A stretch of 64,000 bases of DNA from Mediterraneibacter gnavus ATCC 29149 (GTDB taxonomy: Bacteria; Bacillota; Clostridia; Lachnospirales; Lachnospiraceae): positions 2,065,001-2,129,000 of the forward strand of contig NZ_CP043051.1 of assembly GCF_008121495.1 (NCBI RefSeq), read 5' to 3'. This document shows positions 1 to 64,000 of this stretch, piece by piece. Numbering within the stretch: the stretch's first letter is position 1; every line of letters begins with the position of its first letter. The position numbers were made by a program, and so were the translations under genes. The notes under the pieces were generated by a model. That model ran no database searches, was not told the DNA's origin, and worked only from the letters and a program-made list of their open reading frames with translations.

Positions 1-1362
<1,362 letters not shown>

Positions 1363-1437
1363 AAGCAAGGTGATAGGAAAAGGATGATTCTTTGTATGCA
1401 GTTTTGAAGGTACAGGAAATACAGATGGAATGAGAGG

Positions 1438-1462
1438 CAGCACCGTATGGTGTTGTTTTTTT
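1438..1462 (+). terminator. Rho-independent terminator of the rRNA operon
   Basis: A 7-bp stem (CAGCACC / GGTGTTG, one G-U pair) with a four-base loop is followed at once by seven T residues. It lies 75 bases after the 23S end and closes the operon with no 5S gene in between. Confidence 0.75.
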
Positions 1463-1525
1463 GTGTTGTTACTGTTTCTACGAATCTTTTGCTTTAAAAT
1501 GACGAAATTTGGCGATAAGAAGACG

Positions 1526-1554
1526 GTGACTGGGATGTATATTAATGCTATAAT
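1526..1554 (+). promoter_or_regulatory. Possible sigma-A promoter of the lipoprotein gene
   Basis: A perfect TATAAT lies at 1549-1554, with a weak -35 (GTGACT) 17 bases upstream. It sits 31 bases before the lipoprotein start. The -35 match is poor, so confidence is limited. Confidence 0.45.
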
Positions 1555-1585
1555 GAAGAAAAATAAGAAAAGGAGTAGAGAACTT

Positions 1586-2266
1586 ATGAAGAATATGGGG
1601 AAAAAGATACGCTACATAGCATTTTTTATCGGAGTATGTGTCTTGCTTGCAGGATGTGGGAAGAAATTTGATGCCAGTGGTTATACCAAGGCAGTTTTGG
1701 ATGTAAGTTATAAAAACGAAATTCAGAAGTATGTAGAATTAACAGGGGCGGATGAAAAGGAAGCGGATAAAATATTTGAAGATAATCTTCAAAACAACAT
1801 GGATATAATGCTACAAGAATTTTCCGGCTATGAATTGCCGGATGAGTTGGAAGAAAAGTATCGAAAGTTGTTTAGCGATATGATGAAGCAAGTAAAATAT
1901 ACAGTTGCAGAGGCAAAAGAAGTAGAAAATAAAAATTTCACGGTAGATGTAAAAGTAGAGCCTATGTTAATCTTTAATGATACCTATCAGGAGCTTCAGA
2001 AACAGACAGAAGATTATGCTACTCAGGTTAGTAATGAAGTGATGAATGGAGCATCCTTACCGTCTGAGACAGATATGCAGACACATGTTTTTGAAATTTA
2101 TCATGATATTTTGCGGAATTATCTGGATCAGGGGATGAAATACGGGGATCCGGAGACGATTACAGTACATGTAAACAAGGATGATAAAAATGTATATACG
2201 ATTGCTGATGAAGACATTTCTAAAATAGATGGGAAAGTGATGGCAATGGATGTAATTGAACAATAA
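1586..2266 (+). CDS. Secreted lipoprotein, DUF5105-like
   Basis: A 226-residue lipoprotein. The ATG at 1586 was chosen because AAAGGAG lies just upstream and because translation then opens with a proper lipoprotein signal: basic MKNMGKKIR, a hydrophobic core, then lipobox VLLAGC with the acceptor Cys near residue 22. The open frame extends further upstream but with no such start. The mature part is charged and probably helical, and resembles Firmicutes surface lipoproteins annotated DUF5105. The function is not known and that family match is from memory. It is a single-gene transcript between an rRNA terminator and its own terminator at 2273. Confidence 0.85.
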   Translation: MKNMGKKIRYIAFFIGVCVLLAGCGKKFDASGYTKAVLDVSYKNEIQKYVELTGADEKEADKIFEDNLQNNMDIMLQEFSGYELPDELEEKYRKLFSDMMKQVKYTVAEAKEVENKNFTVDVKVEPMLIFNDTYQELQKQTEDYATQVSNEVMNGASLPSETDMQTHVFEIYHDILRNYLDQGMKYGDPETITVHVNKDDKNVYTIADEDISKIDGKVMAMDVIEQ

Positions 2267-2272
2267 AAACAG

Positions 2273-2305
2273 AGTGCACCTGACTTTTTGGGTGCACTGT
2301 TTGTT
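2273..2305 (+). terminator. Terminator of the lipoprotein gene
   Basis: A perfect 8-bp stem AGTGCACC / GGTGCACT with a 10-base loop is followed by a T-rich tail. It starts six bases after the lipoprotein stop codon. Confidence 0.85.
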
Positions 2306-2362
2306 TGTAAATGATGTTAGAAATAAAATATTTTGAATTGTAGAAAAAATTCAAAAATTTTC

Positions 2363-2391
2363 TTGACAAACAGAGGAATAACAGGTATACT
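2363..2391 (+). promoter_or_regulatory. Promoter of tRNA-Trp
   Basis: TTGACA (2363-2368), a 17-base spacer and TATACT (2386-2391) form a near-consensus sigma-A promoter. It lies 28 bases upstream of the mature tRNA 5' end. Confidence 0.85.
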
Positions 2392-2419
2392 TAACGAGTA
2401 TTCAAGAGATACACCATAT

Positions 2420-2490
2420 AGGGGATTGGTCAAATGGTATGATAGGGGTCTCCAAAACCTTTGGTGGGAGTTCGATTCTCTCATCCCCTG
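2420..2490 (+). tRNA. trnW: tRNA-Trp (anticodon CCA)
   Basis: A full cloverleaf can be folded. The acceptor stem AGGGGAT / ATCCCCT pairs over 7 bp, the D-arm and anticodon stem follow, and the loop CTCCAAA gives anticodon CCA. The T-arm is GGGAG TTCGATT CTCTC and the discriminator is G2490. The CCA end is not encoded. The last ~20 bases double as the attachment site of the integrated element, so the present 3' end was brought in by that element. Confidence 0.95.
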
Positions 2491-2492
2491 TT
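2471..2492 (+). repeat. attL direct repeat (tRNA-Trp T-arm/acceptor)
   Basis: This 22-bp core is identical to 4975-4996. The sequence that follows (to about 2580) also resembles the flank after the right copy, sharing blocks such as TCGTGAAAAG, AGAAATGGA, TTTTACGG and ATAGAGGTAATCAAA. Confidence 0.85.
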
Positions 2493-2573
2493 TAAAAAGA
2501 TCGTGAAAAGCCTTAGAAATGGAGGTTTTTACGGATCTCATCTATTACCGAGAATATAGAGGTAATCAAAAAG

Positions 2574-2604
2574 GTAATCAAACAAATGTTTGGTTACTTT
2601 TTTT
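2574..2604 (+). terminator. Hairpin plus T-run; also inverted integrase arm-type sites
   Basis: An 11-bp stem (GTAATCAAACA / TGTTTGGTTAC, one G-U) is followed by seven T residues and could terminate tRNA transcription. The stem arms contain GTAATCAAA-type words that recur near both ends of the element (2560-2582, 4865-4899, 5066-5074). These look like binding sites for the integrase N-terminal domain, so the site may have two roles. Confidence 0.55.
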
Positions 2605-2659
2605 CTGCTCAAAATCATTTCCTTGTCTGCTTATTTTCAGTAAACAGCGTTCCGCAGGA

Positions 2660-2704
2660 TGCCCCGAGCGACGGTTCCTAACAGGGCGGCGGGTCGGCGG
2701 GGCA
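2660..2704 (+). other. GC-rich imperfect stem-loop island in the AT-rich element
   Basis: The outer stem TGCCCCG (2660-2666) pairs with CGGGGCA (2698-2704), with an inner CGAC/GTCG pairing and a G-rich loop. The block 2650-2715 is far more GC-rich than everything around it and has no convincing open frame. It could be a small structured RNA, a transfer-origin-like site or acquired DNA. I do not recognise it. Confidence 0.4.
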
Positions 2705-2764
2705 AGCGTCTTATGTCATGATAGTTGTTGTTACTCTAAATATATGAATTAGAAAATAATAAAA

Positions 2765-2783
2765 AAGCACCAAAACGGTGCTT
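2765..2783 (-). terminator. Terminator of the XRE repressor gene (minus strand)
   Basis: A 7-bp perfect stem AAGCACC / GGTGCTT with a five-base loop. Read on the minus strand it is followed by a T-rich run. It lies 41 bases beyond the repressor stop codon. Confidence 0.65.
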
Positions 2784-2823
2784 AGAATATGCAAAATAAT
2801 GCTTGCATTATTATATTTTTTAT

Positions 2824-3030
2824 TTACTTTTTGTCGGATAAACCCAAGATATAGTCCGAGGAAACACCAAAATAAAGACAAAGTTTAATTAGAATTGAAA
2901 TTGGTATTTCACGTTTTCCGTTTTCATATTGTGAGTAAGTATTTTGTGCAATGTTTAAGTAAGCACAAATATTTTTCTGTGTAAGATCACGATCTTCTCT
3001 TAATGCTTTGATTCTTTCCCAATATTCCAT
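2824..3030 (-). CDS. XRE-family transcriptional regulator (helix-turn-helix)
   Basis: A 68-residue protein that is almost entirely a Cro/C1-type HTH_3 domain. It contains the typical DLTQKNICAYLNI helix pair, the recognition segment NTYSQYENGKREI, and a closing YFGVSSDYILGLSD. The start was placed at the second Met (MEYWERIK), where the domain begins and a GAGG lies upstream; an upstream ATG at 3048 would add six residues. It is divergent from the exported-protein gene, with two identical 17-bp words in the shared control region. It probably represses the element's own genes, as in phages and integrative elements. Confidence 0.85.
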   Translation of the reverse strand: MEYWERIKALREDRDLTQKNICAYLNIAQNTYSQYENGKREIPISILIKLCLYFGVSSDYILGLSDKK

Positions 3031-3090
3031 ATATATTCTATACCTCATTTATAGAATATATTATCAAAATCTTAGTTTTATATTGTTTAA

Positions 3091-3140
3091 TATCACAAAA
3101 TGAGATATACTATACGCGAAGAATATCACAAAATGAGATA
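3091..3140. promoter_or_regulatory. Tandem 17-bp operator-like repeats in the divergent control region
   Basis: TATCACAAAATGAGATA occurs identically at 3091-3107 and 3124-3140, 33 bases apart, or about three helical turns. A related inverted word (CTCATTTATAGA) lies at 3045-3056 over the repressor start. The second copy ends 19 bases before the ATG of the exported-protein gene. The arrangement fits co-operative binding of the XRE protein, though this is inferred and not shown. Confidence 0.6.
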
Positions 3141-3159
3141 ATACTAGGAGGAAAAAAGA

Positions 3160-3531
3160 ATGAGGAAAAAAGTTGTTGTTGCGTTGGTAGCTGCTATGTC
3201 TTTGACGATTGCAGGAACTGGAACCGTATTTGCTATGAATAATTTTCATATGCATGGAGAAAATTGTGAATATTCCTTTTGGCGGATTAAACGAATTTTA
3301 GAGCAGGACTACGATTACAGACTGGAAAAAGTCGGGCAGGGATACAAAGCAAACCGCAGAGCAGGTTATACAGAACGCTATAATCTGATTAGAAATTCAG
3401 ATAACAAGATTTTGTTAGAGTGGATCAAACTGGATGGACTACGAAAGGTCTTAGGCGAAGCAGGTTATCCATTGCATGATGAAAAATCCAGAAACAAAAA
3501 AGTTTCTGATAGTAGGAACAGAAAGGAGTAA
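3160..3531 (+). CDS. Small exported protein of unknown function, element cargo
   Basis: A 123-residue protein with an excellent ribosome site (AGGAGG 11 bases upstream). The N-terminus is a classic Sec signal peptide: MRKK, a hydrophobic core, then TVFA with cleavage expected near residue 25. The mature part begins MNNFHMHGENC and contains a WRIKRILEQDYDYRLEKVGQ segment and many basic residues. There is no membrane anchor and no sortase motif. I do not recognise a family. It occupies the place where an excisionase often sits in small integrative elements, but an exported protein cannot do that job. It appears to be under XRE control. Confidence 0.8.
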   Translation: MRKKVVVALVAAMSLTIAGTGTVFAMNNFHMHGENCEYSFWRIKRILEQDYDYRLEKVGQGYKANRRAGYTERYNLIRNSDNKILLEWIKLDGLRKVLGEAGYPLHDEKSRNKKVSDSRNRKE

Positions 3532-3639
3532 AATCAATACGCCAAACGTATCGAATGTAGAGCTATGTAAAGTAAAGCAGTTCAAATTTTTCGGGCAGTA
3601 AGTTATTGATTTTAAAGCAGCGTATGAATTAGTAATAAT

Positions 3640-4863
3640 ATGCAAAAAGAAGAAGTTACAGAAGCAGAGTTGTTGAATTATATTAAAGAGAATGATAAAA
3701 TCAAGCTAGATGAGATCCGTATAGAATATGAGATGAAAAAATATGAGGAATTATTAAGTAAACATTCATATGATATATGGAGAGGTAAAAATGGAAAATG
3801 GTATACTTATTTTCCAGATGAAGAAAAAGGGAGAGTTTTAAAGAAGAGGAATACAAGAGAAGAAATAGAAGACTTGATTATTGCATTTTACAAGGAGAAA
3901 GAGGAAAATCCAACGGTTGAAGAAGTGTTCAGACTATGGTTAAGTAAAAAGTTAGAATACAAAGAGATTCAAAAAGGAAGCGCAGACCGTTATGAAACAG
4001 ATTTTGAAAGATTTCTTGTGAAAACGAATTTCTCTAAAAGACGAATGAAACAAATAGCTGCTGATGAGTTAGAAGATTTTATTAGATTGCAAGTTGCACA
4101 GAATGAATTGACCATGAAAGCATATTCTGGACTTAGAACAATTATCAGAGGTACTTGGATGTTTGCCAAAAAGAAAAAGTGGACAGATATATCTATATCA
4201 CAATTTTTTGGAGATTTGGATATTTCAAGGAGAGCCTTTAAGAAAGTTGTTAAAGATGAGAAAAACGAGGTTTTTTCTGAAGATGAAATTCCAGTTATAG
4301 TAGACTATTTGAAAAAGAATGTTACTATTTGGAACTTAGGTGTTTTACTTGTGTTACAAACGGGAGTTCGTGTTGGAGAACTATCAGCATTAAAACCTTG
4401 TGACTGGGATGGCAAAAACATTTTAAGAGTTCGGCGTACAGAGATTCGGTATAAGAATGAAAAAGGGAAAAATGTTGTAGATGTGAGAGAGTTTGCAAAG
4501 ACAGAAGCAGGCATGCGAGATATTATTCTTTCGGATGGTGGGATAGAAACATTGAAGAAAATTCTTGAATTGAATCCAGATGGGGAAAATCTTTTTGAAA
4601 ATGAGTCTGGAAAACGTATTCGTGGAAATACTTTTAATAAACGATTAGACATAGTATTGAATAAAGTGGATTTGCATCATAGGTCTATCCATAAAGGTAG
4701 AAAAACATATGGTACAACACTAATAGATTCTGGTTGTGAGGATTCTTTAGTAATGAAGCAAATGGGGCATACTACAATAGAAACAAGTCGTAAATATTAC
4801 TACTATTCAAATAAGACAAAGGCACATCAAATTGAACAGATCAAACGAGCGGTTAATATTTGA
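3640..4863 (+). CDS. int: Tyrosine recombinase / integrase
   Basis: A 407-residue phage-type integrase. Residues ~45-75 form an arm-binding-like N-terminal region and ~90-190 the SAM-like core-binding domain. The catalytic domain shows Arg in TGVRVGELSAL (~residue 245), the H-x-x-R box HKGRKTYGT (~350), and MGHTTIETSRKYYYY with the second His and the nucleophilic Tyr (~375-388). The organisation is that of Tn916/ICE-type integrases. The start at 3640 has no clear Shine-Dalgarno, so the true start is uncertain. It lies at the right end, next to repeated GTAATCAAA words and attR, and presumably catalyses insertion into tRNA-Trp. Confidence 0.95.
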   Translation: MQKEEVTEAELLNYIKENDKIKLDEIRIEYEMKKYEELLSKHSYDIWRGKNGKWYTYFPDEEKGRVLKKRNTREEIEDLIIAFYKEKEENPTVEEVFRLWLSKKLEYKEIQKGSADRYETDFERFLVKTNFSKRRMKQIAADELEDFIRLQVAQNELTMKAYSGLRTIIRGTWMFAKKKKWTDISISQFFGDLDISRRAFKKVVKDEKNEVFSEDEIPVIVDYLKKNVTIWNLGVLLVLQTGVRVGELSALKPCDWDGKNILRVRRTEIRYKNEKGKNVVDVREFAKTEAGMRDIILSDGGIETLKKILELNPDGENLFENESGKRIRGNTFNKRLDIVLNKVDLHHRSIHKGRKTYGTTLIDSGCEDSLVMKQMGHTTIETSRKYYYYSNKTKAHQIEQIKRAVNI

Positions 4864-4864
4864 A

Positions 4865-4899
4865 AAGGTAATCAAAAAGTAATCAAAAGTAATCAAAAA
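4865..4899 (+). repeat. Triplicate GTAATCAAA integrase arm-type sites
   Basis: Three close direct copies of (G)GTAATCAAA follow the integrase stop codon. Further copies lie at 2560-2582 inside the left end and at 5066-5074 beyond attR. Short direct repeats at both ends of an integrase-bearing element are typical arm-type binding sites. The rest of 4900-4974 is AT-rich with no gene. Confidence 0.55.
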
Positions 4900-4974
4900 A
4901 CGTAAAGAAAGAAGAGAGAAAAAACTTGAAGAAATAAAGGAATTTAAGCGATTTTAATTCTAAAAAAGACAGGA

Positions 4975-4996
4975 TTCGATTCTCTCATCCCCTGTT
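4975..4996 (+). repeat. attR direct repeat (displaced tRNA-Trp 3' end)
   Basis: This is an exact 22-bp copy of 2471-2492. The 80 bases that follow resemble the sequence just inside the left end of the element and include another AGAGGTAATCAAA word at 5063-5075. The flank may therefore be a relic of a related earlier insertion. Confidence 0.85.
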
Positions 4997-5108
4997 CTTA
5001 GGAAGTCGTGAAAAGTTCTAGAAATGGAAGATTTTACGGCTTTTATTTATTATCAAAAATATAGAGGTAATCAAAGTTCCTCTTGAACAGAACCAACGAT
5101 AAAAAGTT

Positions 5109-5137
5109 TTGACTTTTTCTAAAACATGTGATAAAAT
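5109..5137 (+). promoter_or_regulatory. Promoter of the molybdoenzyme operon
   Basis: TTGACT, a 17-base spacer and TAAAAT form a good sigma-A promoter about 100 bases upstream of the first gene. I saw no molybdenum-cofactor riboswitch fold in the leader. Confidence 0.65.
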
Positions 5138-5236
5138 TTATAAGGTTAAAATAAAGTGTGAATGATAAGTACATTTGCACTTTTTTTATGCCTTGAGAAC
5201 AAAAGAGTGAAAGATACAAAAGAGAGGAGAAGAATT

Positions 5237-6049
5237 TTGCTTACGATTACAGATTATGTGAAAGCAAAGACTTTGGAAGAAGCTTACGAATTGAACCAGG
5301 CGAGAAACAGCCGTGTAATGGGCGGAATGATGTGGATGCGTCTTGGAAATGCGAGAGTAAAGACAGTAATCGATCTGTCAGAGCTTGGTCTTGATCAGAT
5401 TGAAGAGACAGACCATGTATTTAAAATCGGGGCGATGTGTACTTTGAGACAGCTGGAGTTACATCAGGGATTACGTGAAATGTATGGCGACGGAATTGCA
5501 GAGTGTGTCCGCCACATTGTTGGAGTGCAGTTTCGAAATCAGGCGACAGTCGGCGGAAGTATATATGGAAGATTTGGATTTTCAGATGTACTGACGGCAT
5601 TATTGGCTTTGGATACATTTGTGGAGTTATATAATGGAGGAATTATTCGACTTTCGGAATTTGTAAATCGTAAAAAAGATAAGGATCTTCTTCTCTCTAT
5701 TATAATAAGAAAAAGCAAGCGTTCCTTCCGCTATGATTCAGTACGGCAAACCAAAACAGATTTTCCGGTGATTGCATGTTCTGTTGTCACTGGAATGGTC
5801 AACGGAGTAGAGTCCTGGTACTTTTCAGTGGGAGCAAGACCGATGAAAGCAGCACTGTTAGAAAAGCAGTGGGAGATTCCGGCAGATATTTCGGAAGAAG
5901 AAATCCGGGAATATGCAAAAATAGTAGCTTCAGAATTTGAGTATGGAACCAATATGAGAGGAAGTGCAAAGTATCGTCAGCATCTGGCAGAGGTACTGAT
6001 CTTCAGAGAGATGCGTTCAATCATCACGGAGGGAAGAGCATGGAAGTAA
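5237..6049 (+). CDS. Xanthine dehydrogenase-type FAD-binding subunit
   Basis: A 270-residue protein of the CO dehydrogenase/xanthine dehydrogenase medium-subunit family. It passes electrons from the iron-sulfur subunit to FAD. The FAD-domain signatures are visible: RVMGGMMWMRLG near the N-terminus and RNQATVGGSIYGRFGFSD (~residues 95-115). A TTG start at 5237 is preferred because AGAGGAG sits seven bases upstream and LTITDYVKAKTLEEAYEL is the normal family N-terminus. The open frame continues upstream only through AT-rich DNA. It overlaps the next gene by 10 bases, so it is the first gene of a three-gene operon. Confidence 0.88.
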   Translation: MLTITDYVKAKTLEEAYELNQARNSRVMGGMMWMRLGNARVKTVIDLSELGLDQIEETDHVFKIGAMCTLRQLELHQGLREMYGDGIAECVRHIVGVQFRNQATVGGSIYGRFGFSDVLTALLALDTFVELYNGGIIRLSEFVNRKKDKDLLLSIIIRKSKRSFRYDSVRQTKTDFPVIACSVVTGMVNGVESWYFSVGARPMKAALLEKQWEIPADISEEEIREYAKIVASEFEYGTNMRGSAKYRQHLAEVLIFREMRSIITEGRAWK

Positions 6050-6537
6050 GGTTTAAATTAAATGGAAAACAGGTATCGGCAGAAGTATCCGGAGATACCA
6101 TACTTCTGGATGTATTGAGAAATTTAGGATGCTACAGTGTGAAATGTGGGTGCGAGACAACAAACTGCGGACTTTGTACAGTCTGGATCAATGGAAAATC
6201 CAGACTTTCCTGCTCGATTCTGGCAGCAGGGATCGAGGGGCAGGAAGTGACGACTCTGGAAGGGCTGAAAGAGGAAGCAGAAGAGTTCGGTGCATTTCTT
6301 GCACAGGAAGGTGCAGAACAGTGTGGATTCTGCTCTCCGGGATTTATTATGAATGTGCTGGCAATGGTGCGGGAGTTAGAAAATCCAACGATTGAAGAAA
6401 TGAAAGAATATTTATCAGGAAATTTGTGCAGATGTACCGGATATATGGGACAGCTTCGGGCAATCCGGAAATATATGGCGGTGAAAAAGCAGAGTGAGAA
6501 AGAGAAGGAGGTGCAGGCATGGGGAACAGAGTGGTAA
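6040..6537 (+). CDS. Xanthine dehydrogenase-type [2Fe-2S] subunit
   Basis: A 165-residue small subunit carrying two [2Fe-2S] clusters. The plant-ferredoxin-like cluster uses CGCETTNCGLC and a later Cys (RLSC), about residues 37-60. The second cluster uses CGFCSPG and LCRCTGY, about residues 98-135. The length is typical for the family. It overlaps the FAD subunit gene upstream and the large subunit gene downstream, so the three are translationally coupled. Confidence 0.94.
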   Translation: MEVRFKLNGKQVSAEVSGDTILLDVLRNLGCYSVKCGCETTNCGLCTVWINGKSRLSCSILAAGIEGQEVTTLEGLKEEAEEFGAFLAQEGAEQCGFCSPGFIMNVLAMVRELENPTIEEMKEYLSGNLCRCTGYMGQLRAIRKYMAVKKQSEKEKEVQAWGTEW

Positions 6538-8804
6538 GTCAGGCCATTCCGAAAGTGGATTATAAGGCGCTGGTAACAGGAAAGGCAGTTTACACAGATG
6601 ATCTGGCGGCAAAAGACAGTCTTGTTGTTAAAGTATTAAGGAGTCCTCATGCACATGCATTGATTCAGGATATCAATCTGACAAGGGCAGAACTGGTTCC
6701 GGATATTGAATGTATTCTGACATACAAAGATTGTCCGGACAAGCGGTTTACGATGGCGGGACAAACATATCCGGAGCCGAGTCCTTATGACAGACTGATC
6801 CTGGATCAGAGAGTCCGTTTTGTAGGAGATGCAGTTGCGATCGTTGCCGGACGGACAAAAGAAGCGGTAAATAAGGCGTTAAAATTGATCAAAGTAAAGT
6901 ATGAGGTATTAGAGCCTGTACTTGATTTTCATAAAGCCAAAGACAATCCGATTCTGGTGCATCCGGAAGAAAACTGGAAGAGTCTGTGTCCGGTAGGGGC
7001 AGACAACAAGCGAAATCTCTGTGCACATGACAGCTGTGAAGAGGGAGATATAGAAGCGGTTCTGGCAAACTGTGAGTATATCATTGATCAGGTGTATCAT
7101 ACAAAGGCAAACCAGCAGGCAATGATGGAAACATTCAGAACATATACATATCTGGATACGTATGGAAGATTGAATGTCCTTTCGTCCACACAGGTTCCGT
7201 TCCATGTACGGCGGATTCTTGCAAATGCATTGGATATTCCAAAGTCGAAGATTCGTGTGATCAAGCCAAGGATCGGAGGCGGTTTCGGGGCAAAACAGTC
7301 TGTTGTCTCAGAAGTTTATCCGGCACTGGTAACATGGAAAACGGGAAAACCGGCAAAGATGATTTTTACAAGAGAAGAATCTATGATTGCATCCTCTCCG
7401 CGGCATGAGATGGAGGTTCATGTCCGTCTTGGAGCTGATAAAGACGGAATTATTCAGGGAATAGATGTCTATACGCTTTCCAATACAGGAGCGTTTGGGG
7501 AACACGGACCGACAACAGTTGGACTTTCCGGTCACAAATCGATTCCTCTGTACGGGAAGGCGAAAGCATTCCGTTTTGCTTATGACGTGGTATACACGAA
7601 TGTAATGTCAGCCGGTGCTTATCGTGGATATGGTGCAACACAGGGCTTGTTTGCAGTAGAGTCTGCAGTCAATGAGCTGGCAGAAAAAATGAATATGGAT
7701 CCGGTCACGCTGCGTGAGAAAAATATGGTTCGTCAGGGGCAGGTAATGCCTGCATATTACGGGGAGACGGCAAACAGCTGTGCCCTGGATAAGTGTATGG
7801 AAAAGGCAAAAGAAATGATGAAATGGGATGAAAAATTCCCGAGCCGTGATATGGGAAATGGAAAAGTCAGAGGTGTCGGTGTGGCAATGGCAATGCAGGG
7901 CTCAGGTATTTCCGCTGTAGATACAGCATCTGTTGGAATTAAAGTGAACGATGATGGATTCTACAGTCTCTTGATTGGTGCTTCAGATATGGGAACAGGG
8001 TGTGACACGATTTTGTCACAGATGGCAGCAGAATGTCTGGACTGTGAGATGGATGAGATTATTGTGCATGGAGTGGATACAGATTCTTCTCCTTATGATA
8101 CAGGTTCCTATGCATCAAGTACTACATATGTGACAGGAATGGCAGTCGTACGTACCTGTGAAACACTAAAAGACAAACTTTGCGAAAAAGGTGCACAGTA
8201 CCTGGGATGTGATGTGGACGATGTGGATTTTGACGGACAGTGTGTTGTGAATATCAAAACAGGTACATCCATTTCGAGAGCGGAAATCGGAAACCGTGTG
8301 ATGTGCAACAATGAAGAGGCGCTCTATGCCAGTGAGGCATACAGCTCACCGATTTCACCGCCGCCGTTTATGGTTGGAATGGCGGAAGTGGAGATTGACA
8401 AAGAAACCGGAGAACTGGAATTGATTGATTATGTGGCAGTAGTAGATTGTGGAACGGTAGTGAATCCAAGTCTGGCGAGAGTACAGACAGAGGGAGGACT
8501 TGCGCAGGGAATCGGAATGGCCATGTATGAAGATGTCATCTATAATGCAAAAGGAAAAAATTACAGCAATTCCTTTATGCAGTATAAAATCCCAAGCCGT
8601 CTGGATGTGGGCAATATCCGGGTGGAATTTGAAAGCAGCTACGAGCCGACAGGCCCGTTTGGAGCGAAATCGATAGGCGAGATTGTGATCAATACGCCGT
8701 CCCCTGCGATTGCAAGTGCAGTCAGCCATGCGGTCGGAGTAAAAGTGAGAGAACTTCCGATCACCGCAGAAAAAGTATTCTGGGGGATGCAGGAAGAAGA
8801 TTAA
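6519..8804 (+). CDS. Xanthine dehydrogenase-type molybdopterin-binding subunit
   Basis: A 761-residue large subunit that should bind molybdopterin-cytosine dinucleotide and perform the hydroxylation. Visible family signatures are VTGKAVYTDD (N-terminus), GGGFGAKQS (~residue 255), AYRGYGATQG (~370), GTGCDT in the cofactor loop (~490) and FGAKSIGE, whose Glu matches the catalytic glutamate of xanthine dehydrogenases (~720). A strong AGGAGG precedes the ATG. Purine hydroxylation is the likely activity, but nicotinate or other heterocycle hydroxylases share this architecture and the substrate cannot be told from sequence alone. Confidence 0.92.
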   Translation: MGNRVVSQAIPKVDYKALVTGKAVYTDDLAAKDSLVVKVLRSPHAHALIQDINLTRAELVPDIECILTYKDCPDKRFTMAGQTYPEPSPYDRLILDQRVRFVGDAVAIVAGRTKEAVNKALKLIKVKYEVLEPVLDFHKAKDNPILVHPEENWKSLCPVGADNKRNLCAHDSCEEGDIEAVLANCEYIIDQVYHTKANQQAMMETFRTYTYLDTYGRLNVLSSTQVPFHVRRILANALDIPKSKIRVIKPRIGGGFGAKQSVVSEVYPALVTWKTGKPAKMIFTREESMIASSPRHEMEVHVRLGADKDGIIQGIDVYTLSNTGAFGEHGPTTVGLSGHKSIPLYGKAKAFRFAYDVVYTNVMSAGAYRGYGATQGLFAVESAVNELAEKMNMDPVTLREKNMVRQGQVMPAYYGETANSCALDKCMEKAKEMMKWDEKFPSRDMGNGKVRGVGVAMAMQGSGISAVDTASVGIKVNDDGFYSLLIGASDMGTGCDTILSQMAAECLDCEMDEIIVHGVDTDSSPYDTGSYASSTTYVTGMAVVRTCETLKDKLCEKGAQYLGCDVDDVDFDGQCVVNIKTGTSISRAEIGNRVMCNNEEALYASEAYSSPISPPPFMVGMAEVEIDKETGELELIDYVAVVDCGTVVNPSLARVQTEGGLAQGIGMAMYEDVIYNAKGKNYSNSFMQYKIPSRLDVGNIRVEFESSYEPTGPFGAKSIGEIVINTPSPAIASAVSHAVGVKVRELPITAEKVFWGMQEED

Positions 8805-8808
8805 GAAA

Positions 8809-8849
8809 AATCTCCATATCCGATGAAAATCGGATGTGGAGATTTTTTT
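8809..8849 (+). terminator. Terminator of the molybdoenzyme operon
   Basis: A 16-bp stem (AATCTCCATATCCGAT and its complement, one G-U) with a four-base loop and a T-run immediately follows the last stop codon. The remaining ~240 bases to the next gene hold only a TATAAT near 8926 and no gene. Confidence 0.9.
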
Positions 8850-9088
8850 AGAAAGTGACTTTGTGAAAGAGTAACAAAAACGAGAAAAATAGAAAAAACA
8901 GCTGTACTGCTCTACAGAAGCATGTTATAATCATCTACATCAATAAGAACAAATCTGGTAAATTCTTATTCTTATTAATCTGCATACATTTCTTAATGTT
9001 GTAAAAATCTCAGTCAAATAAACAATGCATTGCTTATGAAAATATGTTTCCAAAAAACAATATAAAAATAAAAGAAGGAGTTTATTGT

Positions 9089-9772
9089 ATGGGTATGACA
9101 AATGAACAATTGCTGCAGTCTATCACTACGGTTATTGTAGACCGTTTTGATATGCTGGATGGAAGAATCGAGAGGTTGGAACAGCGGGTAGATAAAATGG
9201 ACACCGAGTTCCGACAGAAATTTGAACAAATAGATCAGAAGTTTGAACAAATAGATCAGAAGTTTGAACAGATAGGCCAGAAATTCGAACAGATAGACCG
9301 GAAGTTCGAGCAGATAGACCGGAAGTTCGAGCAGATAGATCAGAAGTTCGAACAGATAGACCGGAAGTTCGAACAGATAGACCAGAAGTTTGAACAGATA
9401 GACCGGAAGTTTGAGCAAATAGATCAGAAGTTTGATCAGATGGATCGAAAGTTGGAACAAATAGATCAGAAGTTCGAACAGATAGATCGAAGATTAGAGG
9501 ATATGAACCAAAGACTAGAGGGTACGAATCGAAGATTAGATTGTGTGGAGCAAAAATTAAAGGATATGGAGCATACGATCATAGAAGTGGAAAGCAATGT
9601 CCTGTCAGAATTGGATACAGTGCAGGAACATGCGAACAATCGATCTGAGCGTATTGAAAACCGTTTGGTGTGTCTTGAACGCAATGGCAATAGTGCGCCA
9701 GATTGCGCACTTGCTTTGCGGACAGAAAAGTTGGAAGAGCGAGTAGAAGCTTTAGAACGAAAGGTATCATGA
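9089..9772 (+). CDS. Heptad-repeat coiled-coil protein
   Basis: A 227-residue soluble protein whose centre is about 17 consecutive seven-residue units of the type KFEQIDQ/KFEQIDR. It then degenerates to RLEDMNQ, RLEGTNR and KLKDMEH. Hydrophobic F/L and I recur at coiled-coil positions, so a long parallel helix is expected. The start at 9089 was chosen for its GAAGGAG site; a frame extension to 9044 lacks one. There is no signal peptide, membrane segment or enzymatic motif. The N-terminus (NEQLLQSITTVIVDRFDMLDGRIE) and the Cys-containing tail are non-repetitive. The function is unknown; it could be a scaffold or spacer protein. Confidence 0.8.
   Translation: MGMTNEQLLQSITTVIVDRFDMLDGRIERLEQRVDKMDTEFRQKFEQIDQKFEQIDQKFEQIGQKFEQIDRKFEQIDRKFEQIDQKFEQIDRKFEQIDQKFEQIDRKFEQIDQKFDQMDRKLEQIDQKFEQIDRRLEDMNQRLEGTNRRLDCVEQKLKDMEHTIIEVESNVLSELDTVQEHANNRSERIENRLVCLERNGNSAPDCALALRTEKLEERVEALERKVS
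9218..9500 (+). repeat. Tandem 21-bp coding repeats (one heptad each)
   Basis: Near-identical 21-bp units (core AAGTTYGARCARATAGAY) are repeated about 13 times in frame. Because each unit is exactly one heptad, slippage would change coiled-coil length without breaking the frame. Confidence 0.85.
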
Positions 9773-9780
9773 GGATAAGT

Positions 9781-10272
9781 TTATTTGCTGTCCTGTTTCT
9801 GATAAGCAATTCGGCTTGATCCATCTTCTGTCAGGATGGTTCCGCATTTTTTGAAATCCAGTTTAGCGAGAAGACTCTGCATGACGAGATTATCCTGATG
9901 GGTGTCAATTTTCAGATTGTGACATTGTGAGAATGCCCAGCTTAAACAAAAAGAAGCTGCACCTTTTACTGTACCGTCAGAAGCAATTCGGTGAACGACT
10001 CCGTAAGGTGCGTCATTTAACCAGTTCCCGTCGTAGATTGTGGTATAAGTGACATCATTTTCAAATGCATAGTAAAAAACAGCAATAACGCGATTGTTTT
10101 CTTCGCAGACATAGGCGTTGCCCATCCGGATATCATGTTCTATCATATCAACAGGAGGATATGTGGTTCCCCATTGAGTCGGATTTCCATGAGACGCCAT
10201 AAAAGAACGGGCATGTTCATAAATGCGAAGGATAGAATCTAAATCTTTTAAAGTAGCAATTCTGATTTTCAT
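9781..10272 (-). CDS. GNAT-family N-acetyltransferase
   Basis: A 163-residue protein opening with the usual GNAT start, MKIRIATLKDLDSILRIYEHAR, followed by central strands with VCEENNRVIAVFYYAF. The C-terminus, NLVMQSLLAKLDFKKCGTI, matches the end of the acetyl-CoA fold. An AAAGGAA site precedes the ATG. It is convergent with the coiled-coil gene, with eight bases between the stops. The substrate cannot be predicted; it resembles uncharacterised RimI-like acetyltransferases of Firmicutes. Confidence 0.85.
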   Translation of the reverse strand: MKIRIATLKDLDSILRIYEHARSFMASHGNPTQWGTTYPPVDMIEHDIRMGNAYVCEENNRVIAVFYYAFENDVTYTTIYDGNWLNDAPYGVVHRIASDGTVKGAASFCLSWAFSQCHNLKIDTHQDNLVMQSLLAKLDFKKCGTILTEDGSSRIAYQKQDSK

Positions 10273-10352
10273 AAGTGCAATTTCCTTTCCCTGATATATT
10301 AGATTTTATTGTAAGTGATAAGAAGAAAAAATGCAAATTGAAGAAAAAAATA

Positions 10353-10364
10353 GGGGGGGGGGGG
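10353..10364 (+). repeat. Homopolymer of twelve G
   Basis: Twelve consecutive G lie between the GNAT gene start and the promoter at 10434 in otherwise AT-rich DNA. Such tracts slip easily in replication and in sequencing. Confidence 0.9.
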
Positions 10365-10433
10365 AAATGATGGTAGAAGCTGGAGAATGTGAAAAAAATA
10401 TGGAAAAATTTTGAATAAAATGGATGTAAAGTG

Positions 10434-10462
10434 TTGACAAACTGTGCTAAGAGGAATACCAT
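10434..10462 (+). promoter_or_regulatory. Promoter, probably of surface protein gene 1, now separated by an IS
   Basis: TTGACA, a 17-base spacer and TACCAT. No + strand gene follows before the IS at 10616; the first is the surface protein at 11973. The paralogous gene has a similar TTGACA-17-TACACT promoter 90 bases upstream of its start, so this is likely the original promoter. The sequence 10465-10608 between promoter and IS holds no gene that I can see. Confidence 0.55.
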
Positions 10463-10608
10463 GATAATACCAAATAGAGGGATTATTAGGCTTACCAAGC
10501 CTAAGTTTATACACGTTTGGGAGTATAAATATAGGCACGACTAGAATTTGTAGCTTAGAAAATGAAAGGGAAAAGTCGTAATTGTACTGTTGGGGTAAAA
10601 CTTATTAA

Positions 10609-10615
10609 TTAAGAG
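10609..10615 (+). repeat. IS target-site duplication, left copy
   Basis: TTAAGAG directly abuts the left inverted repeat and is repeated exactly at 11945-11951 after the right one. Confidence 0.75.
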
Positions 10616-11944
10616 CTATAAATGAGCAAATTTGAAAAATTGCACAAAACTACACTGCGAATTTCATAAATGAATCAAAATCATTACTTTCCTTTGCGCA
10701 TTGAAAAAGATAACGATACTTTTCCAGCTGAATGGTATCACAGATTTCGTGATATCCAGTTTCAAACGAACAGAACCTACCAGTACCCACTGCACACATG
10801 AAATGTGCCAGTGACATAAGCAGCCAGTACCTTTTGATTCCCTGTGCAGAGCGTATCTGATAGCCGTCCAGTGCCAGTTTATCCTTACACTGGCGGAAAA
10901 ATACTTCAATCGGCCATCGACACACATACCAGGAAAGAATCTCCTGTGTAGACAGGGCTGCGTTTGTACTGATGAAAGCACGCAATGCTTTGGGATTACC
11001 AAATGCTTTTTCCGGATAACTCAAAAGAACTACCGCATTTTCTATGCCGTTGAGGTTTCCCTCGTACCGGTACACATAATAGTTTCGTTTTTTGACTGTC
11101 ACAAGGTCAAATTCACGATGTGTAACAGACAATTCGGCGGCCAGTTCACGAAGTTTCTTCTTCATTCCCGATGGATACAGCAAACGGTTTGTTTTCAAAG
11201 CACCGATGGTATGGAACCCTCTCTGTGCAAAGGTATTGATTATCTTTTCAGAAACATACCAGCAGTTACAAAGAAAATAGGACATTACCGGTGGAACAGG
11301 CAGCTCCTTTGCAATGCTTTGTACAATGTCAATCTTGGAAATGGAGTTATTGTACATTACAAAAGCATAGTTCAGAACAATGCCATTGCAGGAAAGCATA
11401 ACAGCAACTGCCTGATGCCCGTAATCCTGTTTTCCCTTTAAATGGGATTGGTGAAAATACGCATCTTCAATCGGATGTAAAGCCTGTGACGAAGGCTTTG
11501 TCTTTGAAGCGATCGTATCGTCCACAATACAGAGAACAGACTTTCCGGTGCGTGCTGCTTCTGAATAAATAATCTCAATGACAGAGCATTTTAACGTATC
11601 TGAAAGTAATGAATCATCCCATTTTCCGGAATTGAGGAAATGGGCAATCGTAGTTCTGTGGCAGGAACTGTTTTTAGCAAAGTCCGTGGTTTTTCCATGG
11701 TATCCTGAAATAAATATGCTAATCAGGATGCTCATGAGGTGGTTCATCACTCGATTTGAATAAAATTTGCATAAATTTAATTTCTTAAACTGGTTGTATA
11801 TGAATGAGGAATGATGTATAGTATTTGCGAGGGACACCTTCTTTCGTAAATGTTGCAAATGTTTGTTTTGGCACTTTCATTATACAACACACGGAATCGA
11901 GGTGTCTTTCTTTTATGCAAAATCACGAACTTGCTCATTTATAG
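10616..11944 (-). mobile_element. Insertion sequence, IS4/IS701-type
   Basis: A 1329-bp element bounded by terminal inverted repeats. The outer 14 bp are perfect (CTATAAATGAGCAA at 10616-10629 and its complement at 11931-11944), and an imperfect match continues to about 34 bp. It is flanked by 7-bp direct repeats and contains one transposase gene on the minus strand. The clear termini and duplication suggest a fairly recent insertion. It lies in the 5' leader of surface protein gene 1, 28 bases before that gene's ATG. Confidence 0.9.
10650..11858 (-). CDS. DDE transposase, IS4/IS701-type
   Basis: A 402-residue transposase. The first catalytic aspartates lie in VDDTIASKTKPS (~residue 110), with a conserved HLKGKQDYGHQAVAV block after it. 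The third acidic residue lies in the WPIEVFFRQCKDKLALDGYQ helix (~residues 320-340), the YREK-like region of IS4-superfamily enzymes. No frameshift or stop is seen, so it may be active. The TTG start at 11858 gives the longest product; internal starts at GTG or Met 38 are possible. Confidence 0.9.
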   Translation of the reverse strand: MQHLRKKVSLANTIHHSSFIYNQFKKLNLCKFYSNRVMNHLMSILISIFISGYHGKTTDFAKNSSCHRTTIAHFLNSGKWDDSLLSDTLKCSVIEIIYSEAARTGKSVLCIVDDTIASKTKPSSQALHPIEDAYFHQSHLKGKQDYGHQAVAVMLSCNGIVLNYAFVMYNNSISKIDIVQSIAKELPVPPVMSYFLCNCWYVSEKIINTFAQRGFHTIGALKTNRLLYPSGMKKKLRELAAELSVTHREFDLVTVKKRNYYVYRYEGNLNGIENAVVLLSYPEKAFGNPKALRAFISTNAALSTQEILSWYVCRWPIEVFFRQCKDKLALDGYQIRSAQGIKRYWLLMSLAHFMCAVGTGRFCSFETGYHEICDTIQLEKYRYLFQCAKESNDFDSFMKFAV

Positions 11945-11951
11945 TTAAGAG
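11945..11951 (+). repeat. IS target-site duplication, right copy
   Basis: TTAAGAG, identical to 10609-10615. It is followed 21 bases later by the ATG of surface protein gene 1. Confidence 0.75.
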
Positions 11952-11972
11952 AATGTTTAGGAGGAAAGAAAC

Positions 11973-13796
11973 ATGTATAGGAAAAAGTTAATGCGCGCAT
12001 GCTTAACAGGACTTATGGTTGTGACTGTTGCAACAGCAAATGTAGCGCCAGTATTTGCAGCTGAAGCACCAGCAGAAGAGACAGTACAGGAACCAGGCGC
12101 AGGAGCAGTAGGAGCAGATGTAACAGTTAAATTTGTAGATGAGAGAGGCAATGTAATTGACGAGAAAAACCTTAGCTTCGATGAAGGCATTTACAATTAT
12201 GAGATGTTGGATCAGTATCTTCCAGCTGGATATGAAAGAAAATCAATGGGAGATTTCCATGCGTTACAGGGTGCTGTGATTGAAGTTAGAGTTATGCAGA
12301 AAGCACCTGTAGAAGAAGTACAGAATGTAAAGATCAATTACTACGATGAAGCAGCTGGAAAACAGGTAGCAGAAGTGCCGGTACAGGTGTCCAGCAATGC
12401 ATCAGTAGTAGATATGGCGATTCTGACAAGATATCTTCCAGCAGGATATACACTTGAAGGCTCTGATTGTGAAATTAGAGGAGGATATGTATATGTATCC
12501 GTAGCGCCAGCAGAAGAAGTACAGAATGTAAAAATCAATTACTATGATGAAGCAGCAAAGAAACAGGTAGCAGAAGTACCGGTACAGGTATCAATTGATA
12601 CATCATATGTAGATATGGCAATCCTGACAAGATACCTGCCAGAAGGATATACACTTGAAGGTTCTGATTGTATCATCAGAGACGGATATGTATATGTATC
12701 CGTAGCGCCAGCAGAAGAAGTACAGAATGTAAAAATCAATTACTATGATGAAGCAGCAAAGAAACAGGTAGCAGAAGTACCGGTACAGGTATCAATTGAT
12801 ACATCATATGTAGATATGGCAATCCTGACAAGATATCTTCCAAAAGGATATACAATCGAAGGTACAGACTGTATCATCAGAGACGGATATGTATATGTAT
12901 CCGTAGCACCAGCAGAAGAAGTACAGAATGTAAAGATCAATTACTATGATGAGGATGCTGAGAAACAGGTAGCAGAAGTACCGGTACAGGTGTCAATTGA
13001 TACATCATGCGTAAACATGGCAATTCTGACAAGATATATGCCGGAAGGATATGCATTGGTAAGTTCAGACTGCATCATTAGAGATGGATACGTATATGTT
13101 TCTGTAAAGAAAGATGTAGAGATCAGAGAAGCAGTGCTTCACATTACATTTGAAACTCCGAACGGAGAAGTTGTTACAACAGAAACAGTAACAGCAGAAG
13201 GCGCTGATGGAGAAGACGCGGTATTCAGACTTGGTGTAGACTTCAATCTTCCAACAGGATACAAGCTGTCCAACGACAGAGATCAGGTAACAGAAATCAC
13301 AATTCCATTTGGATCCACAGGCGGACATACAATGGTTGTAGAAAAAGGTGACCTTTCTTCCATCGTAAAAATCCAGTTTGTAGATGCTGAGAATAATGAT
13401 GAAGTGGTAGCAGGTGGAGATTACTTTGTTGATGGTGATGGAGACGGAATCTTCCACACAAGAGAGATCACAGAGTGGGTACCGGAAGGATATGAGTTAC
13501 AGGAAGTTGGAGATTTCCAGGTAGAGCTGTACAAAGAGACACCATTACAGCTGAGCGTAACAAAGATCAAAGAGGATAAACCGGAAACTCCGGATCCAGA
13601 GGAGCCAAATAAACCAGAAGATCCTGACAAAGAAGACACAAATAATAAAGACGACAAAAAAGAGGATACTAAGAAAGAAGATAAGAAGAAAAATTCTCCA
13701 AAGACCGGAGATGAGACAAGTGCAGCAGCTGCAGCATTACCGGCAGGTGTCAGTCTTGCAGCAATCCTTGCAGTATTAGTAAAAAAATTCAAATAA
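11973..13796 (+). CDS. Sortase-anchored repeat surface protein 1
   Basis: A 607-residue cell-wall protein. The signal peptide is MYRKKLMRACLTGLMVV ... PVFA, cleaved near residue 30. A short unique domain (VTVKFVDERGNVIDEKNLSFDEG) is followed by four 67-residue repeats, each starting V-Q-N-V-K-I-N-Y-Y-D-E and containing ILTRYLPEGYTLEGSDC. Two further beta domains and a Pro/Lys/Asp-rich wall spacer follow. The C-terminus has SPKTGD (an LPXTG variant), a hydrophobic stretch and KKFK. The repeats resemble MucBP-like adhesin modules, so adhesion is likely but inferred. AGGAGG precedes the start. An IS separates the gene from its likely promoter. Confidence 0.9.
   Translation: MYRKKLMRACLTGLMVVTVATANVAPVFAAEAPAEETVQEPGAGAVGADVTVKFVDERGNVIDEKNLSFDEGIYNYEMLDQYLPAGYERKSMGDFHALQGAVIEVRVMQKAPVEEVQNVKINYYDEAAGKQVAEVPVQVSSNASVVDMAILTRYLPAGYTLEGSDCEIRGGYVYVSVAPAEEVQNVKINYYDEAAKKQVAEVPVQVSIDTSYVDMAILTRYLPEGYTLEGSDCIIRDGYVYVSVAPAEEVQNVKINYYDEAAKKQVAEVPVQVSIDTSYVDMAILTRYLPKGYTIEGTDCIIRDGYVYVSVAPAEEVQNVKINYYDEDAEKQVAEVPVQVSIDTSCVNMAILTRYMPEGYALVSSDCIIRDGYVYVSVKKDVEIREAVLHITFETPNGEVVTTETVTAEGADGEDAVFRLGVDFNLPTGYKLSNDRDQVTEITIPFGSTGGHTMVVEKGDLSSIVKIQFVDAENNDEVVAGGDYFVDGDGDGIFHTREITEWVPEGYELQEVGDFQVELYKETPLQLSVTKIKEDKPETPDPEEPNKPEDPDKEDTNNKDDKKEDTKKEDKKKNSPKTGDETSAAAAALPAGVSLAAILAVLVKKFK
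12318..13118 (+). repeat. Four 201-bp coding repeats (67 residues each)
   Basis: Unit starts are at 12318, 12519, 12720 and 12921. Units 2 and 3 are almost identical, unit 1 is most diverged (SSNASVVDM), and unit 4 differs toward its end. The paralogue repeats the same pattern at 15047-15847. Confidence 0.9.
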
Positions 13797-13840
13797 TCTG
13801 AAAAACGAATAGACAGTTTTCAATTATAAGAAATGAGAAT

Positions 13841-13878
13841 ATTGCCAAAAATGCAGTGCGTTTTTGGCAATATTTTTC
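13841..13878 (+). terminator. Terminator of surface protein gene 1
   Basis: TTGCCAAAAA / TTTTTGGCAA, a 10-bp stem with a nine-base loop and a T-run. The same hairpin with the same loop recurs after the paralogue at 16580, so the duplicated unit includes it. Confidence 0.85.
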
Positions 13879-13901
13879 TATACGAGAGGAATGAATATAC
13901 A

Positions 13902-14429
13902 ATGAAAAAGTATATGAAGATTTTGACAATTATATGTATAGTAGGGATTTGCATGTGTGGATGTAGTAAGAATAAGCCGGAAGAAGCAACTCCATTAACG
14001 ATATACGAGCAATTGAAGATTACAGATAAATCACTTTCAGAAGCTGATACCGGAGTGATTCAAGAAGGAATTACAAATTGGGTAAAATCTTTTTTAGCAA
14101 TTAGCAGTGATACAAGAGATAAAGAAGCGATAAATAAAGGTTTATATCAGAGTATTGCCAATAAAGAACAGAAAGAAAAACTGAAACAAGATAGAGAATC
14201 ATTTTATAAAGACAGTGTAGTCATAATAGAAGATGTGTCTCCAGAAATTAAAAGTACAAAAAAAGCAACATACAATGAGAAAGAAGTTGCTGTTGTTGAT
14301 TGCAAGACTACTGTAAGAGGAATGAGAAATGACCAGGCATTTGAAAAGATATATACTATGCAGATGGTAGTCAATTATCAGACAAATGTTGTATCAGTGT
14401 ATGAGGTTGAGGATATTACGTGGGAATAA
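13902..14429 (+). CDS. Lipoprotein of unknown function
   Basis: A 175-residue protein with a lipoprotein signal: MKKYMK, a hydrophobic stretch, then ICMCGC with the acceptor Cys near residue 21. The start at 13902 has GAGAGG upstream; the longer frame lacks a signal. The mature domain is about 150 residues with a cystatin/NTF2-like secondary-structure pattern. It includes GVIQEGITNWVKSFLAISSDTR and a late VAVVDCKTTVRGMRNDQAFEKIYTMQMVVNY strand series, as in some Firmicutes lipoproteins. It sits between the two surface proteins, so a shared surface role is possible. No family is recognised with certainty. Confidence 0.75.
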   Translation: MKKYMKILTIICIVGICMCGCSKNKPEEATPLTIYEQLKITDKSLSEADTGVIQEGITNWVKSFLAISSDTRDKEAINKGLYQSIANKEQKEKLKQDRESFYKDSVVIIEDVSPEIKSTKKATYNEKEVAVVDCKTTVRGMRNDQAFEKIYTMQMVVNYQTNVVSVYEVEDITWE

Positions 14430-14431
14430 GA

Positions 14432-14487
14432 AATACCGGTAAAGGGATATCAGTTTTGGAGAGATATCAGGTTACCGGTATTTTTTT
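14432..14487 (+). terminator. Terminator of the lipoprotein gene
   Basis: ATACCGGTAA pairs with TTACCGGTAT around an inner GATATC-containing stem, followed by a run of T. Confidence 0.8.
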
Positions 14488-14539
14488 ATGACAAAGAATA
14501 TAAAAAATACAGCAATTTTTCATAGAATATTGGAAAGTA

Positions 14540-14568
14540 TTGACAAAAAAAAGATTCGAATATACACT
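14540..14568 (+). promoter_or_regulatory. Promoter of surface protein gene 2
   Basis: TTGACA, a 17-base spacer and TACACT, with a leader of about 80 bases. This is the intact counterpart of the promoter at 10434. Confidence 0.65.
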
Positions 14569-14656
14569 AGAAGTGTTTAGGTAGCAAACGTTACGGAAAT
14601 TTGAAATGGTTTGTTATTTAAGGGGAAACTAAAAGTTATAATAGGAGGAAAGTAGT

Positions 14657-16534
14657 ATGTACAGGAAAAAATTAATGCGCGTATGCCTGACGGGTGTTAT
14701 GGTTGTTTCAATTGCAACAGCGAACGTTGCACCAGTGTTTGCAGCAGAGCCAGTGGAAAAGGTGGAGACGGAGAGCGATAGTTGGGATAGTATTTCTGGT
14801 GAAATTAATTTTAGAGATACAGACAACAATGAATCTATCTTTGTGCAATTTAACAATGAAAAAGTGGAGGATTATCGTTGGGGTGATGATCCGAAAGATA
14901 CATATGAAGTATTGCCGGCAGAAACTGTGAAAAAATATCTTCCAGAAGGATATGAATTGGTAGAAGGTATCTATTCGGTAGCAGGTGGAGAGACACAGGA
15001 TTCTTATTTTGTATATGCCGAGGTAAAGAAAGTACTTGTCGAAGAAACACAGGATGTGAAAATCAATTATTATGATGAAGCAGCTGGAAAACAGGTAGCA
15101 GAAGTGCCGGTACAGGTATCAATTGATACATCGTGTGTAAATATGGCAATCCTGACAAGATACCTGCCAGAAGGATATACACTTGAAGGTTCTGATTGTA
15201 TCATCAGAGACGGATATGTATATGTATCCGTAGCGCCAGCAGAAGAAGTACAGAATGTAAAAATCAATTACTATGATGAAGCAGCAAAGAAACAGGTAGC
15301 AGAAGTACCGGTACAGGTATCAATTGATACATCGTGTGTAAATATGGCAATCCTGACAAGATACCTGCCAGAAGGATATACACTTGAAGGTTCTGATTGT
15401 ATCATCAGAGACGGATATGTATATGTATCCGTAGCGCCAGCAGAAGAAGTACAGAATGTAAAAATCAATTACTATGATGAAGCAGCAAAGAAACAGGTAG
15501 CAGAAGTACCGGTACAGGTATCAATTGATACATCATGTGTAAATATGGCAATCCTGACAAGATATCTTCCAGAAGGATATACAATCGAAGGTACAGACTG
15601 TATCATCAGAGACGGATATGTATATGTATCCGTAGCACCAGCAGAAGAAGTACAGAATGTAAAGATCAATTACTATGATGAGGATGCTGAGAAACAGGTA
15701 GCAGAAGTACCGGTACAGGTGTCAATTGATACATCATGCGTAAACATGGCAATTCTGACAAGATATATGCCGGAAGGATATGCATTGGTAAGTTCAGACT
15801 GCATCATTAGAGATGGATACGTATATGTTTCTGTAAAGAAAGATGTAGAGATCAGAGAAGCAGTGCTTCACATTACATTTGAAACTCCGAACGGAGAAGT
15901 TGTTACAACAGAAACAGTAACAGCAGAAGGCGCTGATGGAGAAGACGCGGTATTCAGACTTGGTGTAGACTTCAATCTTCCAACAGGATACAAGCTGTCC
16001 AACGACAGAGATCAGGTAACAGAAATCACAATTCCATTTGGATCCACAGGCGGACATACAATGGTTGTAGAAAAAGGTGACCTTTCTTCCATCGTAAAAA
16101 TCCAGTTTGTAGATGCTGAGAATAATGATGAAGTAGTAGCAGGCGGAGATTACTTTGTTGATGGTGATGGAGACGGAATCTTCCACACAAGAGAGATCAC
16201 AGAGTGGGTACCGGAAGGATATGAGTTACAGGAAGTTGGAGATTTCCAGGTAGAGCTGTACAAAGAGACACCATTACAGCTGAGCGTAACAAAGATCAAA
16301 GAGGATAAACCGGAAACTCCGGATCCAGAGGAGCCAAATAAACCAGAGAAACCAGAAGATCCTGACAAAGAAGACACAAATAATAAAGACGACAAAAAAG
16401 AGGATACTAAGAAAGAAGATAAGAAGAAAAATTCTCCAAAGACCGGAGATGAGACAAGTGCAGCAGCTGCAGCATTACCGGCAGGTGTCAGTCTTGCAGC
16501 AATCCTTGCAGTATTAGTAAAAAAATTCAAATAA
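14657..16534 (+). CDS. Sortase-anchored repeat surface protein 2 (paralogue)
   Basis: A 625-residue paralogue of surface protein 1, with the same signal peptide type, four 67-residue repeats and an SPKTGD-hydrophobic-KKFK anchor. Only the N-terminal domain differs (residues ~35-128, SWDSISGEINFRDTDNNES). From the second repeat on, protein and DNA are nearly identical to the first gene. Differences include SCVNM in place of SYVDM in the inner repeats and a PEKPEDP spacer longer by three residues. That pattern points to recent duplication or gene conversion. Its own promoter and AGGAGG are intact. Confidence 0.9.
   Translation: MYRKKLMRVCLTGVMVVSIATANVAPVFAAEPVEKVETESDSWDSISGEINFRDTDNNESIFVQFNNEKVEDYRWGDDPKDTYEVLPAETVKKYLPEGYELVEGIYSVAGGETQDSYFVYAEVKKVLVEETQDVKINYYDEAAGKQVAEVPVQVSIDTSCVNMAILTRYLPEGYTLEGSDCIIRDGYVYVSVAPAEEVQNVKINYYDEAAKKQVAEVPVQVSIDTSCVNMAILTRYLPEGYTLEGSDCIIRDGYVYVSVAPAEEVQNVKINYYDEAAKKQVAEVPVQVSIDTSCVNMAILTRYLPEGYTIEGTDCIIRDGYVYVSVAPAEEVQNVKINYYDEDAEKQVAEVPVQVSIDTSCVNMAILTRYMPEGYALVSSDCIIRDGYVYVSVKKDVEIREAVLHITFETPNGEVVTTETVTAEGADGEDAVFRLGVDFNLPTGYKLSNDRDQVTEITIPFGSTGGHTMVVEKGDLSSIVKIQFVDAENNDEVVAGGDYFVDGDGDGIFHTREITEWVPEGYELQEVGDFQVELYKETPLQLSVTKIKEDKPETPDPEEPNKPEKPEDPDKEDTNNKDDKKEDTKKEDKKKNSPKTGDETSAAAAALPAGVSLAAILAVLVKKFK
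15047..15847 (+). repeat. Four 201-bp coding repeats in the paralogue
   Basis: Units start at 15047, 15248, 15449 and 15650. Units 2 to 4 match those of the first gene almost base for base. Confidence 0.9.
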
Positions 16535-16579
16535 TCTGAAAAACGAATAGACGGTTTTCGGTTATAAGAAATGAGAATA

Positions 16580-16617
16580 TTGCCAAAAATGCAGTGCGTT
16601 TTTGGCAATATTTTTTT
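16580..16617 (+). terminator. Terminator of surface protein gene 2
   Basis: The same TTGCCAAAAA / TTTTTGGCAA hairpin as at 13841, followed by seven T. Confidence 0.85.
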
Positions 16618-16672
16618 AAAATTTTCAGATTGTACTAAATCAAATACAAACGAGAATCATTCCTGTTTTCTC

Positions 16673-16701
16673 TTGTCTTTCTTTTAACATAATGGTATAC
16701 T
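16673..16701 (+). promoter_or_regulatory. Promoter of pflB
   Basis: TTGTCT, a 17-base spacer and TATACT, 55 bases upstream of the pflB start. Confidence 0.7.
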
Positions 16702-16756
16702 AAGACCCGTAAGAAAGAGAAAATTATTCATGTACATTGAAGGAGGATTTTAAACG

Positions 16757-19009
16757 ATGGCACAGTTTGAACAGTGGTCAGGATTTAACGGAAGACTCTG
16801 GAAAGAGGAAGTTAACGTTCGTGACTTCATCCAGAACAACTACACACCATATGAAGGTGATGAATCTTTCCTGGTTGGACCTACAGAGGCAACTGACAAA
16901 TTATGGGGAGAGCTTCAGAAACTGCAGAAAGAAGAGCGTGCAAAAGGCGGCGTTCTGGATATGGAGACAGAAGTAGTTTCTGGACTGACAGCGTATGGCC
17001 CGGGATATATTAACGAAGAAATGAAAGATTTAGAGCAGGTTGTTGGTCTTCAGACAGACAAACCGCTGAAGAGAGCATTTATGCCATACGGTGGTATTAA
17101 AATGGCTGAGCAGGCTTGTACAACATACGGATATGAGCCAAGCCCGAAACTGCACGAGATCTTCACAAAATATCATAAAACACACAATCAGGGAGTATTC
17201 GATATCTACACACCTGAGATGAAAAAAGCCCGTCACAGCAAGATAATCACAGGACTTCCGGACACATACGGAAGAGGACGTATCGTAGGTGACTACCGTC
17301 GTGTAGCTCTTTACGGAATCGATTACCTGATCGAGCAGAAACAGAATGATTTTATCGAGGGTGAAAGACACGGAATGAAAGGAACAGATTTCCGTCTTCG
17401 TGAAGAAATCGCTGATCAGATCAAAGCATTAAAAGAAATGAAAGAAATGGCTGCTGTTTACGGATTTGATATTTCCAGACCAGCTACAAACGCAAAAGAA
17501 GCTGTGCAGTGGCTGTACTTCGGATACCTTGCAGCAATCAAAACTCAGAATGGTGCTGCAATGAGCGTTGGACGTATTTCTACATTCCTTGACATTTATA
17601 TTGAAAGAGACTTAAAGAACGGAACACTGACAGAGACAGAAGCTCAGGAACTGATCGACCACATCGTTATGAAGTTCAGAATGGTTAAATTCGCAAGAAT
17701 TCCATCTTATAACGAGTTGTTCTCAGGAGACCCGGTATGGGCTACACTGGAAATGGGTGGTATCGGAATGGACGGACGTTCTATGGTAACAAAGAACGAC
17801 TATCGTTTCCTTCATACACTGGAGAACATGGGACCTTCACCAGAGCCAAACCTGACAGTATTATATTCTTCTAATCTGCCAGAGAACTTCAAGAAATATT
17901 CTTCTTATATTTCTATCAAGACAAGTTCTGTACAGTACGAGAACGATGATGTAATGCGTCCAGTATGGGGAGATGACTATTCTATCTGCTGCTGCGTATC
18001 TGCAACACAGACAGGAAAAGAGATCCAGTTCTTTGGAGCACGTGCAAACCTTGCAAAATGTCTGCTTTACGCAATCAACGGTGGTGTTGATGAGAAGACA
18101 AAAACACAGGTTGCTCCAAAATACAGCCCAATCACATCAGAGTACCTTGACTATGATGAAGTAATGGACAAATATGACCAGATGATGGAATGGCTGTCTA
18201 AACTGTATGTAGATACATTGAACATGATTCACTACATGCACGATAAATACTACTATGAAGCAGCAGAGATGGCTCTGATCGATACAAATGTAAGACGTAC
18301 ATTTGCTACAGGTATCGCTGGATTCTCTCACGTAGTAGACTCTTTAAGTGCGATCAAATATGCAAAAGTTAAAGTAATCCGTGACGAAAACGGACTTGCT
18401 GTTGACTACGAGACAGAGGGAGACTTCCCAAGATACGGTAACGATGATGACCGTGCTGACGAGATTGCTGTATGGCTGTTAAGAACATTCATGAGCAAAC
18501 TGAAAAAATGCCACACATACAGAGACTCTGAGCCAACAACATCTATCCTTACAATTACATCTAACGTTGTATATGGTAAGGCTACAGGATCTCTTCCAGA
18601 CGGAAGAAAAGCTGGGGAACCACTTTCACCAGGAGCAAACCCATCTTACGGTGCAGAGCAGAATGGTCTGTTAGCTTCTCTGAACTCAGTTGCAAAACTT
18701 CCATACGAAGAAGCACTGGACGGAATTTCTAATACACAGACAATCAGCCCTGGAGCACTTGGACATGATGACGATGAGAGAAAAGTAAATCTGGCTAACG
18801 TAATGGACGGATACTTTGATCAGGGAGCACATCACCTGAACGTAAACGTATTCGGAACAGAGAAACTCATCGATGCTATGGAGCACCCAGAGAAAGAAGA
18901 ATATGCAAACTTCACAATCCGTGTATCAGGATACGCTGTTAAATTTATCGACCTGACACGTGAGCAGCAGTTAGACGTAATTGCAAGAACATGCCATAAA
19001 GCACTGTAA
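16757..19009 (+). CDS. pflB: Formate C-acetyltransferase (pyruvate formate-lyase)
   Basis: A 750-residue glycyl radical enzyme converting pyruvate and CoA to acetyl-CoA and formate in mixed-acid fermentation. The active-site cysteines lie in [14 protein letters not shown] (~residues 408-411) and the radical glycine in RVSGYAVKF (~residue 724). The length is normal for PFL and the pflA gene follows, which distinguishes it from glycerol or choline lyases. GAAGGAGG precedes the ATG. The codon choice is strongly restricted, as expected for a very highly expressed gene. Confidence 0.97.
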
Positions 19010-19021
19010 TTTGTAATTCAC

Positions 19022-19058
19022 AGGGACGTAGTACAAACAGGATGCTACGTCCCTTTTT
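19022..19058 (+). terminator. Terminator between pflB and pflA
   Basis: AGGGACGTAG / CTACGTCCCT, a 10-bp stem followed by five T, 12 bases after the pflB stop. Partial read-through would give much less activase than lyase mRNA. Confidence 0.8.
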
Positions 19059-19086
19059 AAATATCAAGAGAAAGGGAATCAAGCAA

Positions 19087-19815
19087 ATGAAAGGATATAT
19101 ACACTCAACAGAGAGTTTTGGATCCGTAGACGGACCGGGAGTCCGTTTTCTTATTTTTGTGAGCGGATGTCCAATGCGCTGTCAGTTCTGCCATAATCCG
19201 GATACATGGAGTATGAAGACAGGAACGCAGATGTCAGCAGATGAATTGTTGGACAAAGCATGGAAATACCGCAGTTATTGGGGAAAATCCGGTGGAATTA
19301 CAGTCAGCGGAGGCGAGCCGCTTTTGCAGATCGACTTCTTATTGGAATTGTTTAAGAAAGCAAAAGAAAAAGGAATCCACACAACAATCGATACAAGTGG
19401 AGCACCTTTTACAAGAGAAGAACCGTTTTTTAGTAAGTTTGAGGAACTGATGAAATATACAGATCTGCTTCTTTTGGATATCAAACATATTGACGATGAG
19501 CAGCACAAGATTTTGACTGGTCATACGAATCAGAATATTCTGGATTTGGCGAGATATTTAAGTGACATCAATAAACCGGTGTGGATTCGTCACGTACTGG
19601 TTCCGGAGAGAAGTGATAATGATGAATATCTGAAAAAGCTGGATGCATTCATTCAGACACTCTCCAATGTAGAGAAAGTGGAAGTACTTCCGTACCATAC
19701 ATTGGGAGAGTATAAGTGGAAAGAACTGGGGATGGAATATCCGCTGGAGGGGATCGAGCCTCCGACAGAAGAGCGGATCCGCAATGCGAATGAATTGCTT
19801 CATACAGGAAAATAA
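19087..19815 (+). CDS. pflA: Pyruvate formate-lyase-activating enzyme
   Basis: A 242-residue radical SAM protein that installs the glycyl radical on PflB. The cluster motif C-x3-C-x2-C is in GCPMRCQFCHNPDTW (~residues 28-40). SGGEPLLQ is the SAM-binding GGE motif, and DTSG and LLLDIKHID follow as in PflA. The start at 19087 (MKGYIHSTESFG) is the family N-terminus. There is no extra ferredoxin domain, which fits PFL activase rather than the larger activases of other glycyl radical enzymes. Confidence 0.95.
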   Translation: MKGYIHSTESFGSVDGPGVRFLIFVSGCPMRCQFCHNPDTWSMKTGTQMSADELLDKAWKYRSYWGKSGGITVSGGEPLLQIDFLLELFKKAKEKGIHTTIDTSGAPFTREEPFFSKFEELMKYTDLLLLDIKHIDDEQHKILTGHTNQNILDLARYLSDINKPVWIRHVLVPERSDNDEYLKKLDAFIQTLSNVEKVEVLPYHTLGEYKWKELGMEYPLEGIEPPTEERIRNANELLHTGK

Positions 19816-19822
19816 AAAAGAA

Positions 19823-19860
19823 ATCGCTCATCATCCGCCTGAGATGATGAGCGATACTTT
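19823..19860 (+). terminator. Bidirectional terminator between pflA and rubredoxin
   Basis: ATCGCTCATCATC pairs with GATGATGAGCGAT over 13 bp with a seven-base loop. T-rich sequence on the + side and A-rich sequence before it allow use in both directions. Confidence 0.8.
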
Positions 19861-19867
19861 TTATGCA

Positions 19868-20029
19868 TTATTCTGTTTCAACAAATGCGTCTTTTCCAAG
19901 TCCGCACAGTGGACATAACCAGTCTTCCGGGATATCTTCAAAAGCTGTTCCAGCCTCTACACCGTTGTCTGGATCGCCTACTTCAGGATCATAAATGTAT
20001 CCACATGCTTCACATAAATATTTTTTCAT
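19868..20029 (-). CDS. Rubredoxin
   Basis: A 53-residue protein read on the minus strand: [19 protein letters not shown] at the N-terminus and [17 protein letters not shown] near the C-terminus. The two C-x2-C pairs (Cys 6/9 and 39/42) bind a single iron. It is a small cytoplasmic electron carrier, often serving superoxide or peroxide reduction in anaerobes. AAAGGAGG lies eight bases before the ATG. It is convergent with pflA and shares its terminator hairpin. Confidence 0.95.
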
Positions 20030-20075
20030 AAAAATAGTCCTCCTTTAATTTTTAACGAAAGCATTTAACATATGT

Positions 20076-20104
20076 ATTATAACCAAAACAAAACGATAAG
20101 TCTA
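20076..20104 (-). promoter_or_regulatory. Promoter of the rubredoxin gene
   Basis: On the minus strand, TAGACT, a 17-base spacer and a perfect TATAAT lie 47 bases upstream of the rubredoxin ATG. Confidence 0.6.
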
Positions 20105-20228
20105 CTAAAAAATAGAAATTTGTAATTAATTATAATAATAGTAATTATTATTGATATAAGAAGAGCTAATAAAATAATGAAACAGTAAAAGAATGGAGTA
20201 ATAGGAGCATGGTAAATAGAAAACAATA

Positions 20229-20257
20229 TTGACATCCATACAGGCTGTCCATATAAT
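20229..20257 (+). promoter_or_regulatory. Consensus promoter of the DUF4317 gene
   Basis: TTGACA, 17 bases and TATAAT form a perfect sigma-A consensus at ideal spacing. Confidence 0.85.
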
Positions 20258-20275
20258 ATAATTAGCAGTTGTATC

Positions 20276-20304
20276 AAAGGGTTCTGGTTGTTGCAGGACC
20301 CTTT
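20276..20304 (+). promoter_or_regulatory. Stem-loop at the 5' end of the DUF4317 mRNA
   Basis: An 11-bp stem (AAAGGGTTCTG / CAGGACCCTTT, one G-U) begins about 12 bases after the expected transcription start. The T-run after it is short, so a 5'-stabilising stem is more likely than a terminator. Confidence 0.5.
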
Positions 20305-20331
20305 CTTATATTCTGGAGGGAGAAATTTATT

Positions 20332-21486
20332 ATGAATAAAAAAGAAGTATTAGAAATCCGTAAGCAGTTTACACCGGCAAATTGCGCGATCACAAGAATT
20401 GCCGGCTGCTATGTGGATCATGAGAAAAATAAAAAGATGGAATCAAAATCGGCATTTTTATCTTTGCCTGAGGAAGAGGCGTTTAAATATTTTGACATTT
20501 TTAAAAAGACACTTTCCGGGACGATGGGGAAAAATATGTTGAATATGGAATTCCCGATCGACCAGGAGATGCCAGGCGGGACACAGGAATTTTTAATGAA
20601 ACTAAAAGCCAGTAAGCTGGAAGATGACATGCTCCTGGAAGAATTTTATGACAAAGTAATCGCTACATATGAGTATGCGGAGAATTATTATATTATTTTA
20701 ATCCATGCAATGTATGATGTGCCGGGCAGATCGTCTGACAATCTGGAGATGTTTGACGCATCCGATGAAGTGTATGAGTATTTGGTGTGCAGTATCTGTC
20801 CGGTTTCGTTGTCAAAGGCAGGATTAAGTTACAATGCAGAGAGCAATTGTATTCAGGATCGTATCCGGGACTGGGTGGTAGATATGCCGGACAAGGGATT
20901 TTTGTTTCCGGCTTTTAATGACAGAAGCACGGATATTCATGGAGTACTCTATTATACGAAGAAATCAGAGGATTTGCAGCCGGAGTTGATTGAGCAGCTG
21001 CTGGGAGCAAGGATGCCGATGTCAGCCAACACGCAGAAGGAGACATTTCAGATGCTGATCGAGGATACTCTGGGAGAAGACGGAGATTATGAGACGATCC
21101 GCAATATCCATGATACTTTGAATGACATGATTGAGGAACATAAAGAAGAACAGGAACCGCTGCAGTTGGATAAGACCGATGTACGCAAGGTATTTGAAAA
21201 GAGCGGCGTTTCTTCGGAAAAAATGGAGTGTTTTGATCAAAATTATGAAGAGACAGCAGGGAAAAAGACTTCTCTTCTTGCAACCAATATTACGGAGACA
21301 AAAAAGTTTCAGATTGAAACGCCGGATATTGTGATTAAAGTCAATCCGGAACGGGCGGATCTGATCGAAACGAGAGTGATAGATGGAAGGCAGTGTCTGG
21401 TCATTGCTGTAGATGATCATATTGAAGTTAATGGAGTAAATGTAAGGACTCTGAAGCGCAAAAAAAGCACAGAAGAAGAGGAATAA
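20332..21486 (+). CDS. DUF4317 family protein
   Basis: A 384-residue cytoplasmic protein beginning MNKKEVLEIRKQFTPANCAITRIAGCYVD, which I recognise as the start of the Firmicutes DUF4317 family. The function is unknown. Features include KTLSGTMGKNMLNMEFP, a central ICPVSLSKAGLSY segment, and a C-terminal strand-rich part ending in Lys/Glu. There are no membrane segments and no catalytic motif that I know. GGAGGG precedes the ATG. It has its own strong promoter and terminator, so it is transcribed alone. Confidence 0.8.
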   Translation: MNKKEVLEIRKQFTPANCAITRIAGCYVDHEKNKKMESKSAFLSLPEEEAFKYFDIFKKTLSGTMGKNMLNMEFPIDQEMPGGTQEFLMKLKASKLEDDMLLEEFYDKVIATYEYAENYYIILIHAMYDVPGRSSDNLEMFDASDEVYEYLVCSICPVSLSKAGLSYNAESNCIQDRIRDWVVDMPDKGFLFPAFNDRSTDIHGVLYYTKKSEDLQPELIEQLLGARMPMSANTQKETFQMLIEDTLGEDGDYETIRNIHDTLNDMIEEHKEEQEPLQLDKTDVRKVFEKSGVSSEKMECFDQNYEETAGKKTSLLATNITETKKFQIETPDIVIKVNPERADLIETRVIDGRQCLVIAVDDHIEVNGVNVRTLKRKKSTEEEE

Positions 21487-21513
21487 AATAGAACATAACG
21501 GGATTTTTATCTG

Positions 21514-21547
21514 GCGGTCTCAGATGTTGATCAGAGACTGCTTTTTT
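21514..21547 (+). terminator. Terminator of the DUF4317 gene
   Basis: GCGGTCTC pairs with GAGACTGC (one G-U), followed by six T. Confidence 0.75.
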
Positions 21548-21658
21548 ACGAAATGAAAATAATTAAACATCTAACTAGTTTATTGGCATAAATATTAAAA
21601 AAATGTGAAAAATTATATTAATGCTTGATTTTTTTGGAAGATAATACTAATATATCGA

Positions 21659-21670
21659 TTAGATATCTAA
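21659..21670. promoter_or_regulatory. Palindromic MarR-type operator
   Basis: TTAGATATCTAA is a perfect 12-bp palindrome 24 bases before the MarR gene. ATCTAACTAATT at 21665 echoes ATCTAACTAGTT at about 21569, giving a second partial site. Autoregulation by the adjacent MarR protein is the natural reading. Confidence 0.6.
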
Positions 21671-21693
21671 CTAATTAAAAAGGAGGTATAGCA

Positions 21694-22182
21694 ATGCGCT
21701 GTGATCTGGATAAGGTTCCAAGTGTCGGACTCTTTGGGATGGTGGTTCATCAGGGCGGACTGCGGGCACAGAAGATGTTTGACAAGTATGGGCTGAATAA
21801 GAGTCAGGCAGGCATCCTGTTTATGCTGCATCATGAGGAAGCTGTTTCTCAAAAGCCTCTTTCTCAGAAGGAGCTGGCAAAAAAGCTGAATGTGACGGCG
21901 CCGTCTATTACATCTGCGATTCAGAAGATGGAGAAGGCTGGATTTATCAAACGACAGCCGGACGAAAAGGATCAAAGGATCATGCGTCTGTATCTGGATG
22001 AAAAGGGAAAGGCTTGCATTGAACATGTAAAGGAAGTAGCCATGCAGATGGATGAAATCATGTTCCGAGGCATCAGTCAGGAAGAGAAGCTTCTTTTGCG
22101 AAGAATTATGATTCAGATTTTTGACAACTTAAAAGAAGAACCAAGGTTTCATACATCAGGAGAAAGTAAAACAGAGAGATAA
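21694..22182 (+). CDS. MarR-family transcriptional regulator
   Basis: A 162-residue winged-helix regulator. The domain runs about residues 25-140, with SQAGILFMLHHEE, the recognition helix in LNVTAPSITSAIQKMEKAGFI and the wing KRQPDEKDQRIMRLYL. AAAGGAGG precedes the start. The gene is 18 bases upstream of an ABC exporter pair, a common arrangement in which the MarR protein represses a drug exporter until a ligand binds. The ligand is not known. Confidence 0.92.
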   Translation: MRCDLDKVPSVGLFGMVVHQGGLRAQKMFDKYGLNKSQAGILFMLHHEEAVSQKPLSQKELAKKLNVTAPSITSAIQKMEKAGFIKRQPDEKDQRIMRLYLDEKGKACIEHVKEVAMQMDEIMFRGISQEEKLLLRRIMIQIFDNLKEEPRFHTSGESKTER

Positions 22183-22200
22183 GGCAGGAAAGGAGAGCGT

Positions 22201-24435
22201 ATGAAAAATTTATTTAAGTATATTCTGCATTACTGGCAGGCGGTGATCGCAATCGTGGCGATTTTGATCGTACAGGCATATTGCGATCTGTCGCTTCCGG
22301 CATATACGTCGGATATTGTCAATGTCGGAATCCTACAGGGCGGAATTGAAGACAAGGCACCAACAGCAATTTCAGAAGAAGAATGGAATAAGCTAATGCT
22401 GTTTGTGTCAGAGAATGATTTACAGACCGTGAAGGATGCTTATCAAAAAAATGAGGATTCTTATGACAAACCGGCATTTGTGCTCAAGGAAGCTGTGAAA
22501 GAAAATGAGACAGAGCTTAAAGAAGTGGAAGACGCATTGGCGCTTCCAATGATGATCACTTCCGGATTTGAGTCCGGAAGCGAGAAGACGCAGGAAGCGG
22601 AAGAGATGTTAAAACAACAGATTCCGAAAGAAATGCTGACAGAAGATACGACAGTATTTGATATTTTGCAGATGCTGCCGTCAGAAGCAAGGGAGGAGCT
22701 GACGAAGGAACTTCAGAAAGAAATGAAGGATATGCCGGATATGATCCTGGAGCAGGCAGCGATGAGTTATGCAAAAGGGGTTTACAAGGATCTGGGAATT
22801 GATGTGGAGGGACTACAGTATCACTACCTCTTTGCTACAGGGGGAAAGATGATCGCATTGGCACTTCTTGGAATGGCAGCAAGTATTCTGGTCTGTTATC
22901 TGGCAGCCAGAGTGGGTGCCAGAGTGGGACGCGATATCAGAGGAAATGTGTTCCGAAAGGTGGTCGGATTTTCCAACAATGAATTTGACCATTTTTCTAC
23001 CGCATCCCTGATTACCAGAAGCACGAATGATATTCAGCAGGTACAGGTACTGTCAGTGATGATTTTGCGGATGGTTCTGTATGCACCGATTTTGGCTATC
23101 GGAGGAGTGTATCAGGTATTTCAGACGAATGTTTCTATGTCCTGGATCATTGCATTTGCGGTTGGTCTGATTGCATGTGTGGTATTGGTGCTGTTTGTAG
23201 TTGCAATGCCAAAGTTTAAGATTTTACAGAAATTAGTCGATAAGCTGAATCTGGTGACAAGGGAGATTCTGACAGGACTTCCGGTGATTCGGGCATTCAG
23301 TACGGAAAAGTATGAGGAAAAACGATTTGATGCGGCAAATATTGATCTGACGAAGACCAGTCTGTTTGTCAATCGTGCGATGACGTTTATGATGCCTACC
23401 ATGATGTTCATCATGAATGGAATTTCTGTGCTGATCGTATGGAATGGAGCACATGGAATCAGTGACGGCCAGATGCAGGTTGGAGATATGATGGCATTTA
23501 TTCAGTACACGATGCAGATTATCATGGGATTCTTGATGATCTGTATGATCTCGATCATGCTTCCAAGAGCAGCGGTATCTGCAGATCGTATTGAAGAGAT
23601 CTTGACAAGCAAATCTGTAATTGAGGATCCGAAAGAAGCCGCAGAGTTCCAGAAATCGGAAAAAGGTGTCCTGAAATTTGAACATGTATCCTTTCGATAT
23701 CAGGGAGCGGACGAAGATGTGCTTCACGATATCCATTTTACAGCAAAGCCGGGAGAGACTACAGCGATCATTGGAAGTACCGGAAGCGGAAAATCTACGC
23801 TGGTTAATCTGATCCCGAGATTTTACGATGTGACAGAAGGATCGATCACTCTGGATGGTGTGGATGTCCGGGAAGTATCCCAGCATATGCTGAGAGATAA
23901 GATCGGATATGTTCCACAGAAGGGAGTTCTGTTTTCCGGAGATATTGCTTCTAATATTTTATTCGGAAATCCGGATGGTGGCGAAGCTGTGATGAAGGAA
24001 GCTGCACAAATCGCACAGGCGGAAGAGTTTATTGAAGCAAAATCGGAGAAATATCACAGTCACATTGCACAGGGCGGTTCCAACGTATCTGGCGGACAGA
24101 AACAGAGATTGTCCATTGCAAGAGCGATCGCGAAACATCCAGAGCTGTTTATCTTTGATGACAGTTTCTCGGCGCTGGATTATAAAACAGATGTTATCTT
24201 GAGAAGAGCATTGAAAGAAAAGACAAAAGACAGTACGGTTTTGATAGTGGCGCAGCGAATCAGTACGATCCTGCATGCAGATCAGATCATTGTGCTGGAC
24301 GAGGGACGAGTTGCCGGAATCGGAACACACAGCGAACTTCTGGAAAATTGTGAGGTATACCGCCAGATCGCGGCTTCACAGCTTTCGGAGGCAGAATTGA
24401 ATCTCAGTGGGAAGGAGGCGGGAGCAAATGCCTAG
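22201..24435 (+). CDS. ABC exporter subunit A (degenerate ATP site), heterodimeric multidrug type
   Basis: A 744-residue fused membrane-ATPase half transporter. Six helices are expected. A roughly 160-residue hydrophilic insert (~residues 40-200, rich in Glu/Lys) between helices 1 and 2 would lie outside the cell. The ATPase has Walker A GSTGSGKST and signature VSGGQKQR. Walker B, however, reads FIFDDSFSALD, with Asp in place of the catalytic Glu, and the switch reads IVAQRIST, with Gln in place of His. These are the marks of the non-hydrolysing site in heterodimeric exporters such as TM287/288 and BmrCD. It overlaps the partner gene by eight bases. Confidence 0.92.
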   Translation: MKNLFKYILHYWQAVIAIVAILIVQAYCDLSLPAYTSDIVNVGILQGGIEDKAPTAISEEEWNKLMLFVSENDLQTVKDAYQKNEDSYDKPAFVLKEAVKENETELKEVEDALALPMMITSGFESGSEKTQEAEEMLKQQIPKEMLTEDTTVFDILQMLPSEAREELTKELQKEMKDMPDMILEQAAMSYAKGVYKDLGIDVEGLQYHYLFATGGKMIALALLGMAASILVCYLAARVGARVGRDIRGNVFRKVVGFSNNEFDHFSTASLITRSTNDIQQVQVLSVMILRMVLYAPILAIGGVYQVFQTNVSMSWIIAFAVGLIACVVLVLFVVAMPKFKILQKLVDKLNLVTREILTGLPVIRAFSTEKYEEKRFDAANIDLTKTSLFVNRAMTFMMPTMMFIMNGISVLIVWNGAHGISDGQMQVGDMMAFIQYTMQIIMGFLMICMISIMLPRAAVSADRIEEILTSKSVIEDPKEAAEFQKSEKGVLKFEHVSFRYQGADEDVLHDIHFTAKPGETTAIIGSTGSGKSTLVNLIPRFYDVTEGSITLDGVDVREVSQHMLRDKIGYVPQKGVLFSGDIASNILFGNPDGGEAVMKEAAQIAQAEEFIEAKSEKYHSHIAQGGSNVSGGQKQRLSIARAIAKHPELFIFDDSFSALDYKTDVILRRALKEKTKDSTVLIVAQRISTILHADQIIVLDEGRVAGIGTHSELLENCEVYRQIAASQLSEAELNLSGKEAGANA

Positions 24436-26251
24436 ACATGGACATATGGGTCCGCAAGGAGCGGATGAAAAAGCAAAGGATTTAAAGGGAACACTTAAGA
24501 AATTGCTTCATTATATGAGTGTATTCAAGGTGCAGATGCTGTTGATCGTGATCTTTGCAGTCTGCGGAACAACATTTACGATTATCGGACCAAAGATTCT
24601 TGGAAAAGCAACAACGGAAATTGCCAACGGTCTGATGAGCAAAGTATCCGGCGGAAGCGGGATGGACTTTGAAAAGATTGGACAGATCCTGCTGCTGACA
24701 CTTGCATTATATCTGGTCAGCACATTGTGCTCGTTTATTCAGGGATATCTGATGACGGGGGTTTCTCAGAAAACAACATACCGTTTGCGAAAAGAAATCT
24801 CAGAGAAGATCAATCGTATGCCGATGAACTATTTTGATACAAAACCAGTCGGAGAAGTGTTATCCAGAGTGACCAATGATGTTGATACACTGGGACAGAG
24901 TCTGAACCAGAGTGCGACACAGATGATTCAATCCGTGACAACGCTGATTGGGGTGCTGATCATGATGCTTACGATCAGTCCTTTGATGACACTTGTGACA
25001 CTGATTATTCTCCCGATTTCCATGCTGCTGATCGGATTTGTCATGAAGCATTCTCAGAAATATTTCCGCGGACAGCAGGAGTATCTGGGAAATGTGAATG
25101 GACAGGTGGAAGAAGTTTACAGTGGTCACAGTATTATCAAGGCTTTTAATAAAGAAGAAAATGTAATTGATGAGTTTGATGCAACCAATGACAAATTGTA
25201 TGACTCTGCATGGAAATCGCAGTTCTTTTCAGGAATGATGATGCCGATCATGCAGTTTATCGGAAATCTTGGCTATGTAGTCGTTGCGATTCTGGGAGGA
25301 TTTCTGACGATCAAGAAAACGATTGAAGTGGGAGATATTCAGTCTTTCATTCAATATGTCAGAAGTTTTACACAGCCGATCCAGCAGATCGCACAGGTTG
25401 CAAATATGCTGCAGATGACAGCTGCGGCGTCCGAGAGAGTGTTTGAATTTCTGGAGGAAGAAGAGGAAGATCAGACTGTGGAGCATCCGGTATCGGTAGA
25501 AAATCTGGAAGGAAATGTAAGCTTTGATCATGTTCATTTTGGATACAATGCGGATAGGATCATTGTCAATGACTTCTCAGCAGAAGTAAAAGAGGGGCAG
25601 AAAATTGCAATTGTAGGACCGACCGGAGCAGGAAAGACAACGATGATCAAGCTTCTGATGCGATTCTACGATGTAAACAGCGGTGCGATCAAGATTGACG
25701 GACATGACGTCAGAGATTTCAACAGAAGTGAACTGCGTGAAATGTTCGGAATGGTGCTGCAGGATACCTGGCTGTTCAATGGAAGTATTTGGGACAACAT
25801 CAAATACGGAAAACTGGATGCAACGGATGAAGAAGTGATCCAGGCAGCCAAGGCAGCTCATGTGCATCAGTTTGTGAAGACACTGCCGGGCGGATATGAT
25901 ATGGAACTGAATGAAGAAGCAAACAATGTGTCTCAGGGTCAGAAACAGCTGTTGACGATCGCGAGGGCAATTCTGGCAGATCCGAAGATCCTGATTCTGG
26001 ATGAGGCGACAAGTTTTGTAGATACAAGGACAGAGGTATTGATCCAGAAAGCCATGGATAACCTGATGAAGGGACGTACCAGCTTTGTGATTGCTCATCG
26101 TCTGTCAACGATTCGGGATGCAGATATGATCCTTGTTATGAAAGACGGAGATATCGTAGAGCAGGGAAATCACGAAGAACTTCTGGCAAAAGGCGGATTC
26201 TATGCGGATCTGTATAACTCACAGTTTGAGAAAACAACGGAAGTGGCATAA
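24428..26251 (+). CDS. ABC exporter subunit B (catalytic ATP site)
   Basis: A 607-residue partner subunit. The start at 24428 (MPRHGHMGPQG) has AAGGAGG upstream. The six-helix ABC_membrane domain occupies about residues 30-320. The ATPase has Walker A GPTGAGKTT, Walker B ILILDEATSFVD with the catalytic Glu, and the His switch IAHRLST. Its signature is the variant VSQGQKQLL. It thus completes one full and one degenerate ATP site with subunit A. Drug or peptide export under MarR control is likely; the substrate is unknown. Confidence 0.93.
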   Translation: MPRHGHMGPQGADEKAKDLKGTLKKLLHYMSVFKVQMLLIVIFAVCGTTFTIIGPKILGKATTEIANGLMSKVSGGSGMDFEKIGQILLLTLALYLVSTLCSFIQGYLMTGVSQKTTYRLRKEISEKINRMPMNYFDTKPVGEVLSRVTNDVDTLGQSLNQSATQMIQSVTTLIGVLIMMLTISPLMTLVTLIILPISMLLIGFVMKHSQKYFRGQQEYLGNVNGQVEEVYSGHSIIKAFNKEENVIDEFDATNDKLYDSAWKSQFFSGMMMPIMQFIGNLGYVVVAILGGFLTIKKTIEVGDIQSFIQYVRSFTQPIQQIAQVANMLQMTAAASERVFEFLEEEEEDQTVEHPVSVENLEGNVSFDHVHFGYNADRIIVNDFSAEVKEGQKIAIVGPTGAGKTTMIKLLMRFYDVNSGAIKIDGHDVRDFNRSELREMFGMVLQDTWLFNGSIWDNIKYGKLDATDEEVIQAAKAAHVHQFVKTLPGGYDMELNEEANNVSQGQKQLLTIARAILADPKILILDEATSFVDTRTEVLIQKAMDNLMKGRTSFVIAHRLSTIRDADMILVMKDGDIVEQGNHEELLAKGGFYADLYNSQFEKTTEVA

Positions 26252-26257
26252 TATAAG

Positions 26258-26292
26258 AACCGGCAGGAGAGGAGACTTTCCTGTCGGTTTTG
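26258..26292 (+). terminator. Terminator of the MarR-ABC operon
   Basis: AACCGGCAGGA pairs with TCCTGTCGGTT (one G-U), followed by a T-rich tail. Confidence 0.8.
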
Positions 26293-26318
26293 TGTTTCGT
26301 GAAAAAATATGTTATACT
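26290..26318 (+). promoter_or_regulatory. Promoter of the molybdenum-cofactor operon
   Basis: TTGTGT, 17 bases and TATACT, 32 bases before moaC. No Moco riboswitch fits in so short a leader. Confidence 0.5.
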
Positions 26319-26350
26319 AAAAAATATGACAAAAAAGGGGGCAAAAGAGT

Positions 26351-26854
26351 ATGCCGTTGACACATTTTGATGCGGAGGGAAAAGCCCGCATGGTAGACGT
26401 GACAGAGAAAAAAGAGACGGTAAGAGAAGCAACAGCAACCGGAAAGATCAAAGTCAGCCGGGACGTGTATGATGCGATTGAAGCCGGAACGGTCGGAAAA
26501 GGCGATGTGCTTTCTGTGGCGACCACAGCCGGGATCATGGGTGTGAAACGGACGGCGGATCTGATTCCGATGTGTCATATCCTGCCGATCACGAACTGTA
26601 AGATCCGTTTTGAAAAGGATCCTAAAAATCTGGAGATCACCTGCTTTTGTACGGTAAAAGTGACCGGAAAGACCGGAGTGGAGATGGAGGCGCTGACAGG
26701 TGTCAGTGTGGCGCTTCTGACGATTTATGATATGTGTAAGGCTCTGGATAAATTTATGGAAATACAGGATATTTATCTTTGTAAAAAGACCGGAGGAAAG
26801 AGTGGAGAGATCGTAAATCCGAGAATGGAAGACAGAGGAGAAGAGGGAAGATGA
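26351..26854 (+). CDS. moaC: Cyclic pyranopterin monophosphate synthase MoaC
   Basis: A 167-residue protein that acts with MoaA to make cyclic pyranopterin monophosphate from GTP. Family signatures are [18 protein letters not shown] at the start, [20 protein letters not shown] in the active site (~residues 60-80), and [23 protein letters not shown] with [10 protein letters not shown] near the end. It overlaps the next gene by four bases (ATGA), so it is translationally coupled in a moaC-mogA-moaA-MOSC operon. Confidence 0.96.
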
Positions 26855-27351
26855 AGGCAGCAGTTGTGACATTGAGCGACAAGGGATTTCGAAACGAACG
26901 GGAAGATAAAAGCGGAGAGCTGGTACAGATGATGTTGAAAGAAGCCGGATATGAAGTGGCGGAATACAGGTTACTTCCGGATGAGCAGACGCAGATCGAG
27001 ACGGTATTAAAAGAGTTGAGTGATGAGAAAGAGATGGATCTGATCCTCACGACAGGAGGAACCGGGTTTTCGCAAAGAGACTGTACACCGGAAGCAACGA
27101 TGAATGTAGCTACCCGAAATGCGCCGGGGATTGCAGAAGCAATGCGGTATGCGTCACTGGCTATTACCCCCAGAGCGATGTTGAGCCGCGGGGTATCGGT
27201 GATTCGAAATCAGACACTGATCATTAACCTTCCGGGTAGTCCGAAAGCGGTGAAAGAAAATCTGGAGTATATTTTGCCTACACTGTCACATGGACTGGAA
27301 ATTTTAAAAGGAGTGACAGGAGAATGCGGGATCAGTTTGAAAGAAACATAA
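26851..27351 (+). CDS. Molybdopterin adenylyltransferase-type protein (MogA/MoaB)
   Basis: A 166-residue MoCF-fold protein that adenylylates molybdopterin before molybdenum insertion. [17 protein letters not shown] (~residues 69-85) is the family active-site motif, and [17 protein letters not shown] is the second. MogA and MoaB types cannot be separated reliably by eye. It overlaps moaA by 28 bases in a different frame. Confidence 0.92.
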
Positions 27352-28304
27352 ATTATATGAGAGTATCCGTCACGGACTTGTGCAATCTGCGCTGTGTGTA
27401 TTGCATGCCGAAAGAGGGAATCAGACAGATTTCTCACGATGAGATCCTTACGTTTGATGAGATCGCAAGGATGTGCCGGATCGGGGCAGAACTTGGGATT
27501 TCCAGGATCAAGCTGACAGGCGGCGAACCGCTGGTGCGAAAGGGTATTGAAGACCTTGCAGAGATGATCTGCCGGATTCCGGGAATCGAGCAGGTGACGC
27601 TGACGACAAACGGAATCCTGTTAAAAGATCAATTGCCTGCACTCAAAAAGGCTGGGATTTCTGCGGTTAACATCAGTCTGGATACGATGGACAGAGCGCA
27701 GTATCAGGAATTGACAGGAAAGGACTGTTTGTTGCAGGTAATGGAAGGCATTCGGGCGGCACTGGAGCAGGGGATGCGTGTGAAAATAAACTGCGTGGCG
27801 CTGAATGAATGTAATGAGTTTCAGTGGGGAAAGCTTGCAGCATTGGCAAAAGAGTATCCGCTGGATGTGCGTTTTATTGAAATGATGCCGATCGGTCTTG
27901 GAAAAGCTTATCAGGGAAGTATGCAGGAAGTGATACAGAAGAACCTGGAAAATATATATGGTGCAGCAAAGCCGGATTCAGGGGCAGTGCGTGGAAATGG
28001 TCCGGCAGTATACTGGGAGTTTCCTGGGTTTCAGGGAAAGATTGGATTTATCAGTGCGATCTCCCATAAGTTCTGCAAAGACTGCAACCGGATTCGGATG
28101 ACGGCTGAAGGTTTTGTGAAGCCCTGTCTGCAGTTCGCACAGGGAGTGGATATGAGATCCCTTTTAAGAGGGCAGACGGATGATAAAGAACTGAAGCAGG
28201 TATTCGAGCGGTTGATTTATGAAAAGCTGCGCTGCCATCAGTTTGAAACAGAAAAAGCGGACGAAAGTCTCGAACAGCGTGAGATGTCAAAAATCGGAGG
28301 ATAG
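27324..28304 (+). CDS. moaA: GTP 3',8-cyclase MoaA
   Basis: A 326-residue radical SAM enzyme catalysing the first step of molybdenum-cofactor synthesis. The N-terminal [4Fe-4S] site is CNLRCVYC (~residues 20-27), with TGGEPLVRKG after it. The C-terminal substrate cluster is FCKDCNRIRMTAEGFVKPC (~residues 250-270). The protein ends in Gly-Gly, the conserved catalytic tail of MoaA. The 28-base overlap with the gene before it indicates a tightly packed operon. Confidence 0.96.
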   Translation: MRDQFERNINYMRVSVTDLCNLRCVYCMPKEGIRQISHDEILTFDEIARMCRIGAELGISRIKLTGGEPLVRKGIEDLAEMICRIPGIEQVTLTTNGILLKDQLPALKKAGISAVNISLDTMDRAQYQELTGKDCLLQVMEGIRAALEQGMRVKINCVALNECNEFQWGKLAALAKEYPLDVRFIEMMPIGLGKAYQGSMQEVIQKNLENIYGAAKPDSGAVRGNGPAVYWEFPGFQGKIGFISAISHKFCKDCNRIRMTAEGFVKPCLQFAQGVDMRSLLRGQTDDKELKQVFERLIYEKLRCHQFETEKADESLEQREMSKIGG

Positions 28305-28310
28305 GTTGAA

Positions 28311-28754
28311 ATGGGAATTGTAAGAGCAGTGTGTACGAGCCCGGCAAAGGGAACGCAAAAGACGAACGTGAAAAGTGCGGAATTTATAGAAAATTTTGGA
28401 ATCAAAGAGGATGCCCATGCGGGAAAGTGGCATCGTCAGATCAGTCTTCTTTCCTATGAAAAGATTGAGGCGTTTCGGGCAAGAGGAGCAGAGGTTGCAG
28501 ATGGTGCATTTGGAGAAAATCTGGTGGTAGAGGGATTTGACTTTAAAAATCTTCCGGTGGGAACCCGGTTTCAGTGCAACGAAGTTATTTTAGAGATGAC
28601 ACAGATTGGAAAGGAATGTCATCACGGATGTGAGATTTTTCAGAAGATGGGAGACTGCATCATGCCAAGAGAAGGTGTATTTGCAAGGGTCATTCACGGC
28701 GGACGGATTTCCTGCGGGGATGAGATGTACATTTTGGGTCAAGGTGAGCAGTAA
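28311..28754 (+). CDS. MOSC domain protein
   Basis: A 147-residue small MOSC protein. Visible features are EDAHAGKWHRQISLLSYE near the N-terminus and GKECHHGCEIFQKMGDCIMPREGVFARV, with the conserved Cys and GVFARV (~residues 100-130). MOSC domains are thought to handle sulfur or the molybdenum cofactor. Its place at the end of the moa operon supports a role in cofactor delivery or sulfuration for enzymes such as the molybdoenzyme at 5-9 kb. Confidence 0.88.
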   Translation: MGIVRAVCTSPAKGTQKTNVKSAEFIENFGIKEDAHAGKWHRQISLLSYEKIEAFRARGAEVADGAFGENLVVEGFDFKNLPVGTRFQCNEVILEMTQIGKECHHGCEIFQKMGDCIMPREGVFARVIHGGRISCGDEMYILGQGEQ

Positions 28755-28785
28755 CCATTTCGATACGAAGTGAGAGAAGATTTTC

Positions 28786-28814
28786 TTGCAGAAATAAAAG
28801 AAACGTAATATAGT
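28786..28814 (+). promoter_or_regulatory. Promoter of prmA
   Basis: TTGCAG, 17 bases and TATAGT, 32 bases upstream of the prmA start. Confidence 0.65.
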
Positions 28815-28845
28815 GTAAAAAGCAAAAGTAAACGGAGGAACAAAT

Positions 28846-29802
28846 ATGAAATGGAATAAATTTCGTCTGACAACGACAACAGAGGCGGAGGATATTGTCA
28901 GCAGTATGCTTATGGATCTGGGAATCCAGGGGGTCGAGATTGAAGATAAAGTTCCGCTGACACAGTCGGACAAAGAGCAGATGTTCGTTGATATCCTGCC
29001 GGAGACAGAGGCAGATGACGGTGTGGCATACCTGAGTTTTTATCTGGAGGAGGATGAAGATAAAGAAAAGGTACTTGCTGATGTGCGTGTAGAATTACAG
29101 GATATGGCATCCTATTTGAACGTGGGGGCGTGTACGATCGAAGAGTCTCAGACAGAGGATGTGGACTGGGTAAATAACTGGAAGCAGTATTTTCATCAGT
29201 TCTATGTGGATGACATTCTGATTATCCCATCCTGGGAGGAAGTAAAACCGGAAGACAATGATAAAATGGTGATCCATATCGATCCGGGGACTGCATTCGG
29301 AACAGGAATGCATGAGACAACCCAGCTTTGTATCCGGCAGATCCGCAAATATACAACGCCGGAGACAACAATCCTTGATGTGGGATGCGGAAGCGGTATT
29401 CTGGGAATGCTGGCTTTGAAATTCGGCGCAAAATATTCCGTTGGAACAGATCTGGATCCATGTGCGATCGAGGCAACTTATGAGAACATGGAAGTCAACG
29501 GAATCAGTAAAGAGATGTACGAAGTGATGATCGGAAATGTCATTGATGACAAAGACGTGCAGGACAAAGTTGGTTATGGAAAATATGACATTGTCGTTGC
29601 AAATATTCTGGCAGATGTTTTGGTCGCACTGACACCGGTGATCGTGGATCAGCTCAAAGACGGTGGAATCTACATCACCAGCGGAATTATTGATGACAAA
29701 GAAGAGACAGTGGTAGAGGCAGTTAAAGCAGCAGGTCTGGAAGTCCTGGAAGTGACGTATCAGGGCGAGTGGGTTTCTGTGACGGCGAGAAAGAACGGAT
29801 AA
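28846..29802 (+). CDS. prmA: Ribosomal protein L11 methyltransferase
   Basis: A 318-residue SAM-dependent methyltransferase for L11. The N-terminal substrate domain begins MKWNKFRLTTTTEAEDIVSSML. The linker is FGTGMHETTQLC, the SAM loop is DVGCGSGILGM (~residues 180-190), and the NILADVL motif that follows is typical of PrmA. AGGAGG precedes the ATG. The rsmE gene is 16 bases downstream, the usual Firmicutes pairing. Confidence 0.95.
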   Translation: MKWNKFRLTTTTEAEDIVSSMLMDLGIQGVEIEDKVPLTQSDKEQMFVDILPETEADDGVAYLSFYLEEDEDKEKVLADVRVELQDMASYLNVGACTIEESQTEDVDWVNNWKQYFHQFYVDDILIIPSWEEVKPEDNDKMVIHIDPGTAFGTGMHETTQLCIRQIRKYTTPETTILDVGCGSGILGMLALKFGAKYSVGTDLDPCAIEATYENMEVNGISKEMYEVMIGNVIDDKDVQDKVGYGKYDIVVANILADVLVALTPVIVDQLKDGGIYITSGIIDDKEETVVEAVKAAGLEVLEVTYQGEWVSVTARKNG

Positions 29803-29818
29803 GGAAGGATTAAGATCC

Positions 29819-30559
29819 ATGCAGAATTTTTTTGTATATGACTCTCAGGTGCAGGGGGAAAACATTTATATAGAGGGAACCGATGTAAACCACATCGTAC
29901 ATGTTCTTCGTATGAAGGTTGGAGAGGAAGTCAGTGTACACGATGATGTGAACCGGAAATACCTGTGCCGGATCGAGAAACTGCTGGAAGAAAGAGTGGT
30001 GCTTTCTATTGTGGAGCAGCAGGAGTCGGACACGGAACTTTCCTGCCCGATCTATCTGTTCCAGGGTCTTCCAAAGGGAGATAAGATGGAATGGATCATT
30101 CAGAAGTGTGTAGAGCTTGGCGTACACGCAATCGTGCCGGTCGCGACGAAGCGGGCGGTTGTAAAGCTGGACGAGAAGAAAGCGCAGAAAAAAGTGAACA
30201 GATGGAATGCCATCGCAGAGAGTGCGGCGAAGCAGTCCGGAAGAGGGATCGTTCCGGAAGTACTTCCGGTGATGAAATGGAAGGAGGCGCTGGAATACGC
30301 GCGTCAGCTGGATGTTAAGATGATCCCTTATGAGAAGGCAGCAGGGATAAACGCCACAAAGCAGCTGATCGCCTCTGTTTCTTTTGGACAGTCAGTCGGG
30401 ATTTTTATCGGTCCGGAAGGCGGCTTTGAAGAGGCAGAAGTGGAAGCTGCAAAAGAGATAGGGGCAGTTCCGGTGACTCTGGGAAGAAGAATCTTACGAA
30501 CAGAGACAGCGGGGATGACGATCCTGTCAATTCTGATGTATCATCTGGAAAGAGAGTAA
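29819..30559 (+). CDS. rsmE: 16S rRNA (uracil(1498)-N(3))-methyltransferase
   Basis: A 246-residue SPOUT-class methyltransferase. The start MQNFFVYD with HIVHVLRMKVGE is the RNA-binding N-domain. GPEGGFEEAEVE and LGRRILRTETA form the knotted SAM site at the C-terminus (~residues 195-235). Its length is normal, and it is co-transcribed with prmA. Confidence 0.95.
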   Translation: MQNFFVYDSQVQGENIYIEGTDVNHIVHVLRMKVGEEVSVHDDVNRKYLCRIEKLLEERVVLSIVEQQESDTELSCPIYLFQGLPKGDKMEWIIQKCVELGVHAIVPVATKRAVVKLDEKKAQKKVNRWNAIAESAAKQSGRGIVPEVLPVMKWKEALEYARQLDVKMIPYEKAAGINATKQLIASVSFGQSVGIFIGPEGGFEEAEVEAAKEIGAVPVTLGRRILRTETAGMTILSILMYHLERE

Positions 30560-30598
30560 CATAGTTTAATATTGAGAAGAAGTGAAAAGGAAGGTATC

Positions 30599-31756
30599 AT
30601 GGAAGTATATTTGGACAATTCGGCGACTACCAGAGGTTACACAGAGGTGGGAGAACTGGTATATAAAGTGATGTGTCAGGACTATGGAAATCCGTCTTCC
30701 ATGCACCGTAAAGGTGTGGATGCGGAGCATTATATCAAGGATGCAAAAGAAATTCTGGCAAAAATTCTGAAGGTCAATGCAAAAGAAATTTATTTTACGT
30801 CCGGCGGTACAGAAAGTGACAATCTGGCGATCATTGGAACAGCAAAAGCAAACAAAAGAAGAGGAAATCATCTGATCACATCATCTATAGAGCATCCGGC
30901 GATTTTGAATACGATGCGTTATCTGGAAGAGGAAGAAGGCTTTCGTGTGACCTATCTTCCGGTGGACAGCATGGGACGCATCAAGCTGGAAGCTCTGAAA
31001 GAGGCGTTGTGTGACGAGACAATTCTGGTTTCCGTCATGTATGTGAATAACGAAGTAGGAGCAGTGCAGCCGATCGATGAGGCTGTCCGGATTGTGAAGG
31101 AATATAATCCGGATATTCTGTTCCATTCGGATGCCGTACAGGGATTCGGAAAGTATAAGATTTATCCGAAGCGTCAGAAGATCGATCTGCTGACAGGAAG
31201 CGGACATAAGATCCACGGACCGAAAGGAACTGGATTTTTATATGTCAGTGAGAAAGTTAAGATCAAACCAATCGTGTTTGGCGGAGAACAGCAGAAAAAT
31301 GTCCGTTCCGGTACAGAGAACGTTCCGGGGATTGCAGGACTCGGGTTAGCGGCAAAGATGATCTACCATGATCTGGATATGAAGACTGCACTGATGCGGG
31401 AACTCAAAGAGTATTTTATTGAAGGAATCGCGAAGATTGAAAATACAACCGTTCACGGGATGACCGATGAAAACAGTGCACCGCATATCATCAGTGTGGG
31501 CTTTGCAGGGATTCGAAGTGAAGTGCTTCTGCATACGCTGGAAGAGAAAGGAATTTACGTATCCTCAGGTTCTGCATGTGCGTCCAACCATCCGGCAATC
31601 AGCGGGGTGTTAAAGGGCATCGGAGCAGGAAAAGAGTATCTGGATGCGACGATCCGTTTCAGCATGTCTGAATTTACAACCAGAGAAGAAATTGACTATA
31701 CATTGGAAACGCTATATAATTGTGTACCGATGCTGAGAAGATATACAAGACATTGA
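30599..31756 (+). CDS. Cysteine desulfurase (IscS/NifS family)
   Basis: A 385-residue PLP enzyme releasing sulfur from cysteine. MEVYLDNSATTR starts the family. The substrate-binding TGGTESDNLA lies at ~residues 65-75, the Lys-containing SGHKIHGPKGTGFLY near 200, and the mobile persulfide loop SSGSACASNHPAISGVL near 325 (group I type). The ATG at 30599 has GGAAGG upstream. The thiI gene is 47 bases downstream, so it probably feeds sulfur into tRNA thiouridine. Confidence 0.94.
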   Translation: MEVYLDNSATTRGYTEVGELVYKVMCQDYGNPSSMHRKGVDAEHYIKDAKEILAKILKVNAKEIYFTSGGTESDNLAIIGTAKANKRRGNHLITSSIEHPAILNTMRYLEEEEGFRVTYLPVDSMGRIKLEALKEALCDETILVSVMYVNNEVGAVQPIDEAVRIVKEYNPDILFHSDAVQGFGKYKIYPKRQKIDLLTGSGHKIHGPKGTGFLYVSEKVKIKPIVFGGEQQKNVRSGTENVPGIAGLGLAAKMIYHDLDMKTALMRELKEYFIEGIAKIENTTVHGMTDENSAPHIISVGFAGIRSEVLLHTLEEKGIYVSSGSACASNHPAISGVLKGIGAGKEYLDATIRFSMSEFTTREEIDYTLETLYNCVPMLRRYTRH

Positions 31757-31803
31757 TGCTTGATAAAGAGTCCAAAAGAAAAGGATAAATAAAGGAGAAT
31801 ATC

Positions 31804-32985
31804 ATGAGATTTCATTCATTTTTGATTAAATACGGAGAAATCGGGATCAAAGGAAAGAACCGGTATCTGTTTGAAGACGCTCTGGTGCGTCAGATCCGTT
31901 TTGCATTGAAGGATGTGGACGGAGAATTTAATGTACACAAAGCACAGGGGAGAGTGTATGTGGACTGTGAAGGCGAATACGATTACGAAGAGACTGTGGA
32001 AAGTTTGAAACGAGTGTTTGGTATCGTAGGAATCTGCCCGGTTGTGCGTCTGCAGGACAATGGATTTGAACAGCTGAAAAAAGATGTGGAAAAATATATC
32101 GGAGAAGTGTACCCTGAGAAAAACCAGACATTTAAGATTGAAGCAAGAAGAAGCAGAAAGTCTTATCCGTTGAATTCTATGGAATTGAACTGTGAGTTGG
32201 GCGGTGTGATCCTGGATGCGTACCCGGAGATGAAAGTAGACGTACACAATCCGCAGATTCGTCTGAATGTGGAAGTACGGGAAGAGATTTATCTGTACTC
32301 AGAGATTATTCCGGGGCCGGGCGGAATGCCGGTAGGAACTAACGGAAGTGCCATGCTCCTGCTCTCCGGTGGTATCGACAGCCCGGTTGCCGGATATATG
32401 ATCGCAAAACGCGGTGTCGCTCTGGAAGCAACGTATTTCCATGCACCACCGTATACGAGTGAACGTGCAAAAGAAAAAGTGGTGGATCTGGCAAGACTGG
32501 TTTCCAGGTATTCCGGCCCGATCAAGCTCAACGTAGTCAACTTTACAGACATTCAGCTGTATATCTATGAGAAGTGTCCGCATGAAGAACTGACGATTAT
32601 TATGCGAAGATACATGATGAAGATCGCAGAGCATTTTGCAAAACAGGATGGCTGCCTGGGACTGATCACCGGAGAAAGTATCGGACAGGTTGCGAGCCAG
32701 ACGATGCAGAGCCTTATGGCAACCAATGCAGCATGTACGCTTCCGGTCTACCGTCCGCTGATCGGATTTGATAAAAAAGAAATCGTGGATATTTCTGAAA
32801 AGATTGATACGTACGAGACATCGATCCAGCCGTATGAAGACTGCTGTACGATTTTTGTTGCCAAGCATCCGGTGACAAAACCGAATCTGGAGCGTATTGA
32901 GAAATCCGAGAGAAATCTGGATGAGAAGATTGATGAGCTGATGCAGACAGCAATCGATACGGTTGAAACGATCATGGTAAAATAG
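31804..32985 (+). CDS. thiI: tRNA 4-thiouridine synthase ThiI
   Basis: A 393-residue protein that adenylates and thiolates U8 of tRNA. The order is an N-terminal ferredoxin-like domain (FLIKYGEIGIKGKNR), a THUMP domain (~residues 60-165), and a PP-loop ATPase with SGGIDSPVAGYMIAKRG (~residues 183-200) and TGESIGQVASQT. The C-terminal rhodanese domain of enteric ThiI is absent, as is usual in Firmicutes, where the adjacent cysteine desulfurase donates sulfur directly. Confidence 0.95.
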   Translation: MRFHSFLIKYGEIGIKGKNRYLFEDALVRQIRFALKDVDGEFNVHKAQGRVYVDCEGEYDYEETVESLKRVFGIVGICPVVRLQDNGFEQLKKDVEKYIGEVYPEKNQTFKIEARRSRKSYPLNSMELNCELGGVILDAYPEMKVDVHNPQIRLNVEVREEIYLYSEIIPGPGGMPVGTNGSAMLLLSGGIDSPVAGYMIAKRGVALEATYFHAPPYTSERAKEKVVDLARLVSRYSGPIKLNVVNFTDIQLYIYEKCPHEELTIIMRRYMMKIAEHFAKQDGCLGLITGESIGQVASQTMQSLMATNAACTLPVYRPLIGFDKKEIVDISEKIDTYETSIQPYEDCCTIFVAKHPVTKPNLERIEKSERNLDEKIDELMQTAIDTVETIMVK

Positions 32986-32995
32986 GACAATAAAA

Positions 32996-33020
32996 AGGCT
33001 GCCTCATAAAGAGACAGCCT
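32996..33020. terminator. Bidirectional terminator between thiI and the HPr-like gene
   Basis: AGGCTG-C-CTC pairs with GAG-A-CAGCCT, with A-rich sequence on the left and right sides serving both convergent genes. Confidence 0.75.
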
Positions 33021-33037
33021 AAAAATAAATGATTTCA

Positions 33038-33271
33038 TTATTTGATGATGTAAGAATCCAGTGCAGCTAGGATGTCATCCAGATTAGAATCAGCGTGAAT
33101 ATTCAGATCGATCGGTTTAGAAAGATCCAAACTGAAAATTCCCATAATTGATTTGGCATCTATCACATATCTTCCGGACACTAAATCAAAATCGTTGTCA
33201 TATTTTGTGATTTCGTTTACAAATGATTTTACTTTGTCGATTGAGTTTAAAGAAATCTGTACTGTTTTCAT
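33038..33271 (-). CDS. HPr-like protein lacking the phosphorylatable histidine
   Basis: A 77-residue protein with the HPr fold. It begins MKTVQISL, and YVIDAKSIMGIFSLDL (~residues 38-53) corresponds to the HPr Ser-46 region. At the place of the phosphotransfer motif GxHARPA it reads SIDKVKSF, so the PTS histidine is absent. Like Crh, it could be regulated only through the serine, acting in catabolite control and not in sugar transport. A perfect AAGGAGGG lies upstream. It is transcribed alone and converges with thiI. Confidence 0.85.
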   Translation of the reverse strand: MKTVQISLNSIDKVKSFVNEITKYDNDFDLVSGRYVIDAKSIMGIFSLDLSKPIDLNIHADSNLDDILAALDSYIIK

Positions 33272-33395
33272 TATAAAAGTCCCTCCTTGATATACAATGC
33301 TTCGAGTATCTGTACTCTAGGTATATTCTACGAGAAGTAACTGCAAAAGTCAAGGAACAAACAGGAAAAACAAGGAAAACCAGGAGAATATTTTT

Positions 33396-34688
33396 ATGAA
33401 AAAAGTCGCGTTACACAATCTGGGATGTAAGGTAAATGCATATGAGACAGAAGCCATGCAGGAAATGCTGGAACATGCCGGATATGAGATCGTTCCGTTT
33501 CAGGAAGGAGCGGACATTTATGTGATCAATACATGCACAGTGACCAATATTGCGGACCGCAAATCAAGACAGATGCTGCATCGGGCAAGAAAGATGAATC
33601 CGGATGCTGTTGTGGTCGCAGCCGGCTGTTATGTGCAGGCACAGGCTGAAAAGCAGGTGATCGATCCATGTATTGATATTGTACTCGGAAACAATAAAAA
33701 GCAGGATCTTCTGACAGCGCTGCAGGCATATGAAGAAGCACACGGTGATTTGCGGGAAGTGATCGATATCAATCATACAAAAGAATATGAGAATCTGCAT
33801 CTGACAAAACAGGGGGAGCATACGAGAGCATATATCAAGGTGCAGGATGGCTGCAACCAGTTTTGTTCTTACTGTATTATCCCGTATGCGAGAGGAAGAG
33901 TCAGAAGCAGGGCAAAAGAAGATGTAGTAGCAGAAGTGACAGATCTGGCGAAAAACGGATACCAGGAAGTCGTGCTGACGGGAATTCATCTGAGCTCCTA
34001 TGGCATTGATTTTGAAAATGAAGACAATCTGCTCAGTCTGATTCGTGCAGTGCATGAGATTGAAGGAATCAAAAGGATTCGTCTGGGATCTCTGGAACCA
34101 AGGATCATCACAGAAGAGTTTGTACAGGCGATCGCAGCGCTTCCGAAGATGTGCCCGCACTTCCATCTGTCATTGCAGAGTGGCTGCAATGAAACCTTAA
34201 AGAGGATGAACCGCAGATATACAAGTGAAGAGTTTTATGAAAAGTGTGAGATATTAAGAAAGTATTTTGAAAAACCGGCGCTGACAACAGATGTGATCGT
34301 GGGATTTCCGCAGGAAACAGAGGAAGAATTTGAAACAACGTATGAATTTCTGAAAAAGATCTGCTTCTATGAGACTCATATTTTCAAATATTCCAAACGA
34401 GAAGGCACGAAAGCGGCAGTGATGCAGGGACAGATCCCGGAGCAGATCAAGGCAAAAAGAAGCGCCAGACTGATCGAACTGGGGGAGAAAAACCGCAGAG
34501 CATATGAAGAATCGTTCCTTGGAAAAACAGTGGAAGTGCTGGTGGAAGAAAAATCGGATGTGAACGGAAAAGAAATGTGGACAGGGCACACAAAAGAGTA
34601 TATGAAAATTGCACTAGAGTCAGAGAAAAATCTTCAGAATTGTATTCTAAACGTGCAAATTAAAGATGGCCGGGAAATTATTCATTGA
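33396..34688 (+). CDS. mtaB: tRNA (N6-threonylcarbamoyladenosine-37) methylthiotransferase MtaB
   Basis: A 430-residue methylthiotransferase forming ms2t6A37. The N-terminal UPF0004 domain starts VALHNLGCKVNAYETEAM with its cluster cysteines. The radical SAM motif is GCNQFCSYCIIPYARG (~residues 150-165), with SLQSGCNETLKRMNRRY following, and a C-terminal TRAM-like region (VEVLVEEKS). NLGCKVNAYE distinguishes MtaB from MiaB. Its leader has an AGGAG site. Confidence 0.93.
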   Translation: MKKVALHNLGCKVNAYETEAMQEMLEHAGYEIVPFQEGADIYVINTCTVTNIADRKSRQMLHRARKMNPDAVVVAAGCYVQAQAEKQVIDPCIDIVLGNNKKQDLLTALQAYEEAHGDLREVIDINHTKEYENLHLTKQGEHTRAYIKVQDGCNQFCSYCIIPYARGRVRSRAKEDVVAEVTDLAKNGYQEVVLTGIHLSSYGIDFENEDNLLSLIRAVHEIEGIKRIRLGSLEPRIITEEFVQAIAALPKMCPHFHLSLQSGCNETLKRMNRRYTSEEFYEKCEILRKYFEKPALTTDVIVGFPQETEEEFETTYEFLKKICFYETHIFKYSKREGTKAAVMQGQIPEQIKAKRSARLIELGEKNRRAYEESFLGKTVEVLVEEKSDVNGKEMWTGHTKEYMKIALESEKNLQNCILNVQIKDGREIIH

Positions 34689-34795
34689 ATTTTAAAATAG
34701 ATTATATTAGAATGATAAGTAGGATACTAACGCAATTATGCTGATTCCAGGGAATCAGATCTGCGCGTGAATAAAAGAAAAATGGAGGAGATACG

Positions 34796-35059
34796 ATGAG
34801 CGATTTGAGTAATACACAGTTCTTTCAGGTAGAACCGGGACCACAGATTTCTGCAAAAGATATTCTGGAAATCGTGTATAAGGCACTGAAAGAAAAAGGA
34901 TACAACCCGGTTAACCAGATCGTGGGATACATTATGTCAGGAGATCCTACTTACATTACCAGCTATAATGGAGCAAGAAGCCTGATTATGAAGGTGGAAA
35001 GGGATGAATTGGTCGAAGAACTGTTAAAAGCGTATATCGAGCATAATTCATGGGAATAA
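34796..35059 (+). CDS. ireB: IreB family regulatory phosphoprotein (UPF0297)
   Basis: An 87-residue protein very typical of the family: SNTQFF near the start, YKALKEKGYNPVNQIVGYIMSGDPTYITSYNGAR in the middle. In Enterococcus IreB is phosphorylated by the PASTA kinase IreK and affects cephalosporin resistance; that role here is only by homology. The order ireB-ruvX-DUF1292 is conserved in Firmicutes (yrzL-yrrK-yrzB in Bacillus). Confidence 0.93.
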   Translation: MSDLSNTQFFQVEPGPQISAKDILEIVYKALKEKGYNPVNQIVGYIMSGDPTYITSYNGARSLIMKVERDELVEELLKAYIEHNSWE

Positions 35060-35065
35060 TCGACT

Positions 35066-35512
35066 ATGCGGATCATGGGACTGGATTATGGCACGAAGAC
35101 TGTAGGGGTTGCGATCAGCGATGCTCTTGGTCTGACTGCGCAGGGGATAGAGACCATTCAGAGAAAAGAGGAAAACAAGCTGCGCCGTACACTCGCCCGG
35201 ATTGAAGAGCTGGTAAGGGAATATGAAGTGGATACGATCGTGCTTGGTTTTCCGAAGCATATGAATAACGATGTGGGTGAACGTGCAAAAAAGTCTCTGG
35301 AATTCAAAGAGATGCTGGTGCGCAGGACAGGACTTGATGTGGTGATGTGGGACGAGCGGCTTACTACCGTGGAGGCAGAGCGTACATTGATCGAGAGTCA
35401 GGTGCGGCGCGAGAACAGAAAGCAGTATATTGACAAGATCGCAGCTGTTTTTATCCTGCAGGGATATCTGGATTCGATTTATTTGAAAAAGAAAGCCGAA
35501 GAGGAAAACTAG
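35066..35512 (+). CDS. ruvX: Holliday junction resolvase-like RuvX/YqgF
   Basis: A 148-residue RNase H-fold nuclease. [19 protein letters not shown] carries the first catalytic Asp. [16 protein letters not shown] and [19 protein letters not shown] supply the Glu and later motif. In other bacteria it has 16S rRNA maturation and junction-related roles. It is six bases downstream of ireB and co-transcribed. Confidence 0.93.
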
Positions 35513-35537
35513 AAGCTGCCCACAGGAGGAAGAACGC

Positions 35538-35798
35538 ATGGAAAAGATTAAATTTTGTTTTGACGAGTCGGGAGACAGCGTTGAATTTTTTGTACTGGAA
35601 CAGACAAAGATCAACGGGGCATCCTATATTCTTGTGACAGATTCACAGGAGGATGACGCGGAGTGTCTGATCTTAAAAGAAGGTGAATCTCAGGACGCGA
35701 AAGAGAGTGTCTATGAGATCGTAGAGGACGACGTAGAATTACAGGCGGTTTCCAAAGTATTTGAGGAACTGCTGGAAGATGTAGAGATTGAAATGTAA
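35538..35798 (+). CDS. DUF1292 family protein (YrzB-like)
   Basis: An 86-residue very acidic protein: FVLEQTKINGASYILVTDSQEDDAECLILKE and a C-terminal FEELLEDVEIE. Both the sequence type and the position after ruvX fit DUF1292/YrzB. No biochemical function is established. AGGAGG precedes the ATG. Confidence 0.88.
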   Translation: MEKIKFCFDESGDSVEFFVLEQTKINGASYILVTDSQEDDAECLILKEGESQDAKESVYEIVEDDVELQAVSKVFEELLEDVEIEM

Positions 35799-35833
35799 CT
35801 TAGAATATTACTTTACCGCAGGGGACGTGGAGG

Positions 35834-36316
35834 ATGACAGTAGAACAAGAAAAAGTACAGGGGATGCTCAAGGAAAAGCTCAGAGAAAAAGGCTGGAAAG
35901 TGACCAGCCAGAGACTTTCTATTTTGCAGACCCTGGCAGAACATAAAGGGCAGCATCTGGCGGCGGAAGACATTTTTGAGCTGATGAAGGATGAATATCC
36001 GGAAATGGGGCTTGCGACCGTGTACCGTACGCTGCAGCTTTTGTATGAGATTCAGCTGATCGACCGGATTCATTTCAATGATGGATGTATCCGGTATGAG
36101 ATCGGTCATATATTTGACGGAGACTCCAAACACAGTCATCATCATCTGATCTGCAGAACATGTGGGCGTGTGATGCCGTTTGAAGATGATTTTTTGGAGG
36201 ATCTGGAGGCACAGATCGAAGCCGATACCGGTTTTCATGTGTTGGATCATGAACTGAAATTTTATGGTCAGTGTAAGGAATGTGCCGAAGCTTCCATGCG
36301 GAAAGAGAATACATAA
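35834..36316 (+). CDS. Fur-family metal/peroxide regulator
   Basis: A 160-residue Fur-family repressor. The winged helix is residues ~5-90 (KVTSQRLSILQTLAEHKGQHLAAEDIF). The metal-binding box HSHHHLICRTCGRV lies at ~95-110, and the structural-zinc pairs are CRTC and CKEC. Whether it is Fur, PerR or Zur cannot be decided by eye. It lies between the DUF1292 gene and RNase J; the intergenic gap contains the RNase J ribosome site only. Confidence 0.92.
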   Translation: MTVEQEKVQGMLKEKLREKGWKVTSQRLSILQTLAEHKGQHLAAEDIFELMKDEYPEMGLATVYRTLQLLYEIQLIDRIHFNDGCIRYEIGHIFDGDSKHSHHHLICRTCGRVMPFEDDFLEDLEAQIEADTGFHVLDHELKFYGQCKECAEASMRKENT

Positions 36317-36339
36317 AAAACTCATGGAGGTGTATATTT

Positions 36340-38004
36340 TTGAAAAAAGAAAATCGTGGAAAATTAAAAATCATTCCTTTGGGAGGTCTTGAGCAGATCG
36401 GTATGAATATTACTGCTTTCGAATATGAAGACAGTATCATTGTGGTAGACTGCGGGCTTGCATTCCCGGAGGATGACATGCTCGGAATCGATCTGGTCAT
36501 TCCGGATGTGACTTATCTGAAGGATAATATATCCAAAGTAAAAGGATTTGTGATCACCCATGGTCATGAAGATCATATCGGAGCTTTGCCGTATGTACTT
36601 AAGGAGATCAATCTTCCAATCTATACTACAAAGCTGACAATGGGAATCATCGAGAACAAGTTAAAAGAGCATAATCTGCTCCGTACGACAAAGAGAAAAG
36701 TGGTGCGTCATGGACAGTCCATCAATCTTGGACAGTTCCGAATTGAATTTATCAAGACGAACCACAGTATTCAGGATGCTTCCGCACTGGCAATCTATTC
36801 ACCGGCAGGAACTGTTGTGCATACCGGAGACTTCAAGGTGGATTATACACCGGTATTCGGAGATGCCATTGATCTGCAGCGTTTTGCGGAGATCGGAAAG
36901 AAAGGTGTGCTGGCTCTGATGTCAGACAGCACGAATGCAGAGCGGAAAGGATTTACCCAGTCAGAGCGTACGGTGGGAATTACGTTTGATCATATTTTTG
37001 CAGAGCATCAGAACACAAGAATCATCATCGCGACATTTGCATCGAACGTAGACCGTGTGCAGCAGATTATCAACTCTGCATATAAGTACGGAAGAAAAGT
37101 TGTGGTAGAAGGACGCAGCATGGTAAATATCATCACGACAGCATCTGAGCTTGGGTATCTGAATGTTCCGGAGAATACACTGATCGAGATCGATCAGTTG
37201 AAGAACTATCCACCGGAGAAGACCGTTCTGATCACAACAGGAAGCCAGGGAGAATCCATGGCTGCACTTTCCAGAATGGCAGGGGATGTACACCGTAAAG
37301 TGACGATTCAGCCGAATGACACGATCATTTTCAGTTCGAATCCGATTCCTGGAAATGAGAAGGCAGTATCCCGTGTGATCAATGAGCTTTCTGCAAAGGG
37401 TGCGAACGTGATATTCCAGGATGCGCATGTTTCCGGACATGCCTGTCAGGAAGAGTTAAAGCTGATCTATTCGCTGGTAAAACCAAAGTATGCCATTCCG
37501 GTGCATGGTGAGTACCGCCACTTAAAAGCAAATGCGGAGATCGCGCAGTCTCTGGGAATTCCGAAAGAGAATATCTTTATCATCCAGAGCGGAGATGTGA
37601 TCGAGCTGAGTGATGCAGAAGCAAAAATAGTGGATAAAGTCCATACAGGAGCGATTCTGGTAGATGGTCTGGGTGTCGGTGATGTCGGAAATATCGTATT
37701 GCGAGACAGACAGCATCTGGCAGAGGACGGAATTCTGATCGTTGTTCTGACACTGGAAAAAGGCAGCAACAATCTGCTGGCAGGACCGGATATCGTATCC
37801 AGAGGATTTGTCTATGTAAGAGAATCCGAAGGACTGATGGAAGAAGCCAGAAAGGTTGTGACAGACAGTCTGGATAAATGTCTTTCCGGAAGACATGCGG
37901 ACTGGAATAAGATCAAGATGACGATCCGTGACACAATGAACGATTTTATCTGGAAGAAGACAAAGAGAAGACCAATGGTCATTCCGATTATTATGGATGT
38001 GTAA
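36340..38004 (+). CDS. rnj: Ribonuclease J
   Basis: A 554-residue metallo-beta-lactamase/beta-CASP RNase acting as 5' exonuclease and endonuclease in mRNA decay. ITHGHEDHIGALPY (~residues 67-80) is the metal site, TGDFKVDYTP follows, and TGSQGESMAALSRMA with SSNPIPGNEKAV are beta-CASP motifs. HVSGHACQEELK and PVHGEYRHL follow, as in RNase J1. A TTG start at 36340 is preferred: GGAGG lies nine bases upstream and LKKENRGKLKIIPLGGLEQIG is the family N-terminus. Confidence 0.95.
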   Translation: MKKENRGKLKIIPLGGLEQIGMNITAFEYEDSIIVVDCGLAFPEDDMLGIDLVIPDVTYLKDNISKVKGFVITHGHEDHIGALPYVLKEINLPIYTTKLTMGIIENKLKEHNLLRTTKRKVVRHGQSINLGQFRIEFIKTNHSIQDASALAIYSPAGTVVHTGDFKVDYTPVFGDAIDLQRFAEIGKKGVLALMSDSTNAERKGFTQSERTVGITFDHIFAEHQNTRIIIATFASNVDRVQQIINSAYKYGRKVVVEGRSMVNIITTASELGYLNVPENTLIEIDQLKNYPPEKTVLITTGSQGESMAALSRMAGDVHRKVTIQPNDTIIFSSNPIPGNEKAVSRVINELSAKGANVIFQDAHVSGHACQEELKLIYSLVKPKYAIPVHGEYRHLKANAEIAQSLGIPKENIFIIQSGDVIELSDAEAKIVDKVHTGAILVDGLGVGDVGNIVLRDRQHLAEDGILIVVLTLEKGSNNLLAGPDIVSRGFVYVRESEGLMEEARKVVTDSLDKCLSGRHADWNKIKMTIRDTMNDFIWKKTKRRPMVIPIIMDV

Positions 38005-38007
38005 GAT

Positions 38008-38661
38008 ATGATAGTAGATGAACGTATCGTGACATTCATCAATTCCTTAGAGACAGAGAACAGTGAAATACTCGAAGCAGTGGAACAGGAAGCTCTGAGC
38101 ACATATGTGCCGATCATACGAAAAGAAATGCAGAGTTTCCTGAAAGTGCTTCTGATGATACAAAAACCTATGTGCATCCTGGAAGTAGGGACCGCAGTAG
38201 GTTTCTCTGCGTTATTGATGAGTGAAGCGGCACCAGAAGGGTGCAGGATCACAACAATTGAAAATTACGAAAAGAGAATTCCGATCGCCAGGGAGAATTT
38301 CAGACGGGCAGGGAAAGAAGAGCAGATCACGCTCATAGAGGGAGATGCTATGGATGTGCTGAAAACACTGGAGGGCAGCTTTGATTTTATTTTTATGGAT
38401 GCTGCAAAGGGACAGTATATCCGGTATATGCCCCAGGTGCTGCGTTTGCTTCGTCCGGGCGGAACTCTTGTGACAGATAATGTACTGCAGGATGGGGATA
38501 TTATCGAATCCCGTTTTGCGGTGGAACGGAGAAACCGAACGATTCATTCCAGAATGCGGGAGTATCTGTACGAATTAAAACACCATGAACTGCTGACAAC
38601 GTCCATTATTCCGCTTGGGGATGGAGTGGCTGTCAGTGTGAAGAAACAGGAAGGAGAATAA
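38008..38661 (+). CDS. O-methyltransferase, YrrM-like
   Basis: A 217-residue SAM-dependent O-methyltransferase of the class I/caffeoyl-CoA type. LEVGTAVGFSALLMSEAAP (~residues 57-75) is the SAM loop, FDFIFMDAAKGQY (~125-137) the metal/substrate loop, and GGTLVTDNVLQDGDI follows. In Bacillus the yrrM homologue, a tRNA hydroxyuridine O-methyltransferase in recent work, sits next to U32 peptidases involved in the same wobble modification, as here. That role is inferred. Confidence 0.88.
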   Translation: MIVDERIVTFINSLETENSEILEAVEQEALSTYVPIIRKEMQSFLKVLLMIQKPMCILEVGTAVGFSALLMSEAAPEGCRITTIENYEKRIPIARENFRRAGKEEQITLIEGDAMDVLKTLEGSFDFIFMDAAKGQYIRYMPQVLRLLRPGGTLVTDNVLQDGDIIESRFAVERRNRTIHSRMREYLYELKHHELLTTSIIPLGDGVAVSVKKQEGE

Positions 38662-38662
38662 A

Positions 38663-39895
38663 ATGGCAAGACATCCTGAACTTTTGATACCGGCAAGCAG
38701 CCTGGAAGTATTAAAGACAGCAGTCATTTTTGGAGCAGATGCGGTTTATATCGGAGGAGAAGCATTTGGACTCCGCGCAAAAGCGAAGAACTTTTCCATG
38801 GAGGACATGAAAAAAGGAATCGCATTTGCGCATGAACATGATGTGAAAGTGTATGTAACAGCCAATATCCTGGCACACAATGAGGATCTGCCGGGAGTGC
38901 GTAAATATTTTGAGGAACTCAAGGAAATCAAGCCGGATGCTCTTATTATTGCGGATCCGGGAGTGTTTGAGATCGCAAAAGAAGTGTGTCCTGAGATTGA
39001 GAGACATATCAGTACTCAGGCAAACAATACAAACTATGGAACCTATAATTTCTGGTATAAACAAGGCGCGAGCCGCGTGGTTTCCGCCAGAGAGCTGTCT
39101 CTGGAAGAAATCAAAGAGCTGCGCGCGAATATTCCGGAGGATCTGGAAATCGAGACATTTGTACATGGAGCGATGTGTATTTCTTATTCCGGAAGATGCC
39201 TTCTGAGCAACTATTTCACAGGCAGAGATGCGAACAGGGGGGCATGTACCCACCCGTGCCGCTGGAAATATGCGGTTGTGGAGGAGAAGAGACCGGGAGA
39301 GTATCTGCCGGTTTATGAGAATGAAAGAGGAACTTATATTTTCAACTCCAAGGATCTGTGCATGATCCAGTATATCCCGGAGATTCTGGACGCGGGTATT
39401 GACAGTCTGAAAATCGAAGGACGTATGAAAACCGCGCTCTATGTGGCAACAGTTGCAAGAACCTACAGAAAGGCGATCGATGACTATCAGAAGGATCCGG
39501 AATTATATAAAAAGAATATGCCGTGGTATCTGGAGCAGATCTCCAATTGTACGTACCGCCAGTTTACGACAGGATTCTTCTTTGGAAAACCGGATGAGAC
39601 AACACAGATCTATGACAGCAACACGTATGTGAAAGAGTATACCTATCTCGGAATTATCGGAGAGGTCAGGGACGGTCTGTGCCGGATCGAACAGCGCAAC
39701 AAGTTTTCTGTGGGTGAGATCATTGAGATCATGAAGCCGAACGGGGAAAATGTGGAAGCGAAAGTAGAGCGTATCCTTAATGAAGAAGGAGAGGAGCAGG
39801 AGAGTGCTCCTCACTCAAAACAGGTGTTATATGTGGCGCTGGATCAGAAGGCGGACAAATATGATATCTTACGAAGAGCAGAAAAAGACGCGTAG
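38663..39895 (+). CDS. Peptidase U32 family protein (YrrN/TrhP-like)
   Basis: A 410-residue U32 protein. The start PELLIPASSLEVLKTAVIFGADAVYIGGEAFGLRA and the family signature EIETFVHGAMCISYSGRCLLSNYFTGRDANRGACTHPCRWKY (in part, ~residues 167-208) are clear. Members next to YrrM-type methyltransferases support tRNA uridine-34 hydroxylation in other bacteria and not proteolysis. It starts one base after the methyltransferase stop. Its last 27 bases overlap the end of sigK on the other strand. Confidence 0.9.
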   Translation: MARHPELLIPASSLEVLKTAVIFGADAVYIGGEAFGLRAKAKNFSMEDMKKGIAFAHEHDVKVYVTANILAHNEDLPGVRKYFEELKEIKPDALIIADPGVFEIAKEVCPEIERHISTQANNTNYGTYNFWYKQGASRVVSARELSLEEIKELRANIPEDLEIETFVHGAMCISYSGRCLLSNYFTGRDANRGACTHPCRWKYAVVEEKRPGEYLPVYENERGTYIFNSKDLCMIQYIPEILDAGIDSLKIEGRMKTALYVATVARTYRKAIDDYQKDPELYKKNMPWYLEQISNCTYRQFTTGFFFGKPDETTQIYDSNTYVKEYTYLGIIGEVRDGLCRIEQRNKFSVGEIIEIMKPNGENVEAKVERILNEEGEEQESAPHSKQVLYVALDQKADKYDILRRAEKDA

Positions 39896-40495
39896 CTTTT
39901 CGACCGCGCTCTTTTCTATCCGGGATACATAAGAACGGGAGATCCCCAGTTGTTTGGCGACTTCCCTCTGCGTGTATTCCTCGCCGCCATAAAGTCCATA
40001 CCGCATTTTTAAAACGAGTTTTTCCCGCTGGGAGAGCTCGTTTTCTACTTTTTCATACAGCTTCTGGATATTTTCTTTCAGGCATACCCGTTCCGGGATG
40101 TCGTCTTCATCCGTTTCGATAATATCGTATAATTTGATCTCGTTTCCTTCCCGGTCCGTACCGATGGGTTCATATAAAGAAATCTCTTTTGACGTCTTTT
40201 TCCGTGCGCGCAAATGCATCAGGATTTCGTTTTCCACACACTTGGAGGCATAAGCTGCCAGCCGGTTTCCTTTGCTTGGATTAAAGGTGACAATGGCTTT
40301 GATCAAACCGATGGTTCCGATTGAGATCAGATCTTCGGGATCTTCGTCCACATACTGATATTTTTTGATCACATGTGCAACGAGCCGCAGATTCCGTTCA
40401 ATCAGAATGTGTTTTGCCTGCAGGTCACCCTCAGTATATTTTTGAATATATTCTTTTTCTTCGGAAGGGGTGAGGGGATTTGGAAATGATTTCAA
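39869..40495 (-). CDS. sigK: Sporulation sigma factor sigma-K
   Basis: A 208-residue sigma-70 factor. Region 2 reads RNLRLVAHVIKKYQYVDEDPEDLISIGTIGLIKAI with FNPSKGNRLAAYASKCVENEILMHLR. Region 4 reads REKLVLKMRYGLYGGEEYTQREVAKQLGISRSYVSRIEKSA. These match mother-cell sigma-K/sigma-E types, and the short pro-region MKSFPNPLTPSEEKEY favours sigma-K. The gene is intact, not split by a skin element. A TTG start with TTTGAGGTG upstream was used. It converges with, and overlaps, the U32 gene. Confidence 0.88.
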   Translation of the reverse strand: MKSFPNPLTPSEEKEYIQKYTEGDLQAKHILIERNLRLVAHVIKKYQYVDEDPEDLISIGTIGLIKAIVTFNPSKGNRLAAYASKCVENEILMHLRARKKTSKEISLYEPIGTDREGNEIKLYDIIETDEDDIPERVCLKENIQKLYEKVENELSQREKLVLKMRYGLYGGEEYTQREVAKQLGISRSYVSRIEKSAVEKLRVFFCSS

Positions 40496-40589
40496 GACAG
40501 CACCTCAAAGCACATTTGATAACAGTGTATGTAAAGAAGGCATGATTTGTGCTTTTCCACTTGAAAAGAGGACGGGCAGAAAAAAGTAG

Positions 40590-40619
40590 TTGACAAACAG
40601 CGGGTAGGAGAGATATAGT
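40590..40619 (+). promoter_or_regulatory. Promoter of the comM-dprA-topA operon
   Basis: TTGACA, an 18-base spacer and TATAGT, about 150 bases upstream of the first gene. Confidence 0.7.
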
Positions 40620-40625
40620 AAGACT

Positions 40626-40769
40626 ACATTCCCGGAGCGATCCGCTCTGGAGAGTATAAGATCTATTGATTCAAAAGGCCGTATCGGCCAACGTTTTCAA
40701 GTTACAAATTTATTAGAAGATCAGTTATGTGGGGACTGAACGTACCGGCTCTTGGAAAAGGAGTGTGTG
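40626..40769 (+). promoter_or_regulatory. Structured untranslated leader before the comM-like gene
   Basis: The ~140-base leader has an 8-bp hairpin CCGGAGCG / CGCTCTGG (40631-40649, one G-U), then GGCCG TAT CGGCC (40678-40690), then unpaired AT-rich sequence and a GTACCGGCTC segment before the ribosome site. I do not match it to a known riboswitch, and there is no terminator T-run. It may be a small regulatory element or simply a long leader. Confidence 0.4.
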
Positions 40770-42293
40770 ATGAGTTTTTGCTCAGTATTATCTGCAGCAG
40801 TGATCGGGCTGCGGGTAGAATTTATTCATGTGGAAGCTGACGTCAGCAACGGGCTTCCGGTATTTCATATGGTGGGATACCTTTCTTCTGAAGTGAAGGA
40901 GGCAGCAGAGCGTGTGCGCACAGCAATCAGAAACAGTGGAGTTTCATTTCCAGCCAAGCGGACGATCGTCAATCTGGCGCCGGCAAATGTAAGAAAGAGA
41001 GGAGCGTCGTTTGATCTTCCCATTGCAGTGGCAGTGATGATTGCATTGGGATGTCAGATTTCAGAGGGGGTAAGGCATACGCTTTTTATAGGAGAACTGG
41101 GACTGGATGGCAGTGTGCTGGAAGTACCGGGTGTTCTGCCGATCGTTCTGGAGGCAAAAAAGGCGGGAGTGAAACGCTGCATTGTACCAGAAGCAAATGA
41201 GGCGGAAGGCGCACTTGTAAAAGGAATCGAGATCATTGGGGTAAAGCATCTTAAGCAGATTACAAAGATTCTTTCAGGAGAGAGAAAAAAAGAAAAAGCA
41301 AGGAATCAAGCCAAAAAGCAGACGGTAAAAAATCCGCAGCCGGATTTTTCTGAAATGCAGGGTCAGGCAGCCGTCAAGCGTGCAGCGGAGATTGCAGTGG
41401 CAGGCGGACATAATCTTCTTTTGATCGGCCCCCCGGGAAGCGGAAAGACCATGGCAGCGGAACGGATTGCCGGAATTCTGCCGCCTCTGACATTAGAAGA
41501 GAGCATGGAGATTACAAAAATATACAGTATTATGGGACTTCTTGATGAGAAAGAACCGCTGATCCAGAGCCGGCCTTTTCGCAGTGTACACCATACGGCC
41601 ACAAGGGCAGCACTGGCTGGAGGCGGGATGATCCCGACGCCGGGAGAGATCACACTCGCACACGGCGGTGTTTTGTTTTTGGATGAATTGCCGGAGTTTT
41701 CGAAAAGTGTGATCGAGGTACTGAGACAGCCGCTTGAAGAGCACCAGATGCGGATTGCGAGAACACACGGAAATTATGTATTTCCAGCGGATTTTATTTT
41801 GATCGCGGCGATGAATCCATGTCCCTGCGGATGCTATCCGGATATGCAGAAATGTACCTGTACGCCTGTGCAGATTCAGAATTATTTAGGAAGGATCAGT
41901 CAGCCGTTTCTGGATCGAATCGATCTGTGTGTAGAGGCGCCCCGGGTGGAATATGACTCACTGGTGGAGAAGAAAGCACAGGAATCTTCGGAAGCAATCC
42001 GGCAGAGAGTATGTGAAGTGCGAAATCTGCAGAGAATGCGTTATGGAGGAACAAAGGTAAATGCAAGACTGGACAGCCGGGAGACAGAAGAATTCTGCCG
42101 TCTGGGAGAGCCGGAAAAAGAAGTGATGAAGCAGGCATTTGCTGCCTTTGGATTTACAGCACGTACTTATCATAAAGTGTTAAAGGTGGCGAGAACGATC
42201 GCAGATCTGGACGGAAGTCAGGAAATTCTAAAGCAGCATTTGTGTGAGGCAATCGGCTATCGGACGCCGGATAAGAAGTACTGGAAACGATAG
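40770..42293 (+). CDS. YifB/ComM-like Mg-chelatase-type AAA+ ATPase
   Basis: A 507-residue protein. The N-terminal Lon-like ChlI domain (~1-170) starts with FCSVLSAAVIGLRVEFIHVEADVSNGLPVFHMVGY. The AAA+ domain has Walker A GPPGSGKTM (~residue 220), Walker B VLFLDELPEFSK and AMNPCPCGCYPD. A C-terminal domain contains NLQRMRYGG. ComM is a helicase promoting branch migration during natural transformation in other bacteria. The start at 40770 follows AAGGAG. dprA is 12 bases downstream, consistent with a DNA-processing role. Confidence 0.92.
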   Translation: MSFCSVLSAAVIGLRVEFIHVEADVSNGLPVFHMVGYLSSEVKEAAERVRTAIRNSGVSFPAKRTIVNLAPANVRKRGASFDLPIAVAVMIALGCQISEGVRHTLFIGELGLDGSVLEVPGVLPIVLEAKKAGVKRCIVPEANEAEGALVKGIEIIGVKHLKQITKILSGERKKEKARNQAKKQTVKNPQPDFSEMQGQAAVKRAAEIAVAGGHNLLLIGPPGSGKTMAAERIAGILPPLTLEESMEITKIYSIMGLLDEKEPLIQSRPFRSVHHTATRAALAGGGMIPTPGEITLAHGGVLFLDELPEFSKSVIEVLRQPLEEHQMRIARTHGNYVFPADFILIAAMNPCPCGCYPDMQKCTCTPVQIQNYLGRISQPFLDRIDLCVEAPRVEYDSLVEKKAQESSEAIRQRVCEVRNLQRMRYGGTKVNARLDSRETEEFCRLGEPEKEVMKQAFAAFGFTARTYHKVLKVARTIADLDGSQEILKQHLCEAIGYRTPDKKYWKR

Positions 42294-42305
42294 GAGGAAG
42301 AACGC

Positions 42306-43388
42306 ATGAAGTATGAATACTGGTTTGCCGGAATCCGAAATATTCCGGATCGGACAAAAATAAAATTAAAAGAAAAAGCAGGGACAGCAGAAGCCATTTA
42401 TTATATAGAAGAAACTGCACTCAGAAAGATGCAGCTGCTCAAGGAACAGGAAATTTGGAAGCTGCTGGAGGCGAAAAAGAAAGAGGAGCTGGACAGAAAT
42501 TATGAAGCAATGAGACAAAAAGGAATCTCGGTGATCCCGTGGGGAGAAAAGGAATATCCAGGTCGTTTAAAAGAAATCTATGATCCGCCGTATGCGTTGT
42601 ATGTGAAAGGAAAGCTGCCGGATAATACTGCGCGTGCGGCAGCCATTGTGGGAGCGAGAAGCTGTACTCCCTATGGAGAAAAATATGCGCTGGAATATGG
42701 GAAAAAACTGGCGGAATGTGGAATTCAGGTGATCAGCGGACTTGCGCGCGGCGTAGACGGGATCGGACAGAGAGGTGCTCTGCTGGGAGGTGGAAAGACC
42801 TTTGCTGTTTTGGGGAGCGGGGTAGATGTCTGTTATCCGAAAAACCATATGGGATTATATCTGGATATCCTGGAGCAGGAAGGCGGGATCCTTTCAGAAC
42901 TCCCGCCCGGCACACCGCCGCTTCCGCAGCATTTTCCGAGGCGAAACCGGATCATCAGCGCGCTGTCAGATATTGTGCTCGTTATGGAGGCAAGAGAGAG
43001 GAGTGGATCACTGATCACGGCAGATCTGGCACTGGAGCAGGGAAAGGATGTCTATGCGCTGCCGGGGCCTGTTAACAGCAGCTTAAGTCAAGGGTGTAAC
43101 CGCCTGATCTTTCAGGGGGCCGGAATTCTTTTAAGCCCGGAAAATCTGCTGGATGAGATGGGCATTGCATATAGCGGGGAATGTGAAAAATCAGACAAAA
43201 ATGAAAAAATGCTTGAAAGTCCTGAATATATGGTGTATAGTTGTGTCGGTCTGTATCCAAAGAGCGTGGGGCAGCTGACAGAAGAAACAAAGCTGCGCCC
43301 GGAGGAAGTTTTAAAGCTTTTAGTGTCTTTGGAATTACAGGGATATATCAGAGAAATCTCAAAAAATTATTATATAAAAGTGAAATGA
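42306..43388 (+). CDS. dprA: DNA-processing protein DprA
   Basis: A 360-residue protein that loads RecA on incoming single-stranded DNA. The Rossmann-like core has AIVGARSCTPYGEKYA, SGLARGVDGIGQRGAL, VLGSGVDVCYPKNH, FPRRNRIISALSD and GSLITADLALEQGKDVYALPG, all family hallmarks (~residues 115-260). A winged-helix tail ends the protein. AGGAGG precedes the ATG. It lies in the classic comM-dprA-topA order. Confidence 0.95.
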   Translation: MKYEYWFAGIRNIPDRTKIKLKEKAGTAEAIYYIEETALRKMQLLKEQEIWKLLEAKKKEELDRNYEAMRQKGISVIPWGEKEYPGRLKEIYDPPYALYVKGKLPDNTARAAAIVGARSCTPYGEKYALEYGKKLAECGIQVISGLARGVDGIGQRGALLGGGKTFAVLGSGVDVCYPKNHMGLYLDILEQEGGILSELPPGTPPLPQHFPRRNRIISALSDIVLVMEARERSGSLITADLALEQGKDVYALPGPVNSSLSQGCNRLIFQGAGILLSPENLLDEMGIAYSGECEKSDKNEKMLESPEYMVYSCVGLYPKSVGQLTEETKLRPEEVLKLLVSLELQGYIREISKNYYIKVK

Positions 43389-43422
43389 CGGCGTGAGGGC
43401 GCCGGATGGAGGAAATGTTTCA

Positions 43423-45495
43423 ATGGCACATTATCTGGTAATTGTGGAGTCACCGGCGAAAGTGAAGACGATCAAAAAATTTCTTGGAAAGAACTATACA
43501 GTAGCGGCATCAAACGGGCATGTCAGAGATTTGCCGAAAAGTCAGCTCGGAATCGATGTGGAGCATGACTTTGAGCCCAAATATATTACCATTCGGGGAA
43601 AAGGGGAGATTCTCGCAAACCTGAGAAAGGAAGCGAAGAAAGCCGACAAAGTATATCTGGCGACCGACCCCGACCGTGAAGGAGAGGCAATTTCATGGCA
43701 TCTTGCAGCAGCGCTGAAATTGGATGAGAAAAAAATGCGCCGTATTACATTCAACGAGATCACAAAGAATGCAGTCAAGGCGTCATTAAAAACACCAAGA
43801 GATATTGATATGGATCTGGTGGACGCACAGCAGGCAAGACGTGTTCTGGACAGAATGGTAGGATATCGGATCAGTCCGCTTTTGTGGGCAAAAGTAAAAC
43901 GGGGATTGAGCGCCGGACGCGTGCAGTCTGTAGCACTTCGTATCATTGCGGACCGGGAGGAAGAGATCAATGCATTTATTCCGGAAGAATACTGGAGTCT
44001 GGATGCAATCTTAAAGGTGAAAGGAGAGAAAAGACCGCTCACTGCCAAGTTCTATGGAACCGAGAAAAAGAAGATGACGATCCATTCCAAAGAGGAGCTG
44101 GATGAGATTTTACAGGCTTTGGAAAAAGAAACATACGAAGTAAAAGATATCAAAAAGGGAGAGCGTATCCGAAGAGCGCCGCTTCCGTTTACAACCAGCA
44201 CTTTGCAGCAGGAGGCAGCAAAGGTGCTCAACTTCGGTACACAGAAGACGATGCGTATTGCACAGCAGCTGTATGAAGGAATTGACGTAAAGGGCAGCGG
44301 TACGATCGGTGTGATCACGTATCTGCGTACTGATTCTACCCGTATTTCAGAGGAAGCAGATGCAGCGGCGAGAGCGTACATCACAGAGAATTACGGCGCA
44401 GAGTATTCAGCAGCAGGAGAAGCAAATAAAAAGACTGAGAAGAAGATACAGGACGCGCATGAGGCAATCCGACCGACGGACATTTCCATGACACCGGCTT
44501 CGTTGAAAGAGTCTCTCTCCAGAGATCAGTTCCGTCTGTATCAGCTGATCTGGAAACGGTTTGCCGCAAGCCGGATGCAGCCTGCAAAATATGAGACGAC
44601 TTCTGTGAAGATCGGAGCGGGAGAATACATGTTTACCGTAGCGACATCTAAAGTGGCATTTGAGGGATTCCGTACGGTATATACAGAGGCGGATGAAGAA
44701 AAAGAAGTGAGCAATGTTCTGGTCAACGGATTGAGCATGGATTCGGAACTGACGAAAGAAGAGTTTGATACCAAACAGCATTTCACACAGCCTCCGGCAC
44801 ACTATACAGAGGCAACACTTGTAAAGGCACTGGAGGAGCTTGGAATCGGACGTCCGAGTACCTATGCACCAACAATCTCCACAATTCTCGGAAGACGTTA
44901 TATTACCAAAGAAGCCAAGAATCTGTATATCACAGAGATCGGAGAAGTAGTCAACAATATTATGAAGCAGTCGTTTCCTAGTATTGTGGATGTCAACTTT
45001 ACGGCCAACATGGAAGGGCTTCTGGATATGGTGGAAGAAGGAAAAGTGCAGTGGAAAGTTGTCGTAAGTAACTTCTATCCGGATCTGGATGAAGCAGTGA
45101 AAACTGCGGAGAAAGAATTAGAGAGCGTGAAGATCGAGGATGAAGTAACGGATGTAATCTGTGAAGAGTGTGGAAGAAACATGGTGATCAAATACGGTCC
45201 TCACGGAAAATTCCTGGCCTGTCCGGGATTTCCGGATTGCCGCAACACAAAACCGTACCTGGAGAAGATCGGTGTTGCCTGCCCGGTCTGTGGAAAAGAA
45301 GTTGTGATCCGCAAGACGAAGAAGGGAAGAAAGTATTACGGATGTGAAAATAATCCGGAATGTGATTTTATGTCATGGCAGAAACCGTCCAAAGAAAAAT
45401 GTCCGGAATGTGGCGGATACATGGTGGAAAAAGGGAATAAACTGGTCTGCGCAAACGAGCAGTGTGGATATGTCCGAAATTTGAAGGGAAATTAG
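43423..45495 (+). CDS. topA: DNA topoisomerase I
   Basis: A 690-residue type IA topoisomerase relaxing negative supercoils. The TOPRIM domain starts HYLVIVESPAKVKTIKKFLG with ATDPDREGEAISWHLA. The catalytic Tyr is in GVITYLRTDSTRIS (~residue 300). IGRPSTYAPTI and ANMEGLLDMVEEGK follow. Three C4 zinc fingers end the protein (~residues 575-685). The ATG at 43423 follows GGAGG. It is the last host gene before the prophage. Confidence 0.97.
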   Translation: MAHYLVIVESPAKVKTIKKFLGKNYTVAASNGHVRDLPKSQLGIDVEHDFEPKYITIRGKGEILANLRKEAKKADKVYLATDPDREGEAISWHLAAALKLDEKKMRRITFNEITKNAVKASLKTPRDIDMDLVDAQQARRVLDRMVGYRISPLLWAKVKRGLSAGRVQSVALRIIADREEEINAFIPEEYWSLDAILKVKGEKRPLTAKFYGTEKKKMTIHSKEELDEILQALEKETYEVKDIKKGERIRRAPLPFTTSTLQQEAAKVLNFGTQKTMRIAQQLYEGIDVKGSGTIGVITYLRTDSTRISEEADAAARAYITENYGAEYSAAGEANKKTEKKIQDAHEAIRPTDISMTPASLKESLSRDQFRLYQLIWKRFAASRMQPAKYETTSVKIGAGEYMFTVATSKVAFEGFRTVYTEADEEKEVSNVLVNGLSMDSELTKEEFDTKQHFTQPPAHYTEATLVKALEELGIGRPSTYAPTISTILGRRYITKEAKNLYITEIGEVVNNIMKQSFPSIVDVNFTANMEGLLDMVEEGKVQWKVVVSNFYPDLDEAVKTAEKELESVKIEDEVTDVICEECGRNMVIKYGPHGKFLACPGFPDCRNTKPYLEKIGVACPVCGKEVVIRKTKKGRKYYGCENNPECDFMSWQKPSKEKCPECGGYMVEKGNKLVCANEQCGYVRNLKGN

Positions 45496-45542
45496 AAGGA
45501 TTTCGAATAAAAACAAGAGGAAATTGGATAAGTTTTAGAATG

Positions 45543-45586
45543 AAAATCGACAAGAGGTAATAAAGCCTCTGCCGATTTTCTTTTTT
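45543..45586 (+). terminator. Terminator after topA
   Basis: AAAATCG plus AGAGG pairs with CCTCT plus CGATTTT around a small internal loop, with a T-run after it. Confidence 0.8.
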
Positions 45587-45608
45587 ATAGGAAACAGCAG
45601 AAAAGAAG

Positions 45609-45648
45609 AGCGTGCAGAGCGTAAAAACTCTGACACGCTTATTTTTTT
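45609..45648 (+). terminator. Second terminator at the host-phage boundary
   Basis: AGCGTG-CAGAG pairs with CTCTG-A-CACGCT, followed by seven T (45642-45648). The prophage begins near here. Confidence 0.8.
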
Positions 45649-45686
45649 ACCATAAAAGCAAATGAGGACGGAAAGGAGCATAGAAC

Positions 45687-45881
45687 ATGGCGAAACGAAA
45701 GTACAAGCGTCTGCATTACGAGGACAGGCAGACCATAGAGGCTATGAGTAAGCAGGGCAGCAGTGTAAGTGATATTGCAGAGGTGCTGGGAACACACAGA
45801 GACACGATTTATAGAGAGTTCAAACGCTGCGGGCTTACATTGAAAACCTACACGGCAGCAGCGGGGCAGCAGGCACTATAA
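45687..45881 (+). CDS. Small helix-turn-helix protein (IS30-type HTH)
   Basis: A 64-residue protein: HYEDRQTIEAMSKQGSSVSDIAEVLGTHRDTIYREFKRC is the HTH_38 domain found at the N-terminus of IS30 transposases, standing alone here. AAAGGAG precedes the ATG. It is the first gene of the phage segment and could act as a DNA-binding regulator. The Ala/Gln-rich tail is unstructured. Confidence 0.75.
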   Translation: MAKRKYKRLHYEDRQTIEAMSKQGSSVSDIAEVLGTHRDTIYREFKRCGLTLKTYTAAAGQQAL

Positions 45882-45894
45882 AAAAGGGAAAATA

Positions 45895-46059
45895 ATGAAA
45901 TTAGAGGACGCATTAAAACAAAATCCATACGATAAAACCAGAGGCAGTAAAGGGGCGTACATAAGATATTTACGCTATACCGTGGACGGGTGGTATAGCA
46001 AGAAAAGCGAGGAAATAAGAAAGCAGATAGACCGAGATAAGATAACGAAAGAGAGGTAA
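45895..46059 (+). CDS. Small basic phage protein, unknown
   Basis: A 54-residue protein, MKLEDALKQNPYDKTRG ... DGWYSKKSEEIRKQIDRDKITKER. It begins 14 bases after the previous stop, and its last codons form the GAAAGAGAGG ribosome site of the next gene. No family is recognised. Confidence 0.6.
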   Translation: MKLEDALKQNPYDKTRGSKGAYIRYLRYTVDGWYSKKSEEIRKQIDRDKITKER

Positions 46060-46066
46060 AAGAGAT

Positions 46067-46294
46067 ATGACAAGAGAGGCACTTAAGAAATTAAATGAAA
46101 AGCAAATGAATTACTGTAAAACACTTTCAGCGCTGATTGATAGGGCAAAGATAAAAGGACTTAAAGAAGAGAACGAACGGAACAGAGGAAAACTTAGAGG
46201 GTTTTTAGAGTGCATGGAGCAAATGGAATTATTAAGCGGTTACGAAGTGAAAGCATTATATTTATGGTTCATATCTGGAAATAGAGGAGAATAA
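46067..46294 (+). CDS. Small phage protein, unknown
   Basis: A 75-residue helical, charged protein (REALKKLNEKQMNYCKTLSALIDRAKI). It is preceded by GAAAGAGAGG at the standard distance used across this phage. No recognisable motif. Confidence 0.65.
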   Translation: MTREALKKLNEKQMNYCKTLSALIDRAKIKGLKEENERNRGKLRGFLECMEQMELLSGYEVKALYLWFISGNRGE

Positions 46295-46316
46295 TAGGCG
46301 GCAGCAGCCGCCACGA

Positions 46317-46390
46317 GTGCCGTTAGTTCAGTTGGTTAGAGCAGCCGCCTCATAAGCGGCAAGTCGTGGGTTCAAGTCCCACACGGCACA
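46317..46390 (+). tRNA. Phage tRNA with anticodon CAT, probably tRNA-Ile2 (AUA-reading)
   Basis: A canonical cloverleaf folds. The acceptor is GTGCCGT / ACGGCAC, the D-stem GTTC / GAGC, and the anticodon stem GCCGC / GCGGC with loop CTCATAA (anticodon 46351-46353). The T-arm is GTGGG TTCAAGT CCCAC and the discriminator is A46390. CCA is not encoded. CAT can mean Met or the minor Ile tRNA whose C34 is changed to lysidine. Pairs C4-G69 and C5-G68 are the known determinants for the lysidine synthase TilS, and elongator tRNA-Met lacks them. Phage genes seem rich in ATA codons, which supports Ile2. Confidence 0.9.
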
Positions 46391-46625
46391 TTGCGTAGCA
46401 GGCATGGCGAGCCTGCGGCAGAGGGCAGCAGGCTAATAGCTGCAATCTGTATACCGTGGAAAAATAGCGGCGGTCATACCAGCCAGAAAGTATGTGGACA
46501 GTCAACAGGTTTTCAGTTGCTTTTTAATGCGAAAAGCAGCCCGCACGGTAAAACCAAACGCCAGAACAGGAGAGCGGCACACATGGAAAGACAGAGAGCG
46601 CCGCCGAAAGGAAGAGAGGCAGAGA
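46391..46625 (+). other. Spacer between the phage tRNA and the next gene
   Basis: About 235 bases with open frames in more than one phase but no ribosome site that I trust. An in-frame extension of the next gene back to 46494 or 46527 exists (MRKAARTVKPNARTGERH), but the start with a phage-type site is at 46626. I see no hairpin or repeat. Confidence 0.4.
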
Positions 46626-46964
46626 ATGGCAGCAGAGGCATTGATAGTAGAGGACGCATACCAGAGAGGCTATGCAGATGCCATAGCAGATATGCGAAAG
46701 AAAAAAGAGCAGAGGCGGCAGCGGGAGCAGGCAAAGAAAGCCCGCCGCTGGTATTTCATTAAGCAGAAAGCCTACGGGCTTGCAATGCTGGCAGTTACCG
46801 TGCTGGCGGTATGGGCGACAGAGGGCGACATAACAATAGCGGTTATTACCGTACCGCTGGGGCTTATGTGCCTTTTCAGTAAAAAAATGATGATAGTAGA
46901 CGACTACTATTTTGCTACAGAAGAGAGGGCAATACATGGACGAAAAAACAATACAGCGTATTAA
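46626..46964 (+). CDS. Phage membrane protein with two helices, unknown
   Basis: A 112-residue protein. A charged helix (EALIVEDAYQRGYADAIADMRKKKEQRRQREQ) is followed by two hydrophobic segments (GLAMLAVTVLAVWA and ITIAVITVPLGLMCLF) and a short tail. The start at 46626 follows GAGAGG, as in its neighbours. It overlaps the next gene by 29 bases. The function is unknown. Confidence 0.6.
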   Translation: MAAEALIVEDAYQRGYADAIADMRKKKEQRRQREQAKKARRWYFIKQKAYGLAMLAVTVLAVWATEGDITIAVITVPLGLMCLFSKKMMIVDDYYFATEERAIHGRKNNTAY

Positions 46965-47490
46965 AAAGCTGCAAGCACTGGCAGAGCGGGGCGTAGGCGG
47001 CGAGAAAACGACAGCGCAAAAGAAACTTGCAAAGCTGCTTAAGGATAACGGTATAAATTCCTTAGACGAACTGCAAAAGGAAGAGTATGAATATACGATA
47101 TTTTCCTACAACGGAAAGCACGAAATAAAACTGCTGCGACAGTGTATGTATAAGGTCATGGGTGCTAAATCTGACAGAACAGCATACAAGCCATACGGAC
47201 GGCGGCAGAAAATCGGCATATATTGCACGAAAGCGCAGAAAATCGAAATAGAGTTAGAGTTTGAATTTTACAGAAATGTATTTTATGAGGAATTAAGCAC
47301 ATTTATGGACGCTTTCATACAAGCACAGCAGATTTTCCCAGAAGATGCACCAACAGGAGACTACGACGAATTTAACGAAAGAGATATGAAAATAGCGTTT
47401 ATGGCTACTGGGATAGAACGGCGTAGCAGGACTGCAATGATAGAGGAAAGCGAGGCGGGAAATGAGAAAACGAAAACGACAAACAGTTAA
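46936..47490 (+). CDS. DUF2786-like phage protein
   Basis: A 184-residue protein. The N-terminus RIKKLQALAERGVGGEKTTAQKKLAKLLKDNGI matches the DUF2786 pattern of phage and plasmid proteins of unknown function. A longer alpha/beta part follows (YTIFSYNGKHEIKLLRQC). Its C-terminus contains EESEAGNE, written by the ribosome-site cassette of the next gene, which starts inside it at 47462. Confidence 0.75.
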   Translation: MDEKTIQRIKKLQALAERGVGGEKTTAQKKLAKLLKDNGINSLDELQKEEYEYTIFSYNGKHEIKLLRQCMYKVMGAKSDRTAYKPYGRRQKIGIYCTKAQKIEIELEFEFYRNVFYEELSTFMDAFIQAQQIFPEDAPTGDYDEFNERDMKIAFMATGIERRSRTAMIEESEAGNEKTKTTNS

Positions 47491-47833
47491 GAAACTGATA
47501 CAGTGCGTAGCCATTATAGCGGCAGGCGTGCTGGCAATCATTTTGTTTATGCTGGCTATCTGGTACAGAGGAAAGAACAGCGAGCCAGTAACAGACGAAC
47601 AGGTAGCAGCGCAGATGCAGCAGGCAGAGCCGCTGGTTATTGAAACACCAGAGACAGCCGCAGAGGGCAGCATAAGAGTATACGACTATGACGGCTGCTG
47701 TATTTATGCCTACTACGGCAAAATTCGGATAAACAACGACGGTAAGAACGGCAAGGACATTGACGTAGAGGCAATAGGCTACTTAGAGGGCTACCAAGAG
47801 CATAAGGACGAAAGCGAGGCAGGCAATGAGTGA
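47462..47833 (+). CDS. Single-pass phage membrane protein, unknown
   Basis: A 123-residue protein with basic N-terminus MRKRKRQTVKK, one hydrophobic helix (~residues 15-35) and an acidic outer part. It ends KDESEAGNE, coded by the next gene's start cassette. GAAAGCGAGG lies six bases before the ATG. No family is recognised. Confidence 0.7.
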   Translation: MRKRKRQTVKKLIQCVAIIAAGVLAIILFMLAIWYRGKNSEPVTDEQVAAQMQQAEPLVIETPETAAEGSIRVYDYDGCCIYAYYGKIRINNDGKNGKDIDVEAIGYLEGYQEHKDESEAGNE

Positions 47834-48167
47834 GGTATACATACGCAGCCAGAATAAAGAAAAGCTGTATAGACTGGGCGGTAATTACGCCTGCGTAGAG
47901 TACGGAGAGTACGAGGACGTAAAGAAAAAGAGAGGCGGCGCAGAGGCAGACAAAAAGCGCCACGTAATTTGCATAAGTGACGGGTGTTTAGAGGAAATCG
48001 GAGAGTATGCCACAAAAGAGCGCTGCTTAGAGGTTCTGGACGAGATACAGAAAGCGTGCGTAAGCTATCTGTTTACGGCTGGCGGCGCAGCCATAGTAAG
48101 GGGCGGCATGGACGTACAGCCGTTTGCAGTAGTAATACCGAGGCTGTACGAAATGCCGGAGAAATAG
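47826..48167 (+). CDS. Phage protein, unknown
   Basis: A 113-residue soluble protein (MSEVYIRSQNKEKLYRLGGNYACVEYGEYEDVKKK ... HVICISDGCLEEIGEYATKERCLEVLDEI). The pattern looks like a small alpha/beta fold often seen in phage early regions. It overlaps the upstream gene by eight bases. The function is unknown. Confidence 0.7.
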   Translation: MSEVYIRSQNKEKLYRLGGNYACVEYGEYEDVKKKRGGAEADKKRHVICISDGCLEEIGEYATKERCLEVLDEIQKACVSYLFTAGGAAIVRGGMDVQPFAVVIPRLYEMPEK

Positions 48168-48179
48168 GAGAGGCAGACA

Positions 48180-48503
48180 GTGACAGTAAAGGAATTTATA
48201 GGCACGCTGGAAAGTTCAGACCGCCTGCGCATTATCGAGGGCAAAGCAGAGGTTTACGTAGGGTATCTGGCAGCGTTCAGACCGTTTGCAGACCATGAGA
48301 TAAGCGAGGAATACCGAAAATACAGCGAGCATGAGGTAAAGAAGTTTAGGGCAGTGCCGGAGATAACGCACAGACGCTGGAAAGAGCTGGGGCTTATGAA
48401 ACCATTAGAGCCAGACCAGACAGCGCAGTATAAGTTTAGTGATTTGCAGATGTCACTTTACTACACCATATACATACAGGAAAGGAAAGGGCAGGAAGTA
48501 TGA
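48180..48503 (+). CDS. Phage protein, unknown (GTG start)
   Basis: A 107-residue protein beginning V(M)TVKEFIGTLESSDRLRIIEGKAEVYVGYLAAFRP, similar in shape to small phage proteins with a strand-turn-strand start. GGAGAGG lies upstream of the GTG. Its stop overlaps the next ATG (ATGA). Confidence 0.65.
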   Translation: MTVKEFIGTLESSDRLRIIEGKAEVYVGYLAAFRPFADHEISEEYRKYSEHEVKKFRAVPEITHRRWKELGLMKPLEPDQTAQYKFSDLQMSLYYTIYIQERKGQEV

Positions 48504-49228
48504 CAAAGAAAAAGCCGGATTTTTTACGGGATTTAGATACTGCAATCATGGACGAGCTTACAGGTGGCGGTATCAAGGAAAATGCAGCGGGACTGGTAGG
48601 AACGCTTACACAGATTAAGGAAATTAAGCAGCTATGCGGGCTGCCGTTTTGTGGTTATATGGCAAAGCTGGAAACGGTAAGACCAAGCGGCGTGCCGGAC
48701 GAGGTAACGGTAGTATTTGCAGAGGACGTACCATACAGGGATTGCAACGGCATAGAGTTTGACGTTATGCAGGAATTTGTAGAGGGCAGCAGGCTTTTAC
48801 TGACGGGCAAGGCGCAGACGCTTAAGGACTTCCAGAGCGGTAGACTGCTGGTATATATTCTGGCAGATTTTGTGGCGGTATCAGAAAAGGCAGTAGAGCA
48901 GGACGAGGTAGCAGTAAGAGGCATTATAGCAAATACGCCAACACACAGAGAAACGCCGAGAGGCAAGCGCATTACTGATATTACGGTAAGGGTAAGAAAT
49001 GAGCTTACAGGCGGCAGCTGCTATTTACCGTGCATCTGCTGGCAGGAACAGGCAGACGAGGCGGCGCAGTGGCAGCAGGGCGATACTGTAGAGCTGCTGG
49101 GGCGGTATCAGAGCCGCCAGTATGAAAAGGTGCTTGACGCAGCCACAGGAGAAAGAGAACAGCGTACAGCTTATGAGGTATCGGTACGGCTGATTAGAAG
49201 AAAGGAAGAGGCAGAAAATGAGCGTTGA
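48500..49228 (+). CDS. SSB/OB-fold-like phage protein
   Basis: A 242-residue protein. The second half (VAVRGIIANTPTHRETPRGKRITDITVRVRNELTGGSCYLPCICWQEQADEAAQWQQGDTVELLGRYQSR, in part) follows the OB-fold single-stranded DNA-binding pattern. The first half may hold a second, diverged OB-fold. It is distinct from the canonical SSB at 55055. A role in phage replication is likely. The SSB link is by pattern only. Confidence 0.65.
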   Translation: MTKKKPDFLRDLDTAIMDELTGGGIKENAAGLVGTLTQIKEIKQLCGLPFCGYMAKLETVRPSGVPDEVTVVFAEDVPYRDCNGIEFDVMQEFVEGSRLLLTGKAQTLKDFQSGRLLVYILADFVAVSEKAVEQDEVAVRGIIANTPTHRETPRGKRITDITVRVRNELTGGSCYLPCICWQEQADEAAQWQQGDTVELLGRYQSRQYEKVLDAATGEREQRTAYEVSVRLIRRKEEAENER

Positions 49229-49472
49229 ACGCATTGGTAAGGGCTATGTAAAAATCTGCGTGAGTGAGGAAGAGTTAGAGAACAGCATAGCTGGGCTTAG
49301 CCAGTTAAAACCTATTTTGCAAACGCAAGTAATGAAAGGGAATGGAAGAAACACAAAGCAGGGGCTTATTGACGCAGCAGAGCTGGGAAAACATTTTGAT
49401 ACGGCGATAGATGCAATGACTATGCTTTTGGCTGGGTTTAAGGAAGAAAGCGAGGTACAGAATGAAGAGTAA
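49218..49472 (+). CDS. Small phage protein, unknown
   Basis: An 84-residue protein (GYVKICVSEEELENSIAGLSQLKPILQTQVMKGNGRN), ending KEESEVQNEE from the next start cassette. It overlaps both neighbours. No family is recognised. Confidence 0.65.
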   Translation: MSVERIGKGYVKICVSEEELENSIAGLSQLKPILQTQVMKGNGRNTKQGLIDAAELGKHFDTAIDAMTMLLAGFKEESEVQNEE

Positions 49473-49782
49473 AACAATTTTAGGAGCAGACGGCGCAACA
49501 AAAATGCGACAGATTACAGTAGGGATACACGGAAAGGGCGGCGAGGCAGGCATAAAGGCAATACAGCAGCTTGCAGGCATGGTGGACAGCTTAAAGCAGT
49601 GCCAGACACCGCAGGAAGTATACGACAGATATTTACAGATTACGGGGTATTGTAAATGTTGCGTTGATTGTAATTTTATAGACCAAAAGGGAGCAGACGA
49701 GCTGATGTGCTTAGCAGCATATCTGGCAGGAAATGAACAGGCACGGGCAGAGGCACAACAGAAAGCGGGTAAAAAGGCATGA
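49462..49782 (+). CDS. Small phage protein with Cys cluster, unknown
   Basis: A 106-residue protein containing GYCKCCVDCNFIDQKGADELMCLA, a compact set of cysteines that could bind metal. GAAAGCGAGG lies six bases before the ATG. It ends four bases into the next gene. Confidence 0.65.
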   Translation: MKSKTILGADGATKMRQITVGIHGKGGEAGIKAIQQLAGMVDSLKQCQTPQEVYDRYLQITGYCKCCVDCNFIDQKGADELMCLAAYLAGNEQARAEAQQKAGKKA

Positions 49783-50306
49783 GAAAGGTTTATATATGCA
49801 GCCCATACAGGGCGAAAGACGGCGCAGAGCTGGACAGAAACATAGATTATGCGCAGCAGCTGACACGGCAGGCGTTAGAGGCGGGCTTAGCACCCATTAC
49901 GCCGCATTTATATATGACGCAGTGCATGGACGATAAAAAGCCGGAAGAGCGGGCAAGAGGTATGGCTGCGGGGCTTACGCTGCTGAAAGGCTGCGATTTT
50001 GTTATTGCTGGCGTGAAATACGGCATAACAGAGGAAATGGACAGAGAAATACATACAGCAAATATGCTGGGAATTGCGGTTATAGATGCAAACCAGATTA
50101 AACGGCATCTGGAATATGAGGAAAAGCGACAGGAGCGGGTAGCGAGCGACTACGCAAAGCTGCATAAGTGCAAGCATTGTTACGAGCGTAGATTATGTAG
50201 CCTTATGGGGCATGAGAACTGCTGTACCGCCAGCGCTTGCACAGCTGCATATAAACGGGCTTATGAGTATGCCTTAAGCCGCATAAGAGAGTGGCAGGAA
50301 ACATGA
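49779..50306 (+). CDS. DUF4406-like nucleoside 2-deoxyribosyltransferase-fold protein
   Basis: A 175-residue protein. MRKVYICSPYRAKDGAELDRNIDYAQQLTRQALEAGLAPITPHLYMTQCMDD is the DUF4406 start. CDFVIAGVKYGITEEMDREIHTANMLGI follows, which in the fold holds the catalytic Glu of deoxyribosyltransferases. A Cys-rich tail (CKHCYERRLCSLMGHENCC) is added. Nucleotide or nucleoside processing is possible; family members are common in phages and untested. Confidence 0.78.
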   Translation: MRKVYICSPYRAKDGAELDRNIDYAQQLTRQALEAGLAPITPHLYMTQCMDDKKPEERARGMAAGLTLLKGCDFVIAGVKYGITEEMDREIHTANMLGIAVIDANQIKRHLEYEEKRQERVASDYAKLHKCKHCYERRLCSLMGHENCCTASACTAAYKRAYEYALSRIREWQET

Positions 50307-50314
50307 AAAATAAA

Positions 50315-50346
50315 AGCGCCTACGGTGGGGAAACACCATAGGCGCT
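50315..50346 (+). other. Strong hairpin upstream of the replication gene
   Basis: AGCGCCTA-C-GGTG pairs with CACC-A-TAGGCGCT around a six-base loop (GGGAAA). No T-run follows, so it is not a usual terminator. The AT-rich segment behind it (50347-50400) contains the repeated word AAGCTAT. Lying just before an HUH replication gene it could hold the nick site, but that is inference. Confidence 0.45.
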
Positions 50347-50411
50347 AAGCTATACAGCTTTGAAATACTATAAAAATTATAAGCTATGTATGGCGCAAAG
50401 TCAAGAAATTT

Positions 50412-50432
50412 AACGGGCAGGCAGCCCGTTTT
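50412..50432 (+). terminator. Possible weak terminator
   Basis: AACGGGC pairs with GCCCGTT across a five-base loop, followed by a short T-run. It is 45 bases before the replication gene start. Confidence 0.4.
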
Positions 50433-50476
50433 AACACTTGATAAAAGTATTAACGAACCGACAGAGAGGTAGATAT

Positions 50477-51418
50477 ATGCCGTACGTAGAGAGGGTAACA
50501 AAAGCGGGAAATACGATAGAGATAGAGAGGTACTTTACCAGCAGATACAAAAAGAAAGGTATCAGCAGAGGGGATAAGGTAAAGCCAACAAAAGAAGAGC
50601 AGGAGAAAGTAAACACCAGACAGGCAGAGAGAAAGTTAAGGATACTCATAAATGCAAACTATGGCTATGGGGACTACCATTTAGTGCTTGACTATATCCG
50701 CAGGAAAGGAGAGTCGGACAGAACGCCGGAGCAGATGCGGCAGGACATAGACGTATTTTTGAGGGAGTGCAGAAAGGAGTACAGAAAAGCAGGGTTAGAG
50801 TTCAAATACATACACGTTATGGAGATAGGCAAGAAAGGTGCGAGGCATCACCACCTTGTAGTAAATAAAATTGACACAGAGATTTTACAGCGCTGCTGGT
50901 ATAAGGCATACGAGGGGCATAACAGAGTAAAGGTATTCCCTCTGGACGACAGCGGCAACTATGCAGAACTGGCAAGCTATTTAATCAAGTACACAGGAAC
51001 GCACAAAAAGGGTACTGACGGAGCATTACAGGGTAAGCGCTGGAATTGCAGCAAGAATTTAGTAAGACCAGAGCCAGAGTATCACATAATTTCAGACCGT
51101 GAGTATTTCAAGAAAGAGCCAAAGGCAATAAAGGGCTATTACGTGGACAAGAACAGCGTAAGCATGGGGGTACACAGCCCAGAGTATTACGGCTATGGGT
51201 ATTTAAGATACACCTTAGTAAAAATAACAGATAGGGGGGCTGAAATGCAGATAATCAAGGGCATTGCCATTGCAGCAGTGTTGATAATAGCCGGACTGCT
51301 GGCGCTGATTGTGGCAGCATATCTGGCGTTTAGAATTGCGGCGGCTATTTTTGAACAGCAAGAGAGCTGGAAAGACAGCGGCAGCAGAAAGGGCAGAAAA
51401 CATGATAGAAAAAATTAA
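50477..51418 (+). CDS. HUH-type rolling-circle replication protein with C-terminal membrane helix
   Basis: A 313-residue protein. LEFKYIHVMEIGKKGARHHHLVVNK contains the HUH metal motif and KYIHVMEIG the preceding strand. ELASYLIKYTGTHKK (~residues 170-185) fits the catalytic Tyr helix of single-Tyr Rep proteins like those of microviruses and small plasmids. After residue ~255 the frame runs through a G-run into AEMQIIKG and a long hydrophobic helix. An in-frame ATG at 51245 with AGGGGGG upstream could start a separate 57-residue membrane protein. The start at 50477 follows GAGAGG. Confidence 0.8.
   Translation: MPYVERVTKAGNTIEIERYFTSRYKKKGISRGDKVKPTKEEQEKVNTRQAERKLRILINANYGYGDYHLVLDYIRRKGESDRTPEQMRQDIDVFLRECRKEYRKAGLEFKYIHVMEIGKKGARHHHLVVNKIDTEILQRCWYKAYEGHNRVKVFPLDDSGNYAELASYLIKYTGTHKKGTDGALQGKRWNCSKNLVRPEPEYHIISDREYFKKEPKAIKGYYVDKNSVSMGVHSPEYYGYGYLRYTLVKITDRGAEMQIIKGIAIAAVLIIAGLLALIVAAYLAFRIAAAIFEQQESWKDSGSRKGRKHDRKN
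51245..51418 (+). CDS. Possible nested small membrane protein (internal start)
   Basis: 57 residues, MQIIKGIAIAAVLIIAGLLALIV and onward, with a single long hydrophobic helix and a basic tail. It is read in the same frame as the replication protein. AGGGGGG lies seven bases before the ATG. A one-base slip in the G-run (51234-51239) would separate the two products. Confidence 0.45.
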   Translation: MQIIKGIAIAAVLIIAGLLALIVAAYLAFRIAAAIFEQQESWKDSGSRKGRKHDRKN

Positions 51419-51647
51419 ATACTGGTTATTCCAGAAAGGCAAGGACTGTAAGCGCTGCTGCCTGCGGTGCAGATACTACGATATATGCCGCTGGGACGTA
51501 CTGGGAAATGCAGGACTACAAAGCGAGGAAACAATAACGCTTTTGGTGATAGAGAACAGCAAGCCGCATAAGGACGGGCTACCTTTTAGAATTTGCCAGT
51601 ATGTAGAATTTAAGCAGAGAGCGAGGCGAGAAAATGAGAAACTTTAG
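51402..51647 (+). CDS. Cysteine-rich small phage protein
   Basis: An 81-residue protein with CKRCCLRCRYYDICRWD (~residues 16-32) and a later FRICQYVEF, suggesting a zinc site. It starts 17 bases inside the previous gene and ends 14 bases into the next. Its C-terminus RARRENEKL is coded by the next gene's ribosome site. The function is unknown. Confidence 0.65.
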   Translation: MIEKIKYWLFQKGKDCKRCCLRCRYYDICRWDVLGNAGLQSEETITLLVIENSKPHKDGLPFRICQYVEFKQRARRENEKL

Positions 51648-52044
51648 ACTGGACGACGAAAGCGGGCATCAAGAGGCATTATTTAGCTGGGCTGCATACA
51701 GAACAGAGATTATGCCGGAACTGCAATATATGTATCATGTGCCAAACGGCGGCAAACGTGATAAAGCAACAGCAGCGGTGCTTAAGAGGCAGGGCGTAAA
51801 GGCTGGCGTGCCAGACATTATGCTACCAGCCGCAAGGGCTGGGTATCATGGGCTTTACATAGAGCTTAAGGCAGGCGAGAACACGACGACCAAGAAACAG
51901 AAAGAGTGGTTAGAGTATCTGCGGCAGCAGGGCTATTATACCGCCGTCTGCTACGGCTGGCAGCCAGCAGCGCAGCTGATAGAGCAGTATTTATTACATT
52001 CAGACGAGCTTACAAAAGAACAGGAAACAGTAACCATGCGTTAG
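51634..52044 (+). CDS. VRR-NUC domain nuclease
   Basis: A 136-residue stand-alone VRR-NUC protein. HQEALFSWAA supplies the first acidic residue, VPNGGKRDKATAAVLKRQGVKAGVPDIMLP contains the PD motif, and GLYIELKAG the E-x-K motif (~residues 80-90). This is a PD-(D/E)xK nuclease common in phage replication modules. The start follows GAGCGAGG. Confidence 0.9.
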   Translation: MRNFRLDDESGHQEALFSWAAYRTEIMPELQYMYHVPNGGKRDKATAAVLKRQGVKAGVPDIMLPAARAGYHGLYIELKAGENTTTKKQKEWLEYLRQQGYYTAVCYGWQPAAQLIEQYLLHSDELTKEQETVTMR

Positions 52045-52071
52045 GGGCGACGCAGGAAAGAGAGGCAAAGA

Positions 52072-52860
52072 ATGAAAACAATAAGCATTTTGAATTTAAA
52101 GGGCGGCGTAGCCAAGACCTTTACAGCGGCAAACATGGCGTATGAGCTTTACAGGCGAGGTTATAAGGTGCTGCTGATTGACAACGATAAGCAGGGAAAC
52201 TTAAGCAAGGCGTACAGCAGATATGATGCAGAGAACGTAGCACCAGTTACAAGGCTACTGGCTGGGGACTGGGAAAACGCAGACGAGCTGATACAGCATA
52301 CAGAGTATGAGGGTATCGACATTGTAACGGCGAATATGTCATTATTTGGGGCTACATGGAATTTAACCAAAGAGGACAGCGAAAACCAGATAGAGAGATA
52401 TAAAGCACTGGTATATGCAAAGATGCAGTATTACGGAGATTGCACCATATACGGCAAGTATGATTACTGCATCATTGATAACCCGCCGGATATTGGGCTT
52501 AATGTTGTAAATGCGCTGGCAATCACGGACGAGGTAATAGTACCCGTAAAGGTGGACGAGGACGCTTTAGAGGGGCTGGACATTGTGACAGAGCAGATAG
52601 AGGACGCAAAGGCATTTAACCCAGCATTAAAGCTGGCAGGCGTGCTGATTACGTCATACCAGAACACAGACGGCGAGGCAGCAGGCGTAGAGTGGCTGGA
52701 ACAAAAGACAGATTTTAATATTTTGGGTATTATTCGGTATTCCAAGAAAGTAGCAGAAAATACTTTCATGCGTAAGCCGATTTATGAGTATAGCCCATGC
52801 TGCGGAGCGGCGCAGGGATACAAGAAATTTGTAACAGCGTATACAGGGAAAGAGAGGTAG
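52072..52860 (+). CDS. parA: ParA-type partition ATPase
   Basis: A 262-residue ParA/Soj ATPase. The deviant Walker A is LKGGVAKTFTAANMA (~residues 10-17), Walker A' is VLLIDNDKQGNLSKAY, and Walker B is YCIIDNPPDIGLNVVNAL. There is no N-terminal DNA-binding domain. Paired with ParB at 53045, it should segregate or position phage DNA. GAAAGAGAGG lies six bases before the ATG. Confidence 0.93.
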   Translation: MKTISILNLKGGVAKTFTAANMAYELYRRGYKVLLIDNDKQGNLSKAYSRYDAENVAPVTRLLAGDWENADELIQHTEYEGIDIVTANMSLFGATWNLTKEDSENQIERYKALVYAKMQYYGDCTIYGKYDYCIIDNPPDIGLNVVNALAITDEVIVPVKVDEDALEGLDIVTEQIEDAKAFNPALKLAGVLITSYQNTDGEAAGVEWLEQKTDFNILGIIRYSKKVAENTFMRKPIYEYSPCCGAAQGYKKFVTAYTGKER

Positions 52861-52865
52861 CGGGC

Positions 52866-53039
52866 ATGGATAAAGAAAAACGGTTTTGCCCGTTCAAAAG
52901 CAGTATGCAGGTAGATTACAGGAACGGTGCAAGGAATGTGCGTAATTTGTTTGTAAGATGCAGCGGCAGTAAGTGCATGGCATATAAAAACGGCGGCTGC
53001 TTAAGACTGGGAACGGGAACAGAGAAGAAAGCGAGGTAG
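52866..53039 (+). CDS. Small Cys-containing protein between parA and parB
   Basis: A 57-residue protein: FCPFKSSMQVDYRNGARNVRNLFVRCSGSKCMAYKNGGCLRLG. Its four cysteines are spaced like a small zinc or iron site. GAAAGAGAGG lies upstream. Similar small CPF...C...C...C proteins occur in phages, but I cannot name a family. Confidence 0.65.
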   Translation: MDKEKRFCPFKSSMQVDYRNGARNVRNLFVRCSGSKCMAYKNGGCLRLGTGTEKKAR

Positions 53040-53044
53040 AGAAT

Positions 53045-54313
53045 ATGGCAAAGTTTGGCATTAACGACATTCTGAACGCAAAGACGAAAGCGGCAGGGCA
53101 ACAGGCACAGACAGAGGGATACAAAGAGATTTATTTAAGCCCTTATGAGGTAAAGGCAGCGCAGGAGAATACACACCAGAAATTAGAGAACATAGAAGAG
53201 CTGGCAGACAGCTTTTTACACGTAGGACAGGAACAGCCTACAGTATTGGCGAGAGTAAATGGGGAATACCGTATAATCGACGGACACAGACGTAATGCGG
53301 CAAATATTTTGAACTTAGAGCGGGGGCATAAGGAGTATGAGAAAGTGCTTTACCGCTTTATGGATATGAGCGAGGCAATGTATGAGCTGCGCTTATTGGC
53401 GGGCAACGGATATACGCAGGAACTTACAGCCTATGAAAAAACCAGATTAGTAGAGCGCACAAAAGCTGCACTTATCAGAGCCAAGGAAGAGGACGGCTTA
53501 GAGATACAAGGCAAAATGCGTGATTTAGTGGCGGCTATGATAAACGAAAGCAGCACAAACGTAGCCAGAATGGACGCAATCAACAACAATGCTACGCCAG
53601 AGATTAAAGAGCAGCTGAAAGAGGGAAAATTAGGAATTACAGCAGCGTATGAGGCAGCAAAACTGGGAGAGGACGAGCAGAGAGAAATAGCAGAGAAAGC
53701 GGCAGCAGGCGAGAACGTAAGGGCAAAAGAGATAGCGGAAAAAGTAGCCGAGAAAAAGGCGGGCGACGATTACGAGACACCGCACCCAGAAAGCATAACG
53801 TCTTTGTGCTATTCCTGCCAGAAATACAAGGACTGCAACGTAAAAACGGGAACGTGCCAGAAATGCGACCAGTACATAAACAAGGCAGAGGCTGAAAAGA
53901 CGGACGAACAGCGGTACAGCGAAGAGCAGGACGCTATAGACCGCCAGACAAAGAAGAAATTGCAGGAGCGGGCAGACGCAGAAAAAATGGAGCATCTGCC
54001 AAGCGAGGGAAACACAGAGCATAAGCAGCATGAGATAAAAATAGCGGCATCTTATTACGAGGACGTAGTAAGCGGAAAAAAAGGCTTTGAACTGCGGAAG
54101 AATGACAGAGGCTATAAACAGGGCGACAGCCTTAAAATGCTGGAATTTAAGGACGGTAAGCATACAGGGCGCACGATTGATGCAGATATTATTTATATGC
54201 TGGAAGATTATACAGGGCTTACAGATGGCTACTGTATTCTGGGTATCAGAGTAACAGACTATACGGGTAAGGTGTCCGAAACGGACACAGAAAGCGGGGT
54301 AGAGCATGAATAG
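53045..54313 (+). CDS. parB: ParB-like protein fused to a DUF3850/ASCH-like domain
   Basis: A 422-residue fusion. Residues ~25-100 form a ParB nuclease-like domain (EELADSFLHVGQEQPTVLARVNGEYRIIDGHRRNAA), ~110-230 the helix-turn-helix part, then comes a Cys-rich linker (LCYSCQKYKDCNVKTGTCQKC). Residues ~325-410 form a DUF3850 PUA/ASCH-fold domain (HEIKIAASYYEDVVSGKKGFELRKNDRGYKQGD, in part). It should bind centromere-like sites with ParA; the C-terminal domain may bind nucleic acid or a ligand. I know of no characterised protein with this order. Confidence 0.85.
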   Translation: MAKFGINDILNAKTKAAGQQAQTEGYKEIYLSPYEVKAAQENTHQKLENIEELADSFLHVGQEQPTVLARVNGEYRIIDGHRRNAANILNLERGHKEYEKVLYRFMDMSEAMYELRLLAGNGYTQELTAYEKTRLVERTKAALIRAKEEDGLEIQGKMRDLVAAMINESSTNVARMDAINNNATPEIKEQLKEGKLGITAAYEAAKLGEDEQREIAEKAAAGENVRAKEIAEKVAEKKAGDDYETPHPESITSLCYSCQKYKDCNVKTGTCQKCDQYINKAEAEKTDEQRYSEEQDAIDRQTKKKLQERADAEKMEHLPSEGNTEHKQHEIKIAASYYEDVVSGKKGFELRKNDRGYKQGDSLKMLEFKDGKHTGRTIDADIIYMLEDYTGLTDGYCILGIRVTDYTGKVSETDTESGVEHE

Positions 54314-54539
54314 ACGGCAGCGGAAAAAGAAGAAAGCACAGGTATTTACAATTATTCTGGGTTGTACGGCATTTTGCAAGGCAGAGCAATACGAGAAGAT
54401 GAGGAAAAGCGCAGAATATCAGTTACGAACAGGCAGCGTGGTTATGCTGCCTGCATACTTGCACGTAGAGGCAATTATAAAGCAGCGAGGCGGCAGAAAT
54501 ATTGAGATTAAGCAGGAAAACGGGGTAGTAAATGTTTGA
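54306..54539 (+). CDS. Small basic phage protein, unknown
   Basis: A 77-residue protein with an N-terminus rich in Arg/Lys (MNRRQRKKKKAQ) and a strand-like remainder (VVMLPAYLHVEAIIKQRGGRNIEIKQ). It overlaps both neighbours by eight bases. No family is recognised. Confidence 0.6.
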   Translation: MNRRQRKKKKAQVFTIILGCTAFCKAEQYEKMRKSAEYQLRTGSVVMLPAYLHVEAIIKQRGGRNIEIKQENGVVNV

Positions 54540-54699
54540 GTATATGGACGGCATAGTAAATGCAGTGGAAGAATTTGGACAGGCAGCAGTAGACATAGCG
54601 GTATATATGCTGATATGTGTAGCTATACTGGCGTTGATAATAACAGCGCCAGTATGGCTACTGCCGTATAAAATGTGGAGAAAGGGGCGCAAGGAATGA
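54532..54699 (+). CDS. Small single-helix membrane protein
   Basis: 55 residues, MFEYMDGIVNAVEEFGQAAVDIAVYMLICVAILALIITAPVWLL then a basic tail. One transmembrane helix is clear. It overlaps the upstream gene by eight bases and the downstream gene by ATGA. The function is unknown. Confidence 0.6.
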   Translation: MFEYMDGIVNAVEEFGQAAVDIAVYMLICVAILALIITAPVWLLPYKMWRKGRKE

Positions 54700-54974
54700 A
54701 ATACAGACAGTGGAAAAAGAACTACAAGAAAAAGCACGGAGTAAACCCGCCGTTAGAGCTGGACAAGCGAAAACAGCGCAGGCTTGCAAGAAAAATGGCA
54801 AGACAGATAAATAAAACATTGCCAACAGCAGCAGAAACATTGACGGCAGCTATTAACAGCTGGGTGCAGAGTATAAAGCCAGCACTGGCGACATTATGCG
54901 AGAACGTAGCAGCGGCGTTTAGCAATATGGCAGCGGGATTGAGAGAAGAAAGCGAGGCGGTAGAAAATGACTAA
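54696..54974 (+). CDS. Small phage protein, unknown
   Basis: A 92-residue protein with a very basic N-terminus (KYRQWKKNYKKKHG) and an amphipathic helical C-terminal half. It ends LREESEAVEND, coded by the GAAAGCGAGG start cassette of the next gene. The function is unknown. Confidence 0.6.
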   Translation: MKYRQWKKNYKKKHGVNPPLELDKRKQRRLARKMARQINKTLPTAAETLTAAINSWVQSIKPALATLCENVAAAFSNMAAGLREESEAVEND

Positions 54975-55062
54975 TATTTTACTGGGAATTATAGCACTGG
55001 AATTGCTGGCTATATTTTCAAAGCTGGACAAACTGGAAGAGAGGGGCAGAGAGAATGAATAA
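54967..55062 (+). CDS. Tiny membrane peptide
   Basis: 31 residues, MTNILLGIIALELLAIFSKLDKLEERGRENE. It has one short hydrophobic helix and a charged tail. It is preceded by GAAAGCGAGG and overlaps the ssb start by eight bases. Its main effect may be translational coupling to ssb. Confidence 0.5.
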   Translation: MTNILLGIIALELLAIFSKLDKLEERGRENE

Positions 55063-55450
55063 CGTATCACTTACAGGGCGGCTTACAAGAGAGCCAGAGC
55101 TTAGATATGGCGGTCAGGACAATAGCACAGCTATTACCCGCTTTACGCTTGCGGTAGACGACGGGAAAGACACAGATTTTATAAATATTAAGTGTTTCGG
55201 ACGTACTGCGGAATGGGCGCAGAAATGGTTAAGCAAAGGCAGTAGGGCAGAGGTTACTGGCAAGATTAAAACAGGCAGCTACGAGAGCCAGCGCACGGGC
55301 AGTAAGGTATATTACACAGAGGTTGTGGCAAATAGCGTAGGCTTTGGAGAGAGCAAAGCAGAGGCAGAGGCGAGAGGGCAGCAGCTGCCGGAGAGTGACG
55401 GGTTTATGAATATCCCAGAGGGAGCAGACGAAGAGCTGCCGTTTAATTAA
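55055..55450 (+). CDS. ssb: Single-stranded DNA-binding protein
   Basis: A 131-residue SSB. MNNVSLTGRLTREPELRY opens the OB-fold, with DFINIKCFGRTAEWAQKWLSKGSRAEVTGKI central. The acidic tail ends DEELPF, the motif that recruits host replication and repair proteins. It covers single-stranded DNA during phage replication. It is the second OB-fold protein in this element. Confidence 0.96.
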   Translation: MNNVSLTGRLTREPELRYGGQDNSTAITRFTLAVDDGKDTDFINIKCFGRTAEWAQKWLSKGSRAEVTGKIKTGSYESQRTGSKVYYTEVVANSVGFGESKAEAEARGQQLPESDGFMNIPEGADEELPFN

Positions 55451-55470
55451 CAGAAAGCGAGGTACAGAAC

Positions 55471-56037
55471 ATGGAGCAGGAAGAAACAAAGACAACAGCG
55501 GCGGCAGGGGTAGAAATGCCGCCAGAGGCTGAAAGCTGGGTACAACTGCATGAAAGCGAATTAACAGAGCTGATGCAGAAACAGGCAAAGGCTGCAATAA
55601 CGGAACTGAAACGACAGGAAAAGCAGGAGAGGAAGAAAGAGAAATACCACAACACTTTTACGCTTATGAAATGTTACCGTGATGCGGTTTTTCATATCGA
55701 GAACGCCATAAGCGACGGGCAGCAGTTAGAGCTTAAGGGCATGACGGACGAGCAGCAGCGTACATACTTAGAGAGTATCAGACGCACACGCTTTAAGACA
55801 TTGATAATGACAGCACATATAGACAAGGCAGTAGAAGAGATAGAGCGTCGCAGAGAGGCAGCAGGCAGAGGCGTAGAGTACAAGGCTTTTGAAATGTATT
55901 TCATGCAGGGTATGGACTATGCGGAAATTGCAGAGGAACTGGACACAGGAAAGAACACACCGAGGCGCTGGGTTACGGGCATCATAAACGAGCTGTCAGT
56001 ATTATTGTGGGGGATTGACGAAGAGAGGGTAAAGTAA
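55471..56037 (+). CDS. Sigma region 4-like/ArpU-type phage transcription regulator
   Basis: A 188-residue protein. A charged N-terminal part is followed by FEMYFMQGMDYAEIAEELDTGKNTPRRWVTGIINELSVLL (~residues 140-180), a helix-turn-helix like sigma-70 region 4 and ArpU-family late regulators. Its place just upstream of the packaging genes is where such late activators sit. A promoter and short RNA lie between it and HNH. GAAAGCGAGG lies upstream. Confidence 0.75.
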   Translation: MEQEETKTTAAAGVEMPPEAESWVQLHESELTELMQKQAKAAITELKRQEKQERKKEKYHNTFTLMKCYRDAVFHIENAISDGQQLELKGMTDEQQRTYLESIRRTRFKTLIMTAHIDKAVEEIERRREAAGRGVEYKAFEMYFMQGMDYAEIAEELDTGKNTPRRWVTGIINELSVLLWGIDEERVK

Positions 56038-56457
56038 GTGTTTGAAAAAATAAAAGCATGGATAAAAAGAAAGCGGGAAACAGCGAGAGAACAGCAGGCG
56101 GCAGACAGGTTGATAAAGCATATAGAGCAGGCGTTAGGATTTGAGCTTTACGAGTGGCAGAGGTTATATATAATAACTGGGATATGGCAGCCGCCAGAGG
56201 GACGGCTACACGGAAGAACGACAGCATATATATTGCGGCTATTATTAGACCAGAGTAAGCCACTGCTGCTATATGAGTTTTCACAGGTGGCAGCGTATGC
56301 AGATAACCCATTTATGGGGCGGCAATATCAGCCAGTACCCATGCAGTATGTAGGCTGGTTTAGACACGAGATAAGGAGTATATACGAGCAGCTAAGAGCA
56401 GCAGGCGTGCCAGTAAGAGAAATGATAACAGAGCAGCAGCGGGTAATATCGTGGTAA
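56038..56457 (+). CDS. Phage protein with degenerate P-loop-like motif (GTG start)
   Basis: A 139-residue protein beginning directly after the previous stop. LGFELYEWQRLYIITGIWQPPEGRLHGRTTAYILRLLL resembles the Q-motif plus Walker A arrangement of helicases or terminases, but the expected Lys is Arg (GRLHGRTT) and no Walker B follows. It may be a truncated or regulatory relative. The function is unknown. Confidence 0.65.
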   Translation: MFEKIKAWIKRKRETAREQQAADRLIKHIEQALGFELYEWQRLYIITGIWQPPEGRLHGRTTAYILRLLLDQSKPLLLYEFSQVAAYADNPFMGRQYQPVPMQYVGWFRHEIRSIYEQLRAAGVPVREMITEQQRVISW

Positions 56458-56467
56458 AAACGTGGTG

Positions 56468-56496
56468 TTTACATGGGAAAACAAAAAAGATACAAT
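56468..56496 (+). promoter_or_regulatory. Promoter of the phage small RNA or late genes
   Basis: TTTACA, a 17-base spacer and TACAAT. It is the best sigma-A promoter I see in the phage segment and lies between the regulator genes and the HNH gene. Confidence 0.6.
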
Positions 56497-56502
56497 GGTA
56501 GC

Positions 56503-56559
56503 ATGAAATGAGTAGGCGATAGCTTAAGCCATGTGCGGCAGCAGTTGCCTACTCTTTTT
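56503..56559 (+). ncRNA. Candidate ~57-nt phage small RNA
   Basis: The unit starts about seven bases after TACAAT. GAGTAGGC (56510-56517) pairs perfectly with GCCTACTC (56547-56554) and five T follow. The 29-base loop holds the palindrome GCTTAAGC and a GCGGCAGCAG stretch. It has no open reading frame of note. It could be a real small RNA or a terminator with a long loop that is relieved by the late regulator. Confidence 0.5.
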
Positions 56560-56580
56560 CTATTCATTCTTTAGCCTCCA

Positions 56581-56608
56581 CCCAGCGCATGAAACTTAGG
56601 GCGCTGGG
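56581..56608 (+). promoter_or_regulatory. Hairpin in the HNH gene leader
   Basis: CCCAGCGC pairs perfectly with GCGCTGGG across a 12-base loop. The HNH ribosome site starts eight bases later. It may shape translation or be part of the packaging region. Confidence 0.45.
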
Positions 56609-56632
56609 GAATGAAGAAAGAGAGGGGACAGT

Positions 56633-56932
56633 ATGAAAGCATGGGCTAAGAGTTTTTATTTATCAGCGGCATGGGAAAAAACCAGAGCCGCTTATTTAAT
56701 GTCACAAGATTATATTTGTGAACGCTGCGGGCAACCAGCAAAGATAGTGCATCATAAGCGCTGGCTTAACAGAGAGAACATAAACGACATAAGCGTTACG
56801 TTGTGCTGGGATAACTTAGAGGCGTTGTGCCAAGACTGCCACAACAAGGAACACCACAAACAGGAGAGACATAAGCGGTATCGGTTCGACGAGAACGGCG
56901 GCATACTCCCCCCATATCAGAAAAATAATTAA
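56633..56932 (+). CDS. HNH endonuclease, packaging-associated
   Basis: A 99-residue HNH protein. CERCGQPAKIVHHKRWLNRENINDISVTLCWDNLEALCQDCHNKEHH (in part, ~residues 26-75) contains the two C-x2-C zinc knuckles and the His-Asn-His metal site. Phages with HNH next to terminase use it for DNA cleavage at cos together with the terminase. GAAAGAGAGG lies upstream. Confidence 0.94.
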   Translation: MKAWAKSFYLSAAWEKTRAAYLMSQDYICERCGQPAKIVHHKRWLNRENINDISVTLCWDNLEALCQDCHNKEHHKQERHKRYRFDENGGILPPYQKNN

Positions 56933-56934
56933 AG

Positions 56935-57037
56935 GGGGCGAATACCGAGGGGGATACCCTAAAATTACCCTACGGGCGTGCGCACGGGTGGTGTAGGGGG
57001 TGTGGTGCGGCGCAGGAATGGAAAGCGGGGTAAAGGA
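56935..57037 (+). other. Probable cos (packaging) region
   Basis: The 100-base noncoding gap between HNH and the small terminase is G-rich and unlike its surroundings. CCCTAC (56968-56973) and GTAGGG (56993-56998) are inverted around the palindrome GTGCGCAC (56978-56985). In HK97-type phages with HNH, the cohesive-end site lies here. The cut positions cannot be read off. Confidence 0.5.
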
Positions 57038-57391
57038 ATGGCAACAAAGAAAGAGAAAACCAAAGAACAGAGGATAAAGACCGAAAAGACCAGACTTAAG
57101 GGAATTTTCAAGGACTTAGACGAAAACAAAAGAAAATTAGTAACGCCGCTGATAGAAAAGGCTGCATTTATGAGCGTTGAGCTGGACGACTTGCAGGCGA
57201 AACTTGAAAAAGACGGCTGGACGAGTGAGTACCAGAACGGGCAGAACCAGTGGGGAACAAAGAAAAGCCCAGAGGCAGAAACCTACATAGCGCTTAGTAA
57301 GAACTATGCAGCAGTGATTAAGCAGCTTACAGAATTAGTACCAGCTGCGAAACGAAAGACAAGCAGGCTGGCGGCTTTGCGGGAAGAGTAA
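57038..57391 (+). CDS. Terminase small subunit, P27-like
   Basis: A 117-residue protein. A basic N-terminus (MATKKEKTKEQRIKTEKTRLK) is followed by FKDLDENKRKLVTPLIEKAAFMSVELDDLQAKLEKDGW and a C-terminal helix, typical of P27-family small terminases that bind the packaging site. The start follows AAAGG. The terL gene is six bases downstream. Confidence 0.82.
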   Translation: MATKKEKTKEQRIKTEKTRLKGIFKDLDENKRKLVTPLIEKAAFMSVELDDLQAKLEKDGWTSEYQNGQNQWGTKKSPEAETYIALSKNYAAVIKQLTELVPAAKRKTSRLAALREE

Positions 57392-57397
57392 GCAATA

Positions 57398-59053
57398 TTG
57401 CCGCCTTATCGAAATTATATCTATGAGTACCACGCAAAGATTACAAGCGGCGAAATCATAGCGGGAAAATGGATAAAGAAAATATACGAAATCATTATAA
57501 ACGGGCTGCAAAAGCAGGAGTATTTTTTTAATGCAAAGGCTGCGAATAAGGCTATACGGTTCATAGAGAACTTTTGCCACCACAGCAAGGGACGTAATGA
57601 TTTAATCAAGTTGGAGCTATGGCAGAAAGCCATAGTTTCTGTTATTTTTGGCATACAAGACGCAGAAAAAATACGTATTTTCCGTGAAATTTTTATTGTA
57701 ATTGGCAGAAAAAACGGAAAAAGTTTATTTGCATCTGCGATTATTGCATATATGGCGTACTTAGAGCCGGAGTATGGACAAGAAATATACTGCTTAGCAC
57801 CGAAATTAGACCAAGCGGCGCTGGTGTACGACGGATTTTATCAAATGGTACAGGCAGAGGACGAGTTAGCGGAGCTGGCAAAGAAACGGCGCAGCGATAT
57901 TTATATTGCGGAGAGCAACACGGTAATAAAACCGATTGCTTTTAATGCCAAGAAGTCAGACGGATTTAACCCACAGCTTGTGGTATGTGATGAAATGGCA
58001 GCATGGAGCGGGGACGCTGGACTAAAACAGTATGAGGTTATGAAATCCGCTTTAGGCGCACGTACTCAACCTATGATATTGAGCATAAGCACTGCCGGAT
58101 ATATCAACGACAGTATTTATGATGAACTAATGAAACGTAGCACAAGTTTCTTGAAAGGAAACAGCAAAGAGCGCAGGCTATTACCATTCCTTTACATGAT
58201 TGATGATGTGGAGAAGTGGAACGACATAGACGAACTGAAAAAGGCTAACCCTAACATGGGTGTATCCGTAAAAGAAAGTTTCTTTATGGACGAGATAGCC
58301 GTAGCAGAGGGCAGCTTAAGTAAAAAAGCAGAGTTCCTTACAAAGTATTGCAATATCAAGCAGAACAGCTCTATTGCATGGCTGGAATATCAGACAGTAG
58401 AGAACGCCGGAGTAGAAAAGACCTTAGAAGACTTTAGGGACTGCTACGCAGTGGGCGGTATCGACTTAAGCCAGACAACAGACCTAACAGCAGCAAGCGT
58501 GGTTATTCAGAAAGACGGCACGCTATATGCGTTTACACAGTTCTTTATGCCACGGGGCAGGCTGGAATACCTACAGGCTACAGACGGCGTGCCGTATGAC
58601 ATATTTGTAAGAAAGGGACTGATAACCTTAAGCGGCGAGAATTACGTAGACTACCACGACGTTTACAGCTGGTTTACTATGCTGCTGGAAAATTACGGTA
58701 TACGACCTCTGAAAATCGGCTACGACAGATACAGCGCCCAGTACCTTATTACCGATATGGCAAATTATGGTTTTCACATGGACGACGTTTACCAAGGCGA
58801 AAACCTTACACCAGTTATACGGGAGTTTGAGGGCATCATAAAAGACGGCGATTTTAAGATTGCCGACAACAATTTACTAAAGACACATTTCTTAAATGTT
58901 GCGCTTAAGCACAACATGGAAACAAGAAAATTCAGATCTATAAAAATCGAGCAGCGGGCGCATATCGACGGCTTTGTATCTGTCATAGATGCAATGACCG
59001 TGCGGCAGAAATACTGGGAAGAGTGCGGCGAGCTGCTTAAAAATGCCGCATAG
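57398..59053 (+). CDS. terL: Terminase large subunit
   Basis: A 551-residue packaging motor. The ATPase has IVIGRKNGKSLFASAII (Walker A, ~residues 105-115) and LVVCDEMAAWSG (Walker B). The nuclease domain has GGIDLSQTTDLTAASVV (first Asp, ~residue 360) and IGYDRYSAQYL. It belongs to the Terminase_1 family of HK97-like phages. The predicted start is TTG at 57398, since YIYEYHAKITSGEIIAGKWI is the normal family N-terminus. Confidence 0.95.
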   Translation: MPPYRNYIYEYHAKITSGEIIAGKWIKKIYEIIINGLQKQEYFFNAKAANKAIRFIENFCHHSKGRNDLIKLELWQKAIVSVIFGIQDAEKIRIFREIFIVIGRKNGKSLFASAIIAYMAYLEPEYGQEIYCLAPKLDQAALVYDGFYQMVQAEDELAELAKKRRSDIYIAESNTVIKPIAFNAKKSDGFNPQLVVCDEMAAWSGDAGLKQYEVMKSALGARTQPMILSISTAGYINDSIYDELMKRSTSFLKGNSKERRLLPFLYMIDDVEKWNDIDELKKANPNMGVSVKESFFMDEIAVAEGSLSKKAEFLTKYCNIKQNSSIAWLEYQTVENAGVEKTLEDFRDCYAVGGIDLSQTTDLTAASVVIQKDGTLYAFTQFFMPRGRLEYLQATDGVPYDIFVRKGLITLSGENYVDYHDVYSWFTMLLENYGIRPLKIGYDRYSAQYLITDMANYGFHMDDVYQGENLTPVIREFEGIIKDGDFKIADNNLLKTHFLNVALKHNMETRKFRSIKIEQRAHIDGFVSVIDAMTVRQKYWEECGELLKNAA

Positions 59054-59070
59054 AAAGGAGTGTAAACGGC

Positions 59071-60321
59071 ATGAAATTTTTAGACTATCTTTTTCATGGC
59101 AAAGAATTAAAAGCCATAGGTAATTATTTCAAAATGCTGAACGGATACAGCCCGACGTTTACCAGCTTTAGCGGCGGCGTGTATGAAATGGATTTAACCA
59201 GAACGGCTATAAATAATTTTGCCACACATTGCAGCAAGCTAAAGCCGGAGATAGAGGGCAGCGCCCTTAAGTCGCTGGAAAAGACATTGCAGCATAAACC
59301 CAACTACTTCATGGATACAACAAAATTTATAAAGCGTCTGGCAACGTATGTAGCGGTGGAACACACCGCTTTTATTATACCTATCGAGGATGAATACGGG
59401 CGCTTGTGTGGCTGGTATCCGTTGCGGGCTGAACGCTGCGAGGTGGTAGAGAGTGAGGGGCAGTTATATTTACGGTATCTGTTTGCAAATGGCAGCTATG
59501 GAGCTATTGAGTTTGAGCGTGTAGGCATTATGACAGACTTTGAATATAAAGACGACCTTTTCGGAGAGGACAACAGCACGCTTGCACCAACTATGCAGCT
59601 GATACATACGCAGAATGAGGGAATTATAAACGCTGTAAAAAATTCTGCAAATATCCGTTTTCTGGCAAAGGTGGCAAATATGCTGAAACCAGAGGATATA
59701 AAGAAAGAGCGGAAACGCTTTACAGAGGATAACTTAAGCGCCGACAACGATAGCGGCATGATTATTTATGATAACAAGTTTAGTGAGCTGAAACAGGTAG
59801 AAAGCAAACCATATACACCAAACGCATTGCAGATGCAGCACATACAGGAAAATGTATGTACGCATTTTGGTACAAATATGGATATTCTGCAAAATAAATT
59901 TGATGAAAATACGTGGAACGCTTACTACGAGGGGAAAATAGAACCGTTTGCAATACAGCTATCGCTTGTTATGACAAATATGAGCTTTACAGAGAGAGAA
60001 AGAGCCTGCGGCAATGCTATTTTCTTTTCTGCAAACCGCCTACAATACGCCAGCAACGCCACAAAGTTAAGCGTAAGTACACAGCTTTTCGACCGTGCGC
60101 TACTGAACAGAAACGGCGTAATGGATATATGGAACATGGCACACGTTGAGGACGGGGAAAAGTATTATATCCGAAAGGAATATACAGAGGTAAGCGAGCT
60201 GCACAAAGGAAGTGAGCAGCCAGTTATCATACAGCAAGTACCGCAGCAGACAGAACCAGCAGCAGGAGAAGAGCCGCAGAACGGACAGGAAGAGAAAGAG
60301 GGTGTAAATAATGCCAGTTAA
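59071..60321 (+). CDS. Phage portal protein, HK97 family
   Basis: A 416-residue portal. The order and motifs fit: NGYSPTFTSF, ITFTRTAINNFATH-like segment near residue 50, FIIPIEDEYGRLCGWYPLRAERCEV, and NEGIINAVKNSANIRFLAKV. The tail is rich in Gln/Glu/Pro. It forms the ring through which DNA enters the head. AAAGGAG precedes the ATG. It overlaps the protease gene by 11 bases. Confidence 0.92.
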   Translation: MKFLDYLFHGKELKAIGNYFKMLNGYSPTFTSFSGGVYEMDLTRTAINNFATHCSKLKPEIEGSALKSLEKTLQHKPNYFMDTTKFIKRLATYVAVEHTAFIIPIEDEYGRLCGWYPLRAERCEVVESEGQLYLRYLFANGSYGAIEFERVGIMTDFEYKDDLFGEDNSTLAPTMQLIHTQNEGIINAVKNSANIRFLAKVANMLKPEDIKKERKRFTEDNLSADNDSGMIIYDNKFSELKQVESKPYTPNALQMQHIQENVCTHFGTNMDILQNKFDENTWNAYYEGKIEPFAIQLSLVMTNMSFTERERACGNAIFFSANRLQYASNATKLSVSTQLFDRALLNRNGVMDIWNMAHVEDGEKYYIRKEYTEVSELHKGSEQPVIIQQVPQQTEPAAGEEPQNGQEEKEGVNNAS

Positions 60322-60910
60322 GAAAGAGCGGGAATATAGAACGCTGGTAGCGCCTCTGGCTGCGCAGAGTTCCGGCGAAAAGCGTTTACAGTCGGAGTGC
60401 TACGTAGAGGGCTACGCTACTACATTTAATGCGCCATACCTTTTATATGAGTTTGAGGACGGCACAAAGATTTACGAAAGAATAGACGCACACGCATTAG
60501 ACAGCGCAGACATGAGCGACGTTATCATGCAGTACGACCATGAAGGCAGAGTATTTGCCAGACAGTCAAATAATACGCTGATTTTAGAGCCGGACGTAAA
60601 GGGGCTTTTTGTGGCAGCAGACTTAAGCCGGACAGACTTAGCCCGTGGGCTGTATCAGGACATAAGCGCAGGAATGATTACTAAAATGTCATGGGCGTTT
60701 ACAGTGGCAGAGGAAAGTTACGACAGAGAAACACATACAAGAACAATTTTGAAAATCAAAAAGGTTTATGATGTATCAGCCGTGAGCATTCCGGCAAATA
60801 ACGATACTGAAATAAGCGCCCGTGCTTTTGCGAGTAGGAGTTACGAGCGAGAGCGGCAGGAGTTGCTTAAGAGGCGGGCAGCAATACTAAAGATTAAGGC
60901 GAGCTTATAA
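60311..60910 (+). CDS. Prohead protease, HK97 (U35/S78) family
   Basis: A 199-residue protease. CYVEGYATTFNAPYLLYEFEDGTKIYERIDAHALDSADMSDVIMQYDHEGRVFAR (in part) holds the catalytic His, and GLYQDISAGMITKMSWAF (~residues 115-135) the nucleophilic Ser. It cleaves the capsid N-terminal delta domain during head maturation. Confidence 0.94.
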   Translation: MPVKKEREYRTLVAPLAAQSSGEKRLQSECYVEGYATTFNAPYLLYEFEDGTKIYERIDAHALDSADMSDVIMQYDHEGRVFARQSNNTLILEPDVKGLFVAADLSRTDLARGLYQDISAGMITKMSWAFTVAEESYDRETHTRTILKIKKVYDVSAVSIPANNDTEISARAFASRSYERERQELLKRRAAILKIKASL

Positions 60911-60941
60911 AAACCAAAAACAAAAAAGGAGAACACAGATT

Positions 60942-62174
60942 ATGAGATTAAAGGAAATTGAGGCAAGATTAGCCGAAATCAAAGAAGAGCTTAACACCAG
61001 AGCGGCAGAGCTTACAGACGAGGAAATTACAAAACTGGAAACAGAGGTAACAGACTTGCAGGAAGAGCGCACCGCTTTACTGGCAGCGGCAGAGAAACGC
61101 AAAAAGCTGCTTGAAAGAATTGCAGCAGGAGAGCCGACAGGTGGAGCGGGAGCAGATACCACGTTGCTTAGAAATTTCAAGGGAGCAGGCGGCGCAGGAG
61201 CAGGAGAACCAGAGGACAAATACGACACTATGGCATACAGAAAAGCGTTTATGAATTATGTATGCAGAGGCGTTGCTATTCCGGCAGAGTACAGAGCAGC
61301 TGAAACCACCACCACAGCAGACAGTGGCGCTGTAATTCCGACAACTATTATGAATGAAATCATTCAGAAACTGGAAAGCTACGGCAGCATTTATGCAAAG
61401 GTGCGCAAGATTAACGTACAGGGCGGCGTTTCCATTCCGATTGCAGACTTAAAGCCTACTGCGCACTGGATTACAGAGGAAAAGAGCAGCGACGACCAGA
61501 AAGCATCTGCTAAAAATTCCGTAACATTCAATTATTACGGTTTGGAGTGCAAAATTTCCCAGAGCATTTTAGCGAATGTAGTAACGCTGAAAATGTTTAC
61601 TGATTTGTTTGTACCTATGGCAACAGAGGCAATGGTAAAGGCTATTGAAATTGCTATTTTCAACGGTACAGGCGAGGGGCAGCCGCTGGGCGTTCTGAAA
61701 GACAGCAGGGTAACAGCTGTAATTACTCTGACACCGGAAGAGTACGCAAGCTGGAACGGCTGGCACAAGGTAAAAGGAAAAATGAAAAAGGCGTACAGAA
61801 ACGGCAGTTTTGTTATGAACCAGTCCACTTTTGATACTGGCATTGACGGTATGGAAGATGAGAATGGGCAGCCTATCGGACGCACAAACTACGGCGTAAA
61901 CGGAGAGGAAACATACCGTTTCATGGGTAAGAACGTAGAAACAGTAGAGGACGACGTTTTACCGAGCTGGGACGACGCAAACGAGGGCGACGTAATCGCA
62001 GTATTTATGAATTTCTCCGATTACGTTATCAATACCAACATGGAAATGCAGGTAGTGAAGTGGACAGACCACGACAACAACAAGATTAAGAATAAGTGCT
62101 TAATGGTTGTGGACGGCAAAGTAGCTGACGCTGCGGGCATTATCTTAGTTAAAAAGGGCGTAACAGCAGTGTAA
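60942..62174 (+). CDS. Major capsid protein, HK97 fold
   Basis: A 410-residue capsid protein. Residues 1-70 are a coiled-coil delta domain (KEIEARLAEIKEELNTRAAELTDEEITKLETEV) expected to be removed by the protease. The mature part begins near the Ala/Gly-rich segment at ~residues 75-95. IPTTIMNEIIQKLESYGSIYAKVRKINV, and FNGTGEGQPLGVLKD are hallmark segments. An AAAGGAG site precedes the ATG. Confidence 0.95.
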   Translation: MRLKEIEARLAEIKEELNTRAAELTDEEITKLETEVTDLQEERTALLAAAEKRKKLLERIAAGEPTGGAGADTTLLRNFKGAGGAGAGEPEDKYDTMAYRKAFMNYVCRGVAIPAEYRAAETTTTADSGAVIPTTIMNEIIQKLESYGSIYAKVRKINVQGGVSIPIADLKPTAHWITEEKSSDDQKASAKNSVTFNYYGLECKISQSILANVVTLKMFTDLFVPMATEAMVKAIEIAIFNGTGEGQPLGVLKDSRVTAVITLTPEEYASWNGWHKVKGKMKKAYRNGSFVMNQSTFDTGIDGMEDENGQPIGRTNYGVNGEETYRFMGKNVETVEDDVLPSWDDANEGDVIAVFMNFSDYVINTNMEMQVVKWTDHDNNKIKNKCLMVVDGKVADAAGIILVKKGVTAV

Positions 62175-62190
62175 GAAAGCGAGGCAGGCA

Positions 62191-62805
62191 ATGAAAGGAC
62201 ATTTAGACGTAAAGCAGTTGGAAAGCTATAATAAAGCAGATTTGCAGGAACTGGCAAAGCAGCTGGGCGTAGATGCAGAGGGAACAAAGAAAGAAATTGC
62301 TGCACGCTGCGCAGCCGTCGAGGTAGACATACCAGACGACAGCGAGCTTACGGAAGAGGATAAAAAAGTAGCAGCCGAGGCAGCGGCAGAGGCAGCAGCC
62401 AAAGCCGAAGAGGAAAAGGCAGCGGCAGAGGCGGCAGCCAAAGCCGAAGAGGAAAAGGCAGCGGCAGAGGCGGCAGCCAAAGCCGAAGAGGAAAAGGCAG
62501 CGGCAGAGGCGGCAGCCAAAGCCGAAGAGGAAAAGGCAGCGGCAGAGGCGGCAGCCAAAGCCGAAGAGGAAAAGGCAGCGGCAGAGGCGGCAGCCAAAGC
62601 CGAAGAGGAAAAGGCAGCGGCAGAGGCAGTAGCCAAAGCCGAGGAAGAAAAGAAAGCAGCAGGGCTGGTAAAAGTGAAAGCAAAGCGCCGTTTTCTTGAC
62701 AAGGAATTAAACCAGATTAAGGATACGGGGGATATTTACACAGTAAGCAGAGAGCGTGCAGCAGTTCTGGAAGAGGCAGGCGTAGCAGTAGTAATGACAG
62801 AGTAA
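62191..62805 (+). CDS. Phage head-region protein with Ala/Glu/Lys helix repeats
   Basis: A 204-residue protein in three parts. An N-terminal SAP/HeH-like helix pair (YNKADLQELAKQLGVDAEGTKKEIAARC) comes first. Then come about seven near-identical 13-residue units (AAAEAAAKAEEEK) that should form one long rigid helix. The C-terminal strand domain (VKVKAKRRFLDKELNQIKDTGDIYTVSRERAAVLEEAGVAVV) is typical of proteins found between capsid and connector genes. A decoration or assembly role is likely but not shown. GAAAGCGAGG lies six bases before the ATG. Confidence 0.75.
   Translation: MKGHLDVKQLESYNKADLQELAKQLGVDAEGTKKEIAARCAAVEVDIPDDSELTEEDKKVAAEAAAEAAAKAEEEKAAAEAAAKAEEEKAAAEAAAKAEEEKAAAEAAAKAEEEKAAAEAAAKAEEEKAAAEAAAKAEEEKAAAEAVAKAEEEKKAAGLVKVKAKRRFLDKELNQIKDTGDIYTVSRERAAVLEEAGVAVVMTE
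62389..62655 (+). repeat. Tandem 39-bp coding repeats
   Basis: Near-perfect units of 39 bases (core GCCAAAGCCGAAGAGGAAAA) code for the 13-residue helix module. The inner copies are identical at DNA level, so the array is young or kept uniform by slippage. Confidence 0.9.
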
Positions 62806-62822
62806 GAAAGAGGGTGCAGGCT

Positions 62823-63173
62823 ATGGCAGCAGATACCACAACATTAACCGAGAAGATGCGGGCGGCGCTGCGTATAAGCAGCACCAGTGAGAAAATCACA
62901 GAGGAAATAAACGACTGTATAGCCGCCTGCAAAATGGATTTGCAGGACGTAGGCGTAAAGAAACTGGATGAAACAGACGCACTGATTATTAGGGCAATTA
63001 CCTTATACTGCAAGGCAGAGTTTGGCTATTCTGATAAATCAGAGCAGTTTTGGAAGTCTTACGAGTGCTTGAAAACTCATTTAAGCCTATCCAGTGAATA
63101 CACAGGCGGCGAAACGCCGGACAGTACAGACGACGAGGTAAACGAGGAAGATATCAAGAACTTATTCGGATAG
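62823..63173 (+). CDS. Head-tail connector protein (gp6-like)
   Basis: A 116-residue protein, LTEKMRAALRISSTSEKITEEINDCIAACKMDLQDVGVKKLDETDALIIRAITLYCKAEFGYSD, the helical pattern of HK97 gp6-type connectors. The ATG at 62823 was chosen; a GTG three codons earlier is possible. It has an acidic C-terminal tail. Confidence 0.85.
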   Translation: MAADTTTLTEKMRAALRISSTSEKITEEINDCIAACKMDLQDVGVKKLDETDALIIRAITLYCKAEFGYSDKSEQFWKSYECLKTHLSLSSEYTGGETPDSTDDEVNEEDIKNLFG

Positions 63174-63187
63174 GAGAAACAGACAGA

Positions 63188-63901
63188 ATGGCGATTAAAA
63201 GAGTAACTTATAATACGCTGTCTTATCTGGTAGCGGAAATTAAAGACCGCTACGCAGAGAAAAGCGCCATAGGAGCGCTGGGGGGGCTTGATAAGGTAGC
63301 GGTAGAAAATCTGGAAGACGATTTGAAAAAACTTATAAACGGCAAGGCAAATGCAGCCACCACGCTTGCGGGTTACGGCATCACAGACGGAATGACAGCA
63401 ACGGAGATAGCAAGCGCTATTTCCACGGCGATTGCTGGAACAGACCACTTAAGCCGTGTAATGGTAGACAGTACGGCAGATATTAACGTAGCGGCAGACG
63501 GTGCAGAAAAGAAAATCTACATGGTAAAGAATACCGACGGAGAGGCAGGAAACCTTTACAGTGAGTACATGGTAATTGACGGAAAGCTGGAAAAGGTAGG
63601 CGACTGGAAAGTAGACTTAAGCAGCTATGCCAAGACCACAGAAGTAACGGCAGCCATTGCAAATGCGCTGACAGCATACGCCAAGACCGCAGACGTTACT
63701 AAGGCAATCAATGCAGCAGTAGCGGGGCTTATCCAGCTGGACGACTTAAGCGTAGCGTCTACGGGGGCAGGCAATGTAGTAACGGGGCTTGCGTATGACA
63801 ACAAGACAGGAAAATTTACAGTAACCAAAGGACTTACTGCACTTACAGAGGCAGACTTTACAGAGATTACGCAGCAGGAAGTAAAAGCCATGTTTGCGTA
63901 A
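63188..63901 (+). CDS. Fibre-like phage structural protein
   Basis: A 237-residue protein. The N-terminal YNTLSYLVAEIKDRYAEKSAIGALGGLDKV is followed by beta/Ala-rich segments TTLAGYGITDG and YAKTTEVTAAIANALTAYAKTADVTKAI, the short pseudo-repeats typical of tail or head fibres. It sits directly after the connector, where head-closure genes are normally found, so a head fibre or decoration is as likely as a tail fibre. Confidence 0.65.
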   Translation: MAIKRVTYNTLSYLVAEIKDRYAEKSAIGALGGLDKVAVENLEDDLKKLINGKANAATTLAGYGITDGMTATEIASAISTAIAGTDHLSRVMVDSTADINVAADGAEKKIYMVKNTDGEAGNLYSEYMVIDGKLEKVGDWKVDLSSYAKTTEVTAAIANALTAYAKTADVTKAINAAVAGLIQLDDLSVASTGAGNVVTGLAYDNKTGKFTVTKGLTALTEADFTEITQQEVKAMFA

Positions 63902-63914
63902 GTGAGGTACTGGT

Positions 63915-64000
63915 ATGAGGTGGTTTAGCCTTGCCAGCTTAAAGGCGCTGGTATCAGAGATAACAGCCAGAGAAAACAGCAATATGCAGGCTGTAAATGA
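63915..64000 (+). CDS. Phage gene, 5' fragment cut by window end
   Basis: 28 codons are visible, MRWFSLASLKALVSEITARENSNMQAVN, with no in-frame stop before the edge. The ASLKALVSEI segment echoes TLSYLVAEI at the start of the previous gene, hinting at a related structural protein. GTGAGG lies upstream. Confidence 0.5.
   Translation, partial: MRWFSLASLKALVSEITARENSNMQAVN

Follow-up and report, generated by a model that had tools for sequence, protein, structure and literature searches.

The window analysed here is a 64,000-nt stretch of the Mediterraneibacter gnavus ATCC 29149 chromosome, and it ends inside a prophage of 35,493 bp (~35.5 kb), which runs beyond the window end and occupies 45527-81019 in extended coordinates. 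The features of its left half are listed in Table 1. The right copy of the target duplication lies at extended positions 81020-81034, 17 kb past the window end. End repeats of 15-17 bp, with sequences unrelated to one another, were observed in seven of the eight prophages of the family examined, this one included, while none was found in the eighth (G015). The prophage encodes a DDE transposase, in which HTH_38 scores over the Pfam cut-off and rve (E=1.2e-6) falls below its curated cut-off, and in the four relatives compared (G001, G005, G008 and G013) its homologues are separated from the terminase start by 21-24 kb. As in Mu-type transposable phages, a DDE transposase is present, and the insertions lie at unrelated sites and duplicate their target; unlike Mu, the transposase carries HTH_38 and rve domains, as IS30-type enzymes do, and the duplication is about 15 bp. 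Mu duplicates 5 bp of its target and IS30 2-3 bp. Given the rolling-circle-type replication protein, a replication route other than transposition is possible, judging from gene content. The order of the head genes is that of the siphovirus Arawn. N-terminal-only transposase matches were also observed in the genomes of many relatives.

Table 1. Features of the prophage and its left boundary within the window.
Feature	Position	Strand	Evidence
Left half of the purged prophage	45527..64000	+	Regional word counts; ends conserved in relatives
Left target-site duplication AACAAGAGGAAATTG, about 15 bp (exact repeat 16 bp)	45512..45526	.	Direct repeat at both ends
64-aa helix-turn-helix protein resembling a phage transposase N-terminus	45687..45881	+	Pfam HTH_38 E=2.9e-12
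tRNA-Met gene within the phage segment	46317..46390	+	ARAGORN
Protein with single-strand-binding domain	48500..49228	+	Pfam SSB E=1.8e-9
Rolling-circle-type replication protein	50438..51418	+	Pfam REP_ORF2-G2P E=6.1e-13
VRR-NUC nuclease	51634..52044	+	Pfam VRR_NUC E=2.1e-10
ParA-type ATPase	52072..52860	+	Pfam AAA_31 E=2.1e-37, CbiA E=4.6e-21
Putative ParB-like protein, C-terminal DUF3850	53045..54313	+	Pfam DUF3850 E=1.3e-27; ParB label from reading of the sequence and position after ParA, with no Pfam match for it
Single-stranded DNA-binding protein	55055..55450	+	Pfam SSB E=9.2e-22
HNH endonuclease	56633..56932	+	Pfam HNH E=6.6e-7
Terminase large subunit (query for relatives)	57398..59053	+	tblastn, 74% to Butyrivibrio phages Arawn and Idris
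Sole GATC of the prophage inside the window	58935..58938	.	Count
Putative portal protein	59071..60321	+	Gene order as annotated in Arawn
Putative prohead protease	60311..60910	+	Gene order as annotated in Arawn
Putative major capsid protein	60942..62174	+	Gene order as annotated in Arawn

Only one GATC occurs in 45651-64000, exactly as the first-pass annotation had reported, against 330 in 1-45650, and the three host copies it had cited within 22201-22320 were located at 22245, 22266 and 22285. Its expectation of 60-70 copies holds for base composition (61.9) and fails under Markov models (first-order 19.6, second-order 18.9), which expect fewer because the neighbour pairs inside GATC are also uncommon in the segment. 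The purge is a marker of the phage-host boundary, as had been proposed, with the last host GATC ahead of the segment at 45306 and the purged stretch beginning at the prophage end, 45527; the recommended count in the host flank revealed a normal GATC frequency (330 vs 306, second-order model). GATC was found to be neither the sole nor the main missing word, as GGCC, CGCG and CTAG have 0 copies in the window segment with expectations of 58, 49 and 25, respectively, and CCNGG and others are absent too.

For the whole prophage, expectations were taken from synonymous shuffles (n=200) that preserve the proteins and the codon usage. The shuffles and word tables span 45527-81018, which omits the last base of the element. 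A word with an expectation of 15 or more was scored as eliminated when its observed count was less than 0.1 of that value. GATC occurs five times where 52 copies are expected (minimum 37), a depletion therefore far beyond chance, and GGCC, CGCG, CTAG, CCNGG, GGNCC, GGNNCC, RCATGY, CTGCAG and CTCAG have zero copies, with shuffle expectations of 77 for GGCC, 84 for CGCG and 51 for CCNGG. A total of 435 of the 4096 hexamers are absent (shuffles: mean ~12, maximum 22), as are 41 of the 64 palindromic hexamers (shuffle null 4.5, maximum 9). Among restriction words, 21 of 66 palindromic ones are eliminated, 16 of them completely, along with 20 of 222 non-palindromic ones, versus 0 of 65 and 0 of 203, respectively, in the host flank. 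CTCAG, CTGAAG, CTCCAG and GGATG, which we take to be words of Type IIG or IIS enzymes, are eliminated as well. AGCT, TGCA, GCGC and CATG are intact in the prophage and TCGA is likewise unpurged. GTAC, AGCT, TGCA, AATT and TTAA, together with GCNGC and GTNAC, are purged in 0 of the 64 scored rows of the family; with the first five unpurged in all 64 rows and many palindromes intact, general palindrome avoidance is excluded.

The phage family occurs in Clostridia, many of gut origin. Over 55 of its loci, the fraction of palindromic words eliminated has a median of 28% (interquartile range 20-33%). The medians of the four comparison sets are 1.9%, 7.5%, 0% and 0%, and the top single locus among them reaches 18.7% (all loci ≥12 kb, cut to 21.7 kb). 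The 55-locus set leaves out the distant terminase relatives L065, L067-L071, L073-L081, L113, L115, L117, L118, L121, L123 and L124, as well as nd12 and Arawn; L077, L113, L115, L117 and L118, scored separately, are weakly or not purged. GATC is unpurged in 39 of the 58 family-tree rows scored for it, and many of these 39 purge other words. On the terminase tree (rows with ≥450 aligned residues), the fewest state changes are 7 for GATC, 5 for GGCC, 5 for CGCG and 7 for CCNGG, the scoring leaving out loci at 0.15-0.4 of expectation, below 8 kb or with an expectation below 10, and the table of relatives' word sets holding loci ≥10 kb only. Against the 97% identical L072, differences that create purged words number 37 with 129 expected, and control words 105 with 90 expected; against L084, also 97% identical, the numbers are 25 with 106 expected, and 92 with 73 expected. 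Differences creating purged words are too few and control words are not depleted, showing that selection continued until recently.

The transposase was considered as a cause of the purge, there being no match to it in the genomes of L115, L117 or L118, which are unpurged. This was rejected, since Arawn is purged yet has a tyrosine integrase. In L085, although it is strongly purged, the genome shows no more than weak transposase matches (31% identity), purged L109, L045 and L026 have no transposase match in their genomes or records (L045 and L026 may be fragments), and L105 and L113 carry a transposase and are weakly purged. As for protection in place of purging, sixteen loci with a close match to the nd12 methyltransferase or an NPPY/DPPY motif keep GATC, all of them in the Oscillospiraceae-type clade; other loci of that clade keep GATC with no such gene seen, and the presence of the gene follows the tree. 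The nd12 DPPY protein matches N6_N4_Mtase, and the NPPY protein is known by its motif rather than by family search. No such gene was found within the examined stretch of the GATC-keeping relatives closer to this phage (the L094 group, L086 and L029), and L077, L103 and L105 have weak matches (31-42%).

The enzyme survey spans four words only. Among 298 genomes of the host family, matches were observed for DpnII in 28 (over the cut-off, 3 of them fragmentary or weak), HaeIII in 7 and Eco47II in 7, so that matching enzyme families are present for the three tested words that are purged, and for TaqI, whose TCGA is unpurged, in 0. Of the searches advised by the first-pass annotation, that for DpnII was productive in the family, and those for DpnII and Dam genes were fruitless in the host itself, whose genome has no match for DpnII, HaeIII, Eco47II, TaqI, MethyltransfD12 (PF02086) or N6_Mtase. 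Its suggestion of a GATC methylation-dependent process finds no support, the host genome being without a MethyltransfD12 (Dam/DpnM-type) or DpnII match and GATC being normal in the flank. The only recognised restriction locus of the host pairs a McrB-like protein with a C5 methyltransferase, and two N6_N4_Mtase matches (one partial) and other C5 methyltransferases are also present. The expectation that DpnII would be less common beyond the host family failed, as 31 of 393 genomes of a class-wide sample, which includes some family members, have it; this similar prevalence means that enzyme counts fail to explain why relatives with Oscillospiraceae-type hosts keep GATC.

The best explanation, to which we assign a probability of about 0.83, is that continuing selection by the Type II restriction systems of many hosts removed these words from a temperate, transposase-bearing phage. 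When such a phage enters a cell whose restriction system targets its sites, most of its genomes would be cut, while variants in which point mutations have left fewer sites would survive and leave descendants. Passage through many hosts with different enzymes would remove dozens of words, GATC included, and the set of each lineage would come to fit its own recent hosts, so that sets change along the tree; integration at arbitrary sites may help by broadening host range. Encounters with many different bacterial restriction enzymes are most likely the reason why relatives erase different sets. Restriction would then be the selecting force for every word, with hosts changing over time. Against this explanation, the motifs were picked for depletion in this prophage, overlap each other and were assigned by dictionary, and the host genome itself has no match for the enzymes searched. 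The restriction reading of the first-pass annotation is in this sense well supported as selection, and does not stand as an account of a GATC cutter, as GATC is only one of 21 eliminated palindromes. Past exposure to GATC cutters in other hosts is plausible, given DpnII in the host family.

The most serious competitor, which we regard as possible though clearly less probable than selection by restriction throughout, holds that restriction removed some words and that the others are avoided for instance as signals in transcription or replication, as CRISPR adjacent motifs or as targets of unknown nucleases. It is favoured by GAAGC (1 vs 92 expected), which has no entry in the restriction table used, though the longer GAAGCY has one, by CCTCC and CCTGA, likewise without entry, and by 42 absent hexamers unaccounted for by the set of 36 motifs. 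A strand test of 16 non-palindromic words speaks against it: all seven words with an expectation ≥5 per strand are depleted on both strands, the remaining nine falling below that expectation and being uninformative, which fits double-strand recognition rather than strand-bound signals. For these seven of the 16 words, strand-biased avoidance of the kind associated with Type III enzymes is likewise ruled out.

We consider it improbable that a mutational process, whether deamination of methylated cytosine or a mutation bias of the host, erased the words without selection. In favour of this, the purged words are mostly GC-rich, and single-base losses of GATC were observed at positions 1, 3 and 4 and never at the A (differences unpolarised), which counts against the best explanation. 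However, losses are not confined to C-to-T or G-to-A changes at one motif position, and the opposite was found: where relatives keep a site that the prophage has lost, several motif positions have changed by transitions and transversions, roughly half of them synonymous, and for GGCC, CGCG, CCGG and CCNGG every specified position differs in at least one comparison, with transversions common. Moreover, a Tn916-type element on the same chromosome is purged of another set (GCNGC 1 vs 60 expected) and keeps GAAGC intact (63 vs 59), and in 15 of 16 sampled chromosome stretches elimination affects no more than 3 of 828 words. GATC-cutting restriction alone (DpnII, MboI or Sau3AI type) has still less to recommend it: it would agree with the near-zero GATC count and the DpnII matches in the family, but it is refuted as a full account by words such as GGCC, CGCG, CTAG and CCNGG, which are still more completely missing, and by close relatives that retain GATC yet purge other words. 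Amino-acid or codon bias as the source of the purge is refuted: coding-strand composition does bring the number of GATC expected down from 62 to 19, but shuffles preserving proteins and codons still give the expectations reported above.

Bacteriophage T7 is known for site loss, and in our counts has 6 GATC with 124 expected and 2 CCWGG with 53 expected; even so, six of its 73 testable palindromic words are eliminated and none completely, compared with the 21 of 66 in the prophage, and lambda eliminates one of 74. The closest named phages by terminase (74-75% identity) are Arawn and Idris (Arawnvirus, Butyrivibrio phages) and Phage nd12 (OR777946). Arawn (12 of 63 words) and nd12 (21 of 62, with 25.8 of its 32.8 kb analysed) are purged like the prophage but keep GATC; nd12 encodes an adenine methyltransferase and a transposase annotated as IS30 family. 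The accessible part of the Arawn paper (PMC7372960) contains no mention of restriction, transposase, methyl or palindrom. In the sections available of the survey by Rusinov et al. 2018 (PMC6286503), ratios <0.1 for Type II words in double-stranded DNA phages are likewise ascribed to restriction, temperate phages have a notably lower fraction of eliminated sites, and Type I and Type IIG sites are not avoided, with elimination in 7.5% of cases. By contrast, the median share of testable palindromic words eliminated in this temperate family is 28%, though the percentages are not directly comparable, as that survey treats sites of host-species enzymes under another expectation, and the prophage also eliminates CTCAG and the three words grouped with it above. 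Broad-host-range plasmids show stronger avoidance the more hosts and enzymes they meet, according to the portion consulted of Shaw, Rocha and MacLean 2023 (PMC10359461), and the present case differs in being a prophage with near-zero counts, in which 4-, 5- and 6-bp words are purged together and sets differ between close relatives. A review (PMC12707154), in the part available, describes Type II site depletion in virulent phages. The literature searched, which lay mostly outside subscription journals, yielded no account of this phage family purging many words at once. Loss of restriction sites is thus already known as a mechanism, and its breadth in a temperate phage is unusual.

Site loss is the textbook answer to restriction. 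Temperate phages rarely complete it, as far as the available part of the survey indicates (PMC6286503), and here it is near complete for dozens of words. With about even odds, we propose that this temperate gut phage family keeps a restriction-transparent genome, holding some 20-40 words near zero at once in each lineage and swapping them as hosts change, in which case the set would be a record of the enzymes of recent hosts and could name undescribed specificities, GAAGC first. The finding opens to testing the speed at which phages adapt to a community's restriction enzymes, and the question of whether phage sequence alone reveals the enzymes of uncultured hosts, and it suggests which words matter for moving DNA into such bacteria.

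Direct counting confirmed the near-absence of GATC reported by the first-pass annotation, with one copy (58935) in 45651-64000 versus 330 in 1-45650. Composition alone gives 62 expected copies, within the 60-70 claimed there, while first- and second-order Markov models give 20 and 19, respectively; the claim is therefore right in substance, with the most generous of these expectations. It named GATC only, and the complete lack of GGCC, CGCG and CTAG in the same segment (58, 49 and 25 expected) had gone unnoticed. The purge does mark the phage-host boundary, as was proposed: host GATC sites stop at 45306 and resume at 81236, past the far end of the element. The window covers positions 2065001-2129000 of a single-contig genome of 3.55 Mb.

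A 16-bp repeat is present on both sides of the element, whose ends are conserved in seven related prophages. Seven of the eight prophages examined, this one included, each carry a different repeat of 15-17 bp, and none was found flanking the eighth (G015). We take the repeat to be a target-site duplication some 15 bp long, which sets the element length at 35,493 bp (see table). Insertion sites are unrelated among the prophages of the family (L162-L177 and the window), but all seven share similar element ends. Target duplications of the IS30 type measure 2-3 bp, and one of about 15 bp is long given the IS30-type domains of the enzyme. Matches to the transposase N-terminus only were found in many related genomes, and the small paralogue at the left end may regulate transposition or immunity. 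Judging from its gene content, this transposase-bearing phage may also live as a plasmid. The purge itself does not need the transposase.

Features of the element and its surroundings
Feature	Coordinates	Remarks
Putative topA (by reading)	43393-45495	Purged stretch starts after this gene and runs past the window end
Left copy of putative target duplication	45512-45526
Element	45527-81019	Extends beyond the window; limits follow from a ~15 bp duplication
64-aa HTH paralogue of transposase	45687-45881	Left end; likeness confined to the DNA-binding N-terminus
tRNA-Met gene	46317-46390	Inside prophage
Rolling-circle-type Rep, ParA, ParB-like genes	50438-54313	Grouped
Two SSB-domain proteins, VRR-NUC nuclease, HNH nuclease		Element genes
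Predicted protein	62191-62805	Head-gene region; in-frame repeat array of the kind KAEEEKAAAEAAA
Transposase		Right end of element; HTH_38 and weak rve match
Diversity-generating retroelement	L082:10237-13164	Part of the element; Mtd-like target, bAvd, reverse transcriptase region
Reverse transcriptase region, two frames	L082:12103-12504, 12646-13164	RVT_1 match in second frame only

The whole prophage was compared with 200 synonymous shuffles of its 49 open frames, which span 31.9 of 35.5 kb; proteins and codon usage were kept unchanged. The analysis revealed that 435 of 4096 hexamers are absent (shuffle mean 12.2, maximum 22), as are 41 of the 64 palindromic hexamers (mean 4.5, maximum 9), while the corresponding numbers are 37-68 and 7-9 in three equally long stretches of the host. 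Observed counts against shuffle means were 5/51.9 for GATC, 0/77.1 for GGCC, 0/83.5 for CGCG, 0/30.6 for CTAG, 0/51.4 for CCNGG, 0/32.8 for GGNCC, 0/39.9 for GGNNCC, 0/25.5 for RCATGY, 0/23.8 for CTGCAG, 3/50.5 for GANTC, 0/44.9 for CTCAG, 1/80.4 for CCTTC and 0/43.8 for CTGRAG. CCGG is half depleted (42/82.7), and GCGC (159/134.9), AGCT (176/172.0), TGCA (206/200.7) and GCNGC (447/343.6) are intact. A greedy set of 36 motifs accounts for 393 of the 435 absent hexamers, leaving 42. All seven of the 16 non-palindromic words with an expectation of at least 5 per strand are depleted on both strands. GAAGC, a candidate undescribed specificity, occurs once against 92 expected, and its scarcity affects both strands, in this prophage as in several relatives; the restriction table used has an entry for GAAGCY and none for GAAGC, all four GAAGCN being depleted (0/34, 1/15, 0/21 and 0/22).

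Following Rusinov et al., a word counted as eliminated when it fell below 0.1 of an expectation of 15 or more, the expectation here coming from our own synonymous shuffles. By this measure the prophage has eliminated 21 of 66 palindromic words, 16 of them completely, and 20 of 222 non-palindromic ones, versus 0 of 65 and 0 of 203 in the host flank. The fractions were 1/50 in a second prophage of the same host, 6/73 in T7, 1/74 in lambda (40 kb), 5/76 in Mu, 12/82 in Faecalibacterium phage Mushu and 2/42 in C. difficile phage CD2301. Among the phages Arawn and Idris (Butyrivibrio) and nd12, whose terminases are 74-75% identical to this one, Arawn gave 12/63 and nd12 21/62 (25.8 kb scored). A megablast comparison of the phage collection with the part of this prophage inside the window (45600-64000) gave no match. 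For loci 12 kb or longer (Markov expectation at least 12), the median eliminated fraction was 0.283 in the prophage's family, distant terminase relatives left out (55 loci), 0.019 in that of the host's other prophage (38 loci, maximum 0.167), 0.075 in Mushu's (30 loci, maximum 0.187), and 0 both in Mushu's distant kin (13 loci) and in the CD2301-terminase family (44 loci).

Fifteen of 16 sampled 20-kb chromosomal stretches together lost 3 of 828 words, and the sixteenth (L147, C1:2500000-2519999), which by our reading of its open frames carries Tn916-type conjugative element genes, lost 23 of 57; its missing set is unlike that of the prophage, with GCNGC missing (1/60) and GAAGC present (63/59), so that a mutation pattern of the host is unlikely to have caused the purge.

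New sites have also been selected against until recently. When the prophage was aligned over about 21 kb with L072 and L084, each 97% identical to it, differences creating purged words numbered 37 and 25 (129 and 106 expected), versus 105 and 92 for control words (90 and 73 expected). The same direction was observed, more weakly, against L114 (174/317; controls 220/207), L002 (57/118; 102/76), L003 (17/35; 29/23), L085 (278/446; 310/308) and L086 (351/505; 345/316). Aligned sites present in L094, L087, L025 or L086 and not here show both transitions and transversions, spread over several positions of the motif, with GATC never differing at its A alone; roughly half of those in coding regions differ synonymously.

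Relatives with terminases 76-99% identical purge different word sets. Five (L094, L095, L096, L119 and L025) retain GATC at 1.8-2.1 of expectation and lack CTGCAG, with GGCC and GGNCC missing or nearly so, while L085 and L092 lack GATC, GGCC, CGCG and CCGG. CATG is missing from L108 and nearly so from L053, and ACGT from L116 and L010. After identical sequences were removed from 122 rows, 95 distinct terminases entered a tree on which the fewest state changes are seven for GATC (19 rows purged, 39 not) and CCNGG, six for CCGG and RCATGY, and five for GGCC, CGCG and GANTC; with 28 of 92 inner branches starred and 30 open, these numbers are approximate. Compared with their tree neighbours, purges are weaker in L104 and L105, both on long terminase branches, and in L098, where most of the scored words are partially purged; these are perhaps stranded prophages regaining sites.

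Three C5 methyltransferase genes of the host look intact and a further one is broken. One of the intact genes adjoins a McrB-like gene, labelled a Type II restriction enzyme by PADLOC, and the other two intact genes appear to sit among mobile-element genes. N6_N4_Mtase matched twice, once partially and once within the prophage of L133, with no D12 or N6_Mtase match in the host genome. DpnII, HaeIII, Eco47II and TaqI recognize GATC, GGCC, GGNCC and TCGA, respectively. Among 298 genomes of the host's family, which the named hosts of related prophages suggest to be Lachnospiraceae, DpnII matches occur in 28 (three fragmentary or weak), HaeIII and Eco47II in seven each and TaqI in none; DpnII has a similar frequency in the wider class (31 of 393). 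TCGA is not purged (28 observed, 22 expected), so the enzyme counts fit the purge, for these four words only.

The breadth, specificity, turnover and low number of motif-creating differences are explained by selection that many restriction systems have exerted until recently. The phenomenon is known restriction-site avoidance, at an extent that is out of the ordinary in a temperate phage: the survey of Rusinov et al. 2018 (PMC6286503) reports that temperate phages eliminate sites notably less often and that Type IIG sites are not avoided. Lachnospiraceae bacterium GAM79 holds a 97.5% copy of the prophage, and Faecalicatena faecalis a mosaic one in which blocks reach 98%. In broad-host-range plasmids, avoidance is linked to host breadth (Shaw, Rocha and MacLean 2023, PMC10359461), and by analogy host breadth would be a reasonable driver of the purge.
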